Position numbers and translations under genes: made by a program | Notes under the pieces: model-generated | Seen by the model: the letters and a program-made list of their open reading frames with translations, nothing else | Database searches by the model: none | Told to the model about the DNA's origin: nothing | NCBI GenBank assembly: GCA_963920705.1 | Contig: CAWUCO010000268.1 | Span: 2,976,001 to 3,040,000 of the forward strand | Reading direction: 5' to 3' | Source: Odiellus spinosus | Taxonomy: Eukaryota > Arthropoda > Arachnida > Opiliones > Phalangiidae | DNA: 64,000 nucleotides | Part shown: positions 1 to 64,000 of the stretch, piece by piece | Numbering within the stretch: position 1 is the stretch's first letter | Layout of the letters: every line of letters begins with the position of its first letter

Positions 1-701
1 CGGATTTTTGAAAACTCTTGATTTTCAGATAGACCAATATTTGCTCTTTCGAGTGGTCTTAATTTTGTCTAAATCGCTTAAAAATCAAAGGTTTTGTGTC
101 CATTTGAATCCAATAATCTTGGATTTTTAAGTGTTTTTGCTTTATTTTAACCAATTTTATATTTGTCACAATTTTGCAATTTAGACAAAACCAAAGTCAT
201 TCGAAAGAGCAATTAATGGACAGTCTAAATAACAAGAGTTTTCAAAAATCCGTTGAAAAACAAGAAAAATATGGCCAATTCAAGAAATCATACAATATCA
301 AAATAGTCAAATTTCAGATTTTAAAAATTCGCTTTTTGATATTAGATGTTTTTTGAATTGTCCATATTTTCCATGTTTTTCAACGGATTTTCCAAAACTC
401 TTGATTTTTAGATAGACCAATATTTGCTCTTTCGAGTGGTCTTAATTTTGTCTAAATCGCTTAAAAATCAAAAGTTTTGTGTCCATTTTAATCCAATAAT
501 CTTGGATTTTTAAGTGTTTTTGCTTTATTTTAACCAATTTTATATTTGTCACAATTTTGCAATTTAGACAAAACCAAAGTCATTCGAAAGAGCAATTAAT
601 GGACAGTCTAAATAATAAGAGTTTTCAAAAATCCGTTGAAAAACAAGAAAAATATGGCCAATTCAAGAAACCATACAATATCAAAATAGTCAAATTTCAG
701 A
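1..701 (+). repeat. Plus-oriented satellite tract
   Basis: Bases 1-77 are the end of a right arm that is A'-like at first (CGGATTTTTGAAAACTC) and then B-like (GATTTTCAGATAGACC). This matches the orientation-change unit at 4770-5054, so a minus tract probably lies just left of the window. One complete plus unit follows (dyad 176-460). The tract ends in the switch unit 559-843, whose left arm is A and whose right arm is B near the loop, then A'. Its outer 108 bp on the two sides are identical inverted copies as far as I can read. Confidence 0.9.
176..558 (+). repeat. Reference satellite monomer (plus orientation): A arm, loop, B arm, spacer
   Basis: The A arm is 176-303, the loop 304-333, the B arm 334-460 and the spacer 461-558. 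Reverse-complemented B aligns to A over about 128 positions with about 24 differences and one gap by hand. Both arms share ATTTAGACAAAA, TCGAAAGAGCAA, CAAGAGTTTT, ATCCGTTGAAAAACA, AATATGG and AATATCAAAA. The arm-specific differences make useful tags: A has AACAAGAAAAATATGGCC and CAGTCTAAATAA, while B' has AACATGGAAAATATGGAC and GGTCTATCTGAAAATC. The spacer holds a second short dyad (AATCCAA...TTGGATT) and the pair CGCTTAAAAATC/GATTTTTAAGTG. A single-stranded monomer could fold into a stem of about 128 bp. A TTCGAA site occurs in A but not in B. Confidence 0.95.
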
Positions 702-3700
702 TTTTAAAAATTCGCTTTTTGATATTAGATGTTTTTTGAATTGGCCATATTTTTCTTGTTTTTCAACGGATTTTTGAAAACTCTTATTATTTAGACTGTC
801 CATTAATTGCTCTTTCGAATGACTTTGGTTTTGTCTAAATTGCAAAAGTGTGACAAATATAAAATTGGTTAAAATAAAGCAAAACCACTTAAAAATCCAA
901 GATTATTGGATTCAAATGGACACAAAACTTTTGATTTTTAAGCGATTTAGACTAAATAAAGACCACTCGAAAGAGCAAATATTGGTCTATCTAAAAAAAC
1001 AAAAGTTTGGGAAAATCCGTTGAAAAACATGGAAAATATAGCCAATTCAAAAAACACCTAATATCAAAAAGCGAATTTTTAAAATCTGAAATTTGACTAT
1101 TTTGATATTGTATGGTTTATTGAATTGGCCATATTTTTCTTGTTTTTCAACGGATTTTTGAAAACTCTTATTATTTAGACTGTCCATTAATTTCTCTTTC
1201 GAATGACTTTGGTTTTGTCTAAATTGCAAAATTGTGACAAATATAAAATTGGTTAAAATTAAGCAAAAACGCTTAAAAATCCAAGATTATTGGATTAAAA
1301 TCGACACAAAACTTTTGATTTTTAAGCGATTTAGACAAAATTAAGACCACTCGAAAGAGCAAATATTGGTCTATCTGAAAATCAAGAGTTTTGGAAAATC
1401 CGTTGAAAAACATGGAAAATATGGGCAATTCAAAAAACATCTAATATCAAAAAGCGAATATTTAAAATCTGAAATTTGACTATTTTGATATTGTATGATT
1501 TCTTGAATTGGCCATATTTTTCTTGTTTTTCAACGGATTTTTGAAAACTCTTGTTATTTAGACTGTCCATTAATTGCTCTTTCGAATGACTTTGGTTTTG
1601 TCTAAATTGCAAAATTGTGACAAATATAAAATTGGTTAAAATAAAGCAAAAACACTTAATAATCCAAGATTATTGGATTCAAATGGACACAAAACTTTTG
1701 ATTTTTAAGCGATTTAGACAAAATTAAGACTACTCGAAAGAGCAAATATTGGTCTATCTAAAAAACAAGAGTTTTGGAAAATCCGTTGAAAAACATGGAA
1801 AATTTGGACAATTCAAAAAACATCTAATATCAAAAAGCGAATTTTTAAAATCTGAAATTTGACTATTTTGATATTCTATGATTTCTTGAATTGGCCATAT
1901 TTTTCTTGTTTTTCAACGGATTTTTGAAAACTCTTGTTATTTAGACTGTCCATTAATTGCTCTTTCGAATGACTTTGGTTTTGTCTAAATTGCAAAATTG
2001 TGACAAATATAAAATTGGTTAAAATTAAGCAAAAACGCTTAAAAATCCAAGATTATTGGATTCAAATGGACACAAAACTTTTGATTTTTAAGCGATTTAG
2101 ACAAAATTAAGACCACTCGAAAGAGCAAATATTGGTCTATCTGAAAATCAAGAGTTTTGTAAAATCCGTTGAAAAACATGGAAAATATGGACAATTCAAA
2201 AAACATCTAATATCAAAAAGCGAATTTTTAAAATCTGAAATTTGACTATTTTGATATTGTATGATCTTGAATTGGCCATATTTTTCTTGTTTTTCAACGG
2301 ATTTTTGAAAACTCTTATTATTTAGACTGTCCATTAATTGCTCTTTCGAATGACTTTGGTTTTGTCTAAATTGCCAAGACGTGACAAATATAAAATTGGT
2401 TAAAATAAAGCAAAAACACTTAAAAGTCCAAGATTATTGGATTCAAATGGACACAACATTTTTGATTTTTAAGAGATTTAGACAAAATTAAGACCACACG
2501 AAAGACCAAATATTGGTCTATCTGAAAATCAAGAGTTTTGGAAAATCCGTTGAAAAACATGGAAAATATGGACAATTCAAAAAACGTCTAATATCAAAAA
2601 GCGAATTTTTAAAATCTGAAATTTGACTATTTTGATATTCTATGATTTCTTGAATTGACCATATTTTTCTTGTTTTTCAACGGATTTTTGAAAACTCTTA
2701 TTATTTAGACTGTCCATTAATTGCTCTTTCGAATGACTTTGGTTTTGTCTAAATTGCAAAATTGTGACAAATATAAAATTGGTTAAAATAAAGCAAAACA
2801 CTTAAAAATCCAAGATTATTGGATTAAAATGGACACAAAACTTTTGATTTTTAAGCGATTTAGACAAAATTAAGACTACTCGAAAGAGCAAATATTGGTA
2901 TATCTAAAAAACAATAGTTTTGGAAAATCCGTTGAAAAACATGGAAAATATAGCCAATTCAAAAAACATCTAAAATCAAAAAGCGAATTTTGAAAATCTG
3001 AAATTTGACTATTTTGATATTCTATGATTTCTTGAATTGGCCATATTTTTCTTGTTTTTCAACGGATTTTTGAAAACTCTTATTATTTAGACTGTCCATT
3101 AATTGCTCTTTCGAATGACTTTGGTTTTGTCTAAATTGCCAAGACGTGACAAATATAAAATTGGTTAAAATAAAGCAAAAACACTTAAAAGTCCAAGATT
3201 ATTGGATTCAAATGGACACAAAATTTTTGATTTTTAAGCGATTTAGACAAAATTAAGACCACACGAAAGACCAAATATTGGTCTATCTGAAAATCAAGAG
3301 TTTTGGAATATCCGTTGAAAAACATGGAAAATATGGACAATTCAAAAAACATCTAATTTAAAAAAGCGAATTTTTAAAATCTGAAATTTGACTATTTTGA
3401 TATTCTATGATTTCTTGAATTGGCCATATTTTTCTTGTTTTTCAACGGATTTTTGAAAACTCTTATTATTTAGACTGTCCATTAATTGCTCTTTCGAATG
3501 ACTTTGGTTTTGTCTAAATTGCAAAATTGTGACAAATATAAAATTGGTTAAAATAAAGCAAAAACACTTAAAAATCCAAGATTATTGGATTAAAATGGAC
3601 ACAAAACTTTTGATTTTTAAGCGATTTAGACAAAATTAAGACTACTCGAAAGAGCAAATATTGGTCTATCTAAAAAACAAGAGTTTTGGAAAATCCGTTG

Positions 3701-4912
3701 AAAAACATGGAAAATATAGCCAATTCAAAAAACATCTAATATCAAAAAGCGAATTTTTAAAATCTGAAATTTGACTATTTTGATATTCTATGATTTCTTG
3801 AATTGGCCATATTTTTCTTGTTTTTCAACGGATTTTTGAAAACTCTTATTATTTAGACTGTCCATTAATTGCTCTTTCGAATGACTTTGGTTTTGTCTAA
3901 ATTGCAAAATTGTGACAAATATAAAATTGGTTAAAATAAAGCAAAAACACTTAAAAATCCAAGATTATTGGATTAAAATGGACACAAAACTTTTGATTTT
4001 TAAGCGATTTAGACAAAATTAAGACTACTCGAAAGAGCAAATATTGGTCTATCTAAAAAACAAGAGTTTTGGAAAATCCGTTGAAAAACATGGAAAATAT
4101 AGCCAATTCAAAAAACATCTAATATCAAAAAGCGAATTTTGAAAATCTGAAATTTGACTATTTTGATATTCTATGATTTCTTGAATTGGCCATATTTTTC
4201 TTGTTTTTCAACGGATTTTTGAAAACTCTTATTATTTAGACTGTCCATTAATTGCTCTTTCGAATGACTTTGGTTTTGTCTAAATTGCAAAATTGTGACA
4301 AATATAAAATTGGTTAAAATAAAGCAAAAACACTTAAAAATCCAAGATTATTGGATTGAAATGGACACAAAACTTTTGATTTTTAAGCGATTTAGACAAA
4401 ATTAAGACCACTCGAAAGAGCAAATATTGGTCTATCTAAAAAACAAGAGTTTTGGAAAATCCGTTGAAAAACATGGAAAATATAGCCAATTCAAAAAACA
4501 TCTAATATCAAAAAGCGAATTTTTAAAATCTGAAATTTGACTATTTTGATATTCTATGATTTCTTGAATTGGCCATATTTTTCTTGTTTTTCAACGGATT
4601 TTTGAAAACTCTTATTATTTAGACTGTCCATTAATTGCTCTTTCGAATGACTTTGGTTTTGTCTAAATTGCAAAATTGTGACAAATATAAAATTGGTTAA
4701 AATTAAGCAAAAACGCTTAAAAATCCAAGATTATTGGATTCAAATGGACACAAAACTTTTGATTTTTAAGCGATTTAGTCAAAATTAAGACCACTCGAAA
4801 GAGCAAATATTGGTCTATCTGAAAATCAAGAGTTTTGTAAAATCCGTTGAAAAACATGGAAAATATGGACAATTCAAAAAACATCTAATATCAAAAAGCG
4901 AATTTTTAAAAT
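701..4912 (-). repeat. Minus-oriented satellite tract, 10 full units
   Basis: Ten complete minus units (B'-loop-A') lie between the switch units at 559-843 and 4770-5054. Units near 2373 and 3138 carry the GCCAAGACGTGAC spacer variant in place of GCAAAATTGTGAC. The terminal switch unit is B' on the left. On the right it is A' near the loop and changes to B at about 4990-5000, within the conserved AAAACTCTTG stretch. Confidence 0.93.
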
Positions 4913-7210
4913 CTGAAATTTGACTATTTTGATATTGTATGATTTCTTGAATTGGCCATATTGTTCTTGTTTTTCAACGGATTTTTGAAAACTCTTGATT
5001 TTCAGATAGACCAATATTTGCTCTTTCGAGTGGTCTTAATTTTGTCTAAATCGCTTAAAAATCAAAGGTTTTGTGTCCATTTGAATCCAATAATCTTGGA
5101 TTTTTAAGTGTTTTTGCTTTATTTTAACCAATTTTATATTTGTCACAATTTTGCAATTTAGACAAAACCAAAGTCATTCGAAAGAGCAATTAATGGACAG
5201 TCTAAATAACAAGAGTTTTCAAAAATCCGTTGAAAAACAAGAAAAATATGGCCAATTCAAGAAATCATACAATATCAAAATAGTCAAATTTCAGATTTTA
5301 AAAATTCGCTTTTTGATATTAGATGTTTTTTGAATTGTCCATATTTTCCATGTTTTTCAACGGATTTTCCAAAACTCTTGAGTTTCAGATAGACCAATAT
5401 TTGCTCTTTCGAGTGGTCTTAATTTTGTCTAAATCGCTTAAAAATCAAAAGTTTTGTGTCCATTTGAATCCACTAATCTTTAATTTTTAAGCGTTTTTGC
5501 TTAATTTTAACCAATTTTATATTTGTCACAATTTTGCAATTTAGACAAAACCAAAGTCATTTGAAAGAGCAATTAATGGACAGTCTAAATAATAAGAGTT
5601 TTCAAAAATCCGTTGAAAAACAAGAAAAATATGGCCAATTCAAGAAATCATACAATATCAAAATAGTCAAATTTCAGATTTTAAAAATTCGCTTTTTGAT
5701 ATTAGATGTTTTTTGAATTGTCCATATTTTCCATGTTTTTCAACAGATTTTCCAAAACTCTTGATTTTCAGATAGACCAATATTTGCTCTTTCAAGTGGT
5801 CTTAATTTTGTCTAAATCGCTTAAAAATCAAAAGTTTTGTGTCCATTTGAATCCAATAATCTTGGATTTTTAAGCGTTTTTGCTTAATTTTAACCAATTT
5901 TATATTTGTCACAATTTTGCAATTTAGACAAAACCAAAGTCATTCGAAAGAGCAATTAATGGACAGTCTAAATAACAAAAGTTTTCAAAAATCCGTTGAA
6001 AAACAAGAAAAATATGGCCAATTCAAGAAATCATACAATATCAAAATAGTCAAATTTCAGATTTTAAAAATTCGCTTTTTGATATTAGATGTTTTTTGAA
6101 TTGTCCATATTTTCCATGTTTTTCAACGGATTTTCCAAAACTCTTGAGTTTCAGATAGACCAATATTTGCTCTTTCGAGTGGTCTTAATTTTGTCTAAAT
6201 CGCTTAAAAATCAAAAGTTTTGTGTCCATTTGAATCCACTAATCTTTAATTTTTAAGCGTTTTTGCTTAATTTTAACCAATTTTATATTTGTCACAATTT
6301 TGCAATTTAGACAAAACCAAAGTCATTTGAAAGAGCAATTAATGGACAGTCTAAATAATAAGAGTTTTCAAAAATCCGTTGAAAAACAAGAAAAATATGG
6401 CCAATTCAAGAAATCATACAATATCAAAATAGTCAAATTTCAGATTTTAAAAATTCGCTTTTTGATATTAGATGTTTTTTGAATTGTCCATATTTTCCAT
6501 GTTTTTCAACGGATTTTCCAAAACTCTTGATTTTCAGATAGACCAATATTTGCTCTTTCAAGTGGTCTTAATTTTGTCTAAATCGCTTAAAAATCAAAAG
6601 TTTTGTGTCCATTTGAATCCAATAATCTTGGATTTTTAAGCGTTTTTGCTTAATTTTAACCAATTTTATATTTGTCACAATTTTGCAATTTAGACAAAAC
6701 CAAAGTCATTCGAAAGAGCAATTAATGGACAGTCTAAATAACAAAAGTTTTCAAAAATCCGTTGAAAAACAAGAAAAATATGGCCAATTCAAGAAATCAT
6801 AGAATATCAAAATAGTCAAATTTCAGATTTTAAAAATTCGCTTTTTGATATGAAATGTTTTTTGAATTGGCTATATTTTCCATGTTTTTCAACGGATTTT
6901 CCAAAACTCTTGATTTTTAGATAGACCAATATTTGCTCTTTCGAGTGGTCTTAATTTTGTCTAAATCGCTTAAAAATCAAAAGTTTTGTGTCCATTTTAA
7001 TCCAATAATCTTGGATTTTTAAGTGTTTTTGCTTTATTTTAACCAATTTTATATTTGTCACAATTTTGCAATTTAGACAAAACCAAAGTCATTCGAAAGA
7101 GCAATTAATGGACAGTCTAAATAATAAGAGTTTTCAAAAATCCGTTGAAAAACAAGAAAAATATGGCCAATTCAAGAAACCATACAATATCAAAATAGTC
7201 AAATTTCAGA
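4912..7210 (+). repeat. Plus-oriented satellite tract with a duplicated dimer
   Basis: Five full plus units. Two alternating types form a 766-bp dimer: the tags GAGTTTCAGATAG and TCCACTAATCTTTAATTT occur at about 5381/5470 and again at 6147/6236. The tract ends in switch unit 7068-7352 (A on the left; B then A' on the right). Confidence 0.93.
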
Positions 7211-8358
7211 TTTTAAAAATTCGCTTTTTGATATTAGATGTTTTTTGAATTGGCCATATTTTTCTTGTTTTTCAACGGATTTTTGAAAACTCTTATTATT
7301 TAGACTGTCCATTAATTTCTCTTTCGAATGACTTTGGTTTTGTCTAAATTGCAAAATTGTGACAAATATAAAATTGGTTAAAATTAAGCAAAAACGCTTA
7401 AAAATCCAAGATTATTGGATTAAAATGGACACAAAACTTTTGATTTTTAAGCGATTTAGACAAAATTAAGACCACTCGAAAGAGCAAATATTGGTCTATC
7501 TGAAAATCAAGAGTTTTGGAAAATCCGTTGAAAAACATGGAAAATATGGGCAATTCAAAAAACATCTAATATCAAAAAGCGAATATTTAAAATCTGAAAT
7601 TTGACTATTTTGATATTGTATGATTTCTTGAATTGGCCATATTTTTCTTGTTTTTCAACGGATTTTTGAAAACTCTTGTTATTTAGACTGTCCATTAATT
7701 GCTCTTTCGAATGACTTTGGTTTTGTCTAAATTGCAAAATTGTGACAAATATAAAATTGGTTAAAATAAAGCAAAAACACTTAATAATCCAAGATTATTG
7801 GATTCAAATGGACACAAAACTTTTGATTTTTAAGCGATTTAGACAAAATAAGACTACTCGAAAGAGCAAATATTGGTCTATCTAAAAAACAAGAGTTTTG
7901 GAAAATCCGTTGAAAAACATGGAAAATTTGGACAATTCAAAAAACATCTAATATCAAAAAGCGAATTTTTAAAATCTGAAATTTGACTATTTTGATATTC
8001 TATGATTTCTTGAATTGGCCATATTTTTCTTGTTTATCAACGGATTTTTGAAAACTCTTGTTATTTAGACTGTCCATTAATTGCTCTTTCGAATGACTTT
8101 GGTTTTGTCTAAATTGCAAAATTGTGACAAATATAAAATTGGTTAAAATTAAGCAAAAACGCTTAAAAATCCAAGAATATTGGATTCAAATGGACACAAA
8201 ACTTTTGATTTTTAAGCGATTTAGACAAAATTAAGACCACTCGAAAGAGCAAATATTGGTCTATCTGAAAATCAAGAGTTTTGTAAAATCCGTTGAAAAA
8301 CATGGAAAATATGGACAATTCAAAAAACATCTAATATCAAAAAGCGAATTTTTAAAAT
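7210..8358 (-). repeat. Minus-oriented satellite tract, 2 full units
   Basis: The two full minus units and the right half of the preceding switch unit repeat tags of the 1187-2160 region at an offset of about 6124 bp (16 units). Examples are the ATTAATTTCTCTTTCG variant at 1187 and 7311 and the GGAAAATTTGGACAATTC variant at 1797 and 7921. The tract ends in switch unit 8216-8500 (B' left; A' then B right). Confidence 0.9.
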
Positions 8359-9506
8359 CTGAAATTTGACTATTTTGATATTGTATGATTTCTTGAATTG
8401 GCCATATTTTTCTTGTTTTTCAACGGATTTTTGAAAACTCTTGATTTTCAGATAGACCAATATTTGCTCTTTCGAGTGGTCTTAATATTGTCTAAATCGC
8501 TTAAAAATCAAAGGTTTTGTTTCCATTTGAATCCAATAATCTTGGATTTTTAAGTGTTTTTGCTTTATTTTAACCAATTTTATATTTGTCACAATTTTGC
8601 AATTTAGACAAAACCAAAGTCATTCGAAAGAGCAATTAATGGACAGTCTAAATAATAAGAGTTTTCAAAAATCCGTTGAAAAACAAGAAAAATATGGCCA
8701 ATTCAAGAAACCATACAATATCAAAATAGTCAAATTTCAGATTTTAAAAATTCGCTTTTTGATATGAGATGTTTTTTGAATTGGCTATATTTTCCATGTT
8801 TTTCAACGGATTTTCCAAAACTCTTGATTTTTAGATAGACCAATATTTGGTATTTCGAGTGGTCTTAATTTTGTCTAAATCGCTTAAAAATCAAAAGTTT
8901 TGTGTCCATTTTAATCCAATAATCTTGGATTTTTAAGTGTTTTTGCTTTATTTTAACCAATTTTATATTGAACACAATTTTGCAATTTAGACAAAACCAA
9001 AGTCATTCGAAAGAGCAATTAATGGACAGTCTAAATAACAAAAGTTTTCAAAAATCCGTTGAAAAACAAGAAAAATATGGCCAATTCAAGAAATCATAGA
9101 ATATCAAAATAGTCAAATTTCAGATTTTAAAAATTCGCTTTTTGATATGAAATGTTTTTGAATTGGCTATATTTTCCATGTTTTTCAACGGATTTTCCAA
9201 AAATCTTGATTTTTAGATAGACCAATATTTGCTCTTTCGAGTGGTCTTAATTTTGTCTAAATCGCTTAAAAATCAAAAGTTTTGTGTCCATTTTAATCCA
9301 ATAATCTTGGATTTTTAAGTGTTTTTGCTTTATTTTAACCAATTTTATATTTGTCACAATTTTGCAATTTAGACAAAACCAAAGTCATTCGAAAGAGCAA
9401 TTAATGGACAGTCTAAATAATAAGAGTTTTCAAAAATCCGTTGAAAAACAAGAAAAAAATGGCCAATTCAAGAAACCATACAATATCAAAATAGTCAAAT
9501 TTCAGA
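8358..9506 (+). repeat. Plus-oriented satellite tract, 2 full units
   Basis: Two plus units, both with a GATATGA variant at the loop-B boundary (near 8761 and 9142). The second carries TATTGAACACAA in place of the usual TATTTGTCACAA near 8967. The tract ends in switch unit 9364-9648 (A left; B then A' right), which resembles the switch at 559-843. Confidence 0.9.
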
Positions 9507-11039
9507 TTTTAAAAATTCGCTTTTTGATATTAGATGTTTTTTGAATTGGCCATATTTTTCTTGTTTTTCAACGGATTTTTGAAAACTCTTATTATTAAGA
9601 CTGTCCATTAATTGCTCTTTCGAATGACTTTGGTTTTGTCTAAATTGCAAAAGTGTGACAAATATAAAATTGGTTAAAATAAAGCAAAACCACTTAAAAA
9701 TCCAAGATTATTGGATTCAAATGGACACAAAACTTTTGATTTTTAAGCGATTTAGACTAAATAAAGACCACTCGAAAGAGCAAATATTGGTCTATCTAAA
9801 AAAACAAAAGTTTGGGAAAATCCGTTGAAAAACATGGAAAATATAGCCAATTCAAAAAACACCTAATATCAAAAAGCGAATTTTTAAAATCTGAAATTTG
9901 ACTATTTTGATATTGTATGGTTTATTGAATTGGCCATATTTTTCTTGTTTTTCAACGGATTTTTGAAAACTCTTGTTATTTAGACTGTCCATTAATTGCT
10001 CTTTCGAATGACTTTGGTTTTGTCTAAATTGCAAAATTGTGACAAATATAAAATTGGTTAAAATAAAGCAAAAACACTTAATAATCCAAGATTATTGGAT
10101 TCAAATGGACACAAAACTTTTGATTTTTAAGCGATTTAGACAAAATTAAGACTACTCGAAAGAGCAAATATTGGTCTATCTAAAAAACAAGAGTTTTGGA
10201 AAATCCGTTGAAAAACATGGAAAATTTGGACAATTCAAAAAACATCTAATATCAAAAAGCGAATTTTTAAAATCTGAAATTTGACTATTTTGATATTCTA
10301 TGATTTCTTGAATTGGCCATATTTTTCTTGTTTTTCAACGGATTTTTGAAAACTCTTGTTATTTAGACTGTCCATTAATTGCTCTTTCGAATGACTTTGG
10401 TTTTGTCTAAATTGCAAAATTGTGACAAATATAAAATTGGTTAAAATAAAGCAAAAACACTTAATAATCCAAGATTATTGGATTCAAATGGACACAAAAC
10501 TTTTGATTTTTAAGCGATTTAGACAAAATTAAGACTACTCGAAAGAGCAAATATTGGTCTATCTAAAAAACAAGAGTTTTGGAAAATCCGTTGAAAAACA
10601 TGGGAAATTTGGACAATTCAAAAAACATCTAATATCAAAAAGCGAATTTTTAAAATCTGAAATTTGACTATTTTGATATTCTATGATTTCTTGAATTGGC
10701 CATATTTTTCTTGTTTTTCAACGGATTTTTGAAAACTCTTGTTATTTAGACTGTCCATTAATTGCTCTTTCGAATGACTTTGGTTTTGTCTAAATTGCAA
10801 AATTGTGACAAATATAAAATTGGTTAAAATAAAGCAAAAACACTTAAAAATCCAAGATTATTGGATTAAAATGGACACAAAACTTTTGATTTTTAAGCGA
10901 TTTAGACAAAATTAAGACTACTCGAAAGAGCAAATATTGGTCTATCTAAAAAACCAGAGTTTTGGAAAATCCGTTGAAAAACATGGAAAATATAGCCAAT
11001 TCAAAAAACATCTAATATCAAAAAGCGAATTTTTAAAAT
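9506..11039 (-). repeat. Minus-oriented satellite tract, 3 full units
   Basis: Three minus units. The first repeats the unusual CTAAAAAAACAAAAGTTTGGG tag region seen at about 990, displaced by 23 units. The tract ends in switch unit 10897-11181 (B' left; A' then B right). Confidence 0.9.
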
Positions 11040-11804
11040 CTGAAATTTGACTATTTTGATATTGTATGATTTCTTGAATTGGCCATATTTTTCTGGTTTT
11101 TCAACGGATTTTTGAAAACTCTTGATTTTCAGATAGACCAATATTTGCTCTTTCGAGTGGTTTTAATTTTGTCTAAATCGCTTAAAAATCAAAAGTTTTG
11201 TGTCCATTTGAATCCAATAATCTTGGATTTTTAAGTGTTTTTGCTTTATTTTAACCAATTTTATATTTGTCACAATTTCGCAATTTAGACAAAACCAAAG
11301 TCATTCGAAAGAGCAATTAATGGACAGTCTAAATAATAAGAGTTTTCAAAAATCCGTTAAAAACAAGAAAAATATGGCCAATTCAAGAAATCATAGAATA
11401 TCAAAATAGTCAAATTTCAGTTTTTAAAAATTCGCTTTTTTATATGAGATGTTTTTTGAATTGGCTATATTTTCCATGTTTTTCAACGGATTTTCCAAAA
11501 CTCTTGATTTTTAGATAGACCAATATTTGCTCTTTCGAGTGGTCTTAATTTTGTCTAAATCGCTTAAAAATCAAAAGTTTTGTGTCCATTTTAATCCAAT
11601 AATCTTGGATTTTTAAATGTTTTTGCTTTATTTTAACCAATTTTATATTTGTCACAATTTTGCAATTTAGACAAATCCAAAGTCATTCGAAAGAGCAATT
11701 AATGGACAGTCTAAATAATAAGAGTTTTCAAAAATCCGTTGAAAAACAAGAAAAATATGGCCAATTCAAGAAACCATACAATATCAAAATAGTCAAATTT
11801 CAGA
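11039..11804 (+). repeat. Plus-oriented satellite tract, 1 full unit
   Basis: A single complete plus unit (dyad from about 11279), with single-base losses in the arms. It is followed by switch unit 11662-11945 (A left; B then A' right). The surrounding sequence is a further copy of the 559-1970 block, displaced by about 11103 bp (29 units). Confidence 0.9.
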
Positions 11805-14800
11805 TTTTAAAAATTCGCTTTTTGATATTAGATGTTTTTTGAATTGGCCATATTTTTCTTGTTTTTAACGGACTTTTGAAAACTCTTATTATTTAGACTG
11901 TCCATTAATTGCTCTTTCGAATGACTTTGGTTTTGTCTAAATTGCAAAAGTGTGACAAATATAAAATTGGTTAAAATAAAGCAAAACCACTTAAAAATCC
12001 AAGATTATTGGATTCAAATGGACACAAAACTTTTGATTTTTAAGCGATTTAGACAAAATTAAGACCACTCGAAAGAGCAAATATTGGTCTATCTAAAAAA
12101 GCAAAAGTTTGGGAAAATCCGTTGAAAAACATGGAAAATATAGCCAATTCAAAAAACACCTAATATCAAAAAGCGAATTTTTAAAATCTGAAATTTGACT
12201 ATTTTGATATTGTATGGTTTATTGAATTGGCCATATTTTTCTTGTTTTTCAACGGATTTTTGAAAACTCTTATTATTTAGACTGTCCATTAATTTCTCTT
12301 TCGAATGACTTTGGTTTTGTCTAAATTGCAAAATTGTAACAAATATAAAATTGGTTAAAATTAAGCAAAAACGCTTAAAAATCCAAGATTATTGGATTAA
12401 AATGGACACAAAACTTTTGATTTTTAAGCGATTTAGACAAAATTAAGACCACTCGAAAGAGCAAATATTGGTCTATCTGAAAATCAAGAGTTTTGGAAAA
12501 TCCGTTGAAAAACATGGAAAATATGGGCAATTCAAAAAACATCTAATATCAAAAAGCGAATTTTTAAAATCTGAAATTTGACTATTTTGATATTGTATGA
12601 TTTCTTGAATTGGCCATATTTTTCTTGTTTTTCAACGGATTTTTGAAAACTCTTGTTATTTAGACTGTCCATTAATTGCTCTTTCGAATGACTTTGGTTT
12701 TGTCTAAATTGCAAAATTGTGACAAATATAAAATTGGTTAAAATAAAGCAAAAACACTTAATAATCCAAGATTATTGGATTCAAATGGACACAAAACTTT
12801 TGATTTTTAAGCGATTTAGACAAAAATAAGACTACTCGAAAGAGCAAATATTGGTCTATCTAAAAAACAAGAGTTTTGGAAAATCCGTTGAAAAACATGG
12901 AAAATTTGGACAATTCAAAAAACATCTAATATCAAAAAGCGAATTTTTAAAATCTGAAATTTGACTATTTTGATATTCTATGATTTCTTGAATTGGCCAT
13001 ATTTTTCTTGTTTTTCAACGGATTTTTGAAAACTCTTGTTATTTAGACTGTCCATTAATTGCTCTTTCGAATGACTTTGGTTTTGTCTAAATTGCAAAAT
13101 TGTGACAAATATAAAATTGGTTAAAATAAAGCAAAAACACTTAAAAATCCAAGATTATTGGATTAAAATGGACACAAAACTTTTGATTTTTAAGCGATTT
13201 AGACAAAATTAAGACTACTCGAAAGAGCAAATATTGGTCTATCTAAAAAACAAGAGTTTTCAAAAATCCGTTGAAAAACAAGAAAAATATGGCCAATTCA
13301 AAACACATCTAATATCAAAAAGCGAATTTTGAAAATCTGAAATTTGACTATTTTGATATTGTATGATTTCTTGAATTGGCCATATTTTTCTTGTTTTTCA
13401 ACGGATTTTTGAAAACTCTTGTTATTTAGACTGTCCATTAATTGCTCTTTCGAATGACTTTGGTTTTGTCTAAATTGCAAAATTGTGACAAATATAAAAT
13501 TGGTTAAAATAAAGCAAAAACACTTAAAAATCCAAGATTATTGGATTCAAATGGACACAAAACTTTTGATTTTTAAGCGATATAGACAAAATTAAGACCA
13601 CTCGAAAGAGCAAATATTGGTCTATCTAAAAAACAAGAGTTTTGGAAAATCCGTTGAAAAACATGGAAAATATGGACAATTCAAAAAGCATCTAATATCA
13701 AAAAGCGAATTTTAAAAATCTGAAATTTGACTATTTTGATATTGTATGATTTCTTGAATTGGCCATATTTTTCTTGTTTTTCAACGGATTTTTGAAAACT
13801 CTTGTTATTTAGACTGTCCATTAATTGCTCTTTCGAATGACTTTGGTTTTGTCTAAATTGCCAAATTGTGACAAATATAAAATTGGTTAAAATAAAGCAA
13901 AAACACTTAAAAATCCAAGATTATTGGATTCAAATGGACACAAAACTTTTGATTTTTAAGCGATTTAGACAAAATTAAGACTACTCGAAAGAGCAAATAT
14001 TGGTCTATCTGAAAATCAAGAGTTTTGGAAAATCCGTTGAAAAACATGGAAAATATAGCCAATTCAAAAAACATCTAATATCAAAAAGCGAATTTTGAAA
14101 ATCTGAAATTTGACTATTTTGATATTCTATGATTTCTTGAATTGGCCATATTTTTCTTGTTTTTCAACGGATATTTGAAAACTCTTATTATTTAGGCTGT
14201 CCATTAATTGCTCTTTCGAATGACTTTGGTTTTGTCTAAATTGCAAAATTGTGACAAATATAAAATTGGTTAAAATAAAGCAAAAACACTTAAAAATCCA
14301 AGATTATTGGATTCAAATGGACACAAAACTTTTGATTTTTAAGCGATTTAGACAAAATTAAGACCACTCGAAAGAGCAAATATTGGTCTATCTAAACAAC
14401 AAGAGTTTTGGAAAATCCGTTGAAAAACATGGAAAATATGGACAATTCAAAAAGCATCTAATATCAAAAAGCGAATTTTTAAAATCTGAAATTTGACTAT
14501 TTTGATATTCTATGATTTCTTGAATTGGCCATATTTTTCTTGTTTTTCAACGGATTTTTGAAAATTCTTGTTATTTAGACTGTCCATTAATTGCTCTTTC
14601 GAATGACTTTGGTTTTGTCTAAATTGCAAAATTGTGACAAATATAACATTGGTTAAAATAAAGCAAAAACACTTAAAAATCCAAGATTATTGGATTCAAA
14701 TGGACACAAAACTTTTGATTTTTAAGCGATTTAGACAAAATTAAGACCACTCGAAAGAGCAAATATTGGTCTATCTAAAAAACAAGAGTTTTGGAAAATC

Positions 14801-15634
14801 CGTTGAAAAACATGGAAAATATAGCCAATTCAAAAAACATCTAATATCAAAAAGCGAATTTTTAAAATCTGAAATTTCACTATTTTGATATTCTATGATT
14901 TCTTGAATTGGCCATATTTTTCTTGTTTTTCAACGGATTTTTGAAAACTCTTATTATTTAGACTGTCCATTAATTGCTCTTTCGAATGACTTTGGTTTTG
15001 TCTAAATTGCAAAATTGTGACAAATATAAAATTGGTTAAAATAAAGCAAAAACACTTAAAAATCCAAGATTATTGGATTCAAATGGACACAAAACTTTTG
15101 ATTTTTAAGCGATTTAGACAAAATTAAGACTACTCGAAAGAGCAAATATTGGTCTATCTAAAAAACAAGAGTTTTGGAAAATCCGTTGAAAAACATGGAA
15201 AATATGGACAATTCAAAAAACATCTAATATCAAAAAGCGAATTTTGAAAATCTGAAATTTGACTATTTTGATATTGTATGGTTTCTCGAATTGGCCATAT
15301 TTTTCTTGTTTTTCAACGGATTTTTGAAAACTCTTGTTATTTAGACTGTCCATTAATTGCTCTTTCGAATGACTTTGGTTTTGTCTAAATTGCAAAATTG
15401 TGACAATTATAAAATTGGTTAAAATTAAGCAAAAACACTTAAAAATCCAAGATTATTGATTTCAAATGGACACAAAACTTTTGATTTTTAAGCGATTTAG
15501 ACAAAATTAAGACCACTCGAAAGAGCAAATATTGGTCTATCTGAAAATCAAGAGTTTTAGAAAATCCGTTGAAAAACATGGAAAATATGGCCAATTCAAG
15601 AAATCATACAATATCAAAATAGTCAAATTTCAGA
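11804..15634 (-). repeat. Minus-oriented satellite tract, 9 full units
   Basis: Nine minus units. The unit centred at about 13336 has an A-type tract inside its B' arm. The final switch unit 15492-15776 differs in kind from those before it: the exchange is in the left arm (B' outside, A inside from about 15595), and the loop and right arm are ordinary plus. With the right-arm change that opens the tract, this pair of ends is what a simple inversion between opposite arms would leave. Confidence 0.92.
13252..13303 (-). repeat. A-type tract inside a B' arm (conversion patch)
   Basis: In the left arm of the minus unit centred at about 13336, the sequence changes from B' (ending ATCTAAAAAACAAGAGTTTT) to A-type, with CAAAAATCC, ACAAGAAAAATATGGCC, for about 50 bp. 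It then returns to B'-like (CATCTAATATC) before the loop. Loop and right arm are ordinary minus. The pattern fits a short gene-conversion tract between arms. Confidence 0.75.
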
Positions 15635-16782
15635 TTTTAAAAATTCGCTTTTTGATATTAGATGTTTTTTGAATTGGCTATATTTTCCATGTTTTTCAAC
15701 GGATTTTCCAAAACTCTTGATTTTCAGATAGACCAATATTTACTCTTTCGAGTAGTCTTAATTTTGTCTAAATCGCTTAAAAATCAAAAGTTTTGTGTCC
15801 ATTTGAATCCAATAATCTTGGATTTTTAAGTGTTTTTACTTTATTTTAACCAATTTTATATTTGTCACGTCTTGGCAATTTAGACAAAACCAAAGTCATT
15901 CGAAAGAGCAATTAATGGACAGTCTAAATAACAAGAGTTTTCAAAAATCCGTTGAAAAACAAGAAAAATATTTCCAATTCGAGAAACCATACAATATCAA
16001 AATAGTCAAATTTCAGATTTTCAAAATTCGCTTTTTGATATTAGATGTTTTTTGAATTGGCTATATTTTCCATGTTTTTCAACGGATTTTCCAAAACTCT
16101 TGTTTTTTAGATAGACCAATATTTGCTCTTTCGAGTGGTCTTAATTTTGTCTAAATCGCTTAAAAATCAAAAGTTTTGTGTCCATTTGAATCCAATAATC
16201 TTGGATTTTTAAGTGTTTTTCCTTTATTTTAACCAATTTTATATTTGTCACAATTTTGCAATTTAGACAAAACCAAAGTCATTCGAAAGAGCAATTAATG
16301 GACAGTCTAAATAACAAGAGTTTTCAAAAATCCGTTGAAAAACAAGAAAAATATGGCCAATTCAAGAAACCATACAATATCAAAATAGTCAAATTTCAGA
16401 TTTTAAAAATTTGCTTTTTGATATTAGATGTTTTTTGAATTGGCTATATTTTCCATGTTTTTCAACGGATTTTCCAAAACTCTTGTTTTTTAGATAGACC
16501 AATATTTGCTCTTTCGAGTGGTCTTAATTTTGTCTAAATCGCTTAAAAATCAAAAGTTTTGTGTCCATTTGAATCCAATAATCTTGGATTTTTAAGTGTT
16601 TTTGCTTTATTTTAACCAATTTAATATTTGTCACAATTTTGCAATTTAGACAAAACCAAAGTCATTCGAAAGAGCAATTAATGGACAGTCTAAATAAGAG
16701 TTTTCAAAAATCCGTTGAAAAACAAGAAAAATATGGCCAATTCAAGAAATCATAGAATATCAAAATAGTCAAATTTCAGATT
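15634..16782 (+). repeat. Plus-oriented satellite tract, 2 full units
   Basis: Two plus units. The first has the CACGTCTTGGC spacer allele at about 15867 (the plus-strand form of GCCAAGACGTG) and CAATTCGAGAAACC in its A arm. The closing switch unit 16641-16922 (A left; B then A' right) has lost 3 bp around TCTAAATAAGAG. Confidence 0.92.
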
Positions 16783-17929
16783 TTAAAAATTCGCTTTTTG
16801 ATATTAGATGTTTTTTGAATTGGCCATATTTTTCTTGTTTTTCAACGGATTTTTGAAAACTCTTATTATTTAGACTGTCCATTAATTGCTCTTTCGAATG
16901 ACTTTGGTTTTGTCTAAATTGCCAAGACGTGACAAATATAAAATTGGTTAAAATAAAGCAAAAACACTTAAAAATCCAAGATTATTGGATTCAAATGGAC
17001 ACAAAACTTTTGATTTTTAAGCGATTTAGACAAAATTAAGACCACTCGAAAGAGCAAATATTGGTCTATCTAAAAAACAAGAGTTTTGGAAAATCCGTTG
17101 AAAAACATGGAAAATATGGACAATTCAAAAAACATTTAATATCAAAAAGCGAATTTTTAAAATCTGAAATTTGACTATTTTGATATTGTATGATTTCTTG
17201 AATTGGCCATATTTTTCTTGTTTTTCAACGGATTTTTGAAAATTCTTGTTATTTAGACTGTCCATTAATTGCTCTTTCGAATGACTTTGGTTTTGTCTAA
17301 ATTGCAAAATTGTGACAAATATAACATTGGTTAAAATAAAGCAAAAACACTTAAAAATCCAAGATTATTGGATTCAAATGGACACAAAACTTTTGATTTT
17401 TAAGCGATTTAGACAAAATTAAGACCACTCGAAAGAGCAAATATTGGTCTATCTAAAAAACAAGAGTTTTGGAAAATCCGTTGAAAAACATGGAAAATAT
17501 AGCCAATTCAAAAAACATCTAATATCAAAAAGCGAATTTTTAAAATCAGAAATTTGACTATTTTGATATTCTATGATTTCTTGAATTGGCCATATTTTTC
17601 TTGTTTTTCAACGGATTTTTGAAAACTCTTATTATTTAGACTGTCCATTAATTGCTCTTTCGAATGACTTTGGTTTTGTCTAAATTGCAAAATTGTGACA
17701 AATATAAAATTGGTTAAAATAAAGCAAAAACACTTAAAAATCCAAGATTATTGGATTCAAATGGACACAAAACTTTTGATTTTTAAGCGATTTAGACAAA
17801 ATTAAGACCACTCGAAAGAGCAAATATTGGTCTATCTGAAAATCAAGAGTTTTGGAAAATCCGTTGAAAAACAAGAAAAATATGGCCAATTCAAGAAATC
17901 ATACAATATCAAAATAGTCAAATTTCAGA
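16782..17929 (-). repeat. Minus-oriented satellite tract, 2 full units
   Basis: Two minus units. The change at the left is in a right arm and the change at the right (switch unit 17787-18071) is in a left arm. As with the tract at 11804-15634, this is the geometry expected for a simple inversion. Confidence 0.92.
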
Positions 17930-19078
17930 TTTTAAGAATTCGCTTTTTGATATTAGATGTTTTTTGAATTGTCCATATTTTCCATGTTTTTCAACGGATT
18001 TTCCAAAACTCTTGATTTTCAGATAGACCAATATTTGCTCTTTCGAGTAGTCTTAATTTTGTCTAAATCGCTTAAAAATCAAAAGTTTTGTGTCCATTTT
18101 AATCCAATAATCTTGGATTTTTAAGTGTTTTTGCTTTATTTTAACCAATTTTATATTTGTCACAATTTTGCAATTTAGACAAAACCAAAGTCATTCGAAA
18201 GAGCAATTAATGGACAGTCTAAATAACAAGAGTTTTCAAAAATCCGTTGAAAAACAAGAAAAATATGGCCAATTCAAGAAATCATACAATATCAAAATAG
18301 TCAAATTTCAGATTTTAAGAATTCGCTTTTTGATATTAGATGTTTTTTGAATTGTCCATATTTTCCATGTTTTTCAACGGATTTTCCAAAACTCTTGATT
18401 TTCAGATAGACCAATATTTGCTCTTTCGAGTAGTCTTAATTTTGTCTAAATCGCTTAAAAATCAAAAGTTTTGTGTCCATTTTAATCCAATAATCTTGGA
18501 TTTTTAAGTGTTTTTGCTTTATTTTAACCAATTTTATATTTGTCACAATTTTGCAATTTAGACAAAACCAAAGTCATTCGAAAGAGCAATTAATGGACAG
18601 TCTAAATAACAAGAGTTTTCAAAAATCCGTTGAAAAACAAGAAAAATATGGCCAATTCAAGAAATCATACAATATCAAAATAGTCAAATTTCAGATTTTA
18701 AAAATTCGCTTTTTGATATTAGATGTTTTTTGAATTGTCCATATTTTCCATGTTTTTCAACGGATTTTCCAAAACTCTTGTTTTTTAGATAGAACAATAT
18801 TTGCTCTTTCGAGTGGTCTTAATTTTGTCTAAATCGCTTAAAAATCAAAAGTTTTGTGTCCATTTTAATCCAATAATCTTGGATTTTTAAGTGTTTTTGC
18901 TTAATTTTAACCAATTTTATATTTGTCACAATTTTGCAATTTAGACAAAACCAAAGTCATTCGAAAGAGCAATTAATGGACAGTCTAAATAACAAGAGTT
19001 TTCAAAAATCCGTTGAAAAACAAGAAAAATATGGCCAATTCAAGAAATCATACAATATCAAAATAGTCAAATTTCAGA
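17929..19078 (+). repeat. Plus-oriented satellite tract, 2 full units
   Basis: Two plus units. The closing switch unit of the previous tract and the first full unit share a TTTTAAGAATTCGC variant (near 17932 and 18316), which creates an EcoRI site. The same variant recurs at about 30188. The tract ends in switch unit 18936-19220, where the right arm changes from B to A' at about 19150. Confidence 0.92.
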
Positions 19079-22000
19079 TTTTAAAAATTCGCTTTTTGAT
19101 ATTAGATGTTTTTTGAATTGTCCATATTTTCCATGTTTTTCAACGGATTTTTGAAAACTCTTGTTATTTAGACTGTCCATTAATTGCTCTTTCGAATGAC
19201 TTTGGTTTTGTCTAAATTGCAAAATTGTGACAAATATAAAATTGGTTAAAATAAAGCAAAAACACTTAAAAATCCAAGATTATTGGATTCAAATGGACAC
19301 AAAACTTTTGATTTTTAAGCGATATAGACAAAATTAAGACCACTCGAAAGAGCAAATATTGGTCTATCTAAAAAACAAGAGTTTTGGAAAATCCGTTGAA
19401 AAACATGGAAAAAATGGACAATTCAAAAAGCATCTAATATCAAAAAGCGAATTTTTAAAATCTGAATTTTGACTATTTTGATATTGTATGATTTCTTGAA
19501 TTGGCCATATTTTTCTTGTTTTTCAACGGATTTTTGAAAACTCTTGTTATTTAGACTGTCCATTAATTGCTCTTTCGAATGACTTTGGTTTTGTCTAAAT
19601 TGCAAAATTGTGACAAATATAAAATTGGTTAAAATAAAGCAAAAACACTTAAAAATCCAAGATTATTGGATTCAAATGGACACAAAACTTTTGATTTTTA
19701 AGCGATTTAGACAAAATTAAGACTACTCGAAAGAGCAAATATTGGTCTATCTAAAAAACAAGAGTTTTGGAAAATCCGTTGAAAAACATGGAAAATATAG
19801 CCAATTCAAAAAGCATCTAATATCAAAAAGCGAATTTTGAAAATCTGAAATTTGACTATTTTGATATTCTATGATTTCTTGAATTGGCCATATTTTTCTT
19901 GTTTTTCAACGGATTTTTGAAAACTCTTGTTATTTAGACTGTCCATTAATTGCTCTTTCGAATGACTTTGGTTTTGTCTAAATTGCCAAGACGTGACAAA
20001 TATAAAATTGGTTAAAATAAAGCAAAAACACTTAAAAATCCAAGATTATTGGATTCAAATGGACACAAAACTTTTGATTTTTAAGCGATTTAGACAAAAT
20101 TAAGACCACTCGAAAGAGCAAATATTGGTCTATCTAAACAACAAGAGTTTTGGAAAATCCGTTGAAAAACATGGAAAATATGGACAATTCAAAAAGCATC
20201 TAATATCAAAAAGCGAATTTTTAAAATCTGAAATTTGACTATTTTGATATTCTATGATTTCTTGAATTGGCCATATTTTTCTTGTTTTTCAACGGATTTT
20301 TGAAAATTCTTGTTATTTAGACTGTCCATTAATTGCTCTTTCGAATGACTTTGGTTTTGTCTAAATTGCAAAATTGTGACAAATATAAAATTGGTTAAAA
20401 TAAAGCAAAAACACTTAAAAATCCAAGATTATTGGATTCAAATGGACACAAAACTTTTGATTTTTAAGCGATATAGACAAAATTAAGACCACTCGAAAGA
20501 GCAAATATTGGTCTATCTAAAAAACAAGAGTTTTGGAAAATCCGTTGAAAAACATGGAAAAAATGGACAATTCAAAAAGCATCTAATATCAAAAAGCGAA
20601 TTTTTAAAATCTGAATTTTGACTATTTTGATATTGTATGATTTCTTGAATTGGCCATATTTTTCTTGTTTTTCAACGGATTTTTGAAAACTCTTGTTATT
20701 TAGACTGTCCATTAATTGCTCTTTCGAATGACTTTGGTTTTGTCTAAATTGCAAAATTGTGACAAATATAAAATTGGTTAAAATAAAGCAAAAACACTTA
20801 AAAATCCAAGATTATTGGATTCAAATGGACACAAAACTTTTGATTTTTAAGCGATTTAGACAAAATTAAGACTACTCGAAAGAGCAAATATTGGTCTATC
20901 TAAAAAACAAGAGTTTTGGAAAATCCGTTGAAAAACATGGAAAATATAGCCAATTCAAAAAGCATCTAATATCAAAAAGCGAATTTTGAAAATTTGAAAT
21001 TTGACTATTTTGATATTCTATGATTTCTTGAATTGGCCATATTTTTCTTGTTTTTCAACGGATTTTTGAAAACTCTTGTTATTTAGACTGTCCATTAATT
21101 GCTCTTTCGAATGACTTTGGTTTTGTCTAAATTGCCAAGACGTGACAAATATAAAATTGGTTAAAATAAAGCAAAAACACTTAAAAATCCAAGATTATTG
21201 GATTCAAATGGACACAAAACTTTTGATTTTTAAGCGATTTATACAAAATTAAGACTACTCGAAAGAGCAAATATTGGTCTATCTAAAAAACAAGAGTTTT
21301 GGAAAATCCGTTGAAAAACATGGAAAATATGGACAATTCAAAAAACATCTAATATCAAAAAGCGAATTTTTAAAATCTGAAATTTGACTATTTTGATAAT
21401 CTATGATTTCTTGAATTGGCCATATTTTTCTTGTTTTTCAACGGATTTTTGAAAACTCTTGTTATTTAGACTGTCCATTAATTGCTCTTTCGAATGACTT
21501 TGGTTTTGTCTAAATTGCAAAATTGTGACAAATATAAAATTGGTTAAAATAAAGCAAAAACACTTAAAAATCCAAGATTATTGGATTAAAATGGACACAA
21601 AACTTTTGATTTTTAAGCGATTTAGACAAAATTAAGACTACTCAAAAGAGCAAATATTGGTCTATCTAAAAAACAAGAGTTTTGGAAAATCCGTTGAAAA
21701 ACATGGAAAATATAGCCAATTCAAAAAACATCTAATATCAAAAAGCGAATTTTGAAAATCTGAAATTTGACTATTTTGATATTCTATGATTTCTTGAATT
21801 GGCCATATTTTTCTTGTTTTTCAACGGATTTTTGAAAACTCTTATTATTTAGACTGTCCATTAATTGCTCTTTCGAATGACTTTGGTTTTGTCTAAATTG
21901 CCAAGACGTGACAAATATAAAATTGGTTAAAATAAAGCAAAAACACTTAAAAATCCAAGATTATTGGATTCAAATGAACACAAAACTTTTGATTTTTAAG

Positions 22001-23291
22001 CGATTTAGACAAAATTAAGACCACTCGAAAGAGCAAATATTGGTCTATCTAAACAACAAGAGTTTTGGAAAATCCGTTGAAAAACATGGAAAATATGGAC
22101 AATTCAAAAAGCATCTAATATCAAAAAGCGAATTTTTAAAATCTGAAATTTGACTATTTTGATATTCTATGATTTCTTGAATTGGCCATATTTTTCTTGT
22201 TTTTCAACGGATTTTTGAAAATTCTTGTTATTTAGACTGTCCATTAATTGCTCTTTCGAATGACTTTGGTTTTGTCTAAATTGCAAAATTGTGACAAATA
22301 TAACATTGGTTAAAATAAAGCAAAAACACTTAAAAATCCAAGATTATTGGATTCAAATGGACACAAAACTTTTGATTTTTAAGCGATTTAGACAAAATTA
22401 AGACCACTCGAAAGAGCAAATATTGGTCTATCTAAAAAACAAGAGTTTTGGAAAATCCGTTGAAAAACATGGAAAATATAGCCAATTCAAAAAACATCTA
22501 ATATCAAAAAGCGAATTTTTAAAATCTGAAATTTGACTATTTTGATATTCTATGATTTCTTGAATTGGCCATATTTTTCTTGTTTTTCAACGGATTTTTG
22601 AAAACTCTTATTATTTAGACTGTCCATTAATTGCTCTTTCGAATGACTTTGGTTTTGTCTAAATTGCAAAATTGTGACAAATATAAAATTGGTTAAAATA
22701 AAGCAAAAACACTTAAAAATCCAAGATTATTGGATTCAAATGGACACAAAACTTTTGATTTTTAAGCGATTTAGACAAAATTAAGACTACTCGAAAGAGC
22801 AAATATTGGTCTATCTAAAAAACAAGAGTTTTGGAAAATCCGTTGAAAAACATGGAAAATATGGACAATTCAAAAAACATCTAATATCAAAAAGCGAATT
22901 TTGAAAATCTGAAATTTGACTATTTTGATATTGTATGGTTTCTCGAATTGGCCATATTTTTCTTGTTTTTCAACGGATTTTTGAAAACTCTTGTTATTTA
23001 GACTGTCCATTAATTGCTCTTTCGAATGACTTTGGTTTTGTCTAAATTGCAAAATTGTGACAAATATAAAATTGGTTAAAATAAAGCAAAAACACTTAAA
23101 AATCCAAGATTATTGGATTAAAATGGACACAAAACTTTTGATTTTTAAGCGATTTAGACAAAATTAAGACTACTCGAAAGAGCAAATATTGGTCTATCTG
23201 AAAATCAAGAGTTTTGGAAAATCCGTTGAAAAACATGGAAAATATGGACAATTCAAAAAACATCTAATATCAAAAAGCGAATTCTTAAAAT
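19078..23291 (-). repeat. Minus-oriented satellite tract, 10 full units
   Basis: Ten minus units. A 3-unit displacement is visible: the GAATTTTGACTATTTTG variant occurs at about 19465 and 20614, 1149 bp apart, with matching neighbours. The GCCAAGACGTGAC allele occurs near 19986, 21134 and 21900. The tract ends in switch unit 23149-23433 (B' left; A' then B right). Confidence 0.92.
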
Positions 23292-24440
23292 CTGAAATTT
23301 GACTATTTTGATATTGTATGATTTCTTGAATTGGCCTTATTTTTCTTGTTTTTCAACGGATTTTCCAAAACTCTTGATTTTCAGATAGACCAATATTTGC
23401 TCTTTCGAGTGGTCTTAATTTTGTCTAAATCGCTTAAAAATCAAAAGTTTTGTGTCCATTTGAATCCAATAATCTTGGATTTTTAAGTGTTTTTGCTTTA
23501 TTTTAACCAATTTTATATTTGTCACAATTTTGCAATTTAGACAAAACCAAAGTCATTCGAAAGAGCAATTAATGGACAGTCTAAATAATAAGAGTTTTCA
23601 AAAATCCGTTGAAAAACAAGAAAAATATGGCCAATTCAAGAAATCATAGAATATCAAAATAGTCAAATTTCTGATTTTAAAAATTCGCTTTTTGATATTA
23701 GATGTTTTTTGAATTGGCTATATTTTCCATGTTTTTCAACGGATTTTCCAAAACTCTTGTTTTTTAGATAGACCAATATTTGCTCTTTCGAGTGGTCTTA
23801 ATTTTGTCTAAATCGCTTAAAAATCGAAAGTTTTGTGTCCATTTGAATCCAATAATCTTGGATTTTTAAGTGTTTTTGCTTTATTTTAACCAATGTTATA
23901 TTTGTCACAATTTTGCAATTTAGACAAAACCAAAGTCATTCGAAAGAGCAATTAATGGACAGTCTAAATAACAAGAATTTTCAAAAATCCGTTGAAAAAC
24001 AAGAAAAATATGGCCAATTCAAGAAATCATACAATATCAAAATAGTCAAATTTCAGATTTTAAAAATTCGCTTTTTGATATTAGATGTTTTTTGAATTGT
24101 CCATATTTTCCATGTTTTTCAACGGATTTTCCAAAACTCTTGTTTTTTAGATAGACCAATATTTGCTCTTTCGAGTGGTCTTAATTTTGTCTAAATCGCT
24201 TAAAAATCAAAAGTTTTGTGTCCATTTGAATCCAATAATCTTGGATTTTTAAGTGTTTTTGCTTTATTTTAACCAATTTTATATTTGTCACGTCTTGGCA
24301 ATTTAGACAAAACCAAAGTCATTCGAAAGAGCAATTAATGGACAGTCTAAATAATAAGAGTTTTCAAAAATCCGTTGAAAAACAAGAAAAATATGGCCAA
24401 TTCAAAAAACATCTAATATCAAAAAGCGAATTTTTAAAAT
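23291..24440 (+). repeat. Plus-oriented satellite tract, 2 full units
   Basis: Two plus units. The second carries two variants (CAATGTTATATTTG at about 23892 and CAAGAATTTTC at about 23971) that also occur in minus-oriented units elsewhere. The closing switch unit 24298-24582 changes in the left arm: A outside, B' next to the loop, A' on the right. Confidence 0.92.
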
Positions 24441-27400
24441 CTGAAATTTGACTATTTTGATATTGTATGATTTCTTGAATTGGCCATATTTTTCTTGTTT
24501 TTCAACGGATTTTTGAAAACTCTTATTATTTAGACTGTCCATTAATTGCTCTTTCGAATGACTTTGGTTTTGTCTAAATTGCAAAATTGTGACAAATATA
24601 AAATTGGTTAAAATTAAGCAAAAACACTTAAAAATCCAAGATTATTGGATTCAAATGGACACAAAACTTTTGATTTTTAAGCGATTTAGACAAAATTAAG
24701 ACCACTCGAAAGAGCAAATATTGGTCTATCTTAAAAACAAGAGTTTTGGAAAATCCGTTGAAAACATGGAAAATATGGACAATTCAAAAAGCATCTAATA
24801 TCAAAAAGCGAATTTTTAAAATCTGAAATTTGACTATTTTGATATTGTATGATTTCTTGAATTGGCCATATTTTTCTTGTTTTTCAACGGATTTTTGAAA
24901 ACTCTTGTTATTTAGACTGTCCATTAATTGCTCTTTCGAATGACTTTGGTTTTGTCTAAATTGCAAAATTGTGACAAATATAAAATTGGTTAAAATTAAG
25001 CAAAAACACTTAAAAATCCAAGATTATTGGATTCAAATGGACACAAAACTTTTGATTTTTAAGCGATTTAGACAAAATTAAGACCACTCGAAAGAGCAAA
25101 TATTGATCTATCTTAAAAACAAAAGTTTTGGAAAATCCGTTGAAAAACATGGAAAATATGGACAATTCAAAAAACATCTAATATCAAAAAGCGAATTTTT
25201 AAAATCTGAAATTTGACTATTTTGATATTGTATGATTTCTTGAATTGGCCATATTTTTCTTGTTTTTCAACGGATTTTTGAAAACTCTTGTTATTTAGAT
25301 TGTCCATTAATTGCTCTTTCGAATGACTTTGGTTTTGTCTAAATTGCAAAATTGTGACAAATATAAAATTGGTTAAAATTAAGCAAAAACACTTAAAAAT
25401 CCAAGATTATTGGATTCAAATGGACACAAAACTTTTGATTTTTAAGCGATTTAGACAAAATTAAGACCACTCGAAAGAGCAAATATTGGTCTATCTTAAA
25501 AACAAGAGTTTTGGAAAATCCGTTGAAAAACATGGAAAATATGGACAATTCAAAAAACATCTAATATCAAAAAGCGAATTTTTAAAATCTGAAATTTGAC
25601 TATTTTGATATTGTATGATTTCTTGAATTGGCCATATTTTTCTTGTTTTTCAACGGATTTTTGAAAACTCTTGTTATTTAGACTGTCCATTAATTGCTCT
25701 TTCGAATGACTTTGGTTTTGTCTAAATTGCAAAATTGTGACAAATATAAAATTGGTTAAAATTAAGCAAAAACACTTAAAAATCCAAGATTATTGGATTC
25801 AAATGGACACAAAACTTTTGATTTTTAAGCGATTTAGACAAAATTAAGACCACTCGAAAGAGCAAATATTGGTCTATCTTAAAAACAAGAGTTTTGGAAA
25901 ATCCGTTGAAAAACATGGAAAATATGGACAATTCAAAAAACATCTAATATCAAAAAGCGAATTTTTAAAATCTGAAATTTGACTATTTTGATATTGTATG
26001 ATTTCTTGAATTGGCCATATTTTTCTTGTTTTTCAACGGATTTTTGAAAACTCTTGTTATTTAGACTGTCCATTAATTGCTCTTTCGAATGACTTTGGTT
26101 TTGTCTAAATTGCAAAATTGTGACAAATATAAAATTGGTTAAAATTAAGCAAAAACACTTAAAAATCCAAGATTATTGGATTCAAATGGACACAAAACTT
26201 TTGATTTTTAAGTGATTTAGACAAAATTAAGACCACTCGAAAGAGAAAATATTGGTCTATCTAAAAAACAAGAGTTTTGGAAAATCCGTTGAAAAACATG
26301 GAAAATATGGACAATTCAAAAAGCATCTAATATCAAAAAGCGAATTTTTAAAATCTGAAATTTGACTATTTTGATATTGTATGATTTCTTGAATTGGCCA
26401 TATTTTTCTTGTTTTTCAACGGATTTTTGAAAACTCTTGTTATTTAGACTGTCCATTAATTGCTCTTTCGAATGACTTTGGTTTTGTCTAAATTGCAAAA
26501 TTGTGACAAATATAAAATTGGTTAAAATTAAGCAAAAACACTTAAAAATCCAAGATTATTGGATTCAAATGGACACAAAACTTTTGATTTTTAAGCGATT
26601 TAGACAAAATTAAGACCACTCGAAAGAGCAAATATTGGTCTATCTTAAAAACAAGAGTTTTGGAAAATCCGTTGAAAAACATGGAAAATATGGACAATTC
26701 AAAAAACATCTAATATCAAAAAGCGAATTTTTAAAATCTGAAATTTGACTATTTTGATATTGTATGATTTCTTGAATTGGCCATATTTTTCTTGTTTTTC
26801 AACGGATTTTTGAAAATTCTTGTTATTTAGACTGTCCATTAATTGCTCTTTCGAATGACTTTGGTTTTGTCTAAATTGCAAAATTGTGACAAATATAAAA
26901 TTGGTTAAAATTAAGCAAAAACACTTAAAAATCCAAGATTATTGGATTCAAATGGACACAAAACTTTTGATTTTTAAGTGATTTAGACAAAATTAAGACC
27001 ACTCGAAAGAGAAAATATTGGTCTATCTAAAAAACAAGAGTTTTGGAAAATCCGTTGAAAAACATGGAAAATATGGACAATTCAAAAAGCATCTAATATC
27101 AAAAAGCGAATTTTTAAAATCTGAAATTTGACTATTTTGATATTGTATGATTTCTTGAATTGGCCATATTTTTCTTGTTTTTCAACGGATTTTTGAAAAC
27201 TCTTGTTATTTAGACTGTCCATTAATTGCTCTTTCGAATGACTTTGGTTTTGTCTAAATTGCAAAATTGTGACAAATATAAAATTGGTTAAAATTAAGCA
27301 AAAACACTTAAAAATCCAAGATTATTGGATTCAAATGGACACAAAACTTTTGATTTTTAAGCGATTTAGACAAAATTAAGACCACTCGAAAGAGCAAATA

Positions 27401-29035
27401 TTGGTCTATCTTAAAAACAAGAGTTTTGGAAAATCCGTTGAAAAACATGGAAAATATGGACAATTCAAAAAACATCTAATATCAAAAAGCGAATTTTTAA
27501 AATCTGAAATTTGACTATTTTGATATTGTATGATTTCTTGAATTGGCCATATTTTTCTTGTTTTTCAACGGATTTTTGAAAATTCTTGTTATTTAGACTG
27601 TCCATTAATTGCTCTTTCGAATGACTTTGGTTTTGTCTAAATTGCAAAATTGTGACAAATATAACATTGGTTAAAATAAAGCAAAAACACTTAAAAATCC
27701 AAGATTATTGGATTCAAATGGACACAAAACTTTTGATTTTTAAGCGATTTAGACAAAATTAAGACCACTCGAAAGAGCAAATATTGGTCTATCTAAAAAA
27801 CAAGAGTTTTGGAAAATCCGTTGAAAAACATGGAAAATATAGCCAATTCAAAAAACATCTAATATCAAAAAGCGAATTTTTAAAATCTGAAATTTGACTA
27901 TTTTGATATTCTATGATTTCTTGAATTGGCCATATTTTTCTTGTTTTTCAACGGATTTTTGAAAACTCTTATTATTTAGACTGTCCATTAATTGCTCTTT
28001 CGAATGACTTTGGTTTTGTCTAAATTGCAAAATTGTGACAAATATAAAATTGGTTAAAATAAAGCAAAAACACTTAAAAATCCAAGATTATTGGATTCAA
28101 ATGGACACAAAACTTTTGATTTTTAAGCGATTTAGACAAAATTAAGACTACTCGAAAGAGCAAATATTGGTCTATCTAAAAAACAAGAGTTTTGGAAAAT
28201 CCGTTGAAAAACATGGAAAATATGGACAATTCAAAAAACATCTAATATCAAAAAGCGAATTTTGAAAATCTGAAATTTGACTATTTTGATATTGTATGGT
28301 TTCTCGAATTGGCCATATTTTTCTTGTTTTTCAACGGATTTTTGAAAACTCTTGTTATTTAGACTGTCCATTAATTGCTCTTTCGAATGACTTTGGTTTT
28401 GTCTAAATTGCAAAATTGTGACAATTATAAAATTGGTTAAAATTAAGCAAAAACACTTAAAAATCCAAGATTATTGATTTCAAATGGACACAAAACTTTT
28501 GACTTTTAAGCGATTTAGACAAAATTAAGACCACTCGAATGAGCAAATATTGGTTTATCTGAAAATCTAGAGTTTTGGAAAATCCGTTGAAAAACATGGA
28601 AAATATGGACAATTCAAAAAGCATCTAATATCAAAAAGCGAATTTTGAAAATCTGAAATTTGACTATTTTGATATTCTATGATTTCTTGAATTGGCCATA
28701 TTTTTCTTGTTTTTCAACGGATTTTTGAAAACTCTTATTATTTAGACTGTCCATTAATTGCTCTTTCGAATGACTTTGGTTTTGTCTAAATTGCAAAATT
28801 GTGACAAATATAAAATTGTTTAAAATTAAGCAAAAACACTTAAAAATCCAAGATTATTGGATTCAAATGGACACAAAACTTTTGATTTTTAAGCGATTTA
28901 GACAAAATTAAGACCACTCGAAAGAGCAAATATTGGTCTATCTGAAAATCAAGAGTTTTGGAAAATCCGTTGAAAAACAAGAAAAATATGGCCAATTCAA
29001 GAAATCATACAATATCAAAATAGTCAAATTTCAGA
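24440..29035 (-). repeat. Minus-oriented satellite tract, 11 full units
   Basis: Eleven minus units. Within 24.4-27.6 kb the CTATCTTAAAAACAAG variant is common, and TTAAGC is paired with CACTTAA in the spacer. Closely related units reappear at 32.8-35.5 kb, 21-22 units away. The tract ends in switch unit 28893-29177, with the exchange in the left arm (B' outside, A inside). Confidence 0.92.
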
Positions 29036-31333
29036 TTTTAAAAATTCGCTTTTTGATATTAGATGTTTTTTGAATTGTCCATATTTTCCATGTTTTTCAA
29101 CGGATTTTCCAAAACTCTTGTTTTTTAGATAGACCAATATTTGCTCTTTCGAGTGGTCTTAATTTTGTCTAAATCGCTTAAAAATCAAAAGTTTTGTGTC
29201 CATTTGAATCCTATAATCTTGGATTTTTAAGTGTTTTTGCTTTATTTTAACCAATTTTATATTTGTCACAATTTTGCAATTTAGACAAAACCAAAGTCAT
29301 TCGAAAGAGCAATTAATGGACAGTCTAAATAATAAGAGTTTTCAAAAATCCGTTGAAAAACAAGAAAAATATGGCCAATTCAAGAAATCATAGAATATCA
29401 AAATAGTCAAATTTCAGATTTTAAAAATTCGCTTTTTGATATTAGATGTTTTTTGAATTGGCTATATTTTCCATGTTTTTCAACGGATTTTCCAAAACTC
29501 TTGATTTTCAGATAGACCAATATTTGCTCTTTCGAGTGGTCTTAATTTTGTCTAAATCGCTTAAAAATCAAAAGTTTTGTGTCCATTTGAATCCAATAAT
29601 CTTGGATTTTTAAGTGTTTTTGCTTTATTTTAACCAATTTTATATTTGTCACAATTTTGCAATTTAGACAAAACCAAAGTCATTCGAAAGAGCAATTAAT
29701 GGACAGTCTAAATAACAAGAGTTTTCAAAAATCCGTTGAAAAACTAGAAAAATATGGCCAATTCAAGAAACCATACAATATCAAAATAGTCAAATTTCAG
29801 ATTTTAAAAATTCGCTTTTTGATATTAGATGTTTTTTGAATTGGCTATATTTTCCATGTTTTTCAACGGATTTTCCAAAACTCTTGTTTTTTAGATAGAC
29901 CAATATTTGCTCTTTCGAGTGGTCTTAATTTTGTCTAAATCGCTTAAAAATCAAAAGTTTTGTGTCCATTTGAATCCTATAATCATGGATTTTTAAGCGT
30001 TTTTGCTTAATTTTAACCAATTTTATATTTGTCACAATTTTGCAATTTAGACAAAACCAAAGTCATTCGAAAGAGCAATTAATGGACAGTCTAAATAACA
30101 AGAGTTTTCAAAAATCCGTTGAAAAACAAGAAAAATATGGCCAATTCAAGAAATCATACAATATCAAAATAGTCAAATTTCAGATTTTAAGAATTCGCTT
30201 TTTGATATTAGATGTTTTTTGAATTGTCCATATTTTCCATGTTTTTCAACGGATTTTCCAAAACTCTTGATTTTCAGATAGACCAATATTTGCTCTTTCG
30301 AGTAGTCTTAATTTTGTCTAAATCGCTTAAAAATCAAAAGTTTTGTGTCCATTTTAATCCAATAATCTTGGATTTTTAAGTGTTTTTGCTTTATTTTAAC
30401 CAATTTTATATTTGTCACAATTTTGCAATTTAGACAAAACCAAAGTCATTCGAAAGAGCAATTAATGGACAGTCTAAATAACAAGAGTTTTCAAAAATCC
30501 GTTGAAAAACAAGAAAAATATGGCCAATTCAAGAAATCATAGAATATCAAAATAGTCAAATTTCTGATTTTAAAAATTCGCTTTTTGATATTAGATGTTT
30601 TTTGAATTGGCTATATTTTCCATGTTTTTCAACGGATTTTCCAAAACTCTTGTTTTTTAGATAGACCAATATTTGCTCTTTCGAGTGGTCTTAATTTTGT
30701 CTAAATCGCTTAAAAATCAAAAGTTTTGTGTCCATTTGAATCCAATAATCTTGGATTTTTAAGTGTTTTTGCTTTATTTTAACCAATGTTATATTTGTCA
30801 CAATTTTGCAATTTAGACAATACCAAAGTCATTCGAAAGAGCAATTAATGGACAGTCTAAATAACAAGAATTTTCAAAAATCCGTTGAAAAACAAGAAAA
30901 ATATGGCCAATTCAAGAAATCATACAATATCAAAATAGTCAAATTTCAGATTTTAAAAATTCGCTTTTTGATATTAGATGTTTTTTGAATTGTCCATATT
31001 TTCCATGTTTTTCAACGGATTTTCCAAAACTCTTGTTTTTTAGATAGACCAATATTTGCTCTTTCGAGTGGTCTTAATTTTGTCTAAATCGCTTAAAAAT
31101 CAAAAGTTTTGTGTCCATTTGAATCCAATAATCTTGGATTTTTAAGTGTTTTTGCTTTATTTTAACCAATTTTATATTTGTCACGTCTTGGCAATTTAGA
31201 CAAAACCAAAGTCATTCGAAAGAGCAATTAATGGACAGTCTAAATAATAAGAGTTTTCAAAAATCCGTTGAAAAACAAGAAAAATATGGCCAATTCAAAA
31301 AACATCTAATATCAAAAAGCGAATTTTTAAAAT
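29035..31333 (+). repeat. Plus-oriented satellite tract, 5 full units
   Basis: Five plus units. Individual variants include AAACTAGAAAAATATGG at about 29742 and GAATCCTATAATC at 29207 and 29971. The closing switch unit 31191-31475 has A outside and B' inside on the left and A' on the right. Its two outer arms differ at only a few positions. Confidence 0.92.
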
Positions 31334-32482
31334 CTGAAATTTGACTATTTTGATATTGTATGATTTCTTGAATTGGCCATATTTTTCTTGTTTTTCAACG
31401 GATTTTTGAAAATTCTTGTTATTTAGACTGTCCATTAATTGCTCTTTCGAATGACTTTGGTATTGTCTAAATTGCAAAATTGTGACAAATATAAAATTGG
31501 TTAAAATAAAGCAAAAACACTTAAAAATCCAAGATTATTGGATTCAAATGGACACAAAACTTTTGATTTTTAAGCGATTTAGACAAAATTAAGACTACTC
31601 GAAAGAGCAAATATTGGTCTATCTAAAAAACAAGAGTTTTGGAAAATCCGTTGAAAAACATGGAAAATATGGACAATTCAAAAAACATCTAATATCAAAA
31701 AGCGAATTTTGAAAATCTGAAATTTGACTATTTTGATATTGTATGGTTTCTCGAATTGGCCATATTTTTCTTGTTTTTCAACGGATTTTTGAAAACTCTT
31801 GTTATTTAGACTGTCCATTAATTGCTCTTTCGAATGACTTTGGTTTTGTCTAAATTGCAAAATTGTGACAATTATAAAATTGGTTAAAATTAAGCAAAAA
31901 CACTTAAAAATCCAAGATTATTGATTTCAAATGGACACAAAACTTTTGACTTTTAAGCGATTTAGACAAAATTAAGACCACTCGAATGAGCAAATATTGG
32001 TTTATCTGAAAATCTAGAGTTTTGGAAAATCCGTTGAAAAACATGGAAAATATGGACAATTCAAAAAGCATCTAATATCAAAAAGCGAATTTTGAAAATC
32101 TGAAATTTGACTATTTTGATATTCTATGATTTCTTGAATTGGCCATATTTTTCTTGTTTTTCAACGGATTTTTGAAAACTCTTATTATTTAGACTGTCCA
32201 TTAATTGCTCTTTCGAATGACTTTGGTTTTGTCTAAATTGCAAAATTGTGACAAATATAAAATTGTTTAAAATTAAGCAAAAACACTTAAAAATCCAAGA
32301 TTATTGGATTCAAATGGACACAAAACTTTTGATTTTTAAGCGATTTAGACAAAATTAAGACCACTCGAAAGAGCAAATATTGGTCTATCTGAAAATCAAG
32401 AGTTTTGGAAAATCCGTTGAAAAACAAGAAAAATATGGCCAATTCAAGAAATCATACAATATCAAAATAGTCAAATTTCAGA
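31333..32482 (-). repeat. Minus-oriented satellite tract, 2 full units
   Basis: Two minus units that duplicate about 28.1-29.1 kb at an offset of 3447 bp (9 units). Shared rare tags are TTTTGACTTTTAAGCG, CACTCGAATGAGC and AAAATCTAGAG, at 28497-28571 and 31944-32018. The copied block extends into the switch units on the right-hand side (28893-29177 and 32340-32624). Confidence 0.92.
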
Positions 32483-32865
32483 TTTTAAAAATTCGCTTTT
32501 TGATATTAGATGTTTTTTGAATTGTCCATATTTTCCATGTTTTTCAACGGATTTTCCAAAACTCTTGTTTTTTAGATAGACCAATATTTGCTCTTTCGAG
32601 TGGTCTTAATTTTGTCTAAATCGCTTAAAAATCAAAAGTTTTGTGTCCATTTGAATCCAATAATCTTGGATTTTTAAGTGTTTTTGCTTTATTTTAACCA
32701 ATTTTATATTTGTCACGTCTTGGCAATTTAGACAAAACCAAAGTCATTCGAAAGAGCAATTAATGGACAGTCTAAATAATAAGAGTTTTCAAAAATCCGT
32801 TGAAAAACAAGAAAAATATGGCCAATTCAAAAAACATCTAATATCAAAAAGCGAATTTTTAAAAT
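32482..32865 (+). repeat. Plus interlude between adjacent switch units
   Basis: Two switch units stand side by side (32340-32624 and 32723-33007), joined by one plus-oriented spacer, so the plus tract is only one period long. Both exchanges are in left arms: B' then A in the first, A then B' in the second. Confidence 0.92.
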
Positions 32866-33179
32866 CTGAAATTTGACTATTTTGATATTGTATGATTTCT
32901 TGAATTGGCCATATTTTTCTTGTTTTTCAACGGATTTTTGAAAACTCTTATTATTTAGACTGTCCATTAATTGCTCTTTCGAATGACTTTGGTTTTGTCT
33001 AAATTGCAAAATTGTGACAAATATAAAATTGGTTAAAATTAAGCAAAAACACTTAAAAATCCAAGATTATTGGATTCAAATGGACACAAAACTTTTGATT
33101 TTTAAGCGATTTAGACAAAATTAAGACCACTCGAAAGAGCAAATATTGGTCTATCTTAAAAACAAGAGTTTTGGAAAAT

Positions 33180-34710
33180 CCGTTGAAAAACATGGAAAAT
33201 ATGGACAATTCAAAAAACATCTAATATCAAAAAGCGAATTTTTAAAATCTGAAATTTGACTATTTTGATATTGTATGATTTCTTGAATTGGCCATATTTT
33301 TCTTGTTTTTCAACGGATTTTTGAAAACTCTTGTTATTTAGATTGTCCATTAATTGCTCTTTCGAATGACTTTGGTTTTGTCTAAATTGCAAAATTGTGA
33401 CAAATATAAAATTGGTTAAAATTAAGCAAAAACACTTAAAAATCCAAGATTATTGGATTCAAATGGACACAAAACTTTTGATTTTTAAGCGATTTAGACA
33501 AAATTAAGACCACTCGAAAGAGCAAATATTGGTCTATCTTAAAAACAAGAGTTTTGGAAAATCCGTTGAAAAACATGGAAAATATGGACAATTCAAAAAA
33601 CATCTAATATCAAAAAGCGAATTTTTAAAATCTGAAATTTGAATATTTTGATATTGTATGATTTCTTGAATTGGCCATATTTTTCTTGTTTTTCAACGGA
33701 TTTTTGAAAACTCTTGTTATTTAGACTGTCCATTAATTGCTCTTTCGAATGACTTTGGTTTTGTCTAAATTGCAAAATTGTGACAAATATAAAATTGGTT
33801 AAAATTAAGCAAAAACACTTAAAAATCCAAGATTATTGGATTCAAATGGACACAAAACTTTTGATTTTTAAGCGATTTAGACAAAATTAAGACCACTCGA
33901 AAGAGCAAATATTGGTCTATCTTAAAAACAAGAGTTTTGGAAAATCCGTTGAAAAACATGGAAAATATGGACAATTCAAAAAACATCTAATATCAAAAAG
34001 CGAATTTTTAAAATCTGAAATTTGACTATTTTGATATTGTATGATTTCTTGAATTGGCCATATTTTTCTTGTTTTTCAACGGATTTTTGAAAACTCTTGT
34101 TATTTAGATTGTCCATTAATTGCTCTTTCGAATGACTTTGGTTTTGTCTAAATTGCAAAATTGTGACAAATATAAAATTGGTTAAAATTAAGCAAAAACA
34201 CTTAAAAATCCAAGATTATTGGATTCAAATGGACACAAAACTTTTGATTTTTAAGCGATTTAGACAAAATTAAGACCACTCGAAAGAGCAAATATTGGTC
34301 TATCTTAAAAACAAGAGTTTTGGAAAATCCGTTGAAAAACATGGAAAATATGGACAATTCAAAAAACATCTAATATCAAAAAGCGAATTTTTAAAATCTG
34401 AAATTTGAATATTTTGATATTGTATGATTTCTTGAATTGGCCATATTTTTCTTGTTTTTCAACGGATTTTTGAAAACTCTTGTTATTTAGACTGTCCATT
34501 AATTGCTCTTTCGAATGACTTTGGTTTTGTCTAAATTGCAAAATTGTGACAAATATAAAATTGGTTAAAATTAAGCAAAAACACTTAAAAATCCAAGATT
34601 ATTGGATTCAAATGGACACAAAACTTTTGATTTTTAAGCGATTTAGACAAAATTAAGACCACTCGAAAGAGCAAATATTGGTCTATCTTAAAAACAAGAG
34701 TTTTGGAAAA
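33180..34710 (-). repeat. 766-bp dimer repeated in tandem
   Basis: Two alternating monomer types succeed each other twice. One carries ATTTAGATTGTCC (about 33338 and 34104). The other carries GAAATTTGAATATTTTG (about 33635 and 34401). The 766-bp spacing is two monomers. The TTTAGATTGTCC variant also occurs at about 25296, 21 monomers before 33338. Confidence 0.8.
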
Positions 34711-36168
34711 TCCGTTGAAAAACATGGAAAATATGGACAATTCAAAAAACATCTAATATCAAAAAGCGAATTTTTAAAATCTGAAATTTGACTATTTTGA
34801 TATTGTATGATTTCTTGAATTGGCCATATTTTTCTTGTTTTTCAACGGATTTTTGAAAACTCTTGTTATTTAGACTGTCCATTAATTGCTCTTTCGAATG
34901 ACTTTGGTTTTGTCTAAATTGCAAAATTGTGACAAATATAAAATTGGTTAAAATTAAGCAAAAACACTTAAAAATCCAAGATTATTTGATTCAAATGGAC
35001 ACAAAACTTTTGATTTTTAAGTGATTTAGACAAAATTAAGACCACTCGAAAGAGAAAATATTGGTCTATCTAAAAAACAAGAGTTTTGGAAAATCCGTTG
35101 AAAAACATGGAAAATATGGACAATTCAAAAAGCATCTAATATCAAAAAGCGAATTTTTAAAATCTGAAATTTGACTATTTTGATATTGTATGATTTCTTG
35201 AATTGGCCATATTTTTCTTGTTTTTCAACGGATTTTTGAAAACTCTTGTTATTTAGACTGTCCATTAATTGCTCTTTCGAATGACTTTGGTTTTGTCTAA
35301 ATTGCAAAATTGTGACAAATATAAAATTGGTTAAAATTAAGCAAAAACACTTAAAAATCCAAGATTATTGGATTCAAATGGACACAAAACTTTTGATTTT
35401 TAAGCGATTTAGACAAAATTAAGACCACTCGAAAGAGCAAATATTGGTCTATCTTAAAAACAAGAGTTTTGGAAAATCCGTTGAAAAACATGGAAAATAT
35501 GGACAATTCAAAAAACATCTAATATCAAAAAGCGAATTTTTAAAATCTGAAATTTGACTATTTTGATATTGTATGATTTCTTGAATTGGCCATTTTTTCT
35601 TGTTTTTCAACGGATTTTTGAAAACTCTTATTATTTAGACTGTCCATTAATTGCTCTTTCGAATGACTTTGGTTTTGTCTAAATTGCAAAATTGTGACAA
35701 ATATAACATTGGTTAAAATAAAGCAAAAACACTTAAAAATCCAAGATTATTGGATTCAAATGGACACAAAACTTTTGATTTTTAAGCGATTTAGACAAAA
35801 TTAAGACCACTCGAAAGAGCAAATATTGGTCTATCTAAAAAACAAGAGTTTTGGAAAATCCGTTGAAAAACATGGAAAATATAGCCAATTCAAAAAACAT
35901 CTAATATCAAAAAGCGAATTTTTAAAATCTGAAATTTGACTATTTTGATATTCTATGATTTCTTGAATTGGCCATATTTTTCTTGTTTTTCAACGGATTT
36001 TTGAAAACTCTTATTATTTAGACTGTCCATTAATTGATCTTTCGAATGACTTTGGTTTTGTCTAAATTGCAAAATTGTGACAAATATAAAATTGGTTAAA
36101 ATAAAGCAAAAACACTTAAAAATCCAAGATTATTGGATTCAAATGGACACAAAACTTTTGATTTTTAA

Positions 36169-36453
36169 GCGATTTAGACAAAATTAAGACCACTCGAAAG
36201 AGCAAATATTGGTCTATCTGAAAATCAAGAGTTTTGGAAAATCCGTTGAAAAACATGGAAAATATGGCCAATTCAAAAAATCATACAATATCAAAATAGT
36301 CAAATTTCAGATTTTAAAAATTCGCTTTTTGATATTAGATGTTTTTTGAATTGGCCATATTTTTCTTGTTTTTCAACGGATTTTTGAAAACTCTTATTAT
36401 TTAGACTGTCCATTAATTGCTCTTTCGAATGACTTTGGTTTTGTCTAAATTGC
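36169..36453 (-). repeat. Satellite unit with only its core inverted
   Basis: The flanks are minus (B' outside at the left, A' outside at the right). The core from about 36267 to 36355 reads in plus orientation: GGCCAATTCAAAAAATCAT on the left, a plus loop, and GATATTAGATG on the right. This is the product expected if the two arms of one monomer recombined with each other and inverted the loop. Confidence 0.85.
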
Positions 36454-37421
36454 CAAGACGTGACAAATATAAAATTGGTTAAAATAAAGCAAAAACACTT
36501 AAAAATCCAAGATTATTGGATTCAAATGGACACAAAACTTTTGATTTTTAAGCGATTTAGACAAAATTAAGACCACTCGAAAGAGCAAATATTGGTCTAT
36601 CTGAAAATCAAGAGTTTTGGAAAATCCGTTGAAAAACATGGAAAATATGTACAATTCAAAAAACATCTAATATCAAAAAGCGAATTTTGAAAATCTGAAA
36701 TTTGACTATTTTGATATTCTATGATTTCTTGAATTGGCCATATTTTTCTTGTTTTTCAACGGATTTTTGAAAACTCTTATTATTTAGACTGTCCATTAAT
36801 TGATCTTTCGAATGACTTTGGTTTTGTCTAAATTGCAAAATTGTGACAAATATAAAATTTGTTAAAATAAAGCAAAAATACTTAAAAATCCAAGATTATT
36901 GGATTCAAATGGACACAAAACTTTTGATTTTTAAGCGATTTAGACAAAATTAAGACCACTCGAAAGAGCAAATATTGGTCTATCTGAAAAACAAGAGTTT
37001 TGGAAAATCCGTTTAAAAACATGGAAAATATGGACAATTCAAAAAGCATCTAATATCAAAAAGCGAATTTTTAAAATCTGAAATTTGACTATTTTGATAT
37101 TGTATGATTTCTTGAATTGGCCATATTTTTCTTGTTTTTCAACGGATTTTTGAAAACTCTTGTTATTTAGACTGTCCATTAATTGCTCTTTCGAATGACC
37201 TTGGTTTTGTCTAAATTGCAAAATTGTAACAAATATAAAATTGGTTAAAATAAAGCAAAAATACTTAAAAATCCAAGATTATTGGATTCAAATGGACACA
37301 AAACTTTTGATTTTTAAGCGATTTAGACAAAATTAAGACTACTCGAAAGAGCAAATATTGGTCTATCTAAAAAACAAGAGTTTTGGAAAATCCGTTGAAA
37401 AACATGGAAAATATGGACAAT

Positions 37422-40400
37422 TCAAAAAACATCTAATATCAAAAAGCGAATTTTTAAAATCTGAAATTTGACTATTTTGATATTGTATGATTTCTTGAAT
37501 TGGCCATATTTTTCTTGCTTTTCAACGGATTTTTGAAAACTCTTGTTATTTAGACTGTCCATTAATTGCTCTTTCGAATGACTTTGGTTTTGTCTAAATT
37601 GCAAAATTGTGACAAATATAAAATTGGTTAAAATAAAGCAAAAACACTTAAAAATCCAAGATTATTGGATTCAAATGGACACAAAACTTTTGATTTTTAA
37701 GCGATTTAGACAAAATTAAGACCACTCGAAAGAGCAAATATTGGTCTATCTAAAAAACAAGAGTTTTGGAAAATCCGTTGAAAAACATGGAAAATATGGA
37801 CAATTCAAAAAACATCTAATATCAAAAAGCGAATTTTGAAAATCTGAAATTTGACTATTTTGATATTCTATGATTTCTTGAATTGGCCATATTTTTCTTG
37901 TTTTTCAACGGATTTTTGAAAACTCTTATTATTTAGACTGTCCATTAATTGCTCTTTCGAATGACTTTGGTTTTGTCTAAATTGCAAAATTGTGACAAAT
38001 ATAAAATTGGTTAAAATAAAGCAAAAACACTTAAAAATCCAAGATTATTGGATTCAAATGGACACAAAACTTTTGATTTTTAAGCGATTTAGACAAAATT
38101 AAGACCACTCGAAAGAGCAAATATTGGTCTATCTGAAAATCAAGAGTTTTGGAAAATCCGTTGAAAAACATGGAAAATATGGACAAGTCAAAAAACATCT
38201 AATATCAAAAAGCGAATTTTTAAAATCTGAAATTTGACTATTTTGATATTCTATGATTTCTTGAATTGGCCATATTTTTCTTGTTTTTCAACGGATTTTT
38301 GAAAACTCTTGTTATTTAGACTGTCCATTAATTGCTCTTTCGAATGACTTTGGTTTTGTCTAAATTGCAAAATTGTGACAAATATAAAATTGGTTAAAAT
38401 AAAGCAAAAACACTTAAAAATCCAAGATTATTGGATTCAAATGGACACAAAACTTTTGATTTTTAAGCGATTTAGACAAAATTAAGACCACTCGAAAGAG
38501 CAAATATTGGTCTATCTAAAAAACAAGAGTTTTGGAAAATCCGTTGAAAAACATGGAAAATATGGACAATTCAAAAAACATCTAATATCAAAAAGCGAAT
38601 TTTGAAAATCTGAAATTTGACTATTTTGATATTCTATGATTTCTTGAATTGGCCATATTTTTCTTGTTTTTCAACGGATTTTTGAAAACTCTTATTATTT
38701 AGACTGTCCATTAATTGCTCTTTCGAATGACTTTGGTTTTGTCTAAATTGCAAAATTGTGACAAATATAAAATTGGTTAAAATAAAGCAAAAACACTTAA
38801 AAATCCAAGATTATTGGATTCAAATGGACACAAAACTTTTGATTTTTAAGCGATTTAGACAAAATTAAGACCACTCGAAAGAGCAAATATTGGTCTATCT
38901 GAAAATCAAGAGTTTTGGAAAATCCGTTGAAAAACATGGAAAATATGGACAATTCAAAAAACATCTAATATCAAAAAGCGAATTTTTAAAATCTGAAATT
39001 TGACTATTTTGATATTCTATGATTTCTTGAATTGGCCATATTTTTCTTGTTTTTCAACGGATTTTTGAAAACTCTTATTATTTAGACTGTCCATTAATTG
39101 CTCTTTTGAATAACTTTGGTTTTGTCTAAATTGCAAAATTGTGACAAATATAAAATTGGTTAAAATAAAGCAAAAACACTTAAAAATCCAAGATTATAGG
39201 ATTCAAATGGACACAAAACTTTTGATTTTTAAGCGATTTAGACAAAATTAAGACTACTCGAAAGAGCAAATATTGGTCTATCTAAAAAACAAGAGTTTTG
39301 GAAAAAATGTTGAAAAACATGGAAAATATGGACAATTCAAAAAACATCTAATATCAAAAAGCGAATTTTTAAAATCTGAAATTTGACTATTTTGATATTC
39401 TATGATTTCTTGAATTGGCCATATTTTTCTTGTTTTTCAACGGATTTTTGAAAACTCTTATTATTTAGACTGTCCATTAATTGCTCTTTCGAATGACTTT
39501 GGTTTTGTCTAAATTGCAAAATTGTGACAAATATAAAATTGGTTAAAATTAAGCAAAAACACTTAAAAATCCAAGATTATTGGATTAAAATGGACACAAA
39601 ACTTTTGATTTTTAAGCGATTTAGACAAAATTAAGACCACTCAAAAGAGCAAATATTGGTCTATCTAAAAAACAAGAGTTTTGGAAAATCCGTCGAAAAA
39701 CATGGAAAATATGGACAATTCAAAAAGCATCTAATATCAAAAAGCGAATTTTTAAAATCTGAAATTTGACTATTTTGATATTGTATGATTTCTTGAATTG
39801 GCCATATTTTTCTTGTTTTTCAACGGATTTTTGAAAACTCTTGTTATTTAGACTGTCCATTAATTGCTCTTTCGAAAGACTTTGGTTTTGTCTAAATTGC
39901 AAAATTGTGACAAATATAAAATTGGTTAAAATAAAGCAAAAACACTTAAAAATCCAAGATTATTGGATTCAAATGGACACAAAACTTTTGATTTTTAAGC
40001 GATTTAGACAAAATTAAGACCACTTGAAAGAGCAAATATTGGTCTATCTAAAAAACAAGAGTTTTGGAAAATCCGTTGAAAAACATGGAAAATATGGACA
40101 ATTCAAAAAACATCTAATATCAAAAAGCGAATTTTTAATATCTGAAATTTGACTATTTTGATATTCTATGATTTCTTGAATTGGCCATATTTTTCTTGTT
40201 TTTCAACGGATTTTTGAAAACTCTTATTATTTAGACTGTCCATTAATTGCTCTTTCGAATGTCTTTGGTTTTGTCTAAATTGCAAAATTGTGACAAATAT
40301 AAAATTGGTTAAAATTAAGCAAAAACGCTTAAAAATCCAAGATTATAGGATTCAAATGGACACGAAACTTTTGATTTTTAAGCGATTTAGACAAAATTAA

Positions 40401-43400
40401 GACCACTCGAAAGAGCAAATATTGGTCTATCTGAAAATCAAGAGTTTTGGAAAATCCGTTGAAAAACATGGAAAATATGGACAATTCAAAAAACATCTAA
40501 TATCAAAAAGCGAATTTTTAAAATCTGAAATTTGACTATTTTGATATTCTATGATTTCTTGAATTGGCCATATTTTTCTTGTTTTTCAACGGATTTTTGA
40601 AAACTCTTATTATTTAGACTGTCCATTAATTGCTCTTTCGAATGACTTTGGTTTTGTCTAAATTGCAAAATTGTGACAAATATAAAATTGGTTAAAATTA
40701 AGCAAAAACACTTAAAAATCCAAGATTATTGGATTAAAATGGACACAAAACTTTTGATTTTTAAGCGATTTAGACAAAATTAAGACCACTCAAAAGAGCA
40801 AATATTGGTCTATCTAAAAAACAAGAGTTTTGGAAAATCCGTCGAAAAACATGGAAAATATGGACAATTCAAAAAGCATCTAATATCAAAAAGCGAATTT
40901 TTAAAATCTGAAATTTGACTATTTTGATATTGTATGATTTCTTGAATTGGCCATATTTTTCTTGCTTTTCAACGGATTTTTGAAAACTCTTGTTATTTAG
41001 ACTGTCCATTAATTGCTCTTTCGAATGACTTTGGTTTTGTCTAAATTGCAAAATTGTGACAAATATAAAATTGGTTAAAATAAAGCAAAAACACTTAAAA
41101 ATCCAAGATTATTGGATTCAAATGGACACAAAACTTTTGATTTTTAAGCGATTTAGACAAAATTAAGACCACTCGAAAGAGCAAATATTGGTCTATCTAA
41201 AAAACAAGAGTTTTGGAAAATCCGTTGAAAAACATGGAAAATATGGACAATTCAAAAAACATCTAATATCAAAAAGCGAATTTTGAAAATCTGAAATTTG
41301 ACTATTTTGATATTCTATGATTTCTTGAATTGGCCATATTTTTCTTGTTTTTCAACGGATTTTTGAAAACTCTTATTATTTAGACTGTCCATTAATTGCT
41401 CTTTCGAATGACTTTGGTTTTGTCTAAATTGCAAAATTGTGACAAATATAAAATTGGTTAAAATAAAGCAAAAACACTTAAAAATCCAAGATTATTGGAT
41501 TCAAATGGACACAAAACTTTTGATTTTTAAGCGATTTAGACAAAATTAAGACCACTCGAAAGAGCAAATATTGGTCTATCTGAAAATCAAGAGTTTTGGA
41601 AAATCCGTTGAAAAACATGGAAAATATGGACAAGTCAAAAAACATCTAATATCAAAAAGCGAATTTTTAAAATCTGAAATTTGACTATTTTGATATTCTA
41701 TGATTTCTTGAATTGGCCATATTTTTCTTGTTTTTCAACGGATTTTTGAAAACTCTTGTTATTTAGACTGTCCATTAATTGCTCTTTCGAATGACTTTGG
41801 TTTTGTCTAAATTGCAAAATTGTGACAAATATAAAATTGGTTAAAATAAAGCAAAAACACTTAAAAATCCAAGATTATTGGATTCAAATGGACACAAAAC
41901 TTTTGATTTTTAAGCGATTTAGACAAAATTAAGACCACTCGAAAGAGCAAATATTGGTCTATCTAAAAAACAAGAGTTTTGGAAAATCCGTTGAAAAACA
42001 TGGAAAATATGGACAATTCAAAAAACATCTAATATCAAAAAGCGAATTTTGAAAATCTGAAATTTGACTATTTTGATATTCTATGATTTCTTGAATTGGC
42101 CATATTTTTCTTGTTTTTCAACGGATTTTTGAAAACTCTTATTATTTAGACTGTCCATTAATTGCTCTTTCGAATGACTTTGGTTTTGTCTAAATTGCAA
42201 AATTGTGACAAATATAAAATTGGTTAAAATAAAGCAAAAACACTTAAAAATCCAAGATTATTGGATTCAAATGGACACAAAACTTTTGATTTTTAAGCGA
42301 TTTAGACAAAATTAAGACCACTCGAAAGAGCAAATATTGGTCTATCTGAAAATCAAGAGTTTTGGAAAATCCGTTGAAAAACATGGAAAATATGGACAAT
42401 TCAAAAAACATCTAATATCAAAAAGCGAATTTTTAAAATCTGAAATTTGACTATTTTGATATTCTATGATTTCTTGAATTGGCCATATTTTTCTTGTTTT
42501 TCAACGGATTTTTGAAAACTCTTATTATTTAGACTGTCCATTAATTGCTCTTTTGAATAACTTTGGTTTTGTCTAAATTGCAAAATTGTGACAAATATAA
42601 AATTGGTTAAAATAAAGCAAAAACACTTAAAAATCCAAGATTATTGGATTCAAATGGACACAAAACTTTTGATTTTTAAGCGATTTAGACAAAATTAAGA
42701 CCACTTGAAAGAGCAAATATTGGTCTATCTAAAAAACAAGAGTTTTGGAAAATCCGTTGAAAAACATGGAAAATATGGACAATTCAAAAAACATCTAATA
42801 TCAAAAAGCGAATTTTTAATATCTGAAATTTGACTATTTTGATATTCTATGATTTCTTGAATTGGCCATATTTTTCTTGTTTTTCAACGGATTTTTGAAA
42901 ACTCTTATTATTTAGACTGTCCATTAATTGCTCTTTCGAATGTCTTTGGTTTTGTCTAAATTGCAAAATTGTGACAAATATAAAATTGGTTAAAATTAAG
43001 CAAAAACACTTAAAAATCCAAGATTATTGGATTCAAATGGACACAAAACTTTTGATTTTTAAGCGATTTAGACAAAATTAAGACCACTCGAAAGAGCAAA
43101 TATTGGTCTATCTGAAAATCAAGAGTTTTGGAAAATCCGTTGAAAAACATGGAAAATATGGACAATTCAAAAAACATCTAATATCAAAAAGCGAATTTTG
43201 AAAATCTGAAATTTGACTATTTTGATATTCTATGATTTCTTGAATTGGCCATATTTTTCTTGTTTTTCAACGGATTTTTGAAAACTCTTATTATTTAGAC
43301 TGTCCATTAATTGCGCTTTCGAATGACTTTGGTTTTGTCTAAATTGCAAAATTGTGACAAATATAAAATTGGTTAAAATAAAGCAAAAACACTTAAAAAT

Positions 43401-46010
43401 CCAAGATTATTGGATTCAAATGGACACAAAACTTTTGATTTTTAAGCGATTTAGACAAAATTAAGAGCACTCGAAAGAGCAAATATTGGTCTATCTGAAA
43501 ATCACGAATTTTGGAAAATCCGTTGAAAAACATGGAAAATATGGACAATTCAAAAAACATCTAATATCAAAAAGCGAATTTTTAAAATCTGAAATTTGAC
43601 TATTTTGATATTCTATGATTTCTTGAATTGGCCATATTTTTCTTGTTTTTCAACGGATTTTTGAAAACTCTTATTATTTAGACTGTCCATTAATTGCTCT
43701 TTCGAATAACTTTGGTTTTGTCTAAATTGCAAAATTGTGACAAATATAAAATTGGTTAAAATAAAGCAAAAACACTTAAAAATCCAAGATTATTGGATTC
43801 AAATGGACACAAAACTTTTGATTTTTAAGCGATTTAGACAAAATTAAGACCACTTGAAAGAGCAAATATTGGTCTATCTAAAAAACAAGAGTTTTGGAAA
43901 ATCCGTTGAAAAACATGGAAAATATGGACAATTCAAAAAACATCTAATATCAAAAAGCGAATTTTTAATATCTGAAATTTGACTATTTTGATATTCTATG
44001 ATTTCTTGAATTGGCCATATTTTTCTTGTTTTTCAACGGATTTTTGAAAACTCTTATTATTTAGACTGTCCATTAATTGCTCTTTCGAATGTCTTTGGTT
44101 TTGTCTAAATTGCAAAATTGTGACAAATATAAAATTGGTTAAAATTAAGCAAAAACGCTTAAAAATCCAAGATTATAGGATTCAAATGGACACGAAACTT
44201 TTGATTTTTAAGCGATTTAGACAAAATTAAGACCACTCGAAAGAGCAAATATTGGTCTATCTGAAAATCAAGAGTTTTGGAAAATCCGTTGAAAAACATG
44301 GAAAATATGGACAATTCAAAAAACATCTAATATCAAAAAGCGAATTTTTAAAATCTGAAATTTGACTATTTTGATATTCTATGATTTCTTGAATTGGCCA
44401 TATTTTTCTTGTTTTTCAACGGATTTTTGAAAACTCTTATTATTTAGACTGTCCATTAATTGCTCTTTCGAATGACTTTGGTTTTGTCTAAATTGCAAAA
44501 TTGTGACAAATATAAAATTGGTTAAAATTAAGCAAAAACACTTAAAAATCCAAGATTATTGGATTAAAATGGACACAAAACTTTTGATTTTTAAGCGATT
44601 TAGACAAAATTAAGACCACTCAAAAGAGCAAATATTGGTCTATCTAAAAAACAAGAGTTTTGGAAAATCCGTCGAAAAACATGGAAAATATGGACAATTC
44701 AAAAAGCATCTAATATCAAAAAGCGAATTTTTAAAATCTGAAATTTGACTATTTTGATATTGTATGATTTCTTGAATTGGCCATATTTTTCTTGTTTTTC
44801 AACGGATTTTTGAAAACTCTTGTTATTTAGACTGTCCATTAATTGCTCTTTCGAATGACTTTGGTTTTGTCTAAATTGCAAAATTGTGACAAATATAAAA
44901 TTGGTTAAAATAAAGCAAAAACACTTAAAAATCCAAGATTATTGGATTCAAATGGACACAAAACTTTTGATTTTTAAGCGATTTAGACAAAATTAAGACC
45001 ACTCGAAAGAGCAAATATTGGTCTATCTGAAAATCAAGAGTTTTGGAAAATCCGTTGAAAAACATGGAAAATATGGACAAGTCAAAAAACATCTAATATC
45101 AAAAAGCGAATTTTTAAAATCTGAAATTTGACTATTTTGATATTCTATGATTTCTTGAATTGGCCATATTTTTCTTGTTTTTCAACGGATTTTTGAAAAC
45201 TCTTGTTATTTAGACTGTCCATTAATTGCTCTTTCGAATGACTTTGGTTTTGTCTAAATTGCAAAATTGTGACAAATATAAAATTGGTTAAAATAAAGCA
45301 AAAACACTTAAAAATCCAAGATTATTGGATTCAAATGGACACAAAACTTTTGATTTTTAAGCGATTTAGACAAAATTAAGACCACTCGAAAGAGCAAATA
45401 TTGGTCTATCTAAAAAACAAGAGTTTTGGAAAATCCGTTGAAAAACATGGAAAATATGGACAATTCAAAAAACATCTAATATCAAAAAGCGAATTTTGAA
45501 AATCTGAAATTTGACTATTTTGATATTCTATGATTTCTTGAATTGGCCATATTTTTCTTGTTTTTCAACGGATTTTTGAAAACTCTTATTATTTAGACTG
45601 TCCATTAATTGCTCTTTCGAATGACTTTGGTTTTGTCTAAATTGCAAAATTGTGACAAATATAAAATTGGTTAAAATAAAGCAAAAACACTTAAAAATCC
45701 AAGATTATTGGATTCAAATGGACACAAAACTTTTGATTTTTAAGCGATTTAGACAAAATTAAGACCACTCGAAAGAGCAAATATTGGTCTATCTGAAAAT
45801 CAAGAGTTTTGGAAAATCCGTTGAAAAACATGGAAAATATGGACAATTCAAAAAACATCTAATATCAAAAAGCGAATTTTTAAAATCTGAAATTTGACTA
45901 TTTTGATATTCTATGATTTCTTGAATTGGCCATATTTTTCTTGTTTTTCAACGGATTTTTGAAAACTCTTATTATTTAGACTGTCCATTAATTGCTCTTT
46001 TGAATAACTT
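37422..46010 (-). repeat. Higher-order repeat of 9-10 monomers inside the long minus tract
   Basis: The rare tag GGACAAGTCAAAAAACATC occurs at about 38182, 41630 and 45078, and TCTTTTGAATAACTTTGG at about 39101, 42550 and 45998. Each step is about 3447 bp, nine monomers. Upstream of the tag, other markers (GATTATAGG with CACGAAAC at 40343 and 44171) are spaced ten monomers, so one copy gained or lost a unit. A partial further copy carries GGACAAGTC at about 46991. Confidence 0.8.
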
Positions 46011-49000
46011 TGGTTTTGTCTAAATTGCAAAATTGTGACAAATATAAAATTGGTTAAAATAAAGCAAAAACACTTAAAAATCCAAGATTATTGGATTCAA
46101 ATGGACACAAAACTTTTGATTTTTAAGCGATTTAGACAAAATTAAGACCACTTGAAAGAGCAAATATTGGTCTATCTAAAAAACAAGAGTTTTGGAAAAT
46201 CCGCTGAAAAACATGGAAAATATGGACAATTCAAAAAACATCTAATATCAAAAAGCGAATTTTGAAAATCTGAAATTTGACTATTTTGATATTCTATGAT
46301 TTCTTGAATTGGCCATATTTTTCTTGTTTTTCAACGGATTTTTGAAAACTCTTATTATTTAGACTGTCCATTAATTGCTCTTTCGAATGACTTTGGTTTT
46401 GTCTAAATTGCAAAATTGTGACAAATATAAAATTGGTTAAAATAGAGCAAAAACACTTAAAAATCCAAGATTATTGGATTCAAATGGACACAAAACTTTT
46501 GATTTTTAAGCGATTTAGACAAAATTAAGACCACTCGAAAGAGCAAATATTGGTCTATCTAAAAAACAAGAGTTTTGGAAAATCCGTTGAAAAACATGGA
46601 AAATATGGACAATTCAAAAAACATCTAATATCAAAAAGCGAATTTTGAAAATCTGAAATTTGACTATTTTGATATTCTATGATTTCTTGAATTGGCCATA
46701 TTTTTCTTGTTTTTCAACGGATTTTTGAAAACTCTTATTATTTAGACTGTCCATTAATTGCTCTTTCGAATGACTTTGGTTTTGTCTAAATTGCAAAATT
46801 GTGACAAATATAAAATTGGTTAAAATAAAGCAAAAACACTTAAAAATCCAAGATTATTGGATTCAAATGGACACAAAACTTTTGATTTTTAAGCGATTTA
46901 GACAAAATTAAGACCACTCGAAAGAGCAAATATTGGTCTATCTGAAAATCAAGAGTTTTGGAAAATCCGTTGAAAAACATGGAAAATATGGACAAGTCAA
47001 AAAACATCTAATATCAAAAAGCGAATTTTTAAAATCTGAAATTTGACTATTTTGATATTCTATGATTTCTTGAATTGGCCATATTTTTCTTGTTTTTCAA
47101 CGGATTTTTGAAAACTCTTGTTATTTAGACTGTCCATTAATTGCTCTTTCGAATGACTTTGGTTTTGTCTAAATTGCAAAATTGTGACAAATATAAAATT
47201 GGTTAAAATAAAGCAAAAACACTTAAAAATCCAAGATTATTGGATTCAAATGGACACAAAACTTTTGATTTTTAAGCGATTTAGACAAAATTAAGACCAC
47301 TCGAAAGAGCAAATATTGGTCTATCTAAAAAACAAGAGTTTTGGAAAATCCGTTGAAAAACATGGAAAATATGGACAATTCAAAAAACATCTAATATCAA
47401 AAAGCGAATTTTGAAAATCTGAAATTTGACTATTTTGATATTCTATGATTTCTTGAATTGGCCATATTTTTCTTGTTTTTCAACGGATTTTTGAAAACTC
47501 TTATTATTTAGACTGTCCATTAATTGCGCTTTCGAATGACTTTGGTTTTGTCTAAATTGCAAAATTGTGACAAATATAAAATTGGTTAAAATAAAGCAAA
47601 AACACTTAAAAATCCAAGATTATTGGATTCAAATGGACACAAAACTTTTGATTTTTAAGCGATTTAGACAAAATTAAGAGCACTCGAAAGAGCAAATATT
47701 GGTCTATCTGAAAATCACGAATTTTGGAAAATCCGTTGAAAAACATGGAAAATATGGACAATTCAAAAAACATCTAATATCAAAAAGCGAATTTTTAAAA
47801 TCTGAAATTTGACTATTTTGATATTCTATGATTTCTTGAATTGGCCATATTTTTCTTGTTTTTCAACGGATTTTTGAAAACTCTTATTATTTAGACTGTC
47901 CATTAATTGCTCTTTCGAATAACTTTGGTTTTGTCTAAATTGCAAAATTGTGACAAATATAAAATTGGTTAAAATAAAGCAAAAACACTTAAAAATCCAA
48001 GATTATTGGATTCAAATGGACACAAAACTTTTGATTTTTAAGCGATTTAGACAAAATTAAGACCACTTGAAAGAGCAAATATTGGTCTATCTAAAAAACA
48101 AGAGTTTTGGAAAATCCGTTGAAAAACATGGAAAATATGGACAATTCAAAAAACATCTAATATCAAAAAGCGAATTTTTAATATCTGAAATTTGACTATT
48201 TTGATATTCTATGATTTCTTGAATTGGCCATATTTTTCTTGTTTTTCAACGGATTTTTGAAAACTCTTGTTATTTAGACTGTCCATTAATTGCTCTTTCG
48301 AATGACTTTGGTTTTGTCTAAATTGCAAAATTGTGACAAATATAAAATTGGTTAAAATAAAGCAAAAACACTTAAAAATCCAAGATTATTGGATTCAAAT
48401 GGACACAAAACTTTTGATTTTTAAGCGATTTAGACAAAATTAAGACCACTCGAAAGAGCAAATATTGGTCTATCTAAAAAACAAGAGTTTTGGAAAATCC
48501 GTTGAAAAACATGGAAAATATGGACAATTCAAAAAACATCTAATATCAAAAAGCGAATTTTGAAAATCTGAAATTTGACTATTTTGATATTCTATGATTT
48601 CTTGAATTGGCCATATTTTTCTTGTTTTTCAACGGATTTTTGAAAACTCTTATTATTTAGACTGTCCATTAATTGCGCTTTCGAATGACTTTGGTTTTGT
48701 CTAAATTGCAAAATTGTGACAAATATAAAATTGGTTAAAATAAAGCAAAAACACTTAAAAATCCAAGATTATTGGATTCAAATGGACACAAAACTTTTGA
48801 TTTTTAAGCGATTTAGACAAAATTAAGAGCACTCGAAAGAGCAAATATTGGTCTATCTGAAAATCACGAATTTTGGAAAATCCGTTGAAAAACATGGAAA
48901 ATATGGACAATTCAAAAAACATCTAATATCAAAAAGCGAATTTTTAAAATCTGAAATTTGACTATTTTGATATTCTATGATTTCTTGAATTGGCCATATT

Positions 49001-52000
49001 TTTCTTGTTTTTCAACGGATTTTTGAAAACTCTTATTATTTAGACTGTCCATTAATTGCTCTTTCGAATAACTTTGGTTTTGTCTAAATTGCAAAATTGT
49101 GACAAATATAAAATTGGTTAAAATAAAGCAAAAACACTTAAAAATCCAAGATTATTGGATTCAAATGGACACAAAACTTTTGATTTTTAAGCGATTTAGA
49201 CAAAATTAAGACCACTTGAAAGAGCAAATATTGGTCTATCTAAAAAACAAGAGTTTTGGAAAATCCGTTGAAAAACATGGAAAATAAGGACAATTCAAAA
49301 AACATCTAATATCAAAAAGCGAATTTTTAATATCTGAAATTTGACTATTTTGATATTCTATGATTTCTTGAATTGGCCATATTTTTCTTGTTTTTCAACG
49401 GATTTTTGAAAACTCTTATTATTTAGACTGTCCATTAATTGCGCTTTCGAATGACTTTGGTTTTGTCTAAATTGCAAAATTGTGACAAATATAAAATTGG
49501 TTAAAATAAAGCAAAAACACTTAAAAATCCAAGATTATTGGATTCAAATGGACACAAAACTTTTGATTTTTAAGCGATTTAGACAAAATTAAGAGCACTC
49601 GAAAGAGCAAATATTGGTCTATCTGAAAATCACGAATTTTGGAAAATCCGTTGAAAAACATGGAAAATATGGACAATTCAAAAAACATCTAATATCAAAA
49701 AGCGAATTTTTAAAATCTGAAATTTGACTATTTTGATATTCTATGATTTCTTGAATTGGCCATATTTTTCTTGTTTTTCAACGGATTTTTGAAAACTCTT
49801 ATTATTTAGACTGTCCATTAATTGCTCTTTCGAATAACTTTGGTTTTGTCTAAATTGCAAAATTGTGACAAATATAAAATTGGTTAAAATAAAGCAAAAA
49901 CACTTAAAAATCCAAGATTATTGGATTCAAATGGACACAAAACTTTTGATTTTTAAGCGATTTAGACAAAATTAAGACCACTTGAAAGAGCAAATATTGG
50001 TCTATCTAAAAAACAAGAGTTTTGGAAAATCCGTTGAAAAACATGGAAAATAAGGACAATTCAAAAAACATCTAATATCAAAAAGCGAATTTTTAATATC
50101 TGAAATTTGACTATTTTGATATTCTATGATTTCTTGAATTGGCCATATTTTTCTTGTTTTTCAACGGATTTTTGAAAACTCTTATTATTTAGACTGTCCA
50201 TTAATTGCTCTTTCGAATGTCTTTGGTTTTGTCTAAATTGCAAAATTGTGACAAATATAAAATTGGTTAAAATTAAGCAAAAATACTTAAAAATCCAAGA
50301 TTATTGGATTCAAATGGACACAAAACTTTTGATTTTTAAGCGATTTAGACAAAATTAAGACCACTCGAAAGAGCAAATATTGGTCTATCTGAAAATCAAG
50401 AGTTTTGGAAAATCCGTTGAAAAACATGGAAAATATGGACAATTCAAAAAACATCTAATATCAAAAAGCGAATTTTGAAAATCTGAAATTTGACTATTTT
50501 GATATTCTATGATTTCTTGAATTGGCCATATTTTTCTTGTTTTTCAACGGATTTTTGAAAACTCTTATTATTTAGACTGTCCATTAATTGCGCTTTCGAA
50601 TGACTTTGGTTTTGTCTAAATTGCAAAATTGTGACAAATATAAAATTGGTTAAAATAAAGCAAAAACACTTAAAAATCCAAGATTATTGGATTCAAATGG
50701 ACACAAAACTTTTGATTTTTAAGCGATTTAGACAAAATTAAGAGCACTCGAAAGAGCAAATATTGGTCTATCTGAAAATCAAGAATTTTGGAAAATCCGT
50801 TGAAAAACATGGAAAATATGGACAATTCAAAAAACATCTAATATCAAAAAGCGAATTTTGAAAATCTGAAATTTGACTATTTTGATATTCTATGATTTCT
50901 TGAATTGGCCATATTTTTCTTGTTTTTCAACGGATTTTTGAAAACTCTTATTATTTAGACTGTCCATTAATTGCTCTTTCGAATGTCTTTGGTTTTGTCT
51001 AAATTGCAAAATTGTGACAAATATAAAATTGGTTAAAATTAAGCAAAAACGCTTAAAAATCCAAGATTATAGGATTCAAATGGACACGAAACTTTTGATT
51101 TTTAAGCGATTTAGACAAAATTAAGACCACTCGAAAGAGCAAATATTGGTCTATCTGAAAATCAAGAGTTTTGTAAAATCCGTTGAAAAACATGGAAAAT
51201 ATGGACAATTCAAAAAACATCTAATATCAAAAAGAGAATTTTGAAAATCTGAAATTTGACTATTTTGATATTCCATGATTTCTTGAAATTGGCCATATTT
51301 TTCTTGTTTTTCAACGGATTTTTGAAAACTCTTATTATTTAGACTGTCCATTAATTGCTCTTTCGAATGACTTTGGTTTTGTCTAAATTGCAAAATTGTG
51401 ACAAATATAAAATTGGTTAAAATAAAGCAAAAACACTTAAAAATCCAAGATTATTGGATTCAAATGGACACAAAACTTTTGATTTTTAAGCGATTTAGAC
51501 AAAATTAAGTCCACTCAAAAGAGCAAATATTGGTCTATCTAAAAAACAAGAGTTTTGGAAAATCCGTTGAAAAACATGGAAAATATGGACAATTCAAAAA
51601 ACATCTAATATCAAAAAGCGAATTTTTAAAATCTGAAATTTGACTATTTTGATATTGTATGATTTCTTGAATTGGCCATATTTTTCTTGTTTTTCAACGG
51701 ATTTTTGAAAACTCTTGTTATTTAGACTGTCCATTAATTGCTCTTTCGAATGACTTTGGTTTTGTCTAAATTGCAAAATTGTGACAAATATAAAATTGGT
51801 TAAAATAAAGCAAAAACACTTAAAAATCCAAGATTATTGGATTCAAATGGACACAAAACTTTTGATTTTTAAGCGATTTAGACAAAATTAAGACTACTCG
51901 AAAGAGCAAATATTGGTCTATCTAAAAAACAAGAGTTTTGGAAAATCCGTTGAAAAACATGGAAAATATGGACAATACAAAAAACATCTAATATCAAAAA

Positions 52001-53541
52001 GCGAATTTTGAAATCTGAAATTTGACTATTTTGATATTCTATGATTTCTTGAATTGGCCATATTTTTCTTGTTTTTCAACGGATTTTTGAAAACTCTTAT
52101 TATTTAGACTGTCCATTAATTGCTCTTTCGAATGACTTTGGTTTTGTCTAAATTGCAAAATTGTGACAAATATAAAATTGGTTAAAATAAAGCAAAAACA
52201 CTTTAAAATCCAAGATTATTGGATTCAAATGGACACAAAACTTTTGATTTTTAAGCGATTTAGACAAAATTAAGACCACTTGAAAGAGCAAATATTGGTC
52301 TATCTAAAAAACAAGAGTTTTGGAAAATCCGTTGAAAAACATGGAAAATATGGACAATTCAAAAAACATCTAATATCAAAAAGCGAATTTTTAAAATCTG
52401 AAATTTGACTATTTTGATATTGTATGATTTCTTGAATTGGCCATATTTTTCTTGTTTTTCAACGGATTTTTGAAAACTCTTGTTATTTAGACTGTCCATT
52501 AATTGCTCTTTCGAATGACTTTGGTTTTGTCTAAATTGCAAAATTTTGACAAATATAAAATTGGTTAAAATAAAGCAAAAACACTTAAAAATCCAAGATT
52601 ATTGGATTCAAATGGACACAAAACTTTTGATTTTTAAGCGATTTAGACAAAATTAAGACTACTCGAAAGAGCAAATATTGGTCTATCTAAAAAACAAGAG
52701 TTTTGGAAAATCCGTTGAAAAACATGGAAAATATGGACAATTCAAAAAACATCTAATATCAAAAAGCGAATTTTGAAAATCTGAAATTTGACTATTTTGA
52801 TATTCTATGATTTCTTGAATTGGCCATATTATTCTTGTTTTTCAACGGTTTTTTGAAAACTCTTATTATTTAGACTGTCCATTAATTGCTCTTTCGAATG
52901 ACTTTGGTTTTGTCTAAATTGCAAAATTGTGACAAATATAAAATTGGTTAAAATAAAGCAAAAACACTTAAAAATCCAAGATTATTGGATTCAAATGGAC
53001 ACAAAACTTTTGATTTTTAAGCGATTTAGACAAAATTAAGACCACTCGAAAGAGCAAATATTGGTCTATCTGAAAATCAAGAGTTTTGGAAAATCCGTTG
53101 AAAAACATGGAAAATATGGACAATTCAAAAAGCATCTAATATCAAAAAGCGAATTTTGAAAATCTGAAATTTGACTATTTTGATATTCTATGATTTCTTG
53201 AATTGGCCATATTTTTCTTGTTTTTCAACGGATTTTTGAAAACTCTTATTATTTAGACTGTCCATTAATTGCTCTTTCGAATGACTTTGGTTTTGTCTAA
53301 ATTGCAAAATTGTGACAAATATAAAATTGGTTAAAATAAAGCAAAAACACTTAAAAATCCAAGATTATTGGATTCAAATGGACAAACCTTTTGATTTTTA
53401 AGCGATTTAGACAAAATTAAGACCACTCGAAAGAGCAAATATTGGTCTATCTAAAAAAAGAGTTTTGGAAAATCCGTTGAAAAACAAGAAAAATATGGCC
53501 AATTCAAGAAATCATACAATATCAAAATAGTCAAATTTCAG

Positions 53542-55072
53542 ATTTTAAAATTCGCTTTTTGATATTAGATGTTTTTTGAATTGGCTATATTTTCCATGTT
53601 TTTCAAGGATTTTCCAAAACTCTTGATTTTCAGATAGACCAATTTTTGCTCTTTCGAGTGGTCTTAATATTGTCTAAATCGCTTAAAAATCAAAAGTTTT
53701 GTGTCCATTTTAATCCAATAATCTTGGATTTTTAAGCGTTTTTGCTTAATTTTAACCAATTTTATATTTGTCACAATTTTGCAATTTAGACAAAACCAAA
53801 GTCATTCGAAAGAGCAAATATTGGTCTATCTGAAAATCAAGAGTTTTGGAAAATCCGTTGAAAAACAAGAAAAATATGGCCAATTCAAGAAATCATACAA
53901 TATCAAAATAGTCAAATTTCAGATTTTAAAAATTCGCTTTTTGATATTAGATGTTTTTTGAATTGGCTATATTTTCCATGTTTTTCAACGGATTTTCCAA
54001 AACTCTTGATTTTCAGATAGACCAATATTTGCTCTTTCGAGTGGTCTTAATTTTGTCTAAATCGCTTAAAAATCAAAAGTTTTGTGTCCATTTTAATCCA
54101 ATAATCTTGGATTTTTAAGCGTTTTTGCTTAATTTTAACCAATTTTATATTTGTCACAATTTTGCAATTTAGACAAAACCAAAGTCATTCGAAAGAGCAA
54201 TTAATGGACAGTCTAAATAATAAGAGTTTTCAAAAATCCGTTGAAAAACAAGAAAAATATGGCCAATTCAAGAAATCATAGAATATCAAAATAGTCAAAT
54301 TTCAGATTTTAAAAATTCGCTTTTTGATATTAGATGTTTTTTGAATTGGCTATATTTTCCATGTTTTTCAACGGATTTTCCAAAACTCTTGTGATTTAGA
54401 TAGACCAATATTTGCTATTTCGAGTGGTCTTAATTTTGTCTAAATCGCTTAAAAATCAAAAGTTTTGTGTCCATTTGAATCCAATAATCTTGGATTTTTA
54501 AGCGTTTTTGCTTAATTTTAACCAATTTTATATTGGTCACAATTTTGCAATTTAGACAAAACCAAAGTCATTCGAAAGAGCAATTAATGGACAGTCTAAA
54601 TAACAAGAGTTTTCAAAAATTCGTTGAAAAACAAGAAAAATATGGCCAATTCAAGAAATCATACAATATCAAAATAGTCAAATTTCAGATTTTAAAAATT
54701 CGCTTTTTGATATTAGATGTTTTTTGAATTGTCCATATTTTCCATGTTTTTCAACGGATTTTCCAAAACTCTTGATTTTCAGATAGACCAATATTTGCTC
54801 TTTCGAGTGGTCTTAATTTTGTCTAAATCGCTTAAAAATCTAAAGTTTTGTGTCCATTTGAATCCAACAATCTTGGAATATTAAACGTTTTTGCTTAATT
54901 TTAACCAATTTTATATTTGTCACAATTTTGCAATTTAGACAAAACCAAAGTCATTCGAAAGAGCAATTAATGGACAGTCTAAATAATAAGAGTTTTCAAA
55001 AATCCGTTGAAAAACAAGAAAAATATGGCCAATTCAAAAAACATCTAATATCAAAAAGCGAATTTTTAAAAT
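53542..55072 (+). repeat. Plus-oriented satellite tract, 3 full units
   Basis: Three plus units open a distinct terminal subfamily. The unit centred at about 53923 has a B'-type tract inside its A arm. The closing switch unit 54930-55214 changes in the left arm (A outside, B' next to the loop). Confidence 0.92.
53815..53860 (+). repeat. B'-type tract inside an A arm (conversion patch)
   Basis: The A arm beginning at 53781 keeps A-type CCAAAGTCATTCG, switches to B'-type ATATTGGTCTATCTGAAAAT and TTTTGGAAAATCC for about 45 bp, then returns to A-type AACAAGAAAAATATGGCC. The orientation of loop and right arm is unchanged. This is the reciprocal kind of patch to the one at 13252. Confidence 0.75.
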
Positions 55073-55455
55073 CTGAAATTTGACTATTTTGATATTGTAT
55101 GGTTTCTTGAATTGGCCATATTTTTCTTGTTTTTCAATGGATTTTTGAAAACTCTTATTATTTAGACTGTCCATTAATTGCTCTTTCGAATGACTTTGGT
55201 TTTGTCTAAATTGCAAAATTGTGACAAATATAAAATTGGTTAAAATAAAGCAAAAACACTTAAAAATCCAAGATTATTGGATTCAAATGGACACAAAACT
55301 TTTGATTTTTAAGCGATTTAGACAAAATTAAGACCACTCGAAAGAGCAAATAATGGTCTATCTGCAAATCAAGAGTTTTGGAAAATCCGTTGAAAAACAA
55401 GAAAAATATGGCCAATTCAAGAAATCATACAATATCAAAATAGTCAAATTTCAGA
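55072..55455 (-). repeat. Minus interlude between adjacent switch units
   Basis: Adjacent switch units 54930-55214 and 55313-55597 enclose a single minus-oriented spacer. The second is marked by AAATAATGGTCTATCTGC at about 55348. The whole arrangement is copied at 58377-59044, an offset of 3447 bp. Confidence 0.92.
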
Positions 55456-58400
55456 TTTTAAAAATTCGCTTTTTGATATTAGATGTTTTTTGAATTGGCT
55501 ATATTTTCCATGTTTTTCAACGGATTTTCCAAAACTCTTGTTTTTTAGATAGACCAATATTTGCTATTTCGAGTGGTCTTAATTTTGTCTAAATCGCTTA
55601 AAAATCAAAAGTTTTGTGTCCATTTGAATCCAATAATCTTGGATTTTTAAGTGTTTTTGCTTAATTTTAACCAATTTTATATTGGTCACAATTTTGCAAT
55701 TTAGACAAAACCAAAGTCATTCGAAAGAGAAATTAATGGACAGTCTAAAAAACAAGAGTTTTGGAAAATCCGTTGAAAAACAAGAAAAATATGGCCAATT
55801 CAAGAAATCATACAATATCAAAATAGTCAAATTTCAGATTTTAAAAATTCGCTTTTTGATATTAGATGTTTTTTGAATTGGCTATATTTTCCATGTTTTT
55901 CAACGGATTTTCCAAAACTCTTGATTTACAGATAGACCAATATTTGCTCTTTCGAGTGGTCTTAATTTTGTCTAAATCGCTTAAAAATCAAAAGTTTTGT
56001 GTCCATTTGAATAAAATAATCTAGGATTTTTAAGTGTTTTTGCTTTATTTTAACCAATTTTATATTTGTCACAATTTTGCAATTTAGACAAAACCAAAGT
56101 CATTCGAAAGAGCAATTAATGGACAGTCTAAATAACAAGAGTTTTCAAAAATCCGTTGAAAAACAAGAAAAATATGGCCAATTCAAGAAATCATACAATA
56201 TCAAAATAGTCAAATTTCAGATTTTAAAAATTCGCTTTTTGATATTAGATGTTTTTTGAATTGTCCATATTTTCCATGTTTTTCAACGGATTTTCCAAAA
56301 CTCTTGTTTTTTAGATAGACCAATATTTGCTATTTCGAGTGGTCTTAATTTTGTCTAAATCGCTTAAAAATCAAAAGTTTTGTGTCCATTTGAATCCAAT
56401 AATCTTGGATTTTTAAGCGTTTTTGCTTAATTTTAACCAATTTTATATTGGTCACAATTTTGCAATTTAGACAAAACCAAAGTCATTCGAAAGAGCAATT
56501 AATGGACAGTCTAAATAACAAGAGTTTTCAAAAATCCGTTGAAAAACAAGAAAAATATGGCCAATTCAAGAAATCATACAATATCAAAATAGTCAAATTT
56601 CAGATTTTAAAAATTCGCTTTTTGATATTAGATGTTTTTTGAATTGGCTATATTTTCCATGTTTTTCAACGGATTTTCCAAAACTCTTGTTTTTTAGATA
56701 GACCAATATTTGCTATTTCGAGTGGTCTTAATTTTGTCTAAATCGCTTAAAAATCAAAAGTTTTGTGTCCATTTGAATCCAATAATCTTGGATTTTTAAG
56801 TGTTTTTGCTTAATTTTAACCAATTTTATATTGGTCACAATTTTGCAATTTAGACAAAACCAAAGTCATTCGAAAGAGCAATTAATGGACAGTCTAAAAA
56901 ACAAGAGTTTTGGAAAATCCGTTGAAAAACAAGAAAAATATGGCCAATTCAAGAAATCATACAATATCAAAATAGTCAAATTTCAGATTTTAAAAATTCG
57001 CTTTTTGATATTAGATGTTTTTTGAATTGGCTATATTTTCCATGTTTTTCAACGGATTTTCCAAAACTCTTGATTTTCAGATAGACCAATATTTGCTCTT
57101 TCGAGTGGTCTTAATTTTGTCTAAATCGCTTAAAAATCAAAAGTTTTGTGTCCATTTGAATAAAATAATCTAGGATTTTTAAGCGTTTTTGCTTAATTTT
57201 AACCAATTTTATATTTGTCACAATTTTGCAATTTAGACAAAACCAAAGTCATTCGAAAGAGCAATTAATGGGCAGTCTAAATAACAAGAGTTTTCAAAAA
57301 TCCGTTGAAAAACAAGAAAAATATGGCCAATTCAAGAAATCATACAATATCAAAATAGTCAAATTTCAGATTTTAAAAATTCGCTTTTTGATATTAGATG
57401 TTTTTTGAATTGTCCATATTTTCCATGTTTTTCAACGGATTTTCCAAAACTCTTGTTTTTTAGATAGACCAATATTTGCTATTTCGAGTGGTCTTAATTT
57501 TGTCTAAATCGCTTTAAAATCAAAAGTTTTGTGTCCATTTGAATCCAATAATCTTGGATTTTTAAGCGTTTTTGCTTAATTTTAACCAATTTTATATTGG
57601 TCACAATTTTGCAATTTAGACAAAACCAAAGTCATTCGAAAGAGCAATTAATGGACAGTCTAAATAACAAGAGTTTTCAAAAATCCGTTGAAAAACAAGA
57701 AAAATATGGCCAATTCAAGAAATCATACAATATCAAAATAGTCAAATTTCAGATTTTAAATATTCGCTTTTTGATATTAGATGTTTTTTGAATTGGCTAT
57801 ATTTTCCATGTATTTCAACGGATTTTCCAAAACTCTTGTTTTTTAGATAGACCAATATTTGCTATTTCGAGTGGTCTTAATTTTGTCTAAATCGCTTAAA
57901 AATCAAAAGTTTTGTGTCCATTTGAATCCAATAATCTTGGATTTTTAAGTGTTTTTGCTTAATTTTAACCAATTTTATATTGGTCACAATTTTGCAATTT
58001 AGACAAAACCAAAGTCATTCGAAAGAGCAATTAATGGACAGTCTAAAAAACAAGAGTTTTGGAAAATCCGTTGAAAAACAAGAAAAATATGGCCAATTCA
58101 AGAAATCATACAATATCAAAATAGTCAAATTTCAGATTTTAAAAATTCGCTTTTTGATATTAGATGTTTTTTGAATTGGCTATATTTTCCATGTTTTTCA
58201 ACGGATTTTCCAAAACTCTTGATTTTCAGATAGACCAATATTTGCTCTTTCGAGTGGTCTTAATTTTGTCTAAATCGCTTAAAAATCAAAAGTTTTGTGT
58301 CCATTTGAATCCAATAATCTAGGATTTTTAAGCGTTTTTGCTTAATTATAACCAATTTTATATTTGTCACAATTTTACAATTTAGACAAAACCAAAGTCA

Positions 58401-58519
58401 TTCGAAAGAGCAATTAATGGACAGTCTAAATAATAAGAGTTTTCAAAAATCCGTTGAAAAACAAGAAAAATATGGCCAATTCAAAAAACATCTAATATCA
58501 AAAAGCGAATTTTTAAAAT
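55455..58519 (+). repeat. Plus-oriented satellite tract, 7 units, 3-unit higher-order pattern
   Basis: Seven full plus units. Units whose A arm reads CTAAAAAACAAGAGTTTTGG, the B' form, occur at about 55744, 56893 and 58042, spaced 1149 bp or three monomers. The variant GAATAAAATAATCTAGG occurs at about 56008 and 57157 with the same spacing. TATATTGGTCAC and TTTGCTATTTCGAG mark this subfamily. The tract ends in switch unit 58377-58661. Confidence 0.93.
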
Positions 58520-58902
58520 CTGAAATTTGACTATTTTGATATTGTATGGTTTCTTGAATTGGCCATATTTTTCTTGTTTTTCAACGGATTTTTGAAAACT
58601 CTTATTATTTAGACTGTCCATTAATTGCTCTTTCGAATGACTTTGGTTTTGTCTAAATTGCAAAATTGTGACAAATATAAAATTGGTTAAAATTAAGCAA
58701 AAACACTTAAAAATCCAAGATTATTGGATTCAAATGGACACAAAACTTTTGATTTTTAAGCGATTTAGACAAAATTAAGACCACTCGAAAGAGCAAATAA
58801 TGGTCTATCTGCAAATCAAGAGTTTTGGAAAATCCGTTGAAAAACAAGAAAAATATGGCCAATTCAAGAAATCATACAATATCAAAATAGTCAAATTTCA
58901 GA
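58519..58902 (-). repeat. Minus interlude between adjacent switch units (second copy)
   Basis: Switch units 58377-58661 and 58760-59044 flank one minus-oriented spacer. The AAATAATGGTCTATCTGC tag recurs at about 58795, 3447 bp after its copy in the 55-kb interlude, so the whole two-switch cassette was duplicated as a block. Confidence 0.92.
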
Positions 58903-61900
58903 TTTTAAAAATTCGCTTTTTGATATTAGATGTTTTTTGAATTGGCTATATTTACCATGTTTTTCAACGGATTTTCCAAACCTCTTGTTTTTTAGATAGA
59001 CCAATATTTGCTCTTTCGAGTAGTCTTAATTTTGTCTAAATCGCTTAAAAATCAAAAGTTTTGTGTCCATTTGAATCCAATAATCTTGGATTTTTAAGTG
59101 TTTTTGCTTTATTTTAACCAATTTTATATTTGTCACAATTTTGAAATTTAGACAAAACCAAAGTCATTCGAAAGAGCAATTAATGGACAGTCTAAATAAC
59201 AAGAGTTTTCAAAAATCCGTTGAAAAACAAGAAAAATATGGCCAATTCAAGAAATCATACAATATCAAAATAGTCAAATTTCAGATTTTAAAAATTCGCT
59301 TTTTGATATTAGATGTTTTTTGAATTGGCTATATTTTCCATGTTTTTCAACGGATTTTCCAAAACTCTTGTTTTTTAGATAGACCAATATTTGCTATTTC
59401 GAGTGGTCTTAATTTTGTCTAAATCGCTTAAAAATCAAAAGTTTTGTGTCCATTTGAATCCAATAATCTTGGATTTTTAAGCGTTTTTGCTTAATTTTAA
59501 CCAATTTTATATTGGTCACAATTTTGCAATTTAGACAAAACCAAAGTCATTCGAAAGAGCAATTAATGGACAGTCTAAATAACAAGAGTTTTCAAAAATC
59601 CGTTGAAAAACAAGAAAAATATGGCCAATTCAAGAAATCATACAATATCAAAATAGTCAAATTTCAGATTTTAAAAATTCGCTTTTTGATATTAGATGTT
59701 TTTTGAATTGGCTATATTTTCCATGTTTTTCAACGGATTTTCCAAAACTCTTGTTTTTTAGATAGACCAATATTTGCTATTTCGAGTGGTCTTAATTTTG
59801 TCTAAATCGCTTAAAAATCAAAAGTTTTGTGTCCATTTGAATCCAATAATCTTGGATTTTTAAGAGTTTTTGCTTAATTTTAACCAATTTTATATTGGTC
59901 ACAATTTTGCAATTTAGACAAAACCAAAGTCATTCGAAAGAGCAATTAATGGACAGTCTAAATAACAAGAGTTTTCAAAAATCCGTTGAAAAACAAGAAA
60001 AATATGGCCAATTCAAGAAATCATACAATATCAAAATAGTCAAATTTCAGATTTTAAAAATTCGCTTTTTGATATTAGATGTTTTATGAATTGGCTATAT
60101 TTTCAATGTTTTTCAACGGATTTTCCAAAACTCTTGTTTTTTAGATAGACCAATATTTGCTATTTCGAGTGGTCTTAATTTTGTCTAAATCGCTTAAAAA
60201 TCAAAAGTTTTGTGTCCATTTGAATCCAATAATCTTGGATTTTTAAGTGTTTTTGCTTAATTTTAACCAATTTTATATTGGTCACAATTTTGCAATTTAG
60301 ACAAAACCAAAGTCATTCGAAAGAGCAATTAATGGACAGTCTAAAAAACAAGAGTTTTGGAAAATCCGTTGAAAAACAAGAAAAATATGGCCAATTCAAG
60401 AAATCATACAATATCAAAATAGTCAAATTTCAGATTTTAAAAATTCGCTTTTTGATATTAGATGTTTTTTGAATTGGCTATATTTTCCATGTTTTTCAAC
60501 GGATTTTCCAAAACTCTTGATTTTCAGATAGACCAATATTTGCTCTTTCGAGTGGTCTTAATTTTGTCTAAATCGCTTAACAATCAAAAGTTTTGTGTCC
60601 ATTTGAATCCAATAATCTTGGATTTTTAAGTGTTTTTGCTTTATTTTAACCAATTTTATATTTGTCACAATTTTGCAATTTAGACAAAACCAAAGTCATT
60701 CGAAAGAGCAATTAATGGACAGTCTAAATAACAAGAGTTTTCAAAAATCCGTTGAAAAACAAGAAAAATATGGCCAATTCAAGAAATCATACAATATCAA
60801 AATAGTCAAATTTCAGATTTTAAAAATTCGCTTTTTGATATTAGATGTTTTTTGAATTGGCTATATTTTCCATGTTTTTCAACGGATTTTCCAAAACTCT
60901 TGTTTTTTAGATAGACCAATATTTGCTCTTTCGAGTAGTCTTAATTTTGTCTAAATCGCTTAAAAATCAAAAGTTTTGTGTCCATTTGAATCCAATAATC
61001 TTGGATTTTTAAGTGTTTTTGCTTTATTTTAACCAATTTTATATTTGTCACAATTTTGCAATTTAGACAAAACCAAAGTCATTCGAAAGAGCAATTAATG
61101 GACAGTCTAAATAACAAGAGTTTTCAAAAATCCGTTGAAAAACAAGAAAAATATGGCCAATTCAAGAAATCATACAATATCAAAATAGTCAAATTTCAGA
61201 TTTTAAAAATTCGCTTTTTGATATTAGATGTTTTTTGAATTGGCTATATTTTCCATGTTTTTCAACGGATTTTCCAAAACTCTTGTTTTTTAGATAGACC
61301 AATATTTGCTATTTCGAGTGGTCTTAATTTTGTCTAAATCGCTTAAAAATCAAAAGTTTTGTGTCCATTTGAATCCAATAATCTTGGATTTTTAAGCGTT
61401 TTTGCTTAATTTTAACCAATTTTATATTGGTCACAATTTTGCAATTTAGACAAAACCAAAGTCATTCGAAAGAGCAATTAATGGACAGTCTAAATAACAA
61501 GAGTTTTCAAAAATCCGTTGAAAAACAAGAAAAATATGGCCAATTCAAGAAATCATACAATATCAAAATAGTCAAATTTCAGATTTTAAAAATTCGCTTT
61601 TTGATATTAGATGTTTTATGAATTGGCTATATTTTCAATGTTTTTCAACGGATTTTCCAAAACTCTTGTTTTTTAGATAGACCAATATTTGCTATTTCGA
61701 GTGGTCTTAATTTTGTCTAAATCGCTTAAAAATCAAAAGTTTTGTGTCCATTTGAATCCAATAATCTTGGATTTTTAAGTGTTTTTGCTTAATTTTAACC
61801 AATTTTATATTGGTCACAATTTTGCAATTTAGACAAAACCAAAGTCATTCGAAAGAGCAATTAATGGACAGTCTAAAAAACAAGAGTTTTGGAAAATCCG

Positions 61901-62335
61901 TTGAAAAACAAGAAAAATATGGCCAATTCAAGAAATCATACAATATCAAAATAGTCAAATTTCAGATTTTAAAAATTCGCTTTTTGATATTAGATGTTTT
62001 TTGAATTGGCTATATTTTCCATGTTTTTCAACGGATTTTCCAAAACTCTTGTTTTTTAGATAGACCAATATTTGCTATTTCGAGTGGTCTTAATTTTGTC
62101 TAAATCGCTTAAAAATCAAAAGTTTTGTGTCCATTTGAATCCAATAATCTTGGATTTTTAAGTGTTTTTGCTTAATTTTAACTAATTTTATATTGGTCAC
62201 AATTTTGCAATTTAGACAAAACCAAAGTCATTCGAAAGAGCAATTAATGGACAGTCTAAAAAACAAGAGTTTTGGAAAATCCGTTGAAAAACAAGAAAAA
62301 TATGGCCAATTCAAGAAATCATACAATATCAAAAT
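58902..62335 (+). repeat. Terminal plus-oriented tract, 8 full units and one truncated
   Basis: Eight full plus units of the terminal subfamily followed by a truncated unit starting at 62207. A 4-unit displacement is visible: GATGTTTTATGAATTGG and ATTTTCAATG occur near 60085/60104 and again near 61617/61636, 1532 bp apart. The final two units both carry the B'-type CTAAAAAACAAGAG tract in the A arm. The last unit stops after AATATCAAAAT, at the stem-loop boundary. Confidence 0.95.
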
Positions 62336-62340
62336 TATAC
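62321..62340. other. Right edge of the satellite array
   Basis: The truncated last unit has its A arm from 62207, so its dyad centre would fall at about 62349. Identity to the satellite stops at 62335, immediately after the terminal stem decamer AATATCAAAA plus one base. The fold-back element begins at the same place, and the first few bases (62332-62335) fit both. Satellite sequence does not resume on the far side of that element. Confidence 0.9.
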
Positions 62341-62535
62341 AAAAACGTTGTTTTGCTTCGCACTTCAAAAAAGTGCATTTATAGGTAAGAATTTCAAACC
62401 CGTGAAGGGACAGAAATTAATTATCGTTGAGGGAACTATGAAAGTCACAGTCTAAGAAATCAGAAAGCCATAGTTAAAATAAATAAAATAAATACAAATT
62501 TACAAAAAAAATTACATATAAATTCGGCCTATCGA
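62332..62535 (+). repeat. Left terminal inverted repeat of fold-back element
   Basis: It begins AAATTATACAAAAACG and ends GGCCTATCGA. It contains a smaller internal hairpin (GCACTT/AAGTGC near 62360-62376) and the A+T-rich run TACAAAAAAAATTACATAT near its inner end. Confidence 0.9.
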
Positions 62536-62927
62536 AACTTTAAGTTATGTAGATGTCATTCTATTGTACAATTCACCTTTGGAAATTCTAACTTTTTTCT
62601 AGAGTTGAAAAACTCCCATGTGCGGAACGGTACAATAGCAAAATACCAAACAGTTGCAGCTCGTGTAGTTCTTGTGTGAAGAATTATAATATCTTAGCGA
62701 ATGTTGCCTTTTGGATGTGGACTCAAGATTAAACATATTTTACCACGGGGTTTAAACCACTGTCAAAGTTTAGATGACAATTACTTTTCCCTTCTCCTAG
62801 ACTCACATGGCGGTGGATTTAATTTTCAGTTTGTAAAAGCAAACACTGACATCTTTATATTGTTCCCATTCTTTAGCTCTATTTTCTTTAGTGGAAAATA
62901 TAGAATAGAATGACTTCTGCATAAGTC
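62536..62927 (+). other. Core of the fold-back element
   Basis: 392 bp of unique-looking DNA, less A+T-rich than the satellite in places. A 9-bp inverted pair CTATTGTAC/GTACAATAG (62561-62569 and 62630-62638) could form a local hairpin. The only notable open frame is the 70-codon one starting at 62701. I recognise no transposase, integrase or RNA-gene motif. Confidence 0.6.
62701..62913 (+). CDS. Possible 70-residue ORF in the fold-back core, unknown
   Basis: An ATG-initiated frame encodes 70 residues between the two inverted arms. Visible traits are a glycine-rich patch (SHGGGFNFQF, about residues 35-44) and a phenylalanine- and isoleucine-rich stretch near residues 51-63 (IFILFPFFSSIFF) that could be a short hydrophobic segment. 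I do not recognise it. It could be a remnant of a longer element protein, an exon fragment carried in the element, or chance. A chance origin is likely given the length and the lack of any supporting signal. Confidence 0.15.
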   Translation: MLPFGCGLKIKHILPRGLNHCQSLDDNYFSLLLDSHGGGFNFQFVKANTDIFILFPFFSSIFFSGKYRIE

Positions 62928-63131
62928 TCGATAGGCCGAATTTATATGTAATTTTTTTTGTAAATTTGTATTTATTTTATTTATTTTAACTATGGCTTTC
63001 TGATTTCTTAGACTGTGACTTTCATAGTTCCCTCAACGATAATTAATTTCTGTCCCTTCACGGGTTTGAAATTCTTACCTATAAATGCACTTTTTTGAAG
63101 TGCGAAGCAAAACAACGTTTTTGTATAATTT
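62928..63131 (-). repeat. Right terminal inverted repeat of fold-back element
   Basis: It begins TCGATAGGCC and ends CGTTTTTGTATAATTT, the reverse complement of the left arm over all 204 positions. Even the run of eight A in the left arm is matched by a run of eight T. Confidence 0.9.
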
Positions 63132-63300
63132 GTGTTTGCTTTTGGAAAAATTACACAGTTGTAAGACCAATGAACCCGTTTTATTTAGTGGTACGTACTT
63201 AAAATAATAAATTTACAAGTTGAAATTTAAATGAATTAATAAATATAAATATTTTTATTTTGTACAAACTTTATTATTATTTAATGTTAATCTAAATTAT
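63132..63300. other. A+T-rich flank, nothing recognised
   Basis: Non-satellite sequence beyond the fold-back element. It is increasingly A+T-rich toward 63230-63290, with mixed A/T runs. I see no gene, RNA or repeat here. Confidence 0.6.
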
Positions 63301-63828
63301 GAGCTCGGAATTGGATAACGAATAACTTAGGATATCGATTGACAACTAGGATTTTTGCAGATATATAAATCTTGGATAAATTGATTGTTAATTTAAAACC
63401 ACAAATTATATTAAAAAACATATTACATCGATACGAATTATCAAAACATAAAATTTTTAACTTGATTAAAAAACAAATTCCACATTTATTCAAACAGATG
63501 ATGTAAAAATAAAAATATCACGCTTTTCAAAATCTATGATGAATGAAATTGAATAATTATATTTCAACCTACATTGGAAAGAACCAACTAAATCACTACA
63601 TTCTAGCTTCGAGATATCAATTTGGGTTAAAATCCGTGAAGAAACTTGAGTTTACAATTTTCTTTTCCGAATGAAAAACTCGAGTATAACGTATCAATTT
63701 CGTATAGCAATGAGTACGAATAAAACGTTTGACTATCAGATACGTTAACTCAAATAAGAAATGAATATCTTTCGTGAACAGCTAATATCCGATTGACATT
63801 CATTTAACCTTATACGAATTCCGAGCTC
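63301..63828. repeat. Segment bounded by 12-bp inverted ends, possible small element
   Basis: GAGCTCGGAATT at 63301-63312 is repeated in inverted form as AATTCCGAGCTC at 63817-63828. The next dozen bases inward agree only partly (about half). No clear target-site duplication flanks the pair. The length of 528 bp and lack of coding capacity would suit a MITE, but a 12-bp match alone is weak support. The open frame on the minus strand inside it (63287-63493) starts with TTG and resembles nothing I know. Confidence 0.3.
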
Positions 63829-64000
63829 TGCCTATAACTGTGGTTTAAGATAAAATATCCTATGGTGCGTCATGTTTTTTTGAATGGTGATCGCAGCACG
63901 TTATCCTATCTTTTTTTAAGTAAATTCAAGGACTTCTATTAATTAAATCAAATATATTCCTTAGATCCACCGCATCGCGAAAAAAATTGTACATCATTGC
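63829..64000. other. Right-hand flank, nothing recognised
   Basis: About 170 bp of moderately A+T-rich, non-satellite sequence. No gene, RNA or repeat was recognised. It contains GC-bearing words such as CACCGCATCGCG, which are rare elsewhere in the window, so it may be the start of ordinary chromosomal DNA. Confidence 0.5.

Follow-up and report, generated by a model that had tools for sequence, protein, structure and literature searches.

Orientation changes in a 383-bp dyad satellite of the harvestman Odiellus spinosus keep register and appear for the most part to be copied from a small number of founders

The window analysed here, 64,000 nucleotides of an Odiellus spinosus contig (CAWUCO010000268.1, positions 2,976,001 to 3,040,000 of the forward strand), carries an AT-rich satellite with a 383-bp monomer in mixed orientation. 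COX1 places the host among harvestmen of the family Phalangiidae. We examined 264 kb of the contig, of which 217.5 kb is satellite. Position 62335, originally taken as the end of the array, instead marks the start of a 17.4-kb insertion, past which the satellite resumes. The satellite is very abundant in this genome (extrapolation from one region gives about 91,000 monomers, making up 8% of the assembly), and it is widely spread on contigs C6 and C261. The larger features of the window are:

1..62335, mixed strand: satellite array of about 162 monomers, extending upstream of base 1
15517..19220, + strand: inverted twin arm, matching the reverse-complemented 22000-25705 at 97.7% identity
22000..25705, - strand: inverted twin arm, partner of 15517-19220
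62336..63137, + strand: 802-bp non-satellite element at the edge of the 17.4-kb insertion, with inverted ends of 233 bp (96%)

The monomer is an imperfect dyad, with two imperfect inverted arms around two cores. Aligned without gaps to its own reverse complement, the consensus matches at 62% in one rotation (next best rotation 40%, mean over rotations 30%). The longest arm-to-arm identity tracts, T1 and T2, are 18 bp each and together cover 36 of 191 arm positions. Exactly 383 bp separates neighbouring units in 130 of the 161 spacings in the window.

Changes of orientation (flips) were mapped with a 15-mer strand map and with a two-strand jumping profile model, and both show them. The coordinates below are from the model. 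LL junctions are head-to-head (+ to -) and RR junctions are tail-to-tail (- to +).

736, - to +: RR junction, switch in T2
4996, + to -: LL junction, type 152/368 (T3)
7245, - to +: RR junction, T2
8442, + to -: LL junction, type 152/368
9541, - to +: RR junction, T2
11123, + to -: LL junction, type 152/368
11839, - to +: RR junction, T2
15587, + to -: LL junction, type 21/116 (T2)
16815, - to +: RR junction, T2, within the inverted twin
17872, + to -: LL junction, T1, within the inverted twin
19148, - to +: RR junction, type 0/139 (T1), the sole flip of this type in the 264 kb (72 flips)
23347, + to -: LL junction, T1, mirror form
24403, - to +: RR junction, T2, mirror form
28978, + to -: LL junction, T1
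31296, - to +: RR junction, T2
32425, + to -: LL junction, T1
32828, - to +: RR junction, T2
36278..36346: tract of 68 bp, called by the model, where the dyad core alone is inverted or converted
53485, + to -: LL junction, T1
53808..53866: opposite-arm tract of 58 bp (arm-to-arm conversion), called by the model
55035..55398, + strand: one-unit block (RR 55035, LL 55398), near copy of 58482-58845
58482..58845, + strand: one-unit block (RR 58482, LL 58845), near copy of 55035-55398 and lying 9 units (3,447 bp) downstream of it

Across the satellite part of the window the model places 26 strand switches, namely the 22 changes named in the original prediction and the four ends of the two tiny tracts. 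Each of the 26 pairs positions p and q whose sum is 137 or 139 modulo 383, and all are therefore in register. The predicted centres fall within 1 bp of a dyad centre in 22 of 22 cases, so that the junctions lie on the 383-bp lattice and are not scattered relative to it, and the predicted net drift of about 15 bp over 62 kb was measured as -15 bp across 162 units. Over the 264 kb, 71 of the 72 flips are in register, which rules out random inversion out of phase. The proposal that register is kept by a near-palindromic monomer is supported. The switches lie inside the arms, as had been proposed, mostly where the arms are identical. Switch points called by the model are in the arms adjoining the dyad core, and orientation blocks thus come in half-units (31 of 69 internal blocks in the 264 kb have an odd number of them). 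Blocks there are mostly a few units long, and several have at least 25 units.

Breakpoints are concentrated in few places. Within the 264 kb, 62 of 72 switches are within or at the edge of T1 or T2. Of the 36 - to + flips, 34 belong to the main RR class and share one breakpoint; of the 36 + to - flips, 24 belong to the main LL class. Ten kilobases of contig C6 contain 19 flips, and the RR type there is a different one (T1). The presence of other junction types on other contigs indicates that flips arose more than once.

The 22 junctions of the window fall into 11 near-identity clusters. At site 154, 33 of 33 RR junctions have A, versus 222 of 375 ordinary units, and GAC occupies sites 215-217 in 16 of 33 versus 13 of 375. 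Diversity within 50 bp on each side of RR junctions is 0.008-0.009 versus 0.022-0.025, and none of 500 random samples was as low; past 50 bp it is at the normal level or higher. For LL junctions one site only is clearly fixed (24 of 24 have G at site 94, versus 202 of 375 ordinary units), and diversity at the LL junction flanks is not significantly reduced, as low a value being reached by 78 of 500 samples. The LL classes 143/377 and 185/335 have C at site 94, and separate origins are needed for them.

Recent duplication is strongly biased in direction. Young runs (d<=0.012) of at least 4 units comprise 33 direct and 0 inverted cases, and those of at least 3 units 74 direct and 5 inverted; as a control, we planted an inverted run in the distance matrix, and it was duly recovered. 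These counts (no inverted run of at least 4 units, five of 3 units) led us to reject the idea that most flips come from recent fold-back copying. Three of the five inverted 3-unit runs differ by less than 0.3%, so some inversion is recent. The same RR haplotypes are found in both mirror forms, which shows that some later inversion occurred. Mean monomer distances are alike across orientations (++ 0.0287, -- 0.0295, +- 0.0296). The nearest relative of a monomer is same-oriented in 85% of cases versus 50% expected, and we conclude that local mixing between orientations is incomplete. The inverted twin pair, whose best three units are 0.26% different, is real, although fold-back copying is rejected as the main flip source.

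A palindromic foldback-like element contains related repeats. Nine contigs carry its 32-bp central junction, at 14 dispersed sites in total, seven in each orientation; the junction sequence is identical at 13 of them. In the one copy read (locus L039), the inverted arms are 98.6% identical over 849 bp and contain 383-bp units, and thus this copy has the long inverted arms with internal tandem repeats of a foldback transposon. All five of its repeats carry A at 216 and C at 217, alleles enriched beside RR junctions, and lack G at 215. They are 4.6% from the array consensus; the array itself is 1.9% from it. The central junction joins -23 to +255 (sum 278), which is off the 383-bp lattice and absent among the 72 flips.

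Most junctions look as though they were copied from a small number of founders, and the 22 flips are probably not independent inversions. We consider it likely that rare arm-to-arm exchange made turn-round monomers that later spread in the same way as the other repeat units. Recombination or template switching between opposite arms, occurring rarely at T1 and T2, would have produced head-to-head and tail-to-tail turn-round monomers; the 383-bp register would survive because such exchange joins matching arm positions, and no dedicated recombinase would be necessary as the breakpoints are in homology tracts. The turn-round monomers may then have behaved like any other unit, increasing in number through direct unequal duplication and passing from one array to another, and some may have been inverted by occasional exchange between opposite-facing blocks. 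Selection would presumably play no part in this sequence of events. A broader formulation is possible, if rather doubtful: the dyad monomer could be an intrinsic inversion module in which paired 18-bp inverted tracts flank the core, with arrays at orientation equilibrium and turn-rounds persisting and spreading as selfish variants, possibly seeded by and exchanged with a foldback transposon carrying the same repeat.

The original prediction described a self-inverting satellite. In one version of this idea the arms would be inversion hotspots and flips independent and continual, with T1 and T2 preferred. The near-palindrome does keep register and the switches are inside arms, and some inversion did follow the founders (mirror haplotype copies, the inverted twins). 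Concentration of flips in the two longest identity tracts, the other junction types, the recency of some inverted twins and the existence of recombinant arms without a flip are also consistent with such a satellite. What is not supported is the notion of many separate, continuing flips, given junctions that mostly look like founder copies and recent multi-unit duplications that are overwhelmingly direct. With reduced diversity beside RR junctions, and with LL and RR junctions on C261 using different tracts, we regard continual self-inversion as unlikely. Growth of the array from the palindromic foldback-like transposon, where opposite orientations would have been present from the start, is quite unlikely too: the central junction dispersed in both orientations, the 383-bp units in the arms and the shared A216/C217 alleles point towards it, as does the precedent of Tetris (PMC4079207), but the off-lattice central junction and, in one copy, the greater divergence of repeats lacking G215 argue against it.

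Selection could alternatively maintain the macro-dyads, if hairpin or cruciform turn-rounds helped (peri)centromere function, as proposed for Tribolium. Mean predicted DNA folding energies are -169 kcal/mol for 34 RR and -167 for 34 LL junctions, compared with -87 for ordinary monomers (n = 40) and -27 for base-shuffled ones (n = 20), and passages of PMC13081366 show that an unrelated arthropod also has conserved inversion sites. Ordinary spread of founders, however, accounts for low diversity within 50 bp without selection, and of five 10-kb samples taken on other contigs, two consist entirely of satellite and contain no flip; we find this explanation improbable. Least credible is an artefact of assembly or reads (hairpin reads, chimeras). 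Opposite-facing units 2-20 units apart differ by 0.031-0.033 versus an average of 0.0296, unlike fold-back reads, and same-type junctions share alleles and are present on other contigs too. Neighbour distances and run counts together make hairpin reads, in particular, unlikely. Copying of founder junctions remains the reading that we prefer.

Tribolium madens, T. freemani and T. castaneum have macro-dyad satellites that are the closest precedent. Passages of a 2026 paper (PMC13081366) describe satellite macro-dyads as documented exclusively in Tribolium, with predominant inversion sites INV_1a (2,044 copies) and INV_1b (3,486 copies), and leave function versus spread of the conserved sites open. 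As there, the harvestman satellite is very abundant, with orientation reversing within arrays to form kilobase inverted subarrays (72 flips in 217.5 kb), with inverted subunits inside one monomer type, and with few conserved, predominant inversion-site types that are highly repeated, those of Tribolium being copied thousands of times. The host is unrelated, and the likeness concerns architecture. Unlike those of Tribolium, as described in these passages, nearly all harvestman flips keep to the monomer lattice, their switch points are tied to arm identities of 18 bp, and the junctions are recombinant arms, whereas one inversion-site subunit in T. madens is 10.7% or 23.5% diverged. Dyad symmetry at the scale of the monomer is also described, in the same passages, for satellites of Trichogramma brassicae (385 bp, with 80-bp inverted repeats) and T. 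brevicornis (1061 bp, with inverted segments of about 470 bp); this comparison too is by description. The Tetris foldback transposon and TIR-220 satellite of Drosophila virilis, as presented in part of PMC4079207, likewise pair a dispersed foldback-type element with longer satellite arrays through shared tandem repeats. Unlike Tetris, the harvestman element was seen without ends, target duplications or a transposase source, in a 4-kb stretch that stops short of its outer ends, and its link to the array carries no direction of descent. Our search of the open-licence literature found no report of the harvestman array, which does not prove absence.

An architecture of Tribolium type is thus now seen in an arachnid, where the satellite is linked to a foldback-like mobile element. 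Junction-flank diversity provides a way to tell function from spread, as old founder junctions that are copied without having a function should show low diversity over no more than about 50 bp. In this genome, satellite inversion, direct duplication and exchange can be timed against one another.

In 486 of 630 cases a minor allele is the same as the base in the partner arm, and two sites supply 399 of these. Without those sites the figure is 87 of 222 (0.39), hardly above eight shifted controls (0.21-0.38), and we make no claim of general arm-to-arm conversion. The LL-T1 pattern was dropped from genome-wide counts, with 19 of 28 matches in the 264 kb at flips. An exact 30-mer for RR-T2 has 1,552 + 1,650 matches across the genome (3,202; control 0). 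Matches are at a flip in 30 of 33 cases in the 264 kb and 5 of 10 in eleven other loci (35 of 43 checked overall); given the latter proportion, 3,202 counts recombinant arms rather than flips. The RR-T1 pattern has 3,338 + 3,750 matches genome-wide. Its specificity within the 264 kb rests on one match, and on C6 there are matches spaced 383 bp apart in one direction, so the 7,088 matches are not a count of flips. The one-way matches on C6 suggest half-inverted monomers.

Sequence comparison suggests that most flips in this array are copies inherited from a small number of turn-round monomers, i.e., units that hold a flip. The 383-bp satellite (GC ~27%) fills bases 1-62335 of the window, which is G000:C261:2976001-3040000, and 82% of the surrounding 264 kb of contig C261. 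Aligned with its reverse complement, its consensus agrees at 62% of positions in one rotation (next best 40%, average 30%). Flips in the window were called alike by a 15-mer strand map and a two-strand jumping profile model. The original prediction placed 22 flip centres on a single 383-bp lattice, and this was borne out: none of the 22 is more than 1 bp from a dyad centre, the scatter off the lattice that had been named beforehand as a refutation is absent, and the predicted drift of about 15 bp was measured as 15 bp across 162 units. Two more tiny events were found in the window, a core inversion of 68 bp and an arm conversion of 58 bp. The 264 kb hold 72 flips (a count that takes in both ends of each tiny event), 36 of them tail-to-tail (RR, - to +) and 36 head-to-head (LL, + to -). 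All except one (71/72) are in register; the sole out-of-register flip seen is at C261:3121486 (295/247, sum 159), ~145 kb downstream from where the window begins. Register is held because the monomer is a near-palindrome. To this extent the proposal of a self-inverting satellite stands, but the flips themselves mostly appear copied rather than made anew.

The satellite does occupy the predicted span, but the array is interrupted at 62336 and does not end there. Three large elements, the 17.4-kb one starting at that point, sit within the array and interrupt the satellite; their domains were identified from one or two scanned frames of each. The insertions are:
C261 2953523-2961887, LTR element of 8.4 kb, with LTRs of 1,421 bp that are 99.5% alike and integrase domains
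C261 3038336-3055732, PIF1-helicase element of 17.4 kb, with a PIF1-like helicase carrying a ubiquitin hydrolase domain
C261 3072050-3092746, Polinton-like element of 20.7 kb, with inverted ends of 153 bp that are 96% alike, an integrase and a family-B polymerase
Window 62336-63137, at the edge of the 17.4-kb insertion, element of 802 bp with 233-bp inverted ends
Because at least 32 genome copies of the 802-bp element are 99-100% identical over its length (40 of 858 candidates scored), it was probably recently active.

The two longest arm-to-arm identity tracts are each 18 bp when alleles at ≥10% are counted: T1 at consensus 379-13 and T2 at 17-34 (9 and 8 bp, respectively, on the strict consensus). 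Together they span 36 of 191 arm positions, and 62 of the 72 switches, copied junctions included, fall inside them or at their edge. On C261, T2 is used by 34/36 RR flips and T1 by 24/36 LL flips (10/11 and 7/11 in the window alone). Simple reciprocal inversion would put LL and RR in one tract, so this skew points to founder junctions.

Diversity around the junctions argues in the same direction. Within 50 bp either side of the 33 RR junctions tested it is 0.008-0.009, vs 0.022-0.025 in 375 ordinary units, and lower than in all 500 random samples; past 50 bp it returns to the normal level or exceeds it. A stands at site 154 in 33/33 RR junctions vs 222/375 ordinary units, and GAC at 215-217, ~110 bp from the junction, occurs in 16/33 vs 13/375. 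Additional alleles are enriched in 5-9 RR junctions, as far as 283 bp out, and are taken to mark young local copies. LL founders have weaker evidence behind them: 24/24 LL junctions carry G at site 94 vs 202/375 ordinary units, but LL flank diversity is not significantly low (78/500 random samples are as low). LL classes 143/377 and 185/335 have C at site 94 and thus had other origins. Single linkage at 1.2% whole-unit distance groups the 22 window junctions into 11 clusters (4 RR, 7 LL). Whole-unit differences are 0.031 and 0.039 in the two large RR types and 0.037 and 0.024 in the two large LL types; set against 0.031-0.032 in ordinary units by the same measure, these values indicate that the founder junctions are old.

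Turn-round units multiply mainly via direct duplication, because direct runs dominate and several carry junctions. Among runs of at least four units at d ≤ 0.012, 33 are direct and none is inverted; with at least three units the counts are 74 direct vs 5 inverted. The counts converge only close to background divergence (449 vs 382 at 0.025); some runs overlap and so do not represent independent events. Junctions lie within several of the direct runs, four of them in one 8-unit run. Later inversion has also occurred, since identical rare haplotypes are found among RR copies of either mirror form (21 junctions in one form, 13 in the other) and the window units around 17-18 kb are matched by an inverted twin at 23-24 kb (0.26% difference over three units; 97.7% identity along 3.7 kb). 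Two further 3-unit inverted runs, differing by 0.17% and 0.26%, lie downstream of the window. On average, monomers are about as distant from those of their own orientation (0.0287, 0.0295) as from those of the other (0.0296), although the nearest relative of a monomer shares its orientation in 85% of cases. Were the flips artefacts of hairpin reads, junction flanks would be expected to be mirror copies; instead, opposite-facing units 2-20 apart differ by 0.031-0.033, which is not below the average of 0.0296.

A 32-mer from the normal arm has 35,503 matches genome-wide and 219 in the 264 kb, where 563 units were called. Extrapolation from this one region gives roughly 91,000 monomers, or 7.9% of the assembly. 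A 30-mer for the RR junction at T2 occurs 3,202 times. It lies at a flip in 30/33 matches in the 264 kb vs 5/10 in eleven other loci, the remainder there being unflipped monomers with the recombinant arm. Thus, this arm is widely spread and the flip total is uncertain. The five matches in non-flipping monomers, in L035 (G000:C66:335001-345000), L004 and L007, look like arm-to-arm conversion.

Five 10-kb samples of other contigs contain 0, 8, 0, 1 and 19 flips. The last (L037, G000:C6:2578001-2588000) has a pattern recurring every 8 units and, internally, two inversions confined to the core, 127 and 129 bp long. Contig C6 has an RR type of its own, at T1, which, with the 8-unit pattern, indicates that junctions arose independently more than once. 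Matches to this RR-T1 junction on C6 are ~383 bp apart in one direction, which suggests tandem half-inverted monomers.

Among the 32-mer matches listed, eight isolated places precede C6, and seven of them are short palindromes around a fixed centre of 541-542 bp. The eighth is a row of eight same-strand matches on C5 (1.82-1.88 Mb; G000:C5:1816162-1877420), irregularly spaced, partly at 2.7 kb, that resembles neither the arrays nor the palindromic element. In the single palindromic copy read (L039, G000:C1:33020501-33024500), the inverted arms are 98.6% identical across 849 bp and hold the 383-bp repeat plus an outer repeat of ~150 bp. Its 32-bp central junction is found at 14 genome sites, seven per strand, on nine contigs (13 identical). 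This junction is off the 383 lattice and is absent from the 72 flips of the 264 kb. At 216 and 217 the L039 repeats have the A and C that are enriched beside RR junctions, without G at 215. This foldback-like element may have given rise to the satellite, by analogy with Tetris of D. virilis, a foldback element that PMC4079207 reports as the source of a satellite, or it may have captured it.

The nearest system is that of the Tribolium macro-dyad satellites, for which PMC13081366 likewise describes a few types of inversion site, present in thousands of copies; according to its authors, Tribolium was the only place where such symmetries had been documented. In architecture, the array studied here works like those satellites. 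It adds a lattice-preserving monomer dyad, homology tracts and diversity evidence of founder spread.

The assembly comprises 443 Mb in 286 contigs. COX1 (446 residues, on a 16-kb contig) has 98-99% protein identity to entries from Phalangioidea, Phalangiidae and Oligolophus, while the next Opiliones entry reaches 93%, which makes the host a harvestman. Several places on contig G000:C17 hold partial COX1 matches that contain extra stops and are likely nuclear copies of mitochondrial DNA.
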